48,457 nt of DNA, taken from NCBI GenBank assembly GCA_937770485.1, contig CALJHX010000027.1, positions 1 through 48,457 on the forward strand, in the 5' to 3' direction. Every line of letters starts with the position of its first letter. The stretch's first letter is position 1. The DNA is from an uncultured Verrucomicrobiae bacterium (GTDB lineage: Bacteria; Verrucomicrobiota; Verrucomicrobiia; Limisphaerales; UBA1096). The notes beneath the pieces are model-generated. The model was given only the letters and a program-made list of their open reading frames with translations, had not been told where the DNA came from and did no database searches. Shown here in pieces: positions 1-48,457 of the stretch. The position numbers were made by a program, and so were the translations under genes.

Positions 1-83
1 ACAAAAAATAAAACACCTTGAGAGCCACTTTAATCATCAAGGGTGCGGTGCTGGCGGCCACATCCATGCGCAGGGCCGACTTT

Positions 84-833
84 TTACAGGCCGCCTAAGG
101 CTGGGTTCAACCAAGGCGTCCCAGCGTGAAACCAGAAGGGATCCATCGCCTCAACATGCCCGTCGGAGAGCGAGTTGACACTGCGCCCGCCATGACGCAG
201 GTGCGGGCCACCCCACCACGGGTTGCTAGTGCCGGTCATGCAAGGGGGGCAACCGGAGCCTTTGATCATGACAGCGGGATCACCAATCATAAATGCACCC
301 AACTTGGTGCGTGAGTTGACATCGACACTCGGGTTTTTACTGGCGTTGGCTTGCACACCGGAGTCGACAAGATAAACCACCTTGGAATGATTTTTCACGC
401 TGGAATCCTTGGTGTGTACATAATTGACCCAGTGGCTCAACTCGCCGCCGAGCACGTGGTTCATCGCGTAGTCGGTCGCCACGGGATAGGGGAAAGGCGT
501 GCCGCCGACGTGGGTAGTCTTGATGCGTTTGCCCTTGCGCGACGGGCAGACAAGGATGTTGGTCGTGTTCAGGTACGGATCGAGCAGCTCATACCAGGTA
601 TGGAACACTTTTGAAAAGGGCGGATGGACGAATATCACGACATTTTTGTCATCGTTGTCGGAGGTGTACATCTTACCAGCGAGGAGGATCTGCTTGTTGT
701 TGTTGACGCAGTACGCCTCCTGCGCCTTGGCCTTGGCACGCGACAATGCCGGCAGAAGCATCGCAGCCAGAATCGCAATGATGGCAATAACCACCAGTAG
801 TTCAATTAACGTGAAGGCTCTTGTTGTTTTCAT
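84..833 (-). CDS. Type II pseudopilin-like secreted protein
   Basis: A 249-residue protein with a class III (prepilin) signal. The N-terminus is [15 protein letters not shown], with A rather than the usual G before the predicted cleavage site and Glu at mature position 5. An unbroken hydrophobic helix follows to about residue 30, then a polar alpha-helical stretch rich in A and K ([10 protein letters not shown]). The C-terminus carries SDGHVEAMD, resembling the H..DG motif common in pseudopilin-like proteins of Planctomycetes and Verrucomicrobia. A prepilin peptidase would process it, and it would sit in the inner membrane or on the surface through a type II/IV machine. Secretin-type genes lie at the far end of the window, but nothing ties this gene to them directly. 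ATG at 833 has a weak purine-rich GAGG upstream. The real substrate or partner is unknown. Confidence 0.85.
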
Positions 834-980
834 AAATCCAACCTCGACAAAACTCCAAAGTTACTCAGGCCGATGTCCTCAAAAGAAACATTGACCCAAA
901 AAAACACAAGTCATATTTGCTCGTACCGGCAAACGGCATGTTGCGGAAAAGTCGGATTCAAATCGTTAACCAGCCTTGAT

Positions 981-2492
981 TCACTTGATTCTACTCAATC
1001 TCACGTCGAGGGCCTTGGCAAAGCGGGACACGATTTTGGCATAGTTAGGCTTGCCAGCGAGGTTGGTCCATTCGTGGGGGTCGTTTTTTCGGTGGTAAAG
1101 TTCCTCGCTGCCGTTGCTGTATCGGATGTAGCGCCAGTTTGTGCCGCTAATGGCGTGGTTTCCTTTGTCAAACGTGGTGATGGCAAGACGATTACTGATG
1201 GCTTCCGGGTTCGTGAGTTGGGAGCGAAGTGACTGACCATCGAGACGGTGGACCTGTTTCAATCCGCACAGATCAACGAGCGAGGGGTAAAGGTCGATGA
1301 GGCTCACAGGGTTGTCGCAGGTGGCATTTGTGGCGAATCGACCTTCGCTAAAGCTTGGCGGGAGGATGAGCAGAGGAACCTGCGTGGAACGCTGCCAGCC
1401 GGTCCATTTGCCCCAGTGCTGTTTTTCGCCGAGATGCCAACCGTGGTCGCCAAACAAAATTACCCATGTGTTTTTGCTGTGCGGTGTCGAGTCAAGCACA
1501 TCGAGGATGCGACCGACCTGTGCGTCGATGAAGGTGACGCAGGCAAGGTAGGCCCTGACCGCCGCCTGCCATTGTCCATGTTTGACCGTTGTGGCGTGAG
1601 CCCCAGCAGTAACGGCCTCAAGGGCCCACTTGCTCGCGACCGGGCTGAGGTCCTCAAGGTCATCCTCGCGGACTAGCGGCAATTTGATATCGATACCGTC
1701 GTACAGGTCAAAATATTTTTTTGGCGCGTATAATGGAATGTGCGGGCGGTAGTAGCCGACGGCCATAAAGAAAGGCTTGGCTGCGGATTGCCTCCGCAAA
1801 TTCTGAATCGCCCAGTCGGTAATTTTGCCGTCGCCCATGTCACCGTCGGCCACGTCCAGCGACGCCCAGTCAAACGACTCACCCTTGGGATCGTTAGGGC
1901 TGCGGTCGCTTGGCATTCGATTGAACGGCAGCACGTACTCACGGCCATTCATGCGGATGACATGGCGTGGGTTGTCGCCGCCCTTGCCCGATAACTCGGC
2001 CTTGGTGTACTTGGCTGACTTGCCGGTGAACGGGCTCCAACGTTGCTCGGGGAAAAACTCACTCTGAAAGACACTACGGCTGCTTCCGTGCAAAAGTTTG
2101 CCGGTGCCAAAAGTTTTGTAACCGGCGTTTTGAAATACTTGAGGAAGCAGCAGAACACCGGGGTTTTCCTTATGCCAACCCTTGTCGTTGTTACTGTACA
2201 TGCCGGTATGGAACGGCTGGCGCCCGGTGAAGATGGCGTTGCGTGACGGTCCGCAGAGTGGCGCGGCGCAGTGGGCGTTGGAGAAGAGTACGCCGCGCTT
2301 GGCCAAACGATCGATGTTCGGCGTGATCGCCTGCGGGTGTCCGCCAAAACAGCCCAGCCAATCGTTCAAGTCGTCGATTGCAATGAAAAGCACGTTGGGC
2401 TTTTCCGCCGCCTTACCAGGCGGCTTGGCAAAGGGCTGGGCTGCGGCGGTTAGGCACAGCGCGAGCATTATCGTAAGCTTGCGACAAGTCAT
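981..2492 (-). CDS. Secreted sulfatase (formylglycine-dependent, iduronate-2-sulfatase-like)
   Basis: A 503-residue protein of the alkaline phosphatase/sulfatase fold. It has a Sec signal peptide (TIMLALCLTAAAQPFA). The first metal-binding element is NVLFIAIDDLNDW, and the modification motif C-G-P-S-R has its Cys at about residue 80; this Cys would be oxidised to formylglycine. A downstream LFGDHGWHLGEK segment carries further metal and sulfate-binding residues. The layout resembles iduronate-2-sulfatase-type arylsulfatases, which remove sulfate from polysaccharides outside the cytoplasm. I chose ATG at 2492 over an in-frame TTG at 2516, because it puts the signal peptide at the N-terminus and avoids overlap with the divergent glycosyltransferase. 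RLAKRG near residue 62 is encoded by one of the dispersed TTGGCCAA sites. The actual substrate cannot be read from the sequence. Confidence 0.9.
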   Translation of the reverse strand: MTCRKLTIMLALCLTAAAQPFAKPPGKAAEKPNVLFIAIDDLNDWLGCFGGHPQAITPNIDRLAKRGVLFSNAHCAAPLCGPSRNAIFTGRQPFHTGMYSNNDKGWHKENPGVLLLPQVFQNAGYKTFGTGKLLHGSSRSVFQSEFFPEQRWSPFTGKSAKYTKAELSGKGGDNPRHVIRMNGREYVLPFNRMPSDRSPNDPKGESFDWASLDVADGDMGDGKITDWAIQNLRRQSAAKPFFMAVGYYRPHIPLYAPKKYFDLYDGIDIKLPLVREDDLEDLSPVASKWALEAVTAGAHATTVKHGQWQAAVRAYLACVTFIDAQVGRILDVLDSTPHSKNTWVILFGDHGWHLGEKQHWGKWTGWQRSTQVPLLILPPSFSEGRFATNATCDNPVSLIDLYPSLVDLCGLKQVHRLDGQSLRSQLTNPEAISNRLAITTFDKGNHAISGTNWRYIRYSNGSEELYHRKNDPHEWTNLAGKPNYAKIVSRFAKALDVRLSRIK

Positions 2493-2630
2493 TTGCTTGG
2501 TCGGCAGACAGTGCAACTGGCCATGCCGTCTTTCAAGTTTTCAGTTGCACCATTACTCCGACGTTTCTGCTGGCCAAGCGGGTGGTCTTCAGAAAGACTT
2601 TCGGCGCTTCGGGGAGCGCAAGTCAGAGGA

Positions 2631-3914
2631 TTGAATATCATTCAGATCACACCTGGCGCCGGGGGCATGTATTGCGGGAATTGTTTCCGCGACAATGCTC
2701 TCGTGACGCAGCTCAGGCGGATGGGCCACCATGCGCTGATGATTCCGCTGTATCTTCCACTCACGCTGGATGAGGCGGACCAAAGCGAGGGCACGCCACT
2801 CTTCTTCAGCGGGCTTAATGTCTATCTCGCACAGAAGTTCAACTGTTTCCAAAAAGCGCCGAACTGGCTCCGAAAATGGTTAACCTCCGGGTGGCTACTC
2901 AACTGGGTTGGTAACTTCGCCGGCAAGACCCGTGGCTCAGAAGTCGGCGATCTGATGCTCTCGATGATGCGCGGCGAGGCTGGCAATCAGGCGCGCGAAC
3001 TCGAGCAACTTATCGTCTGGCTAAAGGAACACGAGCAACCGGATGTCATCTGCCTGTCCAATGCGTTGATCGCCGGCCTGGCGAAACGTATCAGGCAGGA
3101 GATTGGCGTGCCAGTAGTCTGCCTGCTAGAGGGCGAAGATGCGTTTCTCGACTCGCTGCCCAGCCCGCAGCGAGAGGACACTTGGGCCGAGCTTCGTGAG
3201 CGCATTGCTGATATCGATCTGTTCATCGCGCCGACGCGCTATTACGCCGACACCATGGCCCAGCGCGCCGGAATCCCTGCCGACAAGCTTGAGCACATCC
3301 ACAACGGCATTAACCTTGAGGGCTTCGAGCCAAGCACTCTACCGGACAACCCGCCGGTGCTGGGCTACTTCGCCCGCATGTGCCCGGAGAAGGGACTAGA
3401 TACACTCGTCGATGCGTTTATCCGTTTGAAGCAAAACGACCAAGTGCCGGGGCTCAAGCTGGCCATCGGCGGAGGCTGCCAACCGTGTGACGAAGCTTTC
3501 GTCAAAGAACAAAAAAAACGGCTCCGGACCGCCGGCCTGCTCGGCGATGCAGACTTCCTACCGAACCTTGACCGCGATGCGAAGCTAGCATTTTACCGTG
3601 GACTCACCGCGCTCAGCGTGCCCGCAATGTTTGGCGAGGCGTTTGGCCTGTATGTGGTCGAGGCGATGGCCAGCGGTGTGCCGGTGGTGGCACCTAACCA
3701 CGCCAGTTTCCCGGAGATGGTTGAGCAAAACCAAGCCGGTGTAATCTGCGAAAAAGACAGCGCCGCCGCCTTGGCCGATGCGATCGGGCAGTTGCTGCTC
3801 GACCGCGAGCGCTTGGCCAAGTGCGCTGCCGCCGGCCGCCAAGCCGCCGTACAAACCCACAACATCGAGCGCATGGCCGAGTCGTTCGTCGCCCGCTTGG
3901 CCAAGCTGCGCTGA
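2631..3914 (+). CDS. GT4-family glycosyltransferase
   Basis: About 427 residues with a GT-B fold. The N-terminal domain begins LNIIQITPGAGGMYCGNC, with a Gly-rich acceptor-side loop. The C-terminal domain has PVLGYFARMCPEKGLDTL and the retaining-transferase E-x7-E element in FGEAFGLYVVEAMASG, followed by PVVAPNHASFPEM. It would transfer a sugar from a nucleotide donor in the cytoplasm, probably to a polysaccharide or lipid; the acceptor is unknown. Start choice: homologous proteins normally begin just before NIIQITPG, so TTG at 2631 is preferred, with GGGGAG 14 bases upstream. The frame stays open back to a TTG at 2493 and an ATG at 2523, but that extension is R/S/W-rich and partly overlaps the divergent sulfatase. 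The C-terminus (RLAKLR) ends in a TTGGCCAA site. Confidence 0.82.
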   Translation: MNIIQITPGAGGMYCGNCFRDNALVTQLRRMGHHALMIPLYLPLTLDEADQSEGTPLFFSGLNVYLAQKFNCFQKAPNWLRKWLTSGWLLNWVGNFAGKTRGSEVGDLMLSMMRGEAGNQARELEQLIVWLKEHEQPDVICLSNALIAGLAKRIRQEIGVPVVCLLEGEDAFLDSLPSPQREDTWAELRERIADIDLFIAPTRYYADTMAQRAGIPADKLEHIHNGINLEGFEPSTLPDNPPVLGYFARMCPEKGLDTLVDAFIRLKQNDQVPGLKLAIGGGCQPCDEAFVKEQKKRLRTAGLLGDADFLPNLDRDAKLAFYRGLTALSVPAMFGEAFGLYVVEAMASGVPVVAPNHASFPEMVEQNQAGVICEKDSAAALADAIGQLLLDRERLAKCAAAGRQAAVQTHNIERMAESFVARLAKLR

Positions 3915-3935
3915 GCGTTAAGAGCTAAAGAGATT

Positions 3936-4008
3936 GGGAGACGGATTTTGGGGATTCAAACGGATTTCATCCTATAAATCCTTTTGAATCCCTGAAATCT
4001 GCGTCCCC
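3936..4008 (+). repeat. Long imperfect inverted repeat / RNA hairpin
   Basis: The inner arms GGGATTCAAA (3951-3960) and TTTGAATCCC (3983-3992) pair perfectly. They continue inward, after one C/T mismatch, with GGATTT (3962-3967) and AAATCC (3976-3981) around an 8-base loop. Outward pairing runs to 3936 and 4008 with G-U pairs (3950/3993, 3949/3994, 3943/4000) and small bulges. Those pairs are G-U only in plus-strand RNA and would be A-C on the other strand. No T-run follows, so it is not a standard terminator. It lies between the glycosyltransferase stop and the next gene, and could be a mobile repeat or an RNA element. Confidence 0.7.
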
Positions 4009-4073
4009 GATCACAACTTGAAACTCCTTTTCCGGCTTTGCGGCTCACCGGACAGGCCGTAAGGTTGCCCGCC

Positions 4074-6308
4074 GTGAAAAGGCACCGACCCACCTTGACC
4101 TTGTTAAGCGCCACTCTGGCTGGCTTCGCCTTGACCGGCTGCCAGCCAAGCGGCGCACAGGAAGACACCGCCGCCGCTCCGGCGCAGACCAATCCCGCCC
4201 CACCCCAGCCCACCGTAACCGTGACTGAAACCAAGCCTCCCCAGGAGGAACCCAAGCCAAAACACACCAACCGCCTGGCCAACGAGGCGTCGCCCTACCT
4301 GCAGCAGCACCAGCACAACCCAGTGGACTGGTACGCGTGGGGTGAGGAGGCGTTCAAGAAGGCGCGCGACGAGGACAAGCCGGTTTTTCTCAGCATCGGC
4401 TACTCGACCTGTCACTGGTGCCATGTGATGGAGCGCGAGTCGTTTGAGGACGAGGCGACGGCGAAGGTAATGAATGAGCATTTCGTCTGCATCAAGCTCG
4501 ACCGCGAGGAACGGCCGGACGTGGACAAAATTTACATGACCTTCGTTCAGGCCACGACCGGTAGCGGCGGCTGGCCGCTCAACGTCTGGCTAACACCAGA
4601 ACTCAAGCCGTTTTACGGCGGCACTTATTACCCGCCGGAGAGCAAGTTTGGCCGGCCGAGTTTCACCGATGTGCTGTCACAACTTGGCACGGCGTGGAAA
4701 ACCCAGCGCAAAGAAATTCTGGCCTCGGCCAACGAAATCAGCCAAAGCATCGATGAGAGCATAACGCTGAAAGCCAAGGCCAACATCAAGCTCGATCCAC
4801 TCTGGCTCGACAAGGCGATCGGCCAGTTCAAGTCGCAATACGACCCACGCTTCGGCGGCTTCGGCAGCGCGCCCAAGTTCCCGCGGCCCAGCCTGCCACT
4901 AATGCTACTGCGCCATGCCCACCGCACCGGCGACCAGGATGGCATCCGCATGGTGCTGAACACGTGCGACCAAATGGCAGCCGGCGGCATGTACGACCAG
5001 ATCGGCGGCGGTTTCGCGCGGTACTCGGTTGATGAGAAATGGCTCGTGCCGCACTTTGAGAAAATGCTCTACGACAACGCGCAACTGCTCCACCTCTACC
5101 TCGACGCCCACCTCATCAGCGGCGAGAAAAAGCACGCTGACGTCGCCCGCGATATCCTCCGCTACATCCTGCGCGACATGCGCCACAAGGACGGCGGCTT
5201 TTACTCCGCCGAGGACGCCGACAGCGAAGGCAAAGAGGGCAAATTCTACTGCTGGACCGAGGCCGAACTGAAGTCACTGCTCACGCCGGACGAGTTCGCC
5301 CTGGCCAAACGCCGCTACGGCATCACGGCCCACGGCAATTTCGAGGATCACAGCGACCCCGATCCGCTCAAGGGCCAGAACGTCCTCAGCATCGTCGATC
5401 CCAAGCTCAGCGGCGACGAGCGCAAGCTGCTCGACTCGGCCACTCAAAAAATGTTCGACGTCCGGACCAAGCGCGTGCGGCCGCATCTCGACGACAAGAT
5501 ACTCTCCTCATGGAACGGCCTCATGCTCGGCGCGACCGCCCGCGCCGCAGTCATCCTTGGCGAGCCGAAATACCTCGAAGCCGCCGAGGCGAACCTCGCC
5601 TTTTTGCGGCGCGAACTGTGGGACGCCGAAAGCAAGACGCTCTACCATCGCTGGCGCGAGGGCAAACGCGACGACGTGCAGTTGCTCGACGCCTACGCCT
5701 TCCTGATCGACGGCGTGCTGCACCTGTACGAGACCACGCTCGAGCCGAAACATCTGCAGTTTGCCATCGACCTCGCCGGCACAATGAAAGCCAAGTTTTA
5801 CGACGAGGTCAACGGCGGCTTTTGGCAGAGCGTCCACACCAAAAACCTCATCATGAAGGTTAAGGAGGACTACGACGGCGCCGTGCCCTCCGGCAACTCG
5901 GTCGCCGCGCTCGCGCTGCTTCGGCTCGGGAAAATCACCGAGCAAAAGGACTTCACCGATATGGCCGAAAAGTCGCTGCTGCTCTTCAGCGACAACATGA
6001 CCAACGGCCCAAGCGCCGTGCCGTACCTTTTGCAGGCGCTCGACTTCCTCGTGCACGAACCGCGCCGCGCCGTGATCACCGGCGACCCCAAGTCCGCCGG
6101 GGCGCGCGACCTCATCGCCGCCGCACACGCCGCCTATCAACCGAACAAAGTCGTGCTCGGCGTCACCGGGCCGGTGGAGGAATTCGCCAAAACATTGCCG
6201 GAGGAAAAAGTGTCGGCCGTGTACCTCTGCACCGGCACCGCCTGCCAACCGCCGACGAGCAACTCACTCAAACTGCGCGAAATGATGGCCTCGAAAACGC
6301 TGCCGTAA
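4074..6308 (+). CDS. DUF255 thioredoxin-domain lipoprotein (YyaL / SPATA20 family)
   Basis: A 744-residue protein. An N-terminal lipoprotein signal ends in the lipobox LTGC at about residues 20-23. A Pro/Thr-rich linker follows, then a thioredoxin-like domain that opens [21 protein letters not shown]. Its redox-type motif CHWC lies in [16 protein letters not shown]. The remaining 500 residues form an alpha/alpha barrel like those of N-acylglucosamine 2-epimerases ([39 protein letters not shown]). Family members are conserved from bacteria to humans and their biochemical role is poorly defined; a lipid-anchored version would act outside the cytoplasm. GTG at 4074 was chosen: AAGG lies 9 bases upstream and the signal peptide then starts VKRHRP. 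TTG codons at 4038 and 4065 are also in frame. Confidence 0.85.
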
Positions 6309-6315
6309 CCGACGC

Positions 6316-6329
6316 CGCTTGGCCAAGCG
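6316..6329. repeat. CGCTTGGCCAAGCG palindrome (intergenic)
   Basis: A complete 14-base copy of the window-wide palindrome. It lies in the 30-base gap between the DUF255 gene stop and the ATG of the CoaB-like gene, 9 bases before that ATG, so it occupies the expected ribosome-binding region. Confidence 0.9.
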
Positions 6330-6338
6330 ACCAACCCC

Positions 6339-6980
6339 ATGCACTGCATCGTCACCGCCGGACCAACTTATGAGCCGATCGACCAGGTTCGCCGGTTGAC
6401 CAACCACTCGACCGGCCAACTCGGCACCGGCCTGGCCAAGCGCTTGGCCGCCAAAGGCCACGAGGTGACACTGCTGCGCAGCCGCTCGGCCACCCACACA
6501 GAACAGCTTGAAGGTGTTGAGCTTAAACAATTTACTACAACAGCCGACTTGGCTGAGAAACTGAAGCACTCGACCGAAGTTGACGCAGTTTTTCACGCGG
6601 CTGCCGTGAGTGACTTTGCCGTTGGCCAGGTTTTTCGGCGGGACGACGACGGCCAACTCAAGCCGCTGAACGTGGGCAAACACAGCACCCGCGATGGCGA
6701 CATGCTGCTCGAACTCAAGCCAACGCCGAAGATCATCGCCAGCCTGCGCGAGTGGTTTGCGGAAGCGCTTTTGGTGGGCTGGAAGTACGAGGTCGATGGC
6801 GACCGCGACTCGGCGCTTGGCCAGGGGCAAACGCAGATCGTCGAAAACCAAACCAACGGCTGCGTCGTCAACGGCCCTGCTTACGGCGACGGTTTTGGGT
6901 GGCTGTCGAACGCTGACCAAGCGGAGCACTTGGTTGACAAAACGGAGTTGTTCAACAAGCTGGCCGGCTTGGCCAAGTAG
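6339..6980 (+). CDS. Stand-alone CoaB-type phosphopantothenoylcysteine synthetase domain protein
   Basis: A 213-residue protein matching the C-terminal (CoaB) half of bifunctional Dfp/CoaBC. It opens with CIVTAGPTYEPIDQVR, followed by LTNHSTGQLG, the nucleotide-binding Rossmann signature of the family. A later AAAVSDFAV and the LKPTPKII segment correspond to conserved active-site elements. CoaB joins cysteine to 4'-phosphopantothenate using CTP in coenzyme A synthesis. The flavin decarboxylase half (CoaC) is absent here and no coaC gene lies nearby, so a separate CoaC or a second full CoaBC must exist elsewhere if this copy serves CoA synthesis. Otherwise it is a paralogue of uncertain function. 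It starts at ATG 6339 and ends LAGLAK, encoded by another TTGGCCAA copy. I do not assign a symbol because the role is not certain. Confidence 0.75.
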   Translation: MHCIVTAGPTYEPIDQVRRLTNHSTGQLGTGLAKRLAAKGHEVTLLRSRSATHTEQLEGVELKQFTTTADLAEKLKHSTEVDAVFHAAAVSDFAVGQVFRRDDDGQLKPLNVGKHSTRDGDMLLELKPTPKIIASLREWFAEALLVGWKYEVDGDRDSALGQGQTQIVENQTNGCVVNGPAYGDGFGWLSNADQAEHLVDKTELFNKLAGLAK

Positions 6981-6986
6981 CCGCGA

Positions 6987-7454
6987 TCAGCGCGGCATCG
7001 TTTCCTGCATCTCTTGCAGTATCCGGTTGAACTCGCCGCTGCTGAAAAACCAGATGAGGCTGATCAAGCCCAGCACGAAACTCAGGAGGCACATCAGCTT
7101 GGCCTTGGACGCTGCGGACGCTGCGCCGTCGATGTCGCCCTGTTGCACCTTGGAGTTGGCCTGGACGGCAAACAGAATTCCGGCAATGCCAAACGGCAGA
7201 CAGCAAAAGAGGGTGCAGAGAATCGCCGGGACGAGGTAGTTGATTTGGAGCGTGCCCCTTGGCCGGGCGGCTGCCGTCCTAGGAAGTGCGCCCGCAACGT
7301 CAGGTAGATCCCGAAGCTTGATCCACTGGCTGCCATCCACCTCACAAACCAGCGTGTTGGCATCGGCTCGGCCCTCGTCGATCCATTCGCGGATTTCGTC
7401 GATATCCACCGGGCCGTATTCCCGTGAGTCTGATCCGATTATTTTGTAGGGCAT
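6987..7454 (-). CDS. GYF_2 domain plus dispanin-like (CD225) membrane protein
   Basis: A 155-residue protein. Residues 3-50 form a GYF_2 domain (YKIIGSDSREYGPVDIDEI, then WIDEGRADANTLV), a fold generally thought to bind peptides. Residues about 72-145 form a two-helix membrane domain like CD225/dispanin: ILCTLFCCLPFGIAGILFA, then a loop with GDIDGAASAASKAK, then the second helix CLLSFVLGLISLIWFF. This combination is common in bacterial small membrane proteins next to protein kinases. It is the last gene of a minus-strand run (Nramp, kinase, this gene) and starts 9 bases after the kinase stop, so it is probably co-transcribed. A role as adaptor or substrate of the kinase is inference. Confidence 0.8.
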   Translation of the reverse strand: MPYKIIGSDSREYGPVDIDEIREWIDEGRADANTLVCEVDGSQWIKLRDLPDVAGALPRTAAARPRGTLQINYLVPAILCTLFCCLPFGIAGILFAVQANSKVQQGDIDGAASAASKAKLMCLLSFVLGLISLIWFFSSGEFNRILQEMQETMPR

Positions 7455-7463
7455 GAGGTTGGG

Positions 7464-8324
7464 TTAAACATAAAGGGCCTTGCGGAGCCCAGCGACGAGA
7501 TAGCTGATGTGCGGGTATCGTTTGTCGGCATCGAACTCGATGCACTGGAGGATGATGCTCTCGACGGCTGCCGGGATGGAGGGATTCAGGTCTCGCGGTG
7601 CGGCGAAATGGGAGTCCCGGTTCTTCTGCGCCAGCAACACCTCGCGGCTCGTGTCACCGTTGAACGGCTTCTTGCCGGTCAGCGTCTCGTACATGGTCAC
7701 GCCGAAGGCGAAGATATCGACGCGCTGATCGATCTCGCGCCCGCGCAACTGCTCCGGCGCCATGTAAACCGGCGTGCCGGGGTTGTCCGGCATCTTGGTC
7801 GGCTTCTCGGGGATGGGGCGGGAGAGGTCGAAGTCGCACAATCGGACGTTGCCGTTGCGGCTGACGAGGATGTTCTCCGGCTTGAAGTCGTAGTGCAGGT
7901 AGCCGCAGTTGTGCACGTGCTCGAGCGCCTCGGCGACGTCGATCAGGATGTTGCCGACGAACTTCTCGAGCACGGTGTCGGAGCGTGAAATAAGAATCTT
8001 GAGATTCGGGAACTCGCAATATTCCATCGCAAGAAAATGGTCGCCCTTGATTTTGCCGTGCTCAATGTAATTGACGATGCAGTCGTGGTCGCAGACCTCC
8101 GCAAGAATCTCGCAGCCGCGGACGAAACGTTTCCTGGCCGTGGAATCCCTGCGTAACTCAGGGTGCAGTCGGCGAACGGCGACCGGGCGCTTGTCGGGAT
8201 TGGTCGCCAGCCAAATGTCGGCCATGCCGCCGCTGTTGACGACTTCCTGCAGATCGTAATCGCCGAAATGCCCGGACTCACCCGGCTCGGGATTTTTAGC
8301 ACCAAAAATATCCAGCAGACCCAT
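7464..8324 (-). CDS. Serine/threonine protein kinase-like protein, degenerate active site
   Basis: A 286-residue Hanks-type kinase fold without a transmembrane segment. From the ATG at 8324: residues 27-38 hold the nucleotide-loop region (EVVNSGGMADIW), which is not a clean GxGxxG. The beta3 motif VAVRRL has Arg51 in place of the ATP-anchoring Lys. The catalytic loop is HYDFKPEN (144-151) rather than HRDLKPEN, keeping Asp146 and Lys148. The metal motif is DFD (164-166) rather than DFG. APE is intact in VYMAPEQLRG, and DIFAFGVTMYETLTG is normal. The fold is certain; catalytic activity is doubtful. The frame extends upstream to 8642, but only across the Nramp gene, and that part is R/H/C-rich, so it is rejected. 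The start lies 11 bases after the Nramp stop, indicating an operon. Confidence 0.88.
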   Translation of the reverse strand: MGLLDIFGAKNPEPGESGHFGDYDLQEVVNSGGMADIWLATNPDKRPVAVRRLHPELRRDSTARKRFVRGCEILAEVCDHDCIVNYIEHGKIKGDHFLAMEYCEFPNLKILISRSDTVLEKFVGNILIDVAEALEHVHNCGYLHYDFKPENILVSRNGNVRLCDFDLSRPIPEKPTKMPDNPGTPVYMAPEQLRGREIDQRVDIFAFGVTMYETLTGKKPFNGDTSREVLLAQKNRDSHFAAPRDLNPSIPAAVESIILQCIEFDADKRYPHISYLVAGLRKALYV

Positions 8325-8335
8325 CGACTTGCCAA

Positions 8336-9961
8336 TCAGGATTGACGGGGACGCATAAAGTGAACGAAGACTGCTGCCAAAACAAACACACCCACAGCGA
8401 TCACGCCAGTCCACTGCACTTTGCTCCATATTGACCAACCGGCACCGATGGTGGCGGCGATCAGTGCCACGAGCATGGCGATATTCAGCGCGATGCGTTT
8501 GTTGCCCTGCGGCAGTGCGTCTCCCATGAGGCTCTTGCTGTTGATCATCAGGAAAAAGGTGATGTAGGCGATTGGCAACAGTACCATGCCGAAAACACTC
8601 GTCGGCACGGCCAGCCAAAAGCGGGCGTCCCCATCGCCCCAAAGGAACAGAAAGCCCAACGCACCCGTGATGCCCGGAAGAATAGACCCAATCCGGTGTT
8701 TCATGCCGCCGATCTCGGCTCCAAGCATCTCGGTGACGGTGAAGCCGTTGATCAGCATCAAAATGATAATGGTCGAGACCGCCATGCCGAGCACGCCGAT
8801 ACCAAAGACCGTCTGTGTCACGGCCTTGTTGCCGGTGAGTTTTTCCAGTGAACCGGCCAGTTGAAAGGCGTCACGGCTCACGAGCATCGCGGCAAGTTGC
8901 TTGTCCATGTCGTTTGGTTCTTTGGCTTCACCGAGCTTAGCCTGTATGCCGGATAAATTCTTGTCATAAGCGCCCTGCAGCTTTTCAGTCAGCGCAGTTC
9001 TCTTCGCGGGATCGAGCAGGCCTTTGTCGTATTCGCCGTGGAACTGGCTGGCGGAAGCGATCACCACGCAGGTCGTCGCGAGGAAAAACGGGAGAAACAA
9101 GCCAAGCGAAAGATCGAACGTGGCCAAGCCTCGGTGCTCTTTTCCCCAGCCCTTGCGCAGCATCGAGTACGGCAACAGGAAGGTCATATTGATGCCCACA
9201 GCAGTGGCGGCGGCAGTGACCATTCGATCGCGCTGCGAACTGAGGATGACATCGTTCCAGTAGCCCGGGTCGCTCGATTTCGCGATGATCTCCGTGAACT
9301 TCGACGCTGGCTCGGAGAGCAGGCTTAAATTGGGAATGAAGCCTGCGAAAATTGCCCCCCAATCGAGGCTGCCGGACATCGCCACGACGACACCGAAGAA
9401 ACTCACCACCACGATGGCCACCATGATTTTTAGAATAATCTCGAAGACCTTCACCCCTTTACTGCCGCTGTCGTACGACCACACCACCGCCGCACCGATG
9501 ACAAAGAGCAGTAGCGCACACCAGTACTTGCCGTTGTCGCCGTCGAGGATGCCAAAGTTTTGCTGAAGCGCCGCCGTGCCGAGCGAGAACTGCGGCATGG
9601 CCCACACGAGGTTGGCCAGCATCGCGGCGATGAGCCAGCCCCAGCCGAGCACCGGGTTGATGTGTTTGTTGATCGCGCGAAACGGTTTCTCGCCGGTGGA
9701 GAGCGTGACGTAACCGATGACCGAGAGCATCAGCACGCCGAAAATCATCATCAGCGGCTGCAGCCAAAGCAGCTCGTAGCCACCAATCACCCCGATGTAA
9801 AGGCTGCCAGCGAGCGAACCACCACCGAGAGTGATCGCGCCCTGCAGCCAGCCGGGGCCGGACAGCTTGGCGAAAGTACCCCAGCGGGAAAGGAGCGGTT
9901 TTTGGCTGGCCTCCGCGAGGAGGGTTTTTTCGGCGGCTAAGTTATCGTTCGAGTCACTCAT
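8336..9961 (-). CDS. Nramp-family divalent-metal transporter-like membrane protein
   Basis: A 541-residue polytopic protein with about eleven hydrophobic segments in an Nramp arrangement. TM1 begins KLSGPGWLQGAITLGGGSL and the TM6-like segment is GINMTFLLPYSMLRKG. Classical Nramp transporters bind Mn/Fe through DPGN in TM1 and MPH in TM6. Here these read GPGW (35-38) and LPYSM (263-267), so the usual Asp, Asn and Met ligands are missing. A long soluble insert (about 300-370; TEKLQGAYDKNLSGI, MDKQLAAMLVSRD) interrupts the membrane part. It therefore belongs to a divergent branch whose substrate cannot be inferred from the motifs. It is the first gene of a minus-strand run with the kinase and the GYF_2/dispanin-like gene. 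ATG at 9961. Confidence 0.82.
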   Translation of the reverse strand: MSDSNDNLAAEKTLLAEASQKPLLSRWGTFAKLSGPGWLQGAITLGGGSLAGSLYIGVIGGYELLWLQPLMMIFGVLMLSVIGYVTLSTGEKPFRAINKHINPVLGWGWLIAAMLANLVWAMPQFSLGTAALQQNFGILDGDNGKYWCALLLFVIGAAVVWSYDSGSKGVKVFEIILKIMVAIVVVSFFGVVVAMSGSLDWGAIFAGFIPNLSLLSEPASKFTEIIAKSSDPGYWNDVILSSQRDRMVTAAATAVGINMTFLLPYSMLRKGWGKEHRGLATFDLSLGLFLPFFLATTCVVIASASQFHGEYDKGLLDPAKRTALTEKLQGAYDKNLSGIQAKLGEAKEPNDMDKQLAAMLVSRDAFQLAGSLEKLTGNKAVTQTVFGIGVLGMAVSTIIILMLINGFTVTEMLGAEIGGMKHRIGSILPGITGALGFLFLWGDGDARFWLAVPTSVFGMVLLPIAYITFFLMINSKSLMGDALPQGNKRIALNIAMLVALIAATIGAGWSIWSKVQWTGVIAVGVFVLAAVFVHFMRPRQS

Positions 9962-10066
9962 AGGTCAGATTGAGTTGCGCTTGGCCAATCGCTTGCTTGG
10001 CCAGAGAACGCCCGGAGTCTGGAGAAAATCGAGCCGGAAACAAAGGCAATTCTCCCGCCAAGCGCC

Positions 10067-10103
10067 AAAAGAAAACCGCCGGCCCCGTAAAGGACCGCCG
10101 GTT
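10067..10103 (-). terminator. Rho-independent terminator of the metalloprotease gene
   Basis: Read on the minus strand, AACCGGCGGTCC pairs with GGGCCGGCGGTT with one internal mismatch and a short loop. TTTTC then TTTT follows. It lies 40-76 bases past the metalloprotease stop codon, in the correct orientation. Confidence 0.8.
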
Positions 10104-10142
10104 ATATTAGCCAAACTTTTGGCTTTGGCTCGTAATGTTCGT

Positions 10143-12992
10143 TTAAAGCTTCGTGCTGCCGTAGATGATGCCGGCGTCGAGGGTTTTTTTGATCAACTCG
10201 CCCGCCTCGGAAAGGTGGGCGGCAGTGTAGGGATCGAGCGTTATGCCCTCGGTTTTTTGCGCGGCGTCGATGCGCTTGGCCAGGCTACGGAGCTGCTGGC
10301 TCGCCAGATTAGCCAACGGCCGCGAACTGGCGCCACGCCACGAGCCCGGCATGCTGAGGCTGACCAGGCGCTCGAGGTGCTCGCGCTGCAGGTTGCGGCG
10401 CAGGCTCGAGATCAGCGGCTTGCGGGCGGTGTGCTCGCCCTTGGCCGGGGCCTTCAACTCGGTCCAGATGGCGTCATCGAGTTTGCCCAGAATTTCCGGC
10501 AGCGTGATGGCATCCTTGTCGGCCTCGACGAGGAATTCGTTATCGTACACGCGGCCCAGCGAGGTTGGATTGAGGATCATCGTGAGTGTGGAGGCCTGGA
10601 TACCCATGACTTTCTCGTGCACCGGCCAGGTGGTGTCCTTCATTGAACTGGAGAGGTTATCGATCCAGCGATCGCCTCCCATGCGGCGGAGCAACTCGTT
10701 GTTGAGGCCGAACGCCTCGTCGTTGAAGGCGTTCTCGAGCATGAACTCGAGTGCCTCGCGCTGCCGCTTGGCTGGTACGGGGGTTATGGGATAGCGGTCG
10801 CCAGGATCGCCTTTCTTGTCGCGGTTCACGAACGAGCCGCCGATCCAGTTGCCCATCATGCTCAGCGATCGCGACTGCAGCGAGAGGGTGAGTTGATAGC
10901 CGTAACGGGCCTTGGCCCAGCTTTGGCCCTTCTTCACGAAGTGATCGAGCAACTGCCCGCGATGGTGCTTCACGATGTTCATCTGGTTGTGGGCGTACTG
11001 GAGCGGGTTAGAGGCGAAGTCATACCGGCGTGCGAACGGGTCGGGGCCAATCGTGTCCTCGTCAGTGGCAAACTGCAATTTGGGATCGGACACGCGGCTC
11101 AGGATTTTCTGCAACTCCTCGGGTTTTTTGACAATGGAGTAGCCGTACTCGATGGCCCAATGGTCGTAAGGACCGATGCCGGTCATGGTGTGATCTCCCT
11201 GTTTTTCACCGACGCCCTTGTGCATATTGATAGGCAGATAATCCATCACCGAGCCGGCCAAGGTCTCCTTGCCCTTGATCTCGTCGCTGTTGATTTTTTC
11301 CAGCGAGTGGATGCTCGAGGCCTTGAAGTTGTGGCGCAGGCCAAGCGTGTGTCCCACCTCGTGGGCGACCAACTCGGCGATCAGCGGCCCAATGAACCAC
11401 TCCGGCACACCGTCGAGTGTGACCTCGGTTTTTTTTGGCTTGGGCTTCGGCTTGTCGCCGCCCTTGTCATCCTTCTCGCCTTCCTCCTTGGCCAACTCGA
11501 CGTCCAACTCGAGTGAAAACCGCATGGCGGCCAAGTCGAGCGACTTGCACTCGGCAGCACGGCAAAGGCCGTTCACCTGGCTGATGCGCCCGTACAGGCC
11601 GTCAAACTCGTTGTCGCCAATCAATTCGCCATCCACCTTGGCTAGGGGATGCCCGCCGTAGGCTTCCGCGCCGTGGGCGGCCAAGTCGGCCTTGATAGAG
11701 GCACGCATCGAGGGATGGGCCAAGCGCACACGCGGATCCCACTCGGGATGCTCCTTGAGCCAAGCGAGTGTTTCCGGTGCGAAACCCTCCATTGCGATCC
11801 TCGGGAGGATTTCGTTGAATTGCATCCAGTAATGACGAATCCAGCCGTCGGTCAAAATAATATCGGCGTCGAGAATCTGGCCGGTCAGCGGGTTGACACG
11901 GCTCGGGCCGATGGCGGTGCCGACATCGTTGTTGAGCCAGCGGACAAAGTTGTACCGGGCATCCTCTGGATCCTTCTCCATGTGCGCGCCGGTGGTGGCG
12001 TCCTGGTAGTAAACCTCAATGGCATTGGCCAAGCCTACTTTATCGTAGGCCTTGTTCCACATCAGGATGCCCTCGCGTACCCAGCGGCGGTAGCGCACCG
12101 GCGTGGTGTGCTCGATGTAGAAAATGATCGGGTTCTTAACCGGGCTGACCTTGAGCTTGGGATCGGCCTTCTCGAGGTGCCATCGGTTGATGTAGCGGAT
12201 TTTCTTTTGCTCGTTCGTGTACTTGCCGAGGTCGGAGTAACTTGTCGTAAAGTAGCCCACGCGCTGGTCGGCGACTCGCGGCTTGTAGGTTTTGCTCGGG
12301 ACGATCAAGCTGATCGAGTAGTGCAGCGTCTTGAGTACGCCGTTGGACGACGGCGCGGTGAAGGCCAGCTCGACGTTGCCCGGGAACGCCTTGGCGGTGC
12401 GGACTTGCGCGAGCTTTGCGTTGAAGCCGCCACCCCGGCTGCCGAAAAACTTCGACGCCTGGCCGACGAGCAGCGCGTCCATGTCGATCACCGGCCGGTT
12501 CTTCGGCAACAGCGTGATGATCGGCACATCGACAATCACGCGGTCGGTGAAGAGCCGCTTCACGGAGGCCTTCGACTCGGGATCGCCGCTGGAACGCACC
12601 TTGAGGTTGGGCTCGATGATCAGCAGCCGCTTGTCGAGCCGCTTGAAGTAAACGTACTTCTCGCCCGCCTGCAGCCCGGCGTACATCTCGCCACTGGCCA
12701 CGGTGGTCGCGATAAAAAACCGCTTCGACTCAAACCCGGCCGGCAGCGCGCCGAGCATTTGCTGATCCTTCTTGCGCACGTAGATGGAGAGCAGGCTGGA
12801 CTTCTTGTCCATGCTGGATATGACCTGCTCGTAGCCCTTGAGCACCGTCGTGTACGATGGAAAGTCCGGCTTGACAGTCGGCGACTTGGCAGCCGGCTTG
12901 GCGGCCGGCTTGGCCGGGGGTGGGGTTTGTGCGAATGCGGCGGCCGTCACAAGGCCAAGCGCGACAACAATGTGTATGCTCTGTTTTTTCAT
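10143..12992 (-). CDS. Secreted zinc-dependent metalloprotease (DUF5117/DUF4953-type metzincin)
   Basis: A 949-residue secreted protein. It has a signal peptide (KKQSIHIVVALGLVTAAAFAQ) and a Pro/Ala/Lys-rich linker. A large N-terminal region follows (EQVISSMDKKSSLLSIYVRKKDQQ, shown here only as YEQVISSMDKKSS), which matches the style of DUF5117/DUF5118. The catalytic domain has HEVGHTLGLRH, with zinc ligands His544, His548 and His554 and catalytic Glu545, and a Met-turn-like SVMDYLPIN. That is the metzincin arrangement HExxHxxGxxH. It would cleave peptides or proteins in the periplasm or outside the cell. ATG at 12992 is preferred to a GTG or TTG start 29 codons upstream, because it places the signal peptide first. 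Transcription probably ends at the hairpin near 10.1 kb. Substrate and biological role are unknown. Confidence 0.85.
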   Translation of the reverse strand: MKKQSIHIVVALGLVTAAAFAQTPPPAKPAAKPAAKSPTVKPDFPSYTTVLKGYEQVISSMDKKSSLLSIYVRKKDQQMLGALPAGFESKRFFIATTVASGEMYAGLQAGEKYVYFKRLDKRLLIIEPNLKVRSSGDPESKASVKRLFTDRVIVDVPIITLLPKNRPVIDMDALLVGQASKFFGSRGGGFNAKLAQVRTAKAFPGNVELAFTAPSSNGVLKTLHYSISLIVPSKTYKPRVADQRVGYFTTSYSDLGKYTNEQKKIRYINRWHLEKADPKLKVSPVKNPIIFYIEHTTPVRYRRWVREGILMWNKAYDKVGLANAIEVYYQDATTGAHMEKDPEDARYNFVRWLNNDVGTAIGPSRVNPLTGQILDADIILTDGWIRHYWMQFNEILPRIAMEGFAPETLAWLKEHPEWDPRVRLAHPSMRASIKADLAAHGAEAYGGHPLAKVDGELIGDNEFDGLYGRISQVNGLCRAAECKSLDLAAMRFSLELDVELAKEEGEKDDKGGDKPKPKPKKTEVTLDGVPEWFIGPLIAELVAHEVGHTLGLRHNFKASSIHSLEKINSDEIKGKETLAGSVMDYLPINMHKGVGEKQGDHTMTGIGPYDHWAIEYGYSIVKKPEELQKILSRVSDPKLQFATDEDTIGPDPFARRYDFASNPLQYAHNQMNIVKHHRGQLLDHFVKKGQSWAKARYGYQLTLSLQSRSLSMMGNWIGGSFVNRDKKGDPGDRYPITPVPAKRQREALEFMLENAFNDEAFGLNNELLRRMGGDRWIDNLSSSMKDTTWPVHEKVMGIQASTLTMILNPTSLGRVYDNEFLVEADKDAITLPEILGKLDDAIWTELKAPAKGEHTARKPLISSLRRNLQREHLERLVSLSMPGSWRGASSRPLANLASQQLRSLAKRIDAAQKTEGITLDPYTAAHLSEAGELIKKTLDAGIIYGSTKL

Positions 12993-13125
12993 GATAAAAA
13001 GCGGTTTAGGCCGGAGCCAATTAAAAACACGCCCTCCGATGGGCAACGGGGAATGTGCCTCACGCTTGGCCGATTTCAAGTAAGAATCAGCCTGTCTTTA
13101 AGCCAAACGGCCCTCGGTTCTCGAC

Positions 13126-13139
13126 CGCTTGGCCAAGCG
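13126..13139. repeat. CGCTTGGCCAAGCG palindrome (intergenic)
   Basis: A full 14-base copy in the divergent gap between the metalloprotease and ribBA, 28 bases before the ribBA ATG. Confidence 0.9.
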
Positions 13140-13167
13140 CGGGTAGCATTCTGAACGGGCGGGTAAC

Positions 13168-14382
13168 ATGGCGGCAAAGAAAATCACGGGTAAATTTGAC
13201 TCAATCGAGGCGGTGCTACGCGACATCGCGCGCGGCAAAATGGTTGTCGTCGTCGATGACGCCGATCGCGAAAACGAGGGCGACCTGATTATGGCCGCCG
13301 AGAAGACGACGGCCAAGGCGGTCAACTTCATGGCCCGGTTCGGCCGCGGCCTCATCTGCGTTCCCACCGCGCCGGAGCGACTCCAGCAACTCGGCATCGA
13401 GCGAATGGTGCTCAACAACCGCGAAGGCCATCGCACCGATTTCCAGATCAGCGTCGATGCCGCGCAAGGCATCACTACCGGCATCAGCGCCGCCGACCGC
13501 GCCCGGACCATTAAGACCCTGGCTAACCCCACCTCGCTCGCCGCCGACCTCGTGCAACCGGGCCACATCTTCCCGTTGCGCGCCAAGACCGGCGGCGTGC
13601 TGCAACGCGCCGGCCACACCGAGGCGGCGGTCGACCTCGCACGGCTTGCCGGCTGCCGGCCGATGGGCGTCATCTGCGAGGTCATGAACGACAACGGCTC
13701 GATGGCCCGCCTCCCGGAGCTGCGCCGCTTCTCGAAAAAACACAAGCTCAAGCTCTGCTCCATCGAGCAACTCATCGAGTTTCGCCGGAAGAGCGAAAAG
13801 CTCGTCGCCTGCGAGGAGATCGTCCAGATGCCCACCGACTTCGGCGAGTTCGACCTGCACCTTTACCTCTCCACCATCGACGGCCAGCACCATCTCGCGC
13901 TCGTCAAGGGCAGCATGAACGCCCGCCGCCGCACCCTCGTGCGCGTACACAGCGAGTGCCTCACCGGCGACGTGTTTGCCTCGCGCCGCTGCGATTGCGG
14001 GCCGCAGTTGCAACAAGCCATGAAGCAGGTTTCCGCCGCCGGCCACGGAGTGATCCTGTACATGCGCCAAGAGGGCCGCGGCATCGGTTTGGCCCCAAAA
14101 ATAAAGGCTTACAAACTCCAGCAGAAAGGCTACGACACCGTCGAGGCCAACGAGAAACTTGGCTACCCGATGGACCTGCGCGAGTACGGCATCGGCGCAC
14201 AAATTCTCGCCGACATCGGCATCAAGAAAATCCGGTTGCTCACCAACAATCCAAAAAAAATCATCGGCTTGGAAGGGTACGGACTCGAGGTCGTCGAGCA
14301 GGTGCCGATCCGCGTGAAGCCAAACAAGCACAACAAGAAGTACCTCAAGACCAAGCGCGAAAAACTGGGTCATCTACTTTGA
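13168..14382 (+). CDS. ribBA: Bifunctional DHBP synthase / GTP cyclohydrolase II
   Basis: A 404-residue two-domain riboflavin enzyme of the usual length. The N-terminal half makes 3,4-dihydroxy-2-butanone 4-phosphate from ribulose 5-phosphate: DDADRENEGDL (30-40) supplies the acidic metal site and GHTEAAVDLA is conserved. The C-terminal half opens GTP to the pyrimidine precursor. Its zinc cysteines are in HSECLTGDVFASRRCDCG (about 261-278) and the GTP-binding motif is RQEGRGIGL (about 300-308). Both active sites look complete. It starts at ATG 13168 after a GGGCGGG purine-rich stretch. No FMN riboswitch is apparent in the 88 bases upstream that precede it, and hrpB follows 40 bases downstream on the same strand. 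No other rib genes are in the window. Confidence 0.97.
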   Translation: MAAKKITGKFDSIEAVLRDIARGKMVVVVDDADRENEGDLIMAAEKTTAKAVNFMARFGRGLICVPTAPERLQQLGIERMVLNNREGHRTDFQISVDAAQGITTGISAADRARTIKTLANPTSLAADLVQPGHIFPLRAKTGGVLQRAGHTEAAVDLARLAGCRPMGVICEVMNDNGSMARLPELRRFSKKHKLKLCSIEQLIEFRRKSEKLVACEEIVQMPTDFGEFDLHLYLSTIDGQHHLALVKGSMNARRRTLVRVHSECLTGDVFASRRCDCGPQLQQAMKQVSAAGHGVILYMRQEGRGIGLAPKIKAYKLQQKGYDTVEANEKLGYPMDLREYGIGAQILADIGIKKIRLLTNNPKKIIGLEGYGLEVVEQVPIRVKPNKHNKKYLKTKREKLGHLL

Positions 14383-14422
14383 CGCCCCACCCCACTTTCT
14401 TGCTTACCCAAGCGCACGCGGC

Positions 14423-16999
14423 ATGAACGAGTCGCTCCCCATCTGGGACATCCACGGCGAGATCGCCGACACGCTCGCCGTGCAAAACCGCCTCGTCCTT
14501 GCTGCGCCGACCGGCTCTGGCAAATCCACACAAGTCCCGAAAATCATCCTCGACGACGTCCTCTGCGGCGGCAGTAAAGTCATCGTGCTGCAGCCGCGCC
14601 GCGTCGCTGCTCGCTCGCTCGCCCGGCGCGTCGCGTGGGAACGATCGGCTAGGCTCGGCGACGAAGTCGGCTATCAGGTTCGCTTCGAAAACCACACCGG
14701 CCCTGAGACAAAAATCGAGTTCATCACCGAGGGCGTGCTGCTACGCCGCCTGCAAGACGACCCGCAATTGGCCAGCGTCGGCGCGGTGTTGTTCGACGAG
14801 TTTCACGAGCGCAACCTGATGAGCGACCTCGCACTTGGCCTCGTCAAAAAACTGCAACGCACAGGACGCACCGACCTGAAGATTGTGGTCATGTCGGCGA
14901 CGATCGAAACCGGCCCGATCGCCCGCTACCTTGCCCAAGCGGATGACGAACCCTGCCGCGTGCTCGCCTCCGACGGGCGCACCTTTCCGGTCGAGATTTG
15001 CTTCGGCCAATATCGCAATCGCGACCCCATCACCGAGCAGGCTGCCGAGGTCGTCGAGCAAATCCTCCGCGACAACTCTCCCGGAGATATTTTGATTTTT
15101 ATGCCGGGAATGGGGGAAATTCGCGGCACTATCGCCTCGATCAACCGACGACGACTCCCGGAGTCGGTCGAGTTGATCCCGCTGCACGGGGACCTCCCGC
15201 CGGCCGATCAGGATCGCGCCTTCTCCGGGAGCGACCGCCGAAAAATCGTTGTCGCCACCAACGTCGCCGAGACCTCGGTGACCATCGACGGCATCCGTCA
15301 CGTGATCGACAGCGGCATGGCCCGCGTCGCCCGCTTCGACGCCGAGCGCGGCTTTGGCACCTTGTTAATCGAGGAGATCAGCCGCGCCTCCGCCGACCAA
15401 CGCGCCGGCCGCGCCGGCCGCACCGCTCCGGGAACGTGCCACCGGCTTTGGACCGAGAGCGGCCACCTCAATCGCCCCGGGCACAACACGCCGGAAATCC
15501 ACCGTACCGATTTGTCGGGGTCGGTGCTGATGCTGCACGCCGCCGGCATCGACGAAGCCACCCCGTTTGACTGGCTCGACAAGCCGGACGCCAACGCGGT
15601 GGCCAAGGCCGAGTCGCTGCTACGCTCGCTCGGCGCCTTGGCCAACGGCAACGCCCGCGGCTTGACCGACGTCGGGCGCGCGATGCTGCGACTGCCGATG
15701 CACCCACGCCTGGCCCGGATGATCGTCGAGGGAAGCCGACGCGGTTGCGTGAACGAGGCGGCGTTGTGCGCGGCGTTCATGAGTGGGCGCAACATTCTCA
15801 TCCGCTCCACTCGCGACGACAAAACGGTGCAAGCCGCTCAGGAGCCGTTCCGCGACGGAGCCGACTCCGACTTCGAGGTGATGATACGCGCGTGGCAGTT
15901 CGCCAACGCGTGCCGCTACAACGTTGACGACTGCCGCGCGCACGGCATCCACGCCGGGGCATGCCGCGAGGTCGAGTCGGCGTTCCGGCAAATCCTTAAC
16001 TTGGCCAAGACGACCGACGCGCAGGCGGCTCCCGACCGGTCGACGTCCACCGCCCTGCGCCACTGCATCCTCGCCGCGTTTGCCGACCAACTCTGCGTGC
16101 GGCGCGACAGCGGCACGCTGTTTTGCAACTTGACTGACGGCCGCAGCGGCACGCTCGTCCGCGAGAGCGTCGTGCAAAAATCTCCACTTCTTGTCATCGG
16201 CGAAATCCGGCAAGTGTCCGCCCGGGGCGACCGCGCCCAAACGCTGCTGAGCCTGGCAGCAGCAGTAGAACTGGACTGGGTGCGCGAGCTGTTTCCCGGC
16301 GACTTGACGACCCGCGCCGAGTGCGGGTTCGATCCCGGCATGAAACGCGTTGAGGCCCATGAAATAACACGTTTTCGCGATCTCGAGCTCGGCCGGATAC
16401 GGGCGAAAGAGGCTGATCCACAAGCCGCCGGCCAAGCGCTGGCCAAGGCCTGTTTGGGCGAGTGGTTCACGCCGAAATCGTTCGACCACTCGATCCGGCA
16501 ACTCATCAGGCGGCTCAATTGGCTGTGCGCCGCCAGGGCGGATTTGGAATTTCCGCCGCTCGACGAGACAGCGATTTTGAATTGCCTGAGTGCCGCGTTT
16601 GCGGGCATGACCTTGGCCAAGCAAGCGGTTGCCGCCGACGTAAAGCCGGCGTTCCGCAAACACATGCCGAGCGAGCAGTGGGAGTGGCTCGACGAGTTCG
16701 CGCCCCAAACGATCCCTTGGCTGGACGACAAACCGAAACGCTTGGAGTACCCTGACAAACCGGCGGACAAACAAGGCAACATGCTGCCGGTGGAGTTGCA
16801 CGTGAAGCTTCACGACTGCTTCCGTCTGGCCGAGCATCCGCGCATCTGCGATGGCGAACACATCGTGCGGTTCAAGCTGTTGACCCCAAAAAACAGGAAG
16901 ATCGATTACTGCGACGATTGGCCGACATTCAAGCAGCGCGAATATCCGAAAATCCGAAAAGACCTCCTGGCAAAGTTCCCCGGCGTGGGCTGGGTATGA
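14423..16999 (+). CDS. hrpB: ATP-dependent helicase HrpB
   Basis: An 858-residue DExH helicase of superfamily 2. Walker A is APTGSGKS (28-35). Walker B is DEFH (125-128) in LFDEFHERN, the form typical of HrpB, followed by VMSAT (156-160). The second RecA domain has LIPLHGDLPP, VVATNVAETSVTI and motif VI in QRAGRAGRTAPG. The large C-terminal part includes the family tail (FAPQTIPW, QGNMLPVELHVKL), ending PKIRKDLLAKFPG. HrpB proteins are thought to act on RNA or RNP; the exact bacterial role is poorly known. It is on the same strand as ribBA and cysQ and may be co-transcribed. Three TTGGCCAA copies lie inside it (15638, 16001, 16613), all read as L-A-K/N. Confidence 0.94.
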   Translation: MNESLPIWDIHGEIADTLAVQNRLVLAAPTGSGKSTQVPKIILDDVLCGGSKVIVLQPRRVAARSLARRVAWERSARLGDEVGYQVRFENHTGPETKIEFITEGVLLRRLQDDPQLASVGAVLFDEFHERNLMSDLALGLVKKLQRTGRTDLKIVVMSATIETGPIARYLAQADDEPCRVLASDGRTFPVEICFGQYRNRDPITEQAAEVVEQILRDNSPGDILIFMPGMGEIRGTIASINRRRLPESVELIPLHGDLPPADQDRAFSGSDRRKIVVATNVAETSVTIDGIRHVIDSGMARVARFDAERGFGTLLIEEISRASADQRAGRAGRTAPGTCHRLWTESGHLNRPGHNTPEIHRTDLSGSVLMLHAAGIDEATPFDWLDKPDANAVAKAESLLRSLGALANGNARGLTDVGRAMLRLPMHPRLARMIVEGSRRGCVNEAALCAAFMSGRNILIRSTRDDKTVQAAQEPFRDGADSDFEVMIRAWQFANACRYNVDDCRAHGIHAGACREVESAFRQILNLAKTTDAQAAPDRSTSTALRHCILAAFADQLCVRRDSGTLFCNLTDGRSGTLVRESVVQKSPLLVIGEIRQVSARGDRAQTLLSLAAAVELDWVRELFPGDLTTRAECGFDPGMKRVEAHEITRFRDLELGRIRAKEADPQAAGQALAKACLGEWFTPKSFDHSIRQLIRRLNWLCAARADLEFPPLDETAILNCLSAAFAGMTLAKQAVAADVKPAFRKHMPSEQWEWLDEFAPQTIPWLDDKPKRLEYPDKPADKQGNMLPVELHVKLHDCFRLAEHPRICDGEHIVRFKLLTPKNRKIDYCDDWPTFKQREYPKIRKDLLAKFPGVGWV

Positions 17000-17008
17000 T
17001 TTTTTGAA

Positions 17009-17791
17009 ATGATAAACGACATCCGACGGATCGCCGCCGAGGCCGGTGAGGCGATCATGAAAACCTACGACGGCCCAGCCGAGATCGAGACCAAAGAAGA
17101 CGACTCGCCACTCACTCAAGCCGACCGCGCCGCGCACGACTGCATCGTCGCCGCGCTGGAGCAATTCACGCCGGACATCCCGATTTTGTCCGAGGAATCG
17201 GAAAGCATCCCGACCGAAGAGCGGCTGGGCTGGAAACGCTTCTGGCTCGTCGACCCTCTCGACGGCACCAAGGAGTTCATCAAAAAAACCGGGCAGTTCA
17301 CCGTTAACATCGCGCTGATCGAAAACGGCGAACCAACACTTGGCGTGGTGTTGGCCCCGGCATCTGACTTGGAATACTTCGCGGCTCGCGGCAGCGGAGC
17401 ATTCAAGCGGCTTGGCCAAGCGGAGCCGCAACCGATCAAGATCGCCGAGGCCGACAAAGCCAAGCTGCGCATCGTCGCCAGCCGCGATCACGCCGGCCCG
17501 AAAGTCGCAGCCATGCTCGAGCAACTCCCGGATGCCGAACTGGTGAGCATGGGCAGTTCACTGAAATTCTGCCTCGTCGCCGAGGGTGCGGCCGATCTTT
17601 ACCCGCGCTTTGTCCCGACGATGGAATGGGATACCGGTGCGGCCCAATGCATCCTCGAGGAAGCCGGAGGTGCTGTCTGCACCCTCGACGGCTACCGACT
17701 GGCCTACGGCCGCGATGACCTACGTAACCCCTCCATCATCGCAGCCGGCCACCCTACAATAGATTGGAAGTCATTGTTACCGAGTGATTAA
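17009..17791 (+). CDS. cysQ: 3'(2'),5'-bisphosphate nucleotidase
   Basis: A 260-residue inositol-monophosphatase-fold enzyme that hydrolyses PAP/PAPS to AMP/APS, protecting sulfate assimilation from product build-up. Metal ligands are visible: Glu in LSEESES, then DPLDGTKEF, with the third site in MEWDTGAAQCI. The order and spacing match CysQ, and the length is close to the 246-270 typical of the family. It starts at ATG 17009, 9 bases after the hrpB stop, without a clear Shine-Dalgarno sequence. FKRLGQAEP is encoded by one of the dispersed palindromes (17412). Confidence 0.93.
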   Translation: MINDIRRIAAEAGEAIMKTYDGPAEIETKEDDSPLTQADRAAHDCIVAALEQFTPDIPILSEESESIPTEERLGWKRFWLVDPLDGTKEFIKKTGQFTVNIALIENGEPTLGVVLAPASDLEYFAARGSGAFKRLGQAEPQPIKIAEADKAKLRIVASRDHAGPKVAAMLEQLPDAELVSMGSSLKFCLVAEGAADLYPRFVPTMEWDTGAAQCILEEAGGAVCTLDGYRLAYGRDDLRNPSIIAAGHPTIDWKSLLPSD

Positions 17792-17803
17792 CAATCATTT
17801 TAT

Positions 17804-17815
17804 GCTTGGCCAAGC
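17804..17815. repeat. GCTTGGCCAAGC palindrome, with a second core copy at 17860
   Basis: A 12-base copy in the gap between cysQ and the Fur-family gene. A second core copy (TTGGCCAA at 17860-17867) lies within the spacer of the proposed promoter, so two copies occur within 65 bases. Confidence 0.85.
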
Positions 17816-17847
17816 GGGCTTATTGCAATTTAGACTTATTCCAAGTA

Positions 17848-17876
17848 TTGACACTGCTCTTGGCCAATGGCAGATT
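17848..17876 (+). promoter_or_regulatory. Possible sigma-70 promoter of the fur-suf operon
   Basis: A perfect TTGACA at 17848-17853 is followed, after a 17-base spacer, by CAGATT at 17871-17876, which matches TATAAT at three of six positions. If used, transcription would begin within a few bases of the ATG at 17883, giving a leaderless mRNA. The weak -10 leaves this tentative. Confidence 0.35.
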
Positions 17877-17882
17877 TCCGGC

Positions 17883-18340
17883 ATGGTAACGGACCATCTT
17901 CAAGCGTCCGGTGAACTCCTCAATCAACGTTTAGCCGAGAAAGGCTTGAGAGCCACTTCCCAGCGGCAACACGTTTACGAGGTGCTGCTCAGCCAGCGCA
18001 ATCATCCCTCTGCCGAGGAGGTGTTCATGCGGGCGAAGCAGTCGAAACCGGAGATTTCCATGGCCACGGTGTACAACAGCCTCGACGCGCTCGTGAGGTG
18101 CGGCGTCGTGCGGCAGGTAAACGTGGATCGTGGCGCAACACTGTTCTGCTCCAACATGGGCGAGCACGCACACTTCTGCTGCGACGACTGCGGCAAGGTT
18201 TTTGACATGAACCTGAAGGACTTGCCCCAGATGCCGGAGGTCGACGTGCCGGGTGAGTTTGAGGTGAGAAAAATCGACATCGCACTGCACGGCCGCTGCA
18301 CCGGCACGTGTTCTGACTGCGGCCGAAAGGAAACGATCAC

Positions 18341-18344
<4 letters not shown>
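17883..18344 (+). CDS. Fur-family transcriptional regulator
   Basis: A 153-residue metal-responsive repressor. The winged-helix DNA-binding half includes [14 protein letters not shown], then [12 protein letters not shown] and [16 protein letters not shown], the recognition helix region of Fur/PerR proteins. The dimerisation half has [11 protein letters not shown] and CSDCGRK, two CxxC pairs expected to hold structural zinc. Its ATGA overlap with sufB shows it is translated with the Fe-S genes, so it probably controls that operon in response to iron, oxidative stress or cluster status; which of these cannot be read from sequence. ATG at 17883 is preferred. A GTG at 17784 and an ATG at 17802 are in frame, but would add an atypical 27-33 residue extension. 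Confidence 0.9.
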
Positions 18345-19786
<1,442 letters not shown>

Positions 19787-19803
19787 ACATTTTTTAAAAC
19801 GGA

Positions 19804-20553
19804 ATGCTACAGATTAAAAATCTACAGGCGGGGATCGAGGACAAGCCGATCCTCAAGGGAATCAACCTCACGGTGAACGCCGGCGAGGTGCACGCCATCA
19901 TGGGCCCGAACGGCAGCGGCAAAAGCACGCTCGCTTCCGTGCTCGCCGGGCGCGACGGCTTTGACGTCACCGGCGGCGAGGCGCTTTACAACGACAACGA
20001 CCTGCTCGACCTCGCGCCAGAGGAACGCGCCCGCGAGGGTGTTTTTCTCGCGTTTCAATACCCGGTGGAAATCCCCGGCGTAAACAGCGCGTACTTTTTG
20101 CGCTCAGCCGTCAACGCGATTCTCAAGCATCGCGGTGAGGAGGAACTCGATGCGATGAATTTCCTCAAAGCCGTGAAAGTGAAGATGAAAGAGCTTGGCC
20201 TGGGCGAGGACTTTCTCAAGCGCCCGGTCAACGCCGGCTTCTCCGGCGGCGAAAAAAAGCGCAACGAGATTTTGCAGATGACGATGCTTGATCCGCGACT
20301 GGCCATCCTCGACGAGACTGACTCCGGCCTCGACATCGACGCGCTGCGCATCGTCGCCGACGGCGTGAACCGGCTAAGGAGCGACGACAACGCCCAGGTC
20401 GTCATCACGCATTACCAGCGGCTGCTCGACTACATCGTGCCGGACTTCGTGCACGTGCTGCACGACGGCTGCATCATCAAGTCCGGCGACAAATCTCTGG
20501 CGCTTGAACTGGAGGAGAAGGGTTACGACTGGCTAACCAAGGAAGCCGCATGA
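19804..20553 (+). CDS. sufC: Fe-S cluster assembly ATPase SufC
   Basis: A 249-residue ABC ATPase that drives the SufBCD scaffold. Walker A is GPNGSGKS (about 36-43), the signature-region sequence is NAGFSGGEKKRNEI, and Walker B is LAILDETDSGLDID, the SufC form with ETDSGLD. It is soluble, with no transmembrane segment. ATG at 19804 is used; its stop overlaps the sufD start by four bases (ATGA). Confidence 0.97.
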   Translation: MLQIKNLQAGIEDKPILKGINLTVNAGEVHAIMGPNGSGKSTLASVLAGRDGFDVTGGEALYNDNDLLDLAPEERAREGVFLAFQYPVEIPGVNSAYFLRSAVNAILKHRGEEELDAMNFLKAVKVKMKELGLGEDFLKRPVNAGFSGGEKKRNEILQMTMLDPRLAILDETDSGLDIDALRIVADGVNRLRSDDNAQVVITHYQRLLDYIVPDFVHVLHDGCIIKSGDKSLALELEEKGYDWLTKEAA

Positions 20554-21866
20554 GCCAGCTTGCCACTACTAATCCCGCCGTTGAACCGGTTGAGGCATTT
20601 ACCAAGCTGGAGCAAAACGGCGCGGCGTTGATGCCCCTCCGCAAGGCCGGCTTGGCCCGGTTCTCCGATTCGGGATACCCGACTTTGAGAGACGAGGATT
20701 GGCGGTTCACCAACGTTAAGCCGATTGCCGAACTGCCGTTTCGACCAACGATTGATCCGCTTGGCCAAGCGCTAGGCCAAGAGCAACTTGGCAATGTTAC
20801 ATTCGGCCAACTGAGTGCCGATCGACTGGTCTTTATCGATGGCCATTTCAACGCTGCGTTGTCGCAAATCGGCGACCAGTCAAGCGGCGTGACGGTGACC
20901 CACCTGACCAGCGGGTTGGCCGGTTTGGAGCGCGAGCTTGGCTCGCTTTCCATTGGTGATGACAATCCGTTTGTCGCGCTCAACGATGCATTTTTCACCG
21001 ACGGCGCAGTCATCCAAATCGCCGACGGCCAGCGCTTGGCCAAGCCGGTTCATTTGCTGTTCGTCACCACGGCGAGCGAGGACGGCGAAGCGGCACACAT
21101 CCGAAACTGGATCGTTGCCGGGGCCAACACACAGGGCACGATCATCGAGTCGCACCTCTCGCTTGGCCAAGCCGCGACAGTGACAAACGTCGTCACTGAG
21201 TCGCGCATCGGAGACGGAGCTAATATTGAACACATCAAATTTCAGGATCAATCGAACAGGGCTTTTCACTTGGCGTCGCTCCACTCGGAGCTGGGCCGTG
21301 ATGCGCAATATACGTTCCACTCGATCGCGCTTGGCGCGCGGTTGTCACGCAACAACCTACGCATGCGCCTGGCCCAGCCAGGCATCGAATGTATTCTCAA
21401 TGGGTTGTACATGCTGCGCGGGCAGCAGTTGGCCGATCACCACATGGTTGTCGAGCACGCCGCGCCACACTGTGACAGTCACGAATATTTCAACGGCATA
21501 CTTGATGACCAGTCGCGCGGCGTCTTTCACGGGCGCATCCTCGTGCAGCCCGGCGCGCAAAAGACCGACGCGAAGCAGACCAACAAAAACCTGCTGCTCA
21601 GCGACGACGCTACGGCGAACACCAAACCGCAACTCGAGATTTATGCCGACGACGTGAAGTGCACCCACGGTGCCACGATCGGCGAGATGGATGACGACGC
21701 GATTTTTTATCTGCGTGCCCGCGGACTCGATACTCCCACCGCCCGGCGAATGCTTTTGCACGGGTTCGCTGGCGAGATCGTTGAGCGCATACGGCACGAC
21801 GCCGTGCGCGAGGAACTCAACGCGCTGGTGTTGGGCCGGCTCGAGGCAGTGCACAAATTGGACTGA
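20550..21866 (+). CDS. sufD: Fe-S cluster assembly protein SufD
   Basis: A 438-residue partner of SufB and SufC. The N-terminal part shows the family signature DEDWRFTNVKPI. The C-terminal beta-helix has CDSHEYFNGILDDQSRGVFHG, of which I note DDQSRGVFHGRILV, then QKTDAKQTNKNLLLS and KCTHGATIGEMDDDAIFYLRARG (core ATIGEMDDDAIFYLRARG), ending with HGFAGEIVERI. These are typical of SufD. Three TTGGCCAA copies lie inside it (20761, 21036, 21163), encoding L-G-Q-A or L-A-K. ATGA overlap with sufC indicates coupled translation, and sufE starts 3 bases after the stop. Confidence 0.95.
   Translation: MSQLATTNPAVEPVEAFTKLEQNGAALMPLRKAGLARFSDSGYPTLRDEDWRFTNVKPIAELPFRPTIDPLGQALGQEQLGNVTFGQLSADRLVFIDGHFNAALSQIGDQSSGVTVTHLTSGLAGLERELGSLSIGDDNPFVALNDAFFTDGAVIQIADGQRLAKPVHLLFVTTASEDGEAAHIRNWIVAGANTQGTIIESHLSLGQAATVTNVVTESRIGDGANIEHIKFQDQSNRAFHLASLHSELGRDAQYTFHSIALGARLSRNNLRMRLAQPGIECILNGLYMLRGQQLADHHMVVEHAAPHCDSHEYFNGILDDQSRGVFHGRILVQPGAQKTDAKQTNKNLLLSDDATANTKPQLEIYADDVKCTHGATIGEMDDDAIFYLRARGLDTPTARRMLLHGFAGEIVERIRHDAVREELNALVLGRLEAVHKLD
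20758..20771. repeat. CGCTTGGCCAAGCG palindrome (inside sufD)
   Basis: A full 14-base copy that encodes PLGQA in the sufD frame. A diverged second half-site (GCTAGGCCAAG) lies immediately after it, giving LGQALGQ in the protein. Confidence 0.9.
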
Positions 21867-21869
21867 ACT

Positions 21870-22304
21870 GTGGCTAACTTTTTGGATACAACCGTCAATG
21901 AACTGGTCGAGAATTTCGAGATTCTCGGCGACTGGGAGGAGCGTTTTGCCTACCTGATCGAGCTGGGCAAAAAACTGCCGTCACTCGACGAGTCCGAGAT
22001 GGTGGAGGACAACCGCGTGCACGGCTGCCAAGCGGCCGTCTGGCTGAAAATGCTGCCGGCCAGCGACTCGACATTTGATATTCACGCTGACTCGGACGCC
22101 TTCATCGTCAAAGGATTGATTGCTGTTTTATTGATGATTTACAACGGAAAAACTGCCGAACAAATCTTGACCGATGACGGCACGGAGACATTTGCCAAAC
22201 TTGGGCTCGACCGGCACTTGAGCCCGACCCGCCGCAACGGATTGCACTCGATGTTGAGCCGAATAAAGGCTCTCGCCGCCGAGTCGGTCGTACAAACTGT
22301 CTGA
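21870..22304 (+). CDS. sufE: Cysteine desulfuration protein SufE
   Basis: A 144-residue sulfur-transfer protein that takes persulfide sulfur from SufS and hands it to SufBCD. The acceptor Cys is in NRVHGCQAAVW. The N-terminal LVENFEILGDWEERFAYLI and the C-terminal LSPTRRNGLHSML are family hallmarks. It starts with GTG at 21870, 3 bases after the sufD stop. Both SufE and a NifU-type scaffold occur in this operon, so the SufS sulfur may have more than one acceptor. Confidence 0.95.
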   Translation: MANFLDTTVNELVENFEILGDWEERFAYLIELGKKLPSLDESEMVEDNRVHGCQAAVWLKMLPASDSTFDIHADSDAFIVKGLIAVLLMIYNGKTAEQILTDDGTETFAKLGLDRHLSPTRRNGLHSMLSRIKALAAESVVQTV

Positions 22305-22853
22305 ATGGAAACTCCCGGCCCCATCGCACTCAGCCGCGACGTCGAGGCGTCCATCGTCCCTTCCGGCGACAAGGTGACGCTGCAAAAAGGCGAGACGGCG
22401 CAGGTCACCCAGACGCTCGGCGGCACGTTCACGGTGATCGTCAACGGCAACATGTTTCGCATCGAGGGAAGCGATGCCGATGCGCTTGGCCTCGAGCCGG
22501 TCAAGACTCCGGCGGAGGAATCCAAGCGGCCGGAAACAGAAGACGACCTAAAGCAGCAGATCGAGACGCAGCTCAAGACTGTTTACGACCCGGAGATCCC
22601 GGTGAACATCATTGACCTTGGCCTTGTGTACGACAGCACGCCAACCCAGCTCGACGGCGGCTGGCGCGTCGATGTGAAGATGACGCTCACCGCGCCCGGC
22701 TGTGGAATGGGGCCAGTGCTGCAACAGGACGCACAAAACCGGCTGCTGTGCATCGAGGGCGTCGACGAGGTGGACGTGCAACTCGTCTGGGACCCGCCTT
22801 GGAATCACGATATGATGAGCGAGGCGGCCAAGCTGGAACTCGGCATGATGTGA
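22305..22853 (+). CDS. sufT: Fe-S maturation protein SufT (DUF59)
   Basis: A 182-residue protein. The first 70 residues form a small beta-rich part (KVTLQKGETAQVTQTLGG), as found in SufT. The DUF59/MIP18 domain follows from about residue 80: YDPEIPVNIIDLGLVYD, then MTLTAPGCGMGPVL with the conserved Cys, and VQLVWDPPWNHDMMSE near the end. SufT proteins help mature Fe-S enzymes in vivo. The start ATG immediately follows the sufE stop. The stop overlaps the sufS start by one base (TGATG), so the genes are translationally coupled. Confidence 0.93.
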   Translation: METPGPIALSRDVEASIVPSGDKVTLQKGETAQVTQTLGGTFTVIVNGNMFRIEGSDADALGLEPVKTPAEESKRPETEDDLKQQIETQLKTVYDPEIPVNIIDLGLVYDSTPTQLDGGWRVDVKMTLTAPGCGMGPVLQQDAQNRLLCIEGVDEVDVQLVWDPPWNHDMMSEAAKLELGMM

Positions 22854-24115
22854 TGAACCCACGCGCGGAAACAGCAACTTTTGCCAAGCGCGACGAATCA
22901 GTCGATTGGGCAGCACTCCGTGACGACTTCCCTATCCTGCGCGAAACCGTCAACGGCCACCCTCTGGTTTATCTCGACAACGCCGCAAGCAGCCAGAAGC
23001 CGCATCAGGTCATAGATGCGGTTCGCCGCTACTACGAGCATGATAACGCCAACGTGCACCGTGGCATCCACGAGTTGAGCAACCGCGCCACCGAAGCGTA
23101 CGAGGGCGCGCGCCAGCGAGTCGCTGACTACCTCAACGCCGGCTCCCGCGAGGAAATTATTTTTACGCGCGGCACAACCGAGGGACTGAACCTCGTCGCC
23201 AACACCTGGGCGCTCGACAACCTCCGCAAGGGCGACACGATTCTCCTCACCGAGATGGAGCACCACAGCAACCTCGTGCCGTGGCAAATTCTGGCCAACC
23301 GGATCGGCGCAAAACTCGACTTCATCGAGGTCACCGGCGACGACGGGCAGCTTGATTTGCAGTGGCTCGACGAGCAACTCGCCCGTGCCCGGCTGCTCTC
23401 GCTCACGCATATTTCCAACACGATGGGCACAGTAAACCCGGTCGCCGAGATTTGCGCCCGTGCCCGTGCCGCAGGGGTAGTCACCGTGGTGGATGCCGCC
23501 CAAAGCGCCGGCCACGCACTGGTCGATGTGCAAGGGATCGACTGCGATTTTCTTACCTTTTCCGGGCACAAAACCTGCGGGCCGACCGGCATCGGCGTGC
23601 TGTACGGCCGCCGCGAACTGCTCGATGCCATGCCGCCGTATCAGGGGGGTGGCGAGATGATTTTAAAGGTCGGGTACCACGATTCCACCTTCAATGTCGC
23701 TCCGCACAAGTTCGAGGCTGGCACACCGAACGTCGCCGGTGCCGTTGGCCTGCACGCGGCGCTCGACTACCTCGACGCCATCGGCCGCGAGGCTATTTTC
23801 GAGCACGACCAGCGCTTGGCCAAGCAGGCCTGCGAGCGCCTGGCCGAGATCGACGGCATCCGGATTTTTGGCCCGGCGGAAGGCCGCTCGGGCCTGGTGA
23901 GCTTCGTGCTGCCGGACGCCCACGCTCTCGACTTAGCCACGATGGCCGACCAAAAGGGCGTCGCGTTGCGGGCGGGTCATCATTGCAATCAACCGCTCCT
24001 GGCCAAGCTCGGGGTCGCGGCGACCGCCCGTGCAAGTTTTTACTTTTACAATACCGAGGCCGAAGTCGATCGCTTCATCGAAGTGCTCCACGGCGTCAGG
24101 AAACTGTTTGTCTGA
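22853..24115 (+). CDS. sufS: Cysteine desulfurase SufS
   Basis: A 420-residue PLP enzyme of the group II desulfurase family that takes sulfur from cysteine. Landmarks are VYLDNAASSQKP near the N-terminus, NVHRGIHELSNRAT, the PLP lysine in FSGHKTCGPTG, and the catalytic Cys in RAGHHCNQPLL. Both active residues are present. ATG at 22853 (MNPRAE) overlaps the sufT stop by one base. The frame is open back to 22748 inside sufT, but that extra sequence is Arg/Gly-rich and was rejected. QRLAKQ is encoded by a TTGGCCAA copy at 23816. Confidence 0.96.
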   Translation: MNPRAETATFAKRDESVDWAALRDDFPILRETVNGHPLVYLDNAASSQKPHQVIDAVRRYYEHDNANVHRGIHELSNRATEAYEGARQRVADYLNAGSREEIIFTRGTTEGLNLVANTWALDNLRKGDTILLTEMEHHSNLVPWQILANRIGAKLDFIEVTGDDGQLDLQWLDEQLARARLLSLTHISNTMGTVNPVAEICARARAAGVVTVVDAAQSAGHALVDVQGIDCDFLTFSGHKTCGPTGIGVLYGRRELLDAMPPYQGGGEMILKVGYHDSTFNVAPHKFEAGTPNVAGAVGLHAALDYLDAIGREAIFEHDQRLAKQACERLAEIDGIRIFGPAEGRSGLVSFVLPDAHALDLATMADQKGVALRAGHHCNQPLLAKLGVAATARASFYFYNTEAEVDRFIEVLHGVRKLFV

Positions 24116-24658
24116 ATGAGCGAAACCATCACATGTAATTCTCCGATGCAGGCAGTGCTGCAGATTTTTCCCGGCGCGCAGCGCGCGTTGTTTCGCAAGT
24201 ACCACATCGGGGGTTGCAGCAGTTGCGGGTTTCAGCCGGAGGAAACATTAGCCGGGGTTTGCGAGCGCAATGGCGATCTCCCCGTCGCCGACGTTTTGGA
24301 ACAGATTCGCCAGAGCCACGAGGAGGATGTCCGTATTTTGATCGAGCCTAGCGACTTGGCCAAGCGGCGCAACAACGGGGTTGACGTTCGCGTGGTAGAC
24401 ATTCGTTCACGAGAGGAATTTGAGGCGGTGCACATCGACGGCTCACAGTTGCTGACCCAGGACTTGATGCAGGAGATTCTCGGCAGTTGGGACAATGACC
24501 AGTTGTTCGTCATCGTCGATCACCAAGGGAACAAATCTCTCGACGCGGCGGCCTATTATCTCGGCCACGGCATGCCGAATGTCCACGCACTGCGCGGCGG
24601 GATTGATGCGTGGTCGCTTGAGGTTGACTCGACTGTCCGACGTTACACGCTGAATTAA
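24116..24658 (+). CDS. DUF1858-like plus rhodanese-like protein lacking the catalytic Cys
   Basis: A 180-residue cytoplasmic protein of two parts. Residues 1-70 resemble the small DUF1858/redox-disulfide domain, with a CSSC pair (34-37) in HIGGCSSCGF. Residues 88-175 form a rhodanese fold (VRVVDIRSREEFEAVHIDGS). In active rhodaneses a Cys begins the loop after the central strand. Here that loop reads VIVDHQGNKS, with Asp135 at the catalytic position, so sulfur transfer by the usual mechanism is not expected. The place in the operon, directly after sufS and before a NifU-type scaffold, suggests a carrier, docking or redox role in Fe-S assembly; this is inference. It starts at ATG directly after the sufS stop. 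Confidence 0.8.
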   Translation: MSETITCNSPMQAVLQIFPGAQRALFRKYHIGGCSSCGFQPEETLAGVCERNGDLPVADVLEQIRQSHEEDVRILIEPSDLAKRRNNGVDVRVVDIRSREEFEAVHIDGSQLLTQDLMQEILGSWDNDQLFVIVDHQGNKSLDAAAYYLGHGMPNVHALRGGIDAWSLEVDSTVRRYTLN

Positions 24659-24659
24659 T

Positions 24660-25157
24660 ATGAACGACGAACTTCAAAAAAAAGTCGCCGAGGCGATCAG
24701 CAATCCGAAAAACGTCGGCGAGATGGCGGACGCCGACTCGGTCGGCACGGTTGGCAATTCCGAGTGCGGCGAGATGTTGCGACTGTGGGTGAAGTATAAA
24801 GAACAGGACGGCGAAAAGATCATCGACAAGGCCACTTTTCAGAGTTTCGGCTGCGAGACGGCGATCGCCGTGGCGAGTTTGGCAACTGAATTGATCCAAG
24901 GCAAAACCGCCGCCGAGGCAATGGAAATGAAGCCGGAGGAACTCTCCGGCGACCTCGGCCCGCTGCCGCCAATGAAGATTCACTGTGCCGAACTGGTGCA
25001 GGGTGCGCTGCATGATGCGCTTTCGCCCGAGAGCCAAGCGCTTGGCCAAGCGGAGTCGCCGTCCAAGCCGGACGGGCTCGCCCCCACGCTCCAGGACAGC
25101 CTCAACGAGGGTCAGGCCAAGTCTGGCAGCATCAAAATCCAGTTCCTCGACGAGTAG
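24660..25157 (+). CDS. NifU/IscU-type Fe-S cluster scaffold protein
   Basis: A 165-residue protein matching the N-terminal scaffold domain of NifU/IscU. Three cysteines lie at positions expected for cluster ligands: Cys36 (NSECGEML), Cys65 (SFGCETAIAVAS) and Cys109 (IHCAELVQGAL). The residue after the first CG is Glu where IscU usually has Asp. Beyond about residue 120 there is a low-complexity tail (SPESQALGQAESPSKP) not found in classical IscU, and a full palindrome copy sits in it. It is the last gene of the suf operon and converges on purU 9 bases away. I withhold a symbol because it could be called iscU, sufU or nifU. Confidence 0.88.
   Translation: MNDELQKKVAEAISNPKNVGEMADADSVGTVGNSECGEMLRLWVKYKEQDGEKIIDKATFQSFGCETAIAVASLATELIQGKTAAEAMEMKPEELSGDLGPLPPMKIHCAELVQGALHDALSPESQALGQAESPSKPDGLAPTLQDSLNEGQAKSGSIKIQFLDE
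25033..25052. repeat. Compound palindrome GCCAAGCGCTTGGCCAAGCG
   Basis: Two overlapping palindromes: GCCAAGCGCTTGGC (25033-25046) and CGCTTGGCCAAGCG (25039-25052). It lies in the nonconserved tail of the NifU-like gene and encodes SQALGQAE. Confidence 0.9.
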
Positions 25158-25166
25158 CCCCGTCGC

Positions 25167-26012
25167 TCAGATTTCCTTGACGACTCCCCAATGGACGTCG
25201 AGTTGCTTTGTGAGGTAGAGCCGGATGCCGTTCACCAGCGCCTTGGACTCCAGCTTTTGCCCAGCGGCGACAATCTGCTTGAGTGTCATGCCCGGCTTGA
25301 TACGGAAACTTTCCTGCGCGATGATAGGTCCCTCGTCGAGGTGCATACTCACGAAGTGCGCCGTCACGCCGGCAATTTTCACGCCATGCTCGTGCGCCTG
25401 TCGGTACGGCTGCGGGCCGGGGAAACCCGGCAGCAACGAGGGGTGAATGTTGATGATCTTGTTCTTGAATTGCCAGACGAAATTCGGCGACAAAATTTTC
25501 ATGAACCGCGCCAGCACGACGAAGTCCACCTGCGCCTTCTCGAGGATGCGAAGCGCCTTGGTCTCCGCCTTGGCTCGGTTCGTCCAAGCAACATGATGGA
25601 ATGGCAGACCAGCTTTTTCGACATTGGCCTTTAGATCGCGGTGGTTGCCAATGACCGCCACAATCTCCGTCTTGAGTTTTCTGGATTTCACCGACTCCAA
25701 AATGGCGTCGAGGCAATGCGGTTCACGGGTGACCATCAGGGCCAAGCGTTGCGGGCGCTTAGGGTCAGTGAACCACCACTTGATCTCCATGCCCAAGTCG
25801 CGGCCCAGCGCGCGCAGCCCTTGGCCAAGCGATTTCTCGTTAAAAACCGTCGCCCGCCAACTGGCCTGAATCGTCATGCTGAACTGCCCGCGCGTGACCT
25901 GCTCCTCCAACGCCTCGATGTTGGCCCTGGTTTCGAACAGCAGGTTGGTGACTCTGGCCACGACGCCGGTCTTGTCCCGTCCGATGACAGTGATGGTCGC
26001 GTAACAATTCAT
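25167..26012 (-). CDS. purU: Formyltetrahydrofolate deformylase
   Basis: A 281-residue enzyme that releases formate from 10-formyltetrahydrofolate. The N-terminal ACT domain (YATITVIGRDKTGVVARVTN) is followed by the formyltransferase-fold catalytic domain with NIHPSLLPGFPG (Asn/His), and HFVSMHLDEGPIIAQE holding the catalytic Asp. The order and length fit PurU. ATG at 26012 (MNCYAT) was chosen; TTG at 26024 is in frame but adds only four residues. It follows murJ on the minus strand with a 70-base gap that contains a compound palindrome. Confidence 0.94.
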   Translation of the reverse strand: MNCYATITVIGRDKTGVVARVTNLLFETRANIEALEEQVTRGQFSMTIQASWRATVFNEKSLGQGLRALGRDLGMEIKWWFTDPKRPQRLALMVTREPHCLDAILESVKSRKLKTEIVAVIGNHRDLKANVEKAGLPFHHVAWTNRAKAETKALRILEKAQVDFVVLARFMKILSPNFVWQFKNKIINIHPSLLPGFPGPQPYRQAHEHGVKIAGVTAHFVSMHLDEGPIIAQESFRIKPGMTLKQIVAAGQKLESKALVNGIRLYLTKQLDVHWGVVKEI

Positions 26013-26059
26013 TGCGGGGCGCAATTAAGCCGGTTTAAAGCCCGGAGAAAAGCGAAAAC

Positions 26060-26080
26060 GGCCAAGCGCTTGGCCAAGCG
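26060..26080. repeat. Compound palindrome GGCCAAGCGCTTGGCCAAGCG
   Basis: Two overlapping palindromes, GGCCAAGCGCTTGGCC and CGCTTGGCCAAGCG, share their middle. They lie in the purU-murJ gap, just before the murJ stop codon. Confidence 0.9.
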
Positions 26081-26082
26081 GG

Positions 26083-28288
<2,206 letters not shown>

Positions 28289-28312
28289 GGCGAATCTTGT
28301 TTACCGAAAGAC

Positions 28313-28341
28313 AAAGGGAGCAGTTTCCGGCTCCCTTTTTT
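28313..28341 (+). terminator. Rho-independent terminator of glnB
   Basis: AAAGGGAGC (28313-28321) pairs perfectly with GCTCCCTTT (28330-28338) around an 8-base loop, followed by a T-run to 28341. It lies 25 bases after the glnB stop. The AAA/TTT flanks might also serve the opposite strand. Confidence 0.92.
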
Positions 28342-28370
28342 AATCTCATCAGCCAGACGTATGGCCAGGT

Positions 28371-29282
28371 TCACTGGTACTTGAGCGTCACCTTGCCGTT
28401 GGCTACCTGAATGCTCTTGATTTTCACTGCGGAGCCGCTTAACCGGTAAAACTGGGATGTGCCCGCCTGGCCAAGCGTGATCGTGCGGCTAGCTTCGTCT
28501 ATAGAAGCTCCACCTCCCACCTTATAAGGGCCGTTCACATCTGAACTTATCTGCAAATTTAGGGTCGGCTTTTTAGGCTCCTCATACTTGACGAATACAA
28601 GATAGTTCTGAACGAGGTACAAATCATTAGGATCCGTGATATGCTGAGCAAGGCGTAAAGTAGCCTTCCCTCCAAGCTTCACAATAACCGGCTCTTTTCC
28701 GGTTCCATCTGTTAGCAGAACATTGCGAAACTCCACGCCGGATTCACTACCAAAGAAGCTACCCAACACCTCTGTAGTTTGTTCCTCCTCACCAGTGGCA
28801 CTTGTAACAAGTTCCAATGTACTCTTAGCTTCCGGCATATCAAACTGTGCCTGACGCAAATAGACCAGATAGTCACCATTTGGATAGGTTCGTGTGTAGT
28901 TAAGCCATTCTCCTTCTTCAATGTCACCAACCCCAAAATCGTATATTCCCTTTTGAGCACCTCCCGTCTCGATAAATTTATCCCTTGCCAAATCAAGTGC
29001 TGGGGCTGTGCTGACTCCGTCGTAAGGTCGATAGCGGTGAGTCGATGGTACTAGGGTCTCATTCGTATCAAAAAAATCGATACCGTTTGATCCCTCTAAT
29101 GAATTATAGGAGCCATCTCCCCAATTTGAGTCAATACCATCCTCAGTAAGCTCAGGAATCAAAATCGGGTTATCAATAAATTCACCCCAATCATAATTAT
29201 AGTCCTCAACCTCTAAAACGAAACTGTTTGTATCGAATGTATCAAAGTACAAATTACGGGTGTCAGTCTCCCCGTCCAGCAT
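28371..29282 (-). CDS. Secreted CBM6-like protein, 3' part of a frameshifted gene
   Basis: The downstream half of a gene broken at about 29265-29275. This 303-codon frame begins at an ATG which is not a likely true start: the residues DGETDTRNLYFDTF continue directly from the upstream frame's VATDA if one base is removed. It contains a carbohydrate-binding, CBM6-like segment (KGIYDFGVGDIEEGEWLNY, GDYLVYLRQAQFDMP) and a C-terminal domain ending TSQFYRLSGSAVKIKSIQVA (ends TLKYQ), as in many secreted verrucomicrobial proteins. It is clearly more AT-rich than its neighbours. Whether the gene is a real pseudogene, recoded, or carries a sequencing error cannot be told from this window. Confidence 0.65.
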   Translation of the reverse strand: MLDGETDTRNLYFDTFDTNSFVLEVEDYNYDWGEFIDNPILIPELTEDGIDSNWGDGSYNSLEGSNGIDFFDTNETLVPSTHRYRPYDGVSTAPALDLARDKFIETGGAQKGIYDFGVGDIEEGEWLNYTRTYPNGDYLVYLRQAQFDMPEAKSTLELVTSATGEEEQTTEVLGSFFGSESGVEFRNVLLTDGTGKEPVIVKLGGKATLRLAQHITDPNDLYLVQNYLVFVKYEEPKKPTLNLQISSDVNGPYKVGGGASIDEASRTITLGQAGTSQFYRLSGSAVKIKSIQVANGKVTLKYQ

Positions 29283-30294
29283 CAGTAGCTACAATTACTG
29301 CATGATAGTTGACCCCTGCTTCAAGGCCCTCTAAGGATACTTGCCTAGCAGTTGACGTGCCGACAACTTTTAATCCATTGGCAACGGTATATTTTGACCC
29401 ATTCAACGTGACAGAAACGTCATTCGGTTCGACCCCTTGATCGTCATTAACCACAAAAGTTATCTCTGTTGAAACAGGCAAAAAAAGGCTGCTGGCTCCT
29501 GGCATAACAGATGTAATATTTGGTGGTTGATTCTTTCCTTTAGCACCAGAAACGGATGCATAAGCATTGTCTAATATTACATTGGAGGCGGGCAATGACC
29601 CATTAGTATCGTTGTGATATAGCAGAACAACGAAATTGCCTGGTTTGTTGATAAAAGAACCAGCTGGAGAATCAGTACCTGTCTGAAAGTCATCCGTATC
29701 CGGTGTGTCTATGGAAGTTTGCTCAAACAGAACTGCATTATTATTTTCAATATCAAGCACCTTAACAGTCATAACAACACTCTCACCTTCACCTGTCATG
29801 GAAATACTCAACGTGATATTCTCGGGTTTTTCTATCCACTCCCCTTCGGTAATGTCATAAAAAAATTTGTTCAGCCCTTTAGCTAAAATAACATCTCCAC
29901 TGTCCTTGACCGCGGAGTAACCCGACAACTGACTTACCGAGGTTTCAGTTGGAATAAAACCCACGGCTGCATAAGCCTCGGCTTGGTTTGCTCCGATTAA
30001 ATCGATCTGAAATTCCAGAGTCACACCATCCTCAATAGTAAAAGTTTGAGAGCCATAAGTAGCCGCCACGAAAAACGGCTGCTTTGTGGCCTGATGCATA
30101 CCAATAGTTAACTGCCCATCCTTCTCCTTTAGAAAGCCGTTGCCACTGCCAAAGTCAAACTTCTCCCAACCGGTGACTTTGTTGTCGTTAAAGTCGTCCA
30201 GCACCTTGGCCAAGGGGGATTGAATCAGAGTGACAAAGAATGCCACGACAGCCGAGGCGCTCATCCAGCGGGTTAAAAAACAGGTTGTTTTCAT
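29263..30294 (-). CDS. Secreted LamG-like protein, 5' part of a frameshifted gene
   Basis: A 343-codon frame with a signal peptide (ASAVVAFFVTLIQSPLAKV). A lectin-like beta-sandwich follows (VLDDFNDNKVTGWEKFDFG, then GVTLEFQIDLIGANQAEAY), then an Ig/Fn3-like domain (PPNITSVMPGASSLFLPVS). It ends abruptly at VATDAGRGD where the sequence GCTGGACGGGGAGAC carries one base too many; the other frame resumes DGETDTRN. With that base removed, one uninterrupted protein of about 640 residues is obtained. The gene has its own promoter-like sequence and shares the low G+C of the downstream half. It would be an exported carbohydrate-associated protein; binding target unknown. Confidence 0.65.
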   Translation of the reverse strand: MKTTCFLTRWMSASAVVAFFVTLIQSPLAKVLDDFNDNKVTGWEKFDFGSGNGFLKEKDGQLTIGMHQATKQPFFVAATYGSQTFTIEDGVTLEFQIDLIGANQAEAYAAVGFIPTETSVSQLSGYSAVKDSGDVILAKGLNKFFYDITEGEWIEKPENITLSISMTGEGESVVMTVKVLDIENNNAVLFEQTSIDTPDTDDFQTGTDSPAGSFINKPGNFVVLLYHNDTNGSLPASNVILDNAYASVSGAKGKNQPPNITSVMPGASSLFLPVSTEITFVVNDDQGVEPNDVSVTLNGSKYTVANGLKVVGTSTARQVSLEGLEAGVNYHAVIVATDAGRGD

Positions 30295-30320
30295 TAGACT
30301 AATGAACGGTTGATAGAAGG

Positions 30321-30349
30321 ATTCTTCAGGCGTTTATAAGGCAGGTCAA
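30321..30349 (-). promoter_or_regulatory. Possible promoter of the frameshifted secreted-protein gene
   Basis: On the minus strand TTGACC (30344-30349), a 17-base spacer, then AAGAAT (30321-30326), matching the -35 at five of six and the -10 at four of six positions. It sits about 30 bases before the ATG at 30294. No Shine-Dalgarno sequence is evident. Confidence 0.4.
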
Positions 30350-30422
30350 TAAAAAAACTGAATTGCATGGCCAAGTGTGTAGGACTGTGGCACGGTTGTC
30401 CAAGGCTCAACCAACTCATTTC

Positions 30423-31718
30423 ATGGCAAAAATGGAAAACACCTTCCTCAACCGTCGCCGTTTCCTCCAACACTCCGCCGCTGGAGTCACCACCGCCGCC
30501 TTGGCCAAGCGCCACTCGCTCCAAGCCGCCAACAAGGCCGCCAACAAACTGCGAGTCGGCGTGATGGGCCTTGGCCGCGGCATGGCACACGTTAAGAATT
30601 ACCTGAAACTCTCCGACGTCGAGGTCGCCTACGTTTGCGACGTCGATGACAACCGCACCGCCAACGGCCTGTCGGTTGTCACCAAGAGCCAAGCGGCAGC
30701 GTGCCGCGGCATCACCGATCTGCGGCGCATGCTCGACGATCCGCACCTCGACGCCATCTCTATCGCCGCGCCAAACTTCTGGCACGCGCCGGCGACCATT
30801 CTTGGCTGTCAGTCCGGTAAGCATGTTTACGTCGAGAAACCCGGCAGCCACAACGCCGCGGAGGCGGAGTTGATGGTCGCCGCCGCGCGCAAGCATAATC
30901 GCCTCGTGCAGATGGGCAACCAGAGACGCAGCTACCCGCTCATCATCGAGGCGGTACAACGGATGCACGAGGGCGTCATCGGACGGATACTCGCTTCGCG
31001 AAGTTTCTACACAAGCGGCCGGGGCTCCATCGGCAAGGGAAAACCGGCGGCCGTGCCCAAGTATCTCAATTACGATCTTTGGCAAGGGCCGGCACCGGAA
31101 CGGCCGTACAAGGACAACCTCATCCCGTACAACTGGCATTGGCACTGGCATTACGGCGGCGGCGAGATGGCCAACAACGGCGTGCATGCGCTTGACCTCG
31201 CCCGCTGGGGACTCGGCGTCGATCTGCCGAAGCGTGTCACCTACGGCGGCGGACGCTACCACTTCGACGACGACCAGGAATCCCCCGACACCGGCACGGC
31301 ACTGTTCGATTTCGGCAATTGTACCGCCATGTGGGACCAAAGCAGTTGCCTCCAGCGCAAGCACGAGGCGCTGCCATTTGTGGTTTTTTATGGGGACAAC
31401 GGCACCCTCACCATGACCACCGGGAACAAATACATCATCCATGACCTCGCTGGGAAGGAAGTAGAAACCAAGAGCCAACCTGCGAGCGACATTTTGCACT
31501 TCACCAACTTCGTGAACGCCATTCGCAACGGCGAGAAACTTAACGCGGAAATCGGCGACGGACAGGTCAGCACCCTACTCTGCCACTTGGCCAATATGGC
31601 CTGGCGCTCGGGCAGCACTGTGGACTTCGACCCAGCCAAGCGCAGCATCGTCGACAACCCGGCCGCGGGTAAGCTGTGGGCGCGTGAGTACCGACCAGGC
31701 TGGGAGCCTCAAGTTTGA
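30423..31718 (+). CDS. Tat-exported Gfo/Idh/MocA-family oxidoreductase
   Basis: A 431-residue NAD(P)-dependent dehydrogenase-type protein. The N-terminus carries a twin-arginine signal (LNRRRFLQHSAAGVTTAAL). A Rossmann domain follows (LRVGVMGLGRGMAH), then the canonical EKP motif in VYVEKPGSHN near residue 138, which contains the Lys that positions substrate. The C-terminal half (GGGEMANNGVHALDLARWGL) is the beta-sheet domain. Such proteins act on sugars or inositols. Large sets of Tat-exported copies are typical of Verrucomicrobia and Planctomycetes. ATG at 30423 is used; a TTG at 30363 is open upstream but would bury the signal. The substrate is unknown. Confidence 0.92.
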   Translation: MAKMENTFLNRRRFLQHSAAGVTTAALAKRHSLQAANKAANKLRVGVMGLGRGMAHVKNYLKLSDVEVAYVCDVDDNRTANGLSVVTKSQAAACRGITDLRRMLDDPHLDAISIAAPNFWHAPATILGCQSGKHVYVEKPGSHNAAEAELMVAAARKHNRLVQMGNQRRSYPLIIEAVQRMHEGVIGRILASRSFYTSGRGSIGKGKPAAVPKYLNYDLWQGPAPERPYKDNLIPYNWHWHWHYGGGEMANNGVHALDLARWGLGVDLPKRVTYGGGRYHFDDDQESPDTGTALFDFGNCTAMWDQSSCLQRKHEALPFVVFYGDNGTLTMTTGNKYIIHDLAGKEVETKSQPASDILHFTNFVNAIRNGEKLNAEIGDGQVSTLLCHLANMAWRSGSTVDFDPAKRSIVDNPAAGKLWAREYRPGWEPQV

Positions 31719-31720
31719 GC

Positions 31721-31996
31721 ATGAAATCACAAGCCAGGCGGGGAAGACGCCCGCGGCTGTTTCTCCTTGGCTTTTTCGCCGGAGATTTTGTCCATGCCTA
31801 CATCATGGACAGGCAGAATTCTGGCGACTTTTTCGATCCGGAAGGCCTGATGATCCTGCTCGCCGCTGGCCCTTTCACCGCACCGGCGATGTGTCTCTCC
31901 ATCATGGTCGCCTGCGGTCTCGCTGCTGCCTCGCTGCCGCTGCTCACTCGGCGCGTACGCGGAAGAACAGCCGACCAGCGTCCGCGTCCCGATTGA
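31721..31996 (+). CDS. Small hydrophobic hypothetical protein
   Basis: An unrecognised 91-codon frame directly after the Gfo/Idh/MocA gene. It has a basic N-terminus (MKSQARRGRRPRL), a first hydrophobic stretch (FLLGFFAGDFVHAYI) and a second longer one (GLMILLAAGPFTAPAMCLSI), then a basic tail. The plus-inside layout is plausible for a two-helix membrane protein. It converges with the giant gene and its last 53 bases overlap that gene's 3' end. No ribosome-binding site is clear. It may be real or a chance open frame. Confidence 0.35.
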   Translation: MKSQARRGRRPRLFLLGFFAGDFVHAYIMDRQNSGDFFDPEGLMILLAAGPFTAPAMCLSIMVACGLAAASLPLLTRRVRGRTADQRPRPD

Positions 31997-34900
31997 TGTT
32001 GATCCACAACTGGCCGCTCTCGTTAGTGTAGGTTTGCATGTCGATCCACTTGTCGAGGTTCTCGGAGAACTGCAACACCACCTTGCCGCCCTTGTCGCCG
32101 GTGACGAGGAAACGGAACTTGTCATCGGCTGCCAACTGACCCGCACTGAGCGTGGGCGCATTCGGGTCGACCGGTGTCACGTCCTCGATGAAACCATATT
32201 TCACTCCAAGGTACTTGCCCACGGATTCACGCTCGCCGACGCCAAGCGCGCGGTTGTACACCAGCACCTCGGCAACCGCTCCACCGAAATGCAGTCCCCC
32301 GACGCCTCCCAGTGTCAGCGCGCCATCGACTTCGACATCAAGTTCACCGGCAAATGTGTCGCTGAACACAGTCTCGCCCGCGACCGCCACCAGGCCGCTC
32401 TCGCCCGTGCGGTACACCTCCACCAGGTTCCACAGGTCATCCCAGCGCTCCGGTTGTGCTGCCAAGATGCGGCCCCCGGCCGAGACATTGCCGTAGTCGA
32501 ACAGCAACTGGTCGTTGTATGTGAACAGCAGATCCAGGTGGTTGAGCTGGCTGTTCGATTCCCAGCCGAGCAGCGCGTTGTTGGCGCTCGCCCTGTCCTG
32601 CTTCATCACAATGAAGAGGCTCGCCGTATCGCTGCTCAACAACCTGGCCCCGTTCACCACCACACCAAGCACATCATCCGCTCCGTCAAAAATAACCGCT
32701 GGTTTTCCATTGGCACCCTCACTGTGAAAGGTCGGCTGCCGGTCAGCTTCCGACTGCCTCACGTCGTGCCCAAACGGGGTACGATCCGCCCAAGCGCTCA
32801 CCTTGCCTCCCTCCTGCGCGATACCACTCCCGTCCAGCCACAGCCGCAGGCCAAGCGCTGGGAGCGATGCGCTGTCAAACACGGCCGCCTCAACGGAGCC
32901 GGATATCGCCGAGCCGCCCTTGGCATCCGTCGCCGTGGCGGAAATCCGGTACAGGCCGGTCTCCGGCTCGGTCCAGTCCAGCTCGTACGGCGCCTCGGTG
33001 TCGGCGCCGATCAACCGGTCGTTCTTGAAAAACTCAATCTTGGTGATGGCGGCGGCGCCGGGCGTCACGGTGGCCGCCAGCCGGGCCGTCCCGCCCGGCG
33101 CGAAGGCGATATCTGCCACCGGCTCGGTCAGGGTGATGGCGGCGCCCTGCGACACTGTGATGCTGACCGGTGGCGTCGTGACGACCTGGTTATGGTAATC
33201 GGTCACCGACGCGGTGATTTCGTAGTCCCCCGCCCCGACGCCGGCCCAAGGGATCTCGAACGGGGCCTTGGACGCGGCCCCCAGCGTTTCGCCGTTGGCG
33301 AAGAATTCAACCTTACGCAACGCTCCATCCGCGGTGTTATCGGACGCAGTGGCAGCCAACGCGATGGTCGCTGGGGAAACGAACTCCGCACCGTTCTTCG
33401 GCGAGGTCAGCTCGATCGTCGGCGGGTGGTTGACAGTGAAGCGCACCTTCTCGGTTGTGATTTTGTCTTTGTCATCCCCAACGTCCACGGTGAATAACGT
33501 CGGAGTGGAGTTATCATAAGCACCGCTTTCCCATCGAATATCGGTGAGCACTGTTTGGCCCTCGTCGTTCTCGGTCCAGTAAGTCGGGCCATTAGCTTTT
33601 GTAAATGTATATCCCTCGTTTATCCTGATCGACTTAATCTCGCCATCGGGATCGTACGCCACGACTGTGAACGTGAACTTGCCGGGAACCGGCACGAAGT
33701 CGCCCGCGGACGGCGAGGTGCTGACAATCACCGGCGGCAGGTTTCCAGTGGTGAGGGTGATCTGAATTGGTGCCGACTCAGTCTTGCCCCCCCGGTTGTC
33801 TGTGACTGAGGCTCGAATCTCGTACACACCCTCGCTCGCACCCTCCCACGTGAACGATGCGGCGGCAGAGTCCGACTGGCCAAGCGCCACCCACTCGGCG
33901 GCATCGAGCAGTTTGCTCTCATACAACACATGCGTGATAGAGCCGTCGGCGTCGGCGGCATCGAGCGTGATCTCGACGTCACTGGGCGCACTGAAGAACC
34001 GGCCATTTTTCGGCGAAGTGATCGCCACCGTCGGCGGTTGGTTGTCGCTGAGATAACGAATCGAAACAGACTTGTGGTCGTCCATCACTAGCGTGACCGA
34101 CTCGGCCGAGCCGCTGACGTCGCCTTCCCACTCTACAAAACCCAGGCCCCCACCCGGCCTGGCTATGAGGGTGACGGTGGTGCCAGGTGGGTAGGTGGCC
34201 AAACTCGGATTGACCTCGATTGCGCCCTCGCCCTCGACGGTGGCAGTGAGCGTGTAGTGGACGTTGACCTCGACCGGGTTGCTGTTCTCAATGCCAAATG
34301 CGTTGCGCAGCATCACGGCGTAACGCCCGGCGTGACTCGGTGTAAGGTTCACCAACTGCAACGAACTCTGGGTCGCACCCGCGATCGGCTTGTTGCCCTT
34401 GGTCCACTGGATCGTCATCGGCGTCCCAACGGTATCCAGCCTCATCAAAAGGGTTTCCTTTCCGGCCAGGTAAGTGCCGGCTCCAGTTATGGCCCGCAGC
34501 TTCGGTTTGCTGTTGAAGTCCGGTATTCCGTGGGTCGCCCACGCGAGATCGGCGGGCAACTCCACCTGCACGGCCTGCATGGTCGAGAGGCTCGGCTCGC
34601 TTGGGCTCCAGACCGCCCCGTCGTACGTGTGCCAGGCGGTTTCACCGTCGGCCTGCAGCAGGCCAAGCTTCGTGCCGGCCGGAGCCGACGCGGGGAATTG
34701 CAAATCGTATCCGGCCGCGCCGGATAGCGGCGCCGGATAGCCAAAGTACACCGCGCCCTTGGCCAGGCTCACCTCAGTACCTTGGCCGGGGTACGAGCCG
34801 ACAAACACCGCGCGAAACACCTTGGTGTCCGTGTTGGTGAACTTGAAAATGCTCCCTTGGTCAAGCTCGACCGCGCCGTTGCTCCAGGTGTCACCCAGTT

Positions 34901-37900
34901 CGCCCTCGGCCCACTCGCCGGTTTCCGAATCGAGGATGGCCACTTTCGAGCCTTTGGCCGCGCCTTGGAACAGCGCGGCGACGGTCTTACTGCCGCTCAA
35001 CGAGAGTGGCACATGGTAAAGCGACTGGCCCGGCGCTATCTCGAGATTGACGTAACCGACAGCGTTGATCGAATGACCGGCGAGACGGCCCGGGGCCAGC
35101 TCATCCACCACCAACACGCGCACAAACTGTTTCTCCACACCAGCGTTGTAGGCCATTGGAATGCGCACCAGCCCGTTCTTGTTCTGGTAACCGCCGAGCT
35201 TGTTCCAGCGAATCCCGTCGGTGGAGCCCTGTATCTCACAGTTCGCACCCGGCTCGCTCGAGAGCAGGAAGATGAACCGGCCCTTGCTGTCGAAGCCCGC
35301 ATCGCTGAGATCCGGCAGAATGTAATCGCGGCTGAAGTTCGCAGTGATCGTCTTGTGCGCATCCATCGTCACGGTGATCGTCTCATCGCTGCTCGACGCG
35401 TCGCCGCTCCAGTGCATCCATGAGTAACCGGTTACCGGCGAGGCGGACAATGTCGCCTTGCTGCCGGCGAGGAAAATCGATTTCTCGGGATCGACCCCGA
35501 TGCCGCCGCGGCCCTCTAGGGCCAGCTTGAGCTTGTAATAAATATCGAGCCGAGCCGACTCGCTGATGGCCTTGCCAAAGCCGTTGCTCACCACCACCGA
35601 GTAACGGCCGGCGTTGGCGAGATTCACCACCGGAACCTGAATCGCCGACGCTGTCGCCCCGGCGATCGGCTTGCCGTCGAACAGCCACTTGTAAGCCAGC
35701 GGCTCGCCGACGGCCTTAACCATGAAACCGACCTTGCCGCCGGACAACACCTGCGCGTCCGTCGGCTGTGCGGTGACTTGCGGCAGTGTTGGGTCGTGGT
35801 TCCATGAGAACATGCTTGGGGCAATGACGATGAACGCTTGGCCAAGCGCAATGACCGGCTCGCTCGGCGACCATGCGTCGTTCAAGACCGTGTACGTGTC
35901 GTACTTGCCTGTGCCGTTGTTGAGCAGTTTCACGACAAGCCCCTCGGCAAGCGGCAGGCCAAGCCGGCTGCTGAGCAGTCCGCCCTTGGCCAAGGCCGGC
36001 GACACGACCGAGTCGCCCGCCGGGATGGACAGCGATGTTTTTTGCCACGGCGTGAAGCCTGTCAGTAAGACGCTGAAAGCGTCGCCCTTGTTGTCGAGCA
36101 CTGCGCCCTCGCCCGGGGCGAGAGTCATGCCGGGCTGACTCCACCCACCGGTGAATGTGTTGGTCTCCCAATTGCCGGTGGCCGAGTTAAGCTTGGCCAG
36201 CGTACTGCCGATCGGGACGCTTGGCAGAATATCGGAAACACGGTTTCCACCGTTGGCCAATGGGCTGGAAATCAATGACTTGCCCTCCGGCAGTGTCAGC
36301 GTCACATAGCCGATTGCACGCGCCGCATAGCCGGTGTCCTCCTCCCACATCCGAATAAATAAATTGTTGATGCCCTGCGGTCGGTTGAACGGAACACGCA
36401 TTTCATCAGAAGCACTGCTATCGCTGGTGAACTCTTTCCAGTTAAGCAAATCCAGCGAGTAGTCGGAGGTCAACTTTTTGCCAGGCCGGGCAACCTGCAC
36501 CCACTCGAGTTGACCCGCAGTGTTGATCTCCACGCTCCGATATTCCGGCGGCACGACATCACGCGTGAACAAACCGGTGATCGACTTGTTGGCGTCCATA
36601 GTGACCGCCAACGGATTGGCCGCGCCACTGGCTGCGCCGCTCCAGTTAGTGAAGACGTAGCCTTTGCTCGGGGTGGCATTGAGTACGACACGCGCCCTGT
36701 TCGGATACGACACCAGCTCCGGCGTGTGAGTGACCACGCCCCTTCCCGCGCCGGCGACGTCCAGCGTGTAATGCACCGCCAAGCTGGCTGCGTCACTGAG
36801 GATATTACCGAACGGATTCTTGATGTACACAGAGTAGCCGCCCGCGTTGGCCTGTTGCACATCAGTCAACTCAAGCGTCGCAGCATTGGCACCGGCGATG
36901 TTCAAACCATTGAATCGCCACTGATACTCTAGCGGCGTGCCGGTGGCCTCGACACTGAAAGAGACCGGCTGCCCGGCAATGCGGATTGCGCCGACAGGCT
37001 GCGTGGCAATCTTCGGCGTGCCCTGCGAGTTGAGGTTGATGTTGCGGTTCCAACTCGTCGATGCATTGGCCGTCACGCGGAAACCCTGCGCGGCGGCCAA
37101 GCTCGGTTCGCCCGGGCTCCATACGCCGCCGGAGAAAGTCGATGTCATCCAGTCGCCGGTTGAGTTCTCGAGCAGGCTCACCTTTAGCCCGTTCACCACC
37201 GGGAAGCCGAAGTCCGTGGCCAAGCCGCCGGCGACCGGCAGCGTAGCGGCGTGGTACGTCACACCGCTTGGCAGCGGCGACGCGAGCCTGCCCTGCACGA
37301 CTGAACCGGTGTATTGCAGCGTCAGAGCCGAACCTGTGTTGTTATCGAACATCGCCGCCTGTCCCGGCGCGCTCACGAGTCCTACGTCGCTCCATGCGTC
37401 GCCGAACGTGCTCGCCTTCCACGAGCCGGAATCACTGTCCCAAGTCGAGACCGTCAGCTTGGCCGGGCCGTCGGGCAGCAGGGTGGAGAGCGTGTTGTCG
37501 CCCTTAGCCAATGGGTTGGACAGCAATGATTTGCCGGTGGGGATATCTAGCAGATGGAAGCCGACGATGTTGTCCGAATAGCCCTTGCTTGTCACGAGCA
37601 CGCGGAAGTACATGCCCTTCACGCCGACCGGCGGAATCACTGGAATATACAGTTCGCCGGGGTTAGTCTCGGTGCGGTAATCGACCCAGTTCTCAAGGTC
37701 AAAACTGTACTGAATGTTGTTCTCCACACCCGGCTCGGCCACAACGGTAAACTGAAAAATTCCGTCCGTCCTAAAGTGCGCATCGCTCAGCGTCGGCATT
37801 ATGTAATCACGTGAAAAATCAGCGGTCACTGTCAAGTGCTTATCGATGGTGACAGTGGTTTGTGCCGTGCCGCCGCTGGCATCACCGCCCCAGCTTGCGA

Positions 37901-40900
37901 AAGAGTAGCCCTCCTCCGGCACCCCGGTGAAGGTGACTTGCGTTCCTGGTGCGTAATGGTCCTGCAACGGGTCGAGCGCAATGCGACCCACCCCGGTGGT
38001 AGACCGGTTGATGACGTAATGCACCGCCACGGTTGCCGGCAAACTGGTGGCCGCGCCGAAGCGGTTGGTGAGCTTAACGGTATACTGGCCGGCGTTGGCT
38101 TCCAGAGCCTCCTCGAATGCAAGTGCGTTGCGCGTTGCGCTGTCGATCGCCACACCGTTGAAGTACCATTGGTAGTCGAGCGGATCACCCTTGCCGCGCA
38201 CGGATAGCGCAAGCCATGAGCCGCTCGTGACTACTTCATCCTGCGGCTGCGTCGTAACCTCGGGCAAAACAATCTCGTTGTACGCGACTGACTGCTGCCA
38301 CTCGAACGTCGTGCCGGAGATGACGCGGAACGCTTGGCCAAGCGCGATGACCGGCTCGCTCGGTTGCCATGCATCAGTAGTGAATGTGTGGGTGACGTAC
38401 GAGCCAGTCTCGTTATCGAACAACTGCACCTGCAGTCCGTCGGCTGTTGGCAGGCCAAGCACGGTCGTGACGCCGCCGTCGACCGGCGTCATCGCGCTGC
38501 GAAACGCTGCCGTTGCCGGGATGGCCGAGGCGAGGTTGCCCTGCAACGCCACTCCAAAATATTCAATCGCAATCTGCCCCTCGCCGGCGTTGTCCAGCAC
38601 AGCCCCCTCACCGGGATCGAGCGTCATCGCCGGGTTATCCCACGAGCCGCCCACGAGCACGTTCATCACCAACTCCCCGGTCACCTCGTCGAGCTTGGTC
38701 AAGCTGCTACCGTCCGGCAGGGAGGCGAACAAGTTTGCCACCGTGTTGCCATCCTCGCGGTCAAGCGGATTGGCGATAAGCGACGGGCCCTTGGGATATG
38801 TCACTCGCACGAAGCCGATGGCGTTTTTCGAGTATTTCTCGGTCTTGAGCAGCGCACGGAAAAACAGCGTATTCACCCCGCCGGGCCGGTTGACCACCTT
38901 GCTTTTTTCGCCGGAGGCGTTGAACATCTCGTCTGCCTTGCCGGCCTTTGTAAGCAGCTTCCAGTTCCGCAGGTCGCCCGAGTACTCGAACGCGTTGGTT
39001 GTCCAGCGATGTCCGCGCATCTGAAAACCAAGCTGCGACTCGGTGAGGCTGACGTTGAAAAATTCCGGCTCGTCGAATATCAGCCACTCGAGCGCTGTCG
39101 ACTCGGAAGTGACCTCGCCGATGGCGGTGCGAATGTTAACCGAGTAAGCGCCCTCTATGTCCGGCGTCATCACCCCCAAGTCGACCGTGGCGGCGGTGGC
39201 ACCGTCGATCGCCTCACCGTTGAGGCTCCACTGGTATCCGAACGGCCCCGTACCCCGCGGTTCAACCCGGAACACAACGTTTGTGTGAATGCCGATGACC
39301 GTCTCAACCGGCGTCGGCGCAGCCGTCATGGTAACGTCTGCGCCGCTGATGATCTTGGCTTTTTTCGGCGTGCCGATGGTCGGCAGGATCGCATCCAGAA
39401 CGGCAGTCTTGCTACGCGTGAAGCCTACGCCGTTGCGGATCACCACCTCGTAACGGCCCATGTGTTCGGGTTGGTAATTGTCAATCGTGTACGTTGCCAT
39501 CACCGCCCCAGCGATATCCTTTTCCTCAAACCGCCACTGGTAAGTAAACGGCGCAGCGCCCTTGAGTTGCACCGCCAGTGAAACCGTCGAACCGAACTCC
39601 ATGATGGTTTGGCTGGCCGGATGTTGCGTGACCACCGGTGGGTCGTCCGGCTGGAAAGCCATGAATCCCCACCACGTGCCCCACCGGTCGCGCTTGTCAT
39701 CTGGGATGTTTGCCTGCTCGTTGTTGCGCGTCTCGGCGTACATCTGTATGGTCCACATATCGGTGTCGTTGTTGGGGTCGACCTGTGCAGCGCTGTAATC
39801 ACCCCAGCTGTTGCGGCCATCGGAACGCAGCTTCACATACGGGGCGACGCCGGCCTTAAACAGCACCGGCTTGCTCATTTGGCCGAGCGGATCAGACGCC
39901 TTGCGGTAGGAAAAATAAGCGCTGGCGTAAGTGTCCTTGGTGAACCCAGAGTAGCCGATTAGCACGTCGCTATTTTTGTTCACAGCTACGCTGGGAAAGG
40001 TGTAATGTTTGACGGCGTTTGTGTCCTGAATATAGCCGCGCTGGAGGATCGACGCGTTGGTCTCAAGGTTCCACCATTGGATCGCTGTGCGGTTTACATT
40101 CGTCACGCCCTCAGGCAAAAAAACATGATGTGCGGCCCACAGCTTGCCGTTGCGCTTGGCTAAGGCGTGCATGCGCGAGTCGTTGGCAAAGATGCTCTTT
40201 GTTCCCGCCTTCTGCGGCGAGATATTTGTCTTGCCGATGGAAAACTCCCACGGCTCGATGTCAGCCAGAGACGTGCGAGCGTAGCTGGGGGTGTAATGCT
40301 CCTGGCCCACCCTGCCGGATAAGGCGCTGATCCGCAGGGCGCGCGTGCCCTGCTCAGTGATGAACAGCAGATTGGTGTCATTGGCATCGTACGTCGTCGC
40401 TGGCACGACGGTGAAAAAACCGGGATCGTCAAACTGCGTGTAGCGTGCCTTGCCTTCTTGAATATAGTCCGGTTTATGGAAAGCAAAAATACGCGAACCA
40501 ACAACTTCCTTGGTGCCTTCAACTTGGTTAGTGCCCTTGTAAAGATTCACCGAGGCGGCCAACCATTTCTTGTTGTAGCCAACGCTGGGATAATCGGCGT
40601 ACAGATAGTTGTCCGGGAGGGCTTCCGGGTGTACGCGGATCGAGGCCATGTCCCAGTCACCGGTCGGATCACTCGTCTGCGACAGCGCAATCAACACCGC
40701 CGACTTGGTGGTGTTCACATCGGCGATGGTGAAAACCACCCAGCGCTTGGCCAAGTGGTCGTAAACAACCTTCGGGTCGAACACAAAACCGTGGCTGAAG
40801 CCGGCCCAGAAATCACCCAGACCCACCTTGCTCAACAGCTCACCCTCGCGGGTCTGGATGGCAATCTCGGTGTTGAGAGCCACCACAAGGTGCTCGGGGC

Positions 40901-41645
40901 CAACCGCACCGTGTGTGTCCGCCGGAATCACCGTGTGGTTGTCGATGACGGCCAAAAAATCATCCCGCACGCCCGGCTCGAAATCACCGCCCAATAGCCT
41001 CGGGCCATTCAGCCTCGGCTTGACCGCGCTACCCGGCGCACCCATTTTCTGAATGCTCAACAGCCGGTGCCGCCGAACAGTGTCGTCCGGCTCCGGGTTG
41101 GCCGCAGCCAGCCGCTTGGCCAAAGAAGTGAAATTCATGGTGATCGTGCGGATCTCCGGGTAGTCGTCGCCGAGCGTGTTTGGCTTCGTGTCGTACCGCT
41201 CCGGCGCAGCAATCTCCAAGCCGGGCGGCAACGGTGGCAGCGGAGCGATCCCGACCAAGTCGTCACTCGGCAAGCCGTCCTCGCTATCCGCCCCAGCAAG
41301 CCATCTCGCGTAGCCCGGCAGCAAGTCACCAAGGCCGGACTCCAGTTCGCGCTTGGCCAAGCCAATGGCTAGCGGTGCCATTCGGTGGCCATCGTTCGTG
41401 AACACATCGACCGCACCGACGTCCGCTTGGCCAAGCGGCGTTTGGGACTCGATCATCATGTCGAGGTCACCGTCGCCATCGAGATCCGAAAGAGTGATGG
41501 ACGGCATCTCGCGCGGCGCAGGTGCCTTGGCAGGCCCGCTCGCCCAGGTCACGGCAAAAACCATGCCGGAGGTGATGCAAACGAGCACAAAAAGCACCTT
41601 CCAACGTCGGGCCAAATGCTGAGTCTGGCGAACTAGGGGAATCAT
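31944..41645 (-). CDS. Giant secreted multi-domain protein with Ig-like and InlB-B-type repeats
   Basis: A 3233-residue protein with an N-terminal hydrophobic signal (WKVLFVLVCITSGMVFAVTW). A DxDxDG segment follows (LSDLDGDGDLDMMIE, about 50-64). Residues about 200-650 form a propeller-like region (AVIDNHTVIPADTHGAVGP). An Ig-like domain (HPASQTIMEFGS) precedes four modules of about 418 residues, whose markers are GFVRVTYPKGPSL (about 943), GFHLLDIPTGKSL (1358), GYVTLTLPEGKSL (1777) and GYVNLEIAPGQSL (2197). Each module holds a beta-rich unit with GEGAVLDN-like text, an Ig-like unit (YQWYFNGVAI-type) and an InlB-B-type unit (MDAHKTITANFSRDY). After 2530 come four bacterial Ig-like units (PPTVAITSPKNG), a LamG-like domain (LRLWLDGSGIAQEGG) and a C-terminal unit ending FFRVRAE. 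It is probably surface or extracellular. No enzyme motif was recognised. Confidence 0.9.
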   Translation of the reverse strand: MIPLVRQTQHLARRWKVLFVLVCITSGMVFAVTWASGPAKAPAPREMPSITLSDLDGDGDLDMMIESQTPLGQADVGAVDVFTNDGHRMAPLAIGLAKRELESGLGDLLPGYARWLAGADSEDGLPSDDLVGIAPLPPLPPGLEIAAPERYDTKPNTLGDDYPEIRTITMNFTSLAKRLAAANPEPDDTVRRHRLLSIQKMGAPGSAVKPRLNGPRLLGGDFEPGVRDDFLAVIDNHTVIPADTHGAVGPEHLVVALNTEIAIQTREGELLSKVGLGDFWAGFSHGFVFDPKVVYDHLAKRWVVFTIADVNTTKSAVLIALSQTSDPTGDWDMASIRVHPEALPDNYLYADYPSVGYNKKWLAASVNLYKGTNQVEGTKEVVGSRIFAFHKPDYIQEGKARYTQFDDPGFFTVVPATTYDANDTNLLFITEQGTRALRISALSGRVGQEHYTPSYARTSLADIEPWEFSIGKTNISPQKAGTKSIFANDSRMHALAKRNGKLWAAHHVFLPEGVTNVNRTAIQWWNLETNASILQRGYIQDTNAVKHYTFPSVAVNKNSDVLIGYSGFTKDTYASAYFSYRKASDPLGQMSKPVLFKAGVAPYVKLRSDGRNSWGDYSAAQVDPNNDTDMWTIQMYAETRNNEQANIPDDKRDRWGTWWGFMAFQPDDPPVVTQHPASQTIMEFGSTVSLAVQLKGAAPFTYQWRFEEKDIAGAVMATYTIDNYQPEHMGRYEVVIRNGVGFTRSKTAVLDAILPTIGTPKKAKIISGADVTMTAAPTPVETVIGIHTNVVFRVEPRGTGPFGYQWSLNGEAIDGATAATVDLGVMTPDIEGAYSVNIRTAIGEVTSESTALEWLIFDEPEFFNVSLTESQLGFQMRGHRWTTNAFEYSGDLRNWKLLTKAGKADEMFNASGEKSKVVNRPGGVNTLFFRALLKTEKYSKNAIGFVRVTYPKGPSLIANPLDREDGNTVANLFASLPDGSSLTKLDEVTGELVMNVLVGGSWDNPAMTLDPGEGAVLDNAGEGQIAIEYFGVALQGNLASAIPATAAFRSAMTPVDGGVTTVLGLPTADGLQVQLFDNETGSYVTHTFTTDAWQPSEPVIALGQAFRVISGTTFEWQQSVAYNEIVLPEVTTQPQDEVVTSGSWLALSVRGKGDPLDYQWYFNGVAIDSATRNALAFEEALEANAGQYTVKLTNRFGAATSLPATVAVHYVINRSTTGVGRIALDPLQDHYAPGTQVTFTGVPEEGYSFASWGGDASGGTAQTTVTIDKHLTVTADFSRDYIMPTLSDAHFRTDGIFQFTVVAEPGVENNIQYSFDLENWVDYRTETNPGELYIPVIPPVGVKGMYFRVLVTSKGYSDNIVGFHLLDIPTGKSLLSNPLAKGDNTLSTLLPDGPAKLTVSTWDSDSGSWKASTFGDAWSDVGLVSAPGQAAMFDNNTGSALTLQYTGSVVQGRLASPLPSGVTYHAATLPVAGGLATDFGFPVVNGLKVSLLENSTGDWMTSTFSGGVWSPGEPSLAAAQGFRVTANASTSWNRNINLNSQGTPKIATQPVGAIRIAGQPVSFSVEATGTPLEYQWRFNGLNIAGANAATLELTDVQQANAGGYSVYIKNPFGNILSDAASLAVHYTLDVAGAGRGVVTHTPELVSYPNRARVVLNATPSKGYVFTNWSGAASGAANPLAVTMDANKSITGLFTRDVVPPEYRSVEINTAGQLEWVQVARPGKKLTSDYSLDLLNWKEFTSDSSASDEMRVPFNRPQGINNLFIRMWEEDTGYAARAIGYVTLTLPEGKSLISSPLANGGNRVSDILPSVPIGSTLAKLNSATGNWETNTFTGGWSQPGMTLAPGEGAVLDNKGDAFSVLLTGFTPWQKTSLSIPAGDSVVSPALAKGGLLSSRLGLPLAEGLVVKLLNNGTGKYDTYTVLNDAWSPSEPVIALGQAFIVIAPSMFSWNHDPTLPQVTAQPTDAQVLSGGKVGFMVKAVGEPLAYKWLFDGKPIAGATASAIQVPVVNLANAGRYSVVVSNGFGKAISESARLDIYYKLKLALEGRGGIGVDPEKSIFLAGSKATLSASPVTGYSWMHWSGDASSSDETITVTMDAHKTITANFSRDYILPDLSDAGFDSKGRFIFLLSSEPGANCEIQGSTDGIRWNKLGGYQNKNGLVRIPMAYNAGVEKQFVRVLVVDELAPGRLAGHSINAVGYVNLEIAPGQSLYHVPLSLSGSKTVAALFQGAAKGSKVAILDSETGEWAEGELGDTWSNGAVELDQGSIFKFTNTDTKVFRAVFVGSYPGQGTEVSLAKGAVYFGYPAPLSGAAGYDLQFPASAPAGTKLGLLQADGETAWHTYDGAVWSPSEPSLSTMQAVQVELPADLAWATHGIPDFNSKPKLRAITGAGTYLAGKETLLMRLDTVGTPMTIQWTKGNKPIAGATQSSLQLVNLTPSHAGRYAVMLRNAFGIENSNPVEVNVHYTLTATVEGEGAIEVNPSLATYPPGTTVTLIARPGGGLGFVEWEGDVSGSAESVTLVMDDHKSVSIRYLSDNQPPTVAITSPKNGRFFSAPSDVEITLDAADADGSITHVLYESKLLDAAEWVALGQSDSAAASFTWEGASEGVYEIRASVTDNRGGKTESAPIQITLTTGNLPPVIVSTSPSAGDFVPVPGKFTFTVVAYDPDGEIKSIRINEGYTFTKANGPTYWTENDEGQTVLTDIRWESGAYDNSTPTLFTVDVGDDKDKITTEKVRFTVNHPPTIELTSPKNGAEFVSPATIALAATASDNTADGALRKVEFFANGETLGAASKAPFEIPWAGVGAGDYEITASVTDYHNQVVTTPPVSITVSQGAAITLTEPVADIAFAPGGTARLAATVTPGAAAITKIEFFKNDRLIGADTEAPYELDWTEPETGLYRISATATDAKGGSAISGSVEAAVFDSASLPALGLRLWLDGSGIAQEGGKVSAWADRTPFGHDVRQSEADRQPTFHSEGANGKPAVIFDGADDVLGVVVNGARLLSSDTASLFIVMKQDRASANNALLGWESNSQLNHLDLLFTYNDQLLFDYGNVSAGGRILAAQPERWDDLWNLVEVYRTGESGLVAVAGETVFSDTFAGELDVEVDGALTLGGVGGLHFGGAVAEVLVYNRALGVGERESVGKYLGVKYGFIEDVTPVDPNAPTLSAGQLAADDKFRFLVTGDKGGKVVLQFSENLDKWIDMQTYTNESGQLWININRDADAGRLFFRVRAE
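35835..35848. repeat. CGCTTGGCCAAGCG palindrome (giant gene, third module)
   Basis: A full 14-base copy encoding ALGQAF in the beta-rich unit of one module of the giant protein. The equivalent site of another module, at 38331-38344, carries the identical palindrome. Confidence 0.9.
38331..38344. repeat. CGCTTGGCCAAGCG palindrome (giant gene, first module)
   Basis: A full 14-base copy that encodes ALGQAF at the same position of the module as the copy at 35835-35848. Confidence 0.9.
41424..41437. repeat. CGCTTGGCCAAGCG palindrome (giant gene, N-terminal part)
   Basis: A full 14-base copy that encodes PLGQAD near residue 72 of the giant protein. Another 12-base copy lies 72 bases away (core at 41353). 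Confidence 0.9.
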
Positions 41646-41766
41646 GGTTGAGTTGCGTTAAAGCTTATCGAGGTTCACTCGACGGTAACGAGACTCAATT
41701 ATGGCCCTCCAACCACGACCGAGTCAATGCCTTGCGCCCCCCATAAAGCGCCCTATACTGCCGTCC

Positions 41767-43071
41767 GTGCTGGATATCAGAGAGATTCGAGACAACCCAA
41801 ACCACGTCCGGGAACGCCTCGCCACCCGCGGGGAAGAATTTGCCCCCAAGGTGGGCGACGTCGTGCGACTCGACGCGGAGCGCCGCGAGGCCATTACCGC
41901 AGTCGAGGAGCTCAAGGCCAGACGCAACTCCGCCTCCAAGGAAATCGGTGCGCTTATGGGCCAGAAAAAGCCTGACGAGGCCGAGGCCAAAAAAGCCGAA
42001 GTGCGCGACATCGGCGATCAGATTTCCGCGCTGGACAACAAGGCCGCCCAAGCCGACGGCGAACTGCGCGAAATCCTTCTGCGCCTGCCCAATCTCCCGC
42101 ACGCCGACGTGCCAGTCGGCGACAGCGAGGACGACAACATGGAAATTCGCCAGTGGGGTGAGAAGCCAGGCTACGATTTCGAGCCCAAGCCGCACACCGA
42201 GCTTTGCGAGAGTCTCGGGCTGGTGGACTTCGCCCGCGGAGCCAAGCTCGCCGGCAGCGGCTTCCTGCTCTACAGCGGCTGGGGTGCGCGGCTCGAGCGA
42301 GCTCTCATACAATATCTGCTCGACCTGCACGTGCACGAACACGGCTACACCGAGGTGTCGCCGCCGTTCATCGTCGGCTACGACTGCATGATCGGCGTCG
42401 GCCAGTTTCCCAAGTTCGAGGACCAGGCTTACATGGTGCAGGAGGGGCTCGACGAGGAGAGCCGGGGCAAGCTGTACCTTGTCCCCACCGCCGAGGCGCC
42501 GGTCGCCAACATCCACCGCGAGGAGTTGCTCAAGGCCGGCGAGCTGCCGAAAAACTACTGCGCATACAGCCCTTGTTTTCGCGCCGAGGCCGGTGCGGCC
42601 GGGGTCGGAACGCGCGGCATGATTCGAGTGCACCAGTTCGACAAGGTCGAGCTGATCAAAATCGTCGAGCCGGAGACCAGTTACGACGAACTCAACAAAC
42701 TGATAGGCCACGCCGAGAAGGTGCTACAGTCGCTCAATCTCCATTATCGCATCCTGCAACTTTGCACCGCCGACATGAGCTTCGGCAGCGCGACCACTTA
42801 CGACATCGAGGTCTGGGCGCCGGGCCAGGGCGACTACCTCGAGGTGTCCAGCTGCTCCAACTGCGAGGACTACCAGTCGCGCCGGATGAACCTCCGCTAC
42901 AAGGATGCCGACGGCAAAAACCGTCATCCGCACATCCTCAACGGCAGCGGCACGGCGCTTGCTCGGCTGTTTGTCGCGCTCATCGAGACCTATCAGCAGC
43001 CGGACGGCAGCATCGCCATCCCGGAGCCGATCCAGCCATACCTTCGCGCAGACCGCATTCCCGCGAGCTGA
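41767..43071 (+). CDS. serS: Seryl-tRNA synthetase
   Basis: A 434-residue class II synthetase that charges tRNA-Ser. The N-terminal helical arm reads LDIREIRDNPNHVRERLA, followed by a charged coiled coil (about 30-100; EELKARRNSASKEIGALMG). Motif 2 is in CFRAEAGAAGVGTRGMIRVH and motif 3 in NGSGTALARLFVALIE. EVSSCSNCEDYQSRRMN, a typical SerRS segment, is present. GTG at 41767 (V-L-D-I-R) aligns with the usual start; ATG at 41701 is in frame, adding 22 residues rich in P. It is divergent from the giant gene. Confidence 0.96.
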   Translation: MLDIREIRDNPNHVRERLATRGEEFAPKVGDVVRLDAERREAITAVEELKARRNSASKEIGALMGQKKPDEAEAKKAEVRDIGDQISALDNKAAQADGELREILLRLPNLPHADVPVGDSEDDNMEIRQWGEKPGYDFEPKPHTELCESLGLVDFARGAKLAGSGFLLYSGWGARLERALIQYLLDLHVHEHGYTEVSPPFIVGYDCMIGVGQFPKFEDQAYMVQEGLDEESRGKLYLVPTAEAPVANIHREELLKAGELPKNYCAYSPCFRAEAGAAGVGTRGMIRVHQFDKVELIKIVEPETSYDELNKLIGHAEKVLQSLNLHYRILQLCTADMSFGSATTYDIEVWAPGQGDYLEVSSCSNCEDYQSRRMNLRYKDADGKNRHPHILNGSGTALARLFVALIETYQQPDGSIAIPEPIQPYLRADRIPAS

Positions 43072-43092
43072 CTTTTTCGCCGCGCTTAAGCC

Positions 43093-44478
43093 ATGAACAT
43101 CCTCCACGCCAGCAGCGAGGTGTTCCCGTATTCCAAGACGGGCGGGCTGGCGGACGCCACGGCGGCCTTGGCTAAGTCGCAGGCGGCGGCCGGGCACGGA
43201 GTCACCCTCGTCACGCCGTTGTATCGCGGCATCCGCGAAAAGTTTGACGGCCTCAAGCCGCTTGGCCAGGCGCAGATACAGGCCAAGGTTTGGCGGCTTG
43301 AGCCGGAACCGAACCTGACCGTGCTGTTCATTGACGAGCCGGAGTGGTTCGATCGCAACAGCCTTTACGGTCAGACTGATGACGCCGAGCGGTTCATCTT
43401 TTTTTCAAAGTGCGTCGCCCACTTGGCCAGGCGCGCGGAGATCGTCCACGCGCACGATTGGCAAAGCGGGCTTGTCATGCCGCTACTCGCGGACGAACCG
43501 ATCAGTAAGGTTCTCACCATCCACAATGCCGCTTATCAGGGCTGCTTTCCCGCCGATAAGTTTGAGCTGACCGGCCTGCCGGAATCTTTTTTTGACTGGC
43601 AGCAACTTGAGTTTCATGGCGGCGTCAGCTTCCTGAAGGGCGGCATCGTGTTCGCCGACCTTGTCACCACCGTGAGCCCGCGCTACGCCCGTGAATTGTT
43701 GACGGAGGAATACGGCTGCGGCCTCGAGGGGGTGTTCCAATCCAGAGTTGGTACGCTGACCGGCGTGCTCAACGGCGTCGATTACAACGAATGGAACACG
43801 ACCAACAATCCGCACCTCGCAGCCGCCTATTCCGCCGACTCGGTCGACGGCAAGCATCTCAACAAGCTTGCTCTGCAGCGCGAGCTTGGCCTGCCGGAAC
43901 TCGACGGCGTGCCATTGTTCGGCAACATCAGCCGTTTCACCGACCAGAAGGGGATCGATATTTTGCTCGGAGCGCTGGAGCAGTTACTCAGCAGTAGTGT
44001 GATATTTCAATTTGCCGGCCTTGGTAGTGGCGATTCGTTGCTCGAACAGGCAATGGGCGGCCTGGCCAAGCGGTATCCCAAACAGGTAGCCGTGAAGATC
44101 GGTTACGACACCGGCTTGGCCCACCGCATCGAGGCCGGGAGTGATTTTTACCTGATGCCCTCCCGTTTCGAACCGTGCGGCCTGAACCAACTTTATAGCC
44201 TTCGCTACGGCTCGGTGCCCATCGTGCGTGCCACCGGGGGCCTTGATGACTCGGTGATCGATCTTGGCCATGGGGAGGACATTGCGACTGGCATCAAGTT
44301 TGGCGACTGCTCAGCGGCAGCGCTCGGCCAGGCGCTCAGCCAGGCGCAGGAACTATTCACAAATCGTGAGCGACTGGCCAAGGTGCGTGACAACGGCATG
44401 CGAACAGATTTTTCGTGGACAAGAACCACGGCGGAGTACGAGAAGCTTTACACCAAAATAAAAAAGCCGACTGCGTAA
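43093..44478 (+). CDS. glgA: Glycogen (starch) synthase, ADP-glucose type
   Basis: A 461-residue GT5 enzyme. The N-terminal ADP-glucose motif KTGG is in YSKTGGLADATAAL (about residues 15-18). Other family segments are VHAHDWQSGLVMPLL, LTIHNAAYQG, GVLNGVDYNEWN and the C-terminal YLMPSRFEPCGLNQLYSLRYG, with the E of the E-x7-E class, then GGLDDSVIDLGHGED. It elongates alpha-1,4-glucan from ADP-glucose. No glgB, glgC or glgP gene lies in the window. ATG at 43093 is used, 21 bases after serS. The last codons (KIKKPTA) overlap a terminator used by the opposite strand. GGLAKRYPK contains a variant palindrome. Confidence 0.96.
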   Translation: MNILHASSEVFPYSKTGGLADATAALAKSQAAAGHGVTLVTPLYRGIREKFDGLKPLGQAQIQAKVWRLEPEPNLTVLFIDEPEWFDRNSLYGQTDDAERFIFFSKCVAHLARRAEIVHAHDWQSGLVMPLLADEPISKVLTIHNAAYQGCFPADKFELTGLPESFFDWQQLEFHGGVSFLKGGIVFADLVTTVSPRYARELLTEEYGCGLEGVFQSRVGTLTGVLNGVDYNEWNTTNNPHLAAAYSADSVDGKHLNKLALQRELGLPELDGVPLFGNISRFTDQKGIDILLGALEQLLSSSVIFQFAGLGSGDSLLEQAMGGLAKRYPKQVAVKIGYDTGLAHRIEAGSDFYLMPSRFEPCGLNQLYSLRYGSVPIVRATGGLDDSVIDLGHGEDIATGIKFGDCSAAALGQALSQAQELFTNRERLAKVRDNGMRTDFSWTRTTAEYEKLYTKIKKPTA

Positions 44479-44489
44479 ACAGCCGGCTT
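44457..44489 (-). terminator. Terminator of the secretin operon, overlapping the glgA 3' end
   Basis: On the minus strand AAGCCGGCTG pairs with CAGTCGGCTT (one mismatch) around TTTACG, followed by TTTTATTTT. It lies just past the secretin gene stop. The T-run is encoded inside glgA as Lys/Ile codons (AAA ATA AAA AAG). The plus strand lacks a T-run after the hairpin, so its use for glgA is doubtful. Confidence 0.78.
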
Positions 44490-44507
44490 GTGTAAAATCG
44501 ATCGCAA

Positions 44508-46679
44508 TCAGAAAGGCGGCTTGGAGCGTGATTTCTTGGTTGGTAACTGCAATTTGCGGGCCGGTTTTTCGCTAGTGTTTGCGTTGCCGCTTTTCCTGGA
44601 AAGCTTTTTATCCACTTTTCTCCGGCGGGCGTCCTCGGCGGCCTTGAACTCGGCCTCAGCCTCGCGGATACCGGGAAGACGCTGGCGTTCCTGCGAGACC
44701 ATCAACGCGGCGTCCTCGGGCGTCTTTAGAATGGTCGGGCGAATCAGGACGAGCAGTTCCGATCGTTTGCTTGTGGCAGATTGACTCTTGAACAGGCTGC
44801 CCAGCAGGGGAATGTCCTTGAGAAAAGGCACGCCGGACTCGGTGTCGGTCTTGGCATCCCGGATGAAGCCGCCCAACAGGATTGTGTCGCCGTCCCGAAC
44901 CGAGATGGTGGAGCTGGCCTCGCGCTCGGTAGTTTGCGGCGCCTTCTGGCCGGCGGCTCCCTGCTGCCCGCCACCCATGTCGATGAAGCCGTCCAACTCG
45001 GAGATGGTTTGTTGAATGTCCATGACGACCAAGTCATCCGGGGTGATGTAAGGCGTCACGTCCAGCGTGATACCCACATTTAGAAACTGGGTGAAGCCGC
45101 CGCCGCCACCGTAGCCACCGTAACCACCACCGTAACCACCATTGTAACCGCCACCGAAACCGCTGCTCCCCTGGTAGGGAACCTGCTCACCGTTGAAGAA
45201 TGTCGCCGGGACGGCGTGACTGGTCTGCACACGCGGGGTTTGCAGCACTTTAGCCGTGCTGTTGCTCGCCAATGCGCTTATGGCAAACTCGAGTGAATTG
45301 TCATAACGGCTGATATAGGAGAACCCACCTGCCAAAGCACCGGCGCCGAGTGTGTTGAGGGCACTCCCGGCAGCGGCAACGACATTACCAGCATCGGCCG
45401 CATCCCCTTGGCCTTCCTGATTTCCACCCACGGTGTTGGCGGGTGGGGTTGTTGTGGGAGCCGCTCCCGCGGTTGAAGGGCCGCCGTTCATAAAGCCGCC
45501 GATATGGCGGGTGTCTCCGGGGCCTGCCGCCGCATGCATAAAGGCGTTCATCCCGGTGTTCATCCCGTCGGTCAGAGTAACGTTCACGATGATGGCCTCG
45601 ATGAGCACCTGCGCCAACAGGCTGTCCACGTAGCCGACGATTTCTTCAATTTTCGCCATGTCGCCGTCGTTGGCGAATATTATAAGTGAGTTGGAACGGT
45701 AATCGGGGATGATGCGGGCATTCTCCAAAATCTGGATGTCCCCGCCGGCGGCGCGGTTCACGATGCCCTGCAGCCTGTTGCGGAATGAGTTGGACGTACT
45801 ACTGGAGGAGGTGGAGGGACGATTCTGAAGCGAGCGAACCGAACCCCGCGATGAGCTGCCTCGGCCCGTGCTGCCCTGCGATGAGCTGGTTCGGCCCGAG
45901 GTTCTCGAGGTGCCAGAGGAGCTTGGTCGGGGCGAACTGGAGCCGGTGATCAAGTCCTGCATTGTTGCGTAGATTTCCTCCACCTTGCCATAGCGGATCG
46001 GGATGACCTTGAGCTTGTAGTCCTCCTCCGGCTTGATATCGATACGCTCGAGCAACTCGAGCATGCGCTTGATGTTGGAGGAGTTGTCGCGCAGGACGAG
46101 TGTCTTGCTGACGTCGAGAGCCACGATGCCGGCGGCGTTCTTGGCCATCGGCGTGAGCATCGGCACAGCCTCGCTGGGCAGTATGTGTTTCAACTGCTTG
46201 ATGTGCGTGATGTACTGGTTGGCCTCTGGTAAATCGGCGGCATCGGTAATGGTCAAGAATGCGGCACCCTCCTGCAACGCATTGGCACTGGGCACGAACG
46301 TGACGAATTTTTCCCCGACCGGGATGGTGGTGTAGCCGTTGAGCGAGAGAACGCTGTCCATCGCTTGAATGGCCTCCACGACAGTCAGCGGTGTCTGCGC
46401 CTGAAGGGTGACGTTGAGATTGGGCAACGCCGCCGCCCGCAGGATGGTTCGGTTGACGTAGTTGGCGTAAATCTCAAGGAACTGCTCCAGCGGCATGTTG
46501 ACCAGTTGCAGATCAGCCATCGGGATGACGGCGTCCATGGCCAGGGGCGCACCGACGGGATCAGCCGGGGCGTCCGCTGCTGCATTGCCGGGTGTCGGCG
46601 GGGCGGGCGGGTTCGCGGGTTGTGCTTGGCCAAGCGCTGCGAATGTCAGTGTGAGGATACCGGTGATGAGGTTTTTCAT
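44508..46679 (-). CDS. Secretin (GspD/PilQ family outer-membrane channel)
   Basis: A 723-residue secretin-type protein. The Sec signal is LITGILTLTFAALGQA, in which ALGQA is coded by a palindrome. N-domains follow (ADLQLVNMPLEQFLEIYANY, then TLQAQTPLTVVEAIQAMDSV), with a KVEEIYATMQDLI segment. Two low-complexity stretches occur: a Ser/Arg/Gly-rich linker at about 260-310 and a Gly/Tyr-rich one (GGYGGGYGGYGGGGG). The C-terminal secretin domain has LLAQVLIEAIIVNVTL, TPRVQTSHAVPATFF, VGITLDVTPYI and RDGDTILLGGFIRDAK, ending RSELLVLIRPTIL. It forms the outer-membrane gate of a type II secretion system or type IV pilus. ATG at 46679 gives the best signal peptide; an in-frame ATG at 46709 is also possible. 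It follows GspM/PilO- and GspL-like genes. Confidence 0.93.
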   Translation of the reverse strand: MKNLITGILTLTFAALGQAQPANPPAPPTPGNAAADAPADPVGAPLAMDAVIPMADLQLVNMPLEQFLEIYANYVNRTILRAAALPNLNVTLQAQTPLTVVEAIQAMDSVLSLNGYTTIPVGEKFVTFVPSANALQEGAAFLTITDAADLPEANQYITHIKQLKHILPSEAVPMLTPMAKNAAGIVALDVSKTLVLRDNSSNIKRMLELLERIDIKPEEDYKLKVIPIRYGKVEEIYATMQDLITGSSSPRPSSSGTSRTSGRTSSSQGSTGRGSSSRGSVRSLQNRPSTSSSSTSNSFRNRLQGIVNRAAGGDIQILENARIIPDYRSNSLIIFANDGDMAKIEEIVGYVDSLLAQVLIEAIIVNVTLTDGMNTGMNAFMHAAAGPGDTRHIGGFMNGGPSTAGAAPTTTPPANTVGGNQEGQGDAADAGNVVAAAGSALNTLGAGALAGGFSYISRYDNSLEFAISALASNSTAKVLQTPRVQTSHAVPATFFNGEQVPYQGSSGFGGGYNGGYGGGYGGYGGGGGFTQFLNVGITLDVTPYITPDDLVVMDIQQTISELDGFIDMGGGQQGAAGQKAPQTTEREASSTISVRDGDTILLGGFIRDAKTDTESGVPFLKDIPLLGSLFKSQSATSKRSELLVLIRPTILKTPEDAALMVSQERQRLPGIREAEAEFKAAEDARRRKVDKKLSRKSGNANTSEKPARKLQLPTKKSRSKPPF

Positions 46680-46713
46680 GGCTCTCGAGTGTTTTGTGTG
46701 AAATTTCATGGCT

Positions 46714-47478
46714 CTATTGTGTCTTGCGCGTGCGCCGGGTGGGGACGGATCGCTTGGGAACCGTGCGCTTGGCCGGCTTGGGTTCCGCCGCGGGCTTGGC
46801 TGGCTCCGGCTTGGCCTCGACCGGTTTTGCCTTGTCCACGATTGCTGGTTTGGCCTCGGTAGCTGTCTTAGGCTTGCTCGCGGCCGGCGTAGTCTCAGCG
46901 GCCTGTGCGGTCGACTGGACTCCAGCTACCTTGGGATCTTTTTGGTAACTGGCAGTAAGGTTCATCCAGCCGTCCAGTTTGAAGCGGTTCTTATCCGGGC
47001 GCACGCGCATCTCGCTCACGCGAACCATCGAGTCGTTGCCTCCGAGTTTCCAGAGAAAGTTGACAATGTCACTCTCCTTGCTGGAGAAATCGATACGCAT
47101 CGATTTTTCGAGGAAAAAATCGTTGGTCTTGGTGGTCATGCGCCCGGTACGGGTGACCTGCACGCCATTGGCTGCGGTAAGATTGTTGATGGCCCGGCGC
47201 ATGTTCACCTCCTGCTCGATCTTGATCACAGCCGAACCCAAGCCCTCGAGCTCCCCTATCTTTTTCTTGTAATCCGGAATCTTGCTGATCTCGTTTGTGA
47301 AACTGTTCAACTGCTTTTGCGCCTTGGCGATCTTGTTCTGGGTCACCCCCGGGCTGGGGATCATCCCCCATACCATCCACGCAAGCGCGAGCATCAGTAC
47401 CACCAACACGGCCATGACCAACCGCCGCTCGCCGCTGCTCAGGTTCAGCTTGTCAAATATGCTTTCGTTACTCGCCAT
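46714..47478 (-). CDS. GspM/PilO-like inner-membrane protein
   Basis: A 254-residue protein: short cytoplasmic N-terminus, one transmembrane helix (LVMAVLVVLMLALAWMVWG), then a coiled-coil periplasmic part (QNKIAKAQKQLNSFTNEISK) and a small alpha/beta domain (MRIDFSSKESDIVNFLWKL). A low-complexity Lys/Pro/Ala tail ends the protein (KPVEAKPEPAKPAAEPK). The layout and position between a GspL/PilN-like gene and a secretin gene fit the alignment subcomplex of type II secretion or type IV pili. Sequence identity to named families is not obvious, so the call rests mainly on architecture and context. ATG at 47478 overlaps the upstream gene's stop. Confidence 0.7.
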   Translation of the reverse strand: MASNESIFDKLNLSSGERRLVMAVLVVLMLALAWMVWGMIPSPGVTQNKIAKAQKQLNSFTNEISKIPDYKKKIGELEGLGSAVIKIEQEVNMRRAINNLTAANGVQVTRTGRMTTKTNDFFLEKSMRIDFSSKESDIVNFLWKLGGNDSMVRVSEMRVRPDKNRFKLDGWMNLTASYQKDPKVAGVQSTAQAAETTPAASKPKTATEAKPAIVDKAKPVEAKPEPAKPAAEPKPAKRTVPKRSVPTRRTRKTQ

Positions 47479-48457
47479 TGAACTCACATACCAACGACCA
47501 AATGGTCTGGTTTTTTCTCGTGTCCTGCCGGATCGTCACCACCTTCACGCCGGAAAACAACAGTGCCTTCTCATTCTCATTGACAGCCTCCATCTGCGTC
47601 ATTGGCCGCGTCATTCGCGTGAGCGCCTCCTGGTAATCGTCAATCAACTTCACCTTTTCGGCTTCCGCAGCTCCGCTGATCCGCAGCTCCCGGCTTGTGT
47701 TACCGTCGAGGCTGCGGCTCGACGCAAACGCTAACTCGGTGAACTTCAGATCACCCGGCAGTCCAGTGGACACCTTGGCCCAAGCCTGGAGCGCGGCATA
47801 CTTGAGCGCCTTTTGTTTCTCGAGCGTCTCCACCTTGGCCTTGAGCGAGAGCGCCTCGGTGAACAGATTGGTTTGGGCGGTCACCAAGTTAATCTTATCG
47901 TCAAGCGTACTCTGCAGCATGCTTCCATAAACAAAAAACCCTAGCAACCCCATCAGCATTATCGCAATCGCTCCCTTGACCCCCTCCATCCACAGGCTGT
48001 CCTGATATCGCTGACGGTTGCGAAGGCTGTAATCCTCGATCATCAGGCCGGGTGCCGTTGTCCGGGAAGCAAACTCCACTGCCGCCGTAGCCAGATCCAC
48101 CTCGCTCATCGGCTCGACCTCTCGGATGCGGTCGAAACACTTGGCCAAGGCCGCATTCCAGTCGCCCGCCACGTCGCCACGCTTGACCAAGTGGCAGGCC
48201 GGCTCACCCGGCATCCAGCCGGCGACCTCTCCTGCCAGAGCAACGCTGTTGATTTTCTCCACCAACGCATCGCGGCTGGCTGCGGTGTCCGGCAGGTTGA
48301 ATGAATTCACATCGCGCAGTCGGCCGGCGAACCACCACGACACCAGCGCCAATACCGAGTCGGCCCCCTGCACTAGCTGAATGTGCGCTCCGTCCTCCCT
48401 TGGCTCACCGGGCACCACCTCCCGCAGCAGCGGCACCTCCACCCGGTCGGCGAGATA
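47468..48457 (-). CDS. GspL/PilMN-like protein (partial, continues beyond the window)
   Basis: The open frame has no stop before the window edge, so the 5' end is missing. The visible part has a soluble N-terminal stretch (ADSVLALVSWWFAGRL, then HLVKRGDVAGDWNAALAKCF), a transmembrane helix (GAIAIMLMGLLGFFVYGSML) and a coiled-coil periplasmic region (KAKVETLEKQKALKY) ending with a beta-rich domain (KVVTIRQDTRKNQTIWSL). GspL, and the PilM-PilN pair, have just this cytoplasm-helix-periplasm layout. The context (PilO-like gene and secretin downstream, with overlap of 11 bases) supports it. Whether the missing part contains an actin-like fold cannot be seen. Confidence 0.65.
   Translation of the reverse strand, partial: YLADRVEVPLLREVVPGEPREDGAHIQLVQGADSVLALVSWWFAGRLRDVNSFNLPDTAASRDALVEKINSVALAGEVAGWMPGEPACHLVKRGDVAGDWNAALAKCFDRIREVEPMSEVDLATAAVEFASRTTAPGLMIEDYSLRNRQRYQDSLWMEGVKGAIAIMLMGLLGFFVYGSMLQSTLDDKINLVTAQTNLFTEALSLKAKVETLEKQKALKYAALQAWAKVSTGLPGDLKFTELAFASSRSLDGNTSRELRISGAAEAEKVKLIDDYQEALTRMTRPMTQMEAVNENEKALLFSGVKVVTIRQDTRKNQTIWSLVCEFNGE

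What the first reader, a model, noticed from the sequence alone, without database searches (positions are those of the whole stretch)
2299..48148. A highly iterated palindrome, CGCTTGGCCAAGCG, spread across the whole window
By eye I count the 8-mer TTGGCCAA 37 times, the 10-mer CTTGGCCAAG 28 times, the 12-mer GCTTGGCCAAGC 16 times and the complete 14-mer 8 times in 48.5 kb. With about 60 percent G+C, fewer than one 8-mer is expected. Core starts are 2299, 3813, 3897, 6319, 6969, 9981, 11488, 12025, 13129, 15638, 16001, 16613, 17412, 17806, 17860, 18773, 20761, 21036, 21163, 23816, 24356, 25042, 25821, 26070, 30206, 30501, 31587, 35838, 35986, 36253, 38334, 40747, 41116, 41353, 41427, 46626 and 48141. 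They occur in unrelated genes on both strands, so it is not a protein domain or a transposon. HIP1 (GCGATCGC) of cyanobacteria behaves this way; this is a different sequence. Possible roles are a methyltransferase target (GGCC core), a nucleoid or replication-linked protein site, or an uptake or mutation-bias signal.
Basis: partly seen in the sequence, partly recalled or inferred. Interest (0 to 1): 0.93.

Follow-up and report, generated by a model that had tools for sequence, protein, structure and literature searches.

The report
Palindromic DNA uptake sequence in Verrucomicrobiota
A short palindromic DNA word repeated about two thousand times in one Verrucomicrobiota genome is better kept in relatives that retain the DNA-import gene comEC than in relatives that lost it, so it likely serves as a tag by which these bacteria recognise and take up DNA of their own kind.

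Summary
It is genome-wide, 2,074 cores in 3.30 Mb against 101 for the reversed word, and confined to one genus: 17 of 20 congeners hold 1,086-4,314 cores, while 382 sampled genomes of other genera in the class have 0-90 ten-mers against 1,288 here. Sites are conserved beyond neutral words. What tracks the word is comEC, the inner-membrane channel of natural transformation. Of 14 genomes whose ffh-comEC-vanZ locus can be read, comEC is intact in 9, absent between joined neighbours in 4, a remnant in 1. Excess site retention ranks all 9 (0.27-0.70) above all 5 (-0.02 to 0.26); phylogenetic regression p=0.0003, or 0.0011 without the low-GC clade. Best reading: a palindromic DNA uptake sequence in a new phylum. 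Uptake and receptor are untested; comEC of this genome is not in its assembly.

The parts
2299..2306 (.). TTGGCCAA core
   Evidence: exact match
3813..3820 (.). TTGGCCAA core (10-mer)
   Evidence: exact match
3897..3904 (.). TTGGCCAA core (12-mer)
   Evidence: exact match
6319..6326 (.). TTGGCCAA core (full 14-mer 6316-6329)
   Evidence: exact match
6969..6976 (.). TTGGCCAA core (10-mer)
   Evidence: exact match
9981..9988 (.). TTGGCCAA core
   Evidence: exact match; exact in 4 of 6 aligned relatives
11488..11495 (.). TTGGCCAA core
   Evidence: exact match; site-by-species table
12025..12032 (.). TTGGCCAA core
   Evidence: exact match; site-by-species table
13129..13136 (.). TTGGCCAA core (full 14-mer 13126-13139)
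   Evidence: exact match; site-by-species table
15638..15645 (.). TTGGCCAA core
   Evidence: exact match; site-by-species table
16001..16008 (.). TTGGCCAA core (10-mer)
   Evidence: exact match; site-by-species table
16613..16620 (.). TTGGCCAA core (10-mer)
   Evidence: exact match; site-by-species table
17412..17419 (.). TTGGCCAA core (12-mer)
   Evidence: exact match; site-by-species table
17806..17813 (.). TTGGCCAA core (12-mer)
   Evidence: exact match; site-by-species table
17860..17867 (.). TTGGCCAA core
   Evidence: exact match; site-by-species table
18773..18780 (.). TTGGCCAA core (10-mer, in sufB)
   Evidence: exact match; site-by-species table
20761..20768 (.). TTGGCCAA core (full 14-mer 20758-20771)
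   Evidence: exact match; site-by-species table
21036..21043 (.). TTGGCCAA core (12-mer)
   Evidence: exact match; site-by-species table
21163..21170 (.). TTGGCCAA core (12-mer)
   Evidence: exact match; site-by-species table
23816..23823 (.). TTGGCCAA core (12-mer)
   Evidence: exact match; site-by-species table
24356..24363 (.). TTGGCCAA core (10-mer)
   Evidence: exact match; site-by-species table
25042..25049 (.). TTGGCCAA core (full 14-mer 25039-25052)
   Evidence: exact match; site-by-species table
25821..25828 (.). TTGGCCAA core (10-mer)
   Evidence: exact match; site-by-species table
26070..26077 (.). TTGGCCAA core (full 14-mer 26067-26080)
   Evidence: exact match; site-by-species table
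30206..30213 (.). TTGGCCAA core (10-mer)
   Evidence: exact match
30501..30508 (.). TTGGCCAA core (10-mer)
   Evidence: exact match
31587..31594 (.). TTGGCCAA core
   Evidence: exact match
35838..35845 (.). TTGGCCAA core (full 14-mer 35835-35848)
   Evidence: exact match
35986..35993 (.). TTGGCCAA core (10-mer)
   Evidence: exact match
36253..36260 (.). TTGGCCAA core
   Evidence: exact match
38334..38341 (.). TTGGCCAA core (full 14-mer 38331-38344)
   Evidence: exact match
40747..40754 (.). TTGGCCAA core (10-mer)
   Evidence: exact match
41116..41123 (.). TTGGCCAA core
   Evidence: exact match
41353..41360 (.). TTGGCCAA core (12-mer)
   Evidence: exact match
41427..41434 (.). TTGGCCAA core (full 14-mer 41424-41437)
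   Evidence: exact match
46626..46633 (.). TTGGCCAA core (12-mer)
   Evidence: exact match
48141..48148 (.). TTGGCCAA core (10-mer)
   Evidence: exact match

Best explanation
The palindrome with core TTGGCCAA, present 2,074 times in this Verrucomicrobiota genome, is most likely a DNA uptake sequence, that is, a self-recognition tag predicted to be bound at the cell surface so that DNA carrying it is taken up preferentially during natural transformation. Shown: the word is genome-wide and confined to one genus among the genomes searched, its symmetric flanks are graded (S-C-G-C-TTGGCCAA-G-C-G-S), and it is equally over-represented inside and between genes. Shown: sites are conserved beyond neutral words in species with an intact comEC, and less so, down to the neutral level, in species whose comEC is missing between joined neighbours or reduced to a remnant. 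Inferred: the drive works as proposed for known uptake sequences; fragments carrying the word enter more often through a pilus-type apparatus and ComEC, recombine into the chromosome, and so turn near-matches into matches, and without ComEC mutation erodes them. Untested: uptake itself, the receptor, and comEC of this particular strain, whose ffh-comEC locus is not in its 83%-complete assembly.
For: Density 500-1,080 cores per Mb in 17 of 21 genus genomes, of the order recalled for Haemophilus USS and Neisseria DUS. Graded symmetric motif, flank positions 83/62/59/81% and little beyond. O/E 12.4 between genes and 11.5 in genes; 381 in-gene sites against 55 +/- 6 under synonymous shuffling. Window sites kept in comEC-intact relatives: G008 11 of 11, G013 16 of 19, G003 12 of 17, G015 12 of 18, G018 12 of 18, against 0.19-0.28 for control 8-mers; G007 12 of 19 and G016 12 of 19 against 0.39 and 0.32. 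comEC by synteny: intact in 9 (7 whole, 2 as pieces at contig ends), absent between joined ffh and vanZ in G009, G001, G019 and between ffh and vanZ with other ORFs there in G020, remnant with a stop in G004; PF03772 also finds none in those five genomes. Excess retention 0.27-0.70 in 9 of 9 intact, -0.02 to 0.26 in 5 of 5 lost or remnant. Phylogenetic regression p=0.0003 (n=14), 0.0011 without G001/G019; four separate losses on the tree. Decay index of the 10-mer: 4 of 4 lost (1.73-5.55) above 9 of 9 intact (0.38-1.43), p=0.003, or 0.019 with G004 counted lost. comEC is under purifying selection, dN/dS 0.14-0.23 over 21 pairs of the 7 whole genes.
Against: No uptake assay and no receptor. The uptake sequences I know of are non-palindromic (recalled; stated for USS in PMC12616744). 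comEC is unreadable in 7 of 21 genomes, the window's own among them. G004's decay index (0.67) lies inside the intact range. The gap between worst intact (G011 0.27) and best lost (G020 0.26) is narrow; G020 still keeps 7 of 18 window sites against 0.15 control, so its decay is partial. G014, comEC-intact, kept 3 of 6 against 0.63. Matched-site tests are weak: G009 vs G016 17 vs 3 lost (p=0.003) with one outgroup, 7 vs 3 and 9 vs 2 (n.s.) with two others, and neutral words also changed more in G009; G020 vs G018 14 vs 4 but neutral words 1435 vs 322, so no excess there. The three poorest genomes are also low in G+C. Other genes lost along with comEC were not surveyed. Without phylogenetic signal and without the low-GC clade the decay-index regression is not significant (p=0.18).
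Confidence: 0.6

Rival explanations
1. Transformation-coupled but not an uptake tag: the word is a recombination or protein-binding site acting after entry, spread by biased conversion during transformation, so it also decays when comEC is lost.
For: Fits the same comEC association. Cores exactly 12 bp apart are over-represented (7 of 480 gaps, about 0.5 expected), hinting at a cooperative DNA-binding protein.
Against: Known Chi sites are asymmetric (recalled); no recombination protein was tied to it here, none was looked for.
Confidence: 0.15
2. Binding site of a nucleoid-associated or chromosome-organising protein specific to the genus, maintained by ordinary selection and lost with general genome change.
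For: Palindromy suits a dimeric DNA-binding protein; sites are genome-wide and conserved.
Against: Reduced maintenance follows comEC in four separate lineages, two of them still G+C-rich (G009, G004). Spacing is near-random (CV 1.07), which does not exclude it.
Confidence: 0.12
3. HIP1-type palindrome created by methylation-directed repair or kept by an orphan methyltransferase, as proposed for cyanobacterial HIPs.
For: Same kind of object in density: Elhai 2015 (PMC4390886, sections read) gives about 500-2500 per Mb and a putative matching methyltransferase for every cyanobacterial genome with a highly over-represented word, though it also notes HIP1-rich genomes without the CGATCG enzyme.
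Against: PF01555 0 of 21, PF02086 0 of 21, PF00145 1 of 21 (G008 only), PF02384 3 weak hits of which the one checked is PrmC. These searches rang in 11, 4, 10 and 13 of 14 control genomes.
Confidence: 0.05
4. Plain compositional or codon-usage bias, or a mobile repeat.
For: The commonest frame reads LAK, with ordinary codons.
Against: 11-fold above a third-order Markov model, 7-fold above synonymous shuffling, equally over-represented between genes, and at 49 aligned columns the genomes lacking the word mostly carry ungapped variants rather than gaps.
Confidence: 0.01

Closest known systems
DNA uptake sequences: DUS of Neisseriaceae and USS of Pasteurellaceae
   Same: Strong genome-wide over-representation of a short word, graded core, many copies inside genes, near-matches in excess, maintenance tied to a natural-transformation gene.
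   Different: Palindromic (USS is stated non-palindromic in PMC12616744, passage seen); different sequence and phylum; intergenic density only 1.4 times coding (1.11 vs 0.78 per kb), not mainly terminator pairs. Uptake and receptor not shown.
HIP1 (GCGATCGC) and alternate HIPs of cyanobacteria
   Same: Octameric palindrome with GC flanks, hundreds to a thousand per Mb, loss in some lineages.
   Different: Unrelated sequence and phylum; no candidate methyltransferase in the four families searched; tied here to comEC. Elhai 2015 (PMC4390886, passage seen) argues on viability grounds against an uptake role for methylated HIPs.
Methylation-marked RAATTY motif of Campylobacter jejuni
   Same: Symmetric motif that governs which DNA transforms (recalled; only a search listing seen).
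   Different: Depends on a methyltransferase (recalled); none found here in the four families searched.
Chi recombination sites
   Same: Short genome-wide over-represented word.
   Different: Chi is asymmetric (recalled); this word is symmetric and tied to comEC.

Membership tests
DNA uptake sequence (DUS/USS) | Strong genome-wide over-representation, of the order of one per kb | tested here: met
   2,074 in 3.30 Mb vs 101 reversed; up to about 1,080 per Mb in congeners
DNA uptake sequence (DUS/USS) | Competence channel ComEC encoded | tested here: inconclusive
   Intact in 9 of 14 genus genomes with a readable locus; the window's own genome does not hold that locus
DNA uptake sequence (DUS/USS) | Word decays when competence is lost | tested here: met
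   Excess retention separates 9 intact from 5 lost or remnant; regression p=0.0003; competence itself inferred from comEC
DNA uptake sequence (DUS/USS) | Fragments bearing the word are taken up preferentially | not testable with these tools
   Needs an uptake assay
DNA uptake sequence (DUS/USS) | Dedicated surface receptor (ComP-like or PpdA-like minor pilin) | not tested
   No receptor search made; a pilin-like N-methyl protein lies at 84-833 but nothing links it to the word
DNA uptake sequence (DUS/USS) | Non-palindromic, often as inverted terminator pairs between genes (a trait of described cases, not a definition) | tested here: not met
   Palindromic; 440 coding and 78 intergenic sites, O/E 11.5 and 12.4
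HIP1-type palindrome | GCGATCGC or related palindrome in cyanobacteria | tested here: not met
   Different word; nearest named relative is a Verrucomicrobia MAG
HIP1-type palindrome | Methyltransferase able to methylate the word | tested here: not met
   families outside these four not searched

The most novel reading that the evidence does not exclude
This is the first palindromic DNA uptake sequence and the first in Verrucomicrobiota: a methylation-free self-recognition code read by an unknown receptor, held in the genome by transformation and erased whenever comEC is lost. By extension, some other highly iterated palindromes of unknown role, perhaps including HIP1, may be uptake codes too.
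Probability: 0.5. Interest if true: 0.92.

Novelty: new variant of a known kind. Interest (0 to 1): 0.8.

Why it matters
Uptake sequences are described, as far as the passages seen and recall go, for two proteobacterial families; one in a distant phylum would show that self-recognition during transformation evolved again with a different, symmetric code. The genus offers a natural experiment, four comEC losses set against the fate of a marked word, that makes the molecular-drive model of uptake-sequence evolution directly testable. It also gives the unsolved class of highly iterated palindromes a methylation-independent explanation to test, and implies that a MAG-only Verrucomicrobiota genus is naturally transformable.

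Tried and rejected
Methyltransferase target: four Pfam families searched in all 21 genus genomes. The single PF00145 protein (G008 only; HTH plus C5 methylase) cannot explain a genus-wide word. The PF02384 hit of this genome is PrmC; the hits in G011 and G019 were not checked.

No dense carrier among those 80; the other 40 stored stretches were not counted and the scan was incomplete.

A different dialect in the motif-poor genomes: no other strongly iterated palindrome in samples of 57, 40 and 89 kb of G001, G005, G019. Regular spacing, as a repair-range model would predict: not seen (CV 1.07; gaps up to 300 bp somewhat in excess).

PF03772 alone (9 of 21) was not trusted because assemblies are incomplete; ffh synteny left 7 genomes unreadable. 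Literature: searches for the word, HIPs, uptake sequences with Verrucomicrobi, palindromic uptake sequences and NIOZ-UU28 showed no report of this motif in their listings; lists were capped (690 papers hold the letters, 20 listed), so absence from print is not proven.
Full report
OBSERVATION. In its genome (G000, 3,301,436 bases, 46 contigs, 83% complete) the core occurs 2,074 times against 101 for the word read backwards. In 148 kb (window plus five stretches) 102 are found against 9.2 from a third-order Markov model.

HOST AND RANGE. A SufB search of genome contigs gave as best match a MAG labelled Verrucomicrobia, NIOZ-UU28 (L002, 96% identity); of the next seven listed, five bear Verrucomicrobia-type labels, and further down Gammaproteobacteria dominate, so the phylum rests on the nearest named relative, which is genus member G008. 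The genus set has 21 genomes: 17 of the 20 others hold 1,086-4,314 cores and G001, G005, G019 hold 192-265; 37 genomes from other families of the order hold 18-350, with reversed controls of 34-376. Of 384 genomes drawn from the class, G000 has 1,288 ten-mers and G008 3,274, the other 382 have 0-90. The word is a feature of one genus, weakened in some members.

ANATOMY. From 639 kb of 16 motif-rich genomes (518 sites, both strands read) the flanks are graded and symmetric: G 83%, C 62%, G 59%, then G or C 81%, and little further out. The one-step neighbours most in excess are transitions (TTAGCCAA 3.9x, CTGGCCAA 3.0x, TTGACCAA 2.2x), as expected of decay products. O/E is 11.5 in genes and 12.4 between them; densities 0.78 and 1.11 per kb. 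The frame is 0 in 273, 1 in 143 and 2 in 24 of 440 coding sites. The word marks the proteome: LAK 4.3-fold and LGQ 4.1-fold over composition, against 1.7 and 1.75 in G001, G005, G019 and G020 together. Gene calls come from a simple codon-score caller of my own. Gaps between sites are near-random (CV 1.07) with mild clustering (40 gaps up to 60 bp, 26.8 expected) and an excess at exactly 12 bp (7 of 480).

METHYLATION. PF01555 and PF02086 match 0 of 21 genus genomes, PF00145 1 of 21 (G008), PF02384 3 of 21 weakly (E about 4e-4); the PF02384 hit of this genome is PrmC, the other two were not checked. The controls rang in 11, 4, 10 and 13 of 14 genomes. Elhai 2015 (PMC4390886: abstract, sections 2.3 and 2.5.3, the first part of 3.4, and passages read) concludes that all cyanobacterial genomes with highly over-represented words have a putative methyltransferase for them, while noting HIP1-rich genomes without the CGATCG enzyme. 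This genus does not fit that pattern on the four families searched.

EVOLUTION OF SITES. Around sufB gene order is shared, giving alignments of up to about 20 kb in 18 of the 20 other genomes; G011 and G012 gave no SufB match. Of 19 window sites there, those aligned are exact in 11 of 11 (G008), 16 of 19 (G013), 12 of 17 (G003), 12 of 18 (G015), 12 of 18 (G018), 11 of 18 (G010), where same-frame control 8-mers are kept 18-28% of the time; 12 of 19 in G007 and G016 (controls 39 and 32%); 14 of 19 in G006 and 6 of 8 in G017 (59%); 3 of 6 in G014 (63%); 1 of 3 in G002 (32%). In comEC-less genomes: G009 7 of 19 (37%), G004 3 of 8 (24%), G020 7 of 18 (15%), G019 1 of 14 (6%), G001 1 of 16 (6%); G005, unread, 2 of 11 (7%). 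In a 16-genome alignment 49 columns carry the word in some genome, and genomes lacking it there mostly show ungapped variants, so sites change mainly by substitution (direction not inferred).

THE comEC ASSOCIATION. PF03772 is found in 9 of 21 genomes. Because assemblies are incomplete I used synteny. In G008, comEC (807 aa; PF03772 and TIGR00360 over cut-off, TIGR00361 below) converges on ffh, and a vanZ-like gene follows; vanZ is likewise beside comEC in all nine intact loci. ffh was found in 15 of 21 genomes, the rest giving none or only a distant paralogue; its surroundings were fetched. comEC is whole in G008, G016, G011, G013, G018, G014, G015; in two pieces at contig ends in G007 and G003; absent, with no tblastn hit at E 0.01 and ffh and vanZ on one contig, in G009, G001, G019 (adjacent) and G020 (other ORFs between, one Endonuclease I/trypsin-like); in G004 only about 142 codons, with an in-frame stop, lie between vanZ and ffh. 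Unreadable: G000, G002, G005, G010, G012, G017 (no ffh held) and G006 (contig ends at ffh). The 7 whole genes evolve under constraint, dN/dS 0.14-0.23 over 21 pairs.

TESTS. Excess retention is exact retention of the word at sites of comEC-intact references, corrected for control 8-mers in the same alignments. Intact: G013 0.70, G008 0.59, G003 0.58, G015 0.48, G016 0.40, G018 0.37, G007 0.33, G014 0.30, G011 0.27. Lost or remnant: G020 0.26, G004 0.16, G009 0.10, G001 0.05, G019 -0.02. Unreadable: G017 0.61, G000 0.38, G010 0.38, G006 0.32, G005 0.03, G002 -0.04; G012 had no aligned block. On a 20-genome tree with motif columns removed (supports 0.999-1.000 except G009/G002 0.71 and G006/G017 0.90), losses fall in four places: G009, G004 (beside intact G015), G020, and the G001/G019/G005 clade. 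Regression on comEC under full phylogenetic signal, n=14 and then n=12 without G001 and G019: excess retention p=0.0003 and 0.0011; log density 0.047 and 0.026; log decay index 0.029 and 0.043. With no phylogenetic signal: 0.0006 and 0.005; 0.018 and 0.052; 0.033 and 0.18. Decay index, (one-mismatch minus background)/(exact minus background) for the 10-mer over whole genomes: 4 of 4 lost above 9 of 9 intact, p=0.003; with G004 (0.67) counted lost p=0.019.

MATCHED SITES point the same way but are small. G009 vs G016: 17 vs 3 lost (outgroup G013, p=0.003), 7 vs 3 (G008), 9 vs 2 (G015); G009 vs G007: 16 vs 4 (G013, p=0.012), 6 vs 3 (G008); neutral words also changed more in G009 each time. G004 vs G015: 4 vs 0 (G003), 4 vs 0 (G013), 2 vs 0 (G018), though neutral words changed less in G004 each time. 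G020 vs G018: 14 vs 4 (G013) and 7 vs 4 (G008), vs G015 9 vs 3 and 6 vs 4, but neutral words changed far more in G020 vs G018 (1435 vs 322), so no excess there. Five intact-intact comparisons show no imbalance (p 0.58-0.79).

READING. Density, grading, substitution dynamics and dependence on comEC are what a molecular-drive model of uptake sequences predicts (Bakkali 2007, PMC1939737, passages seen); frequent loss of competence is described for Pasteurellaceae (Redfield 2006, PMC1626085, passages seen). The palindrome differs from described uptake sequences (PMC12616744, passage seen, for USS; DUS recalled) and would suit a symmetric receptor or one blind to orientation; that is inference. A secretin of GspD/PilQ type (44508-46679) and a pilin-like protein (84-833) lie in the window but are not shown to take part.

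LIMITS. MAGs of 61-93% completeness; comEC of the window's own species unread; co-lost genes unsurveyed; G+C confounds the three poorest genomes; no experiment.

Noticed in passing
Genus-wide (G000-G020): The genus seems poor in canonical DNA methyltransferases: four Pfam families over 21 genomes gave one clear protein and three weak hits.
   Followed up: partly
G008:C53 (L001:358-1899): A lone C5 cytosine methylase with a helix-turn-helix domain in one genome, on a 3-kb stretch with no TTGGCCAA: possibly a recent arrival.
   Followed up: partly
window 44508-48442: Secretin (GspD/PilQ-like) with a GspM-like neighbour and an unnamed 324-aa protein: a type II secretion or type IV pilus cluster.
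   Followed up: partly
window 31944-41597: Giant ORF of more than 3,200 codons on the minus strand with eight motif sites; its C-terminal 318 codons match no NCBIfam model, the rest was not searched.
   Followed up: no
sampled genus genomes and alignment columns: Cores exactly 12 bp apart, overlapping through shared GCGC, occur more often than chance (7 of 480 gaps).
   Followed up: partly
G001, G005, G019: A low-G+C clade (samples 0.40-0.45) in a genus otherwise 0.51-0.63 by samples of some size, with the motif nearly gone.
   Followed up: partly
L296:9130-11318 (G020): Where comEC stands in relatives, G020 has an Endonuclease I/trypsin-like protein gene and another ORF.
   Followed up: partly
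L136, L137 (G018:C1, C2): Two short G018 contigs of G+C 0.39 with one site in 7.7 kb, unlike that genome's sufB block (0.589, 1.08 per kb): perhaps foreign contigs in the bin.
   Followed up: no
window 10143-12992: Large DUF4953/DUF5117 met-zincin protein gene.
   Followed up: no
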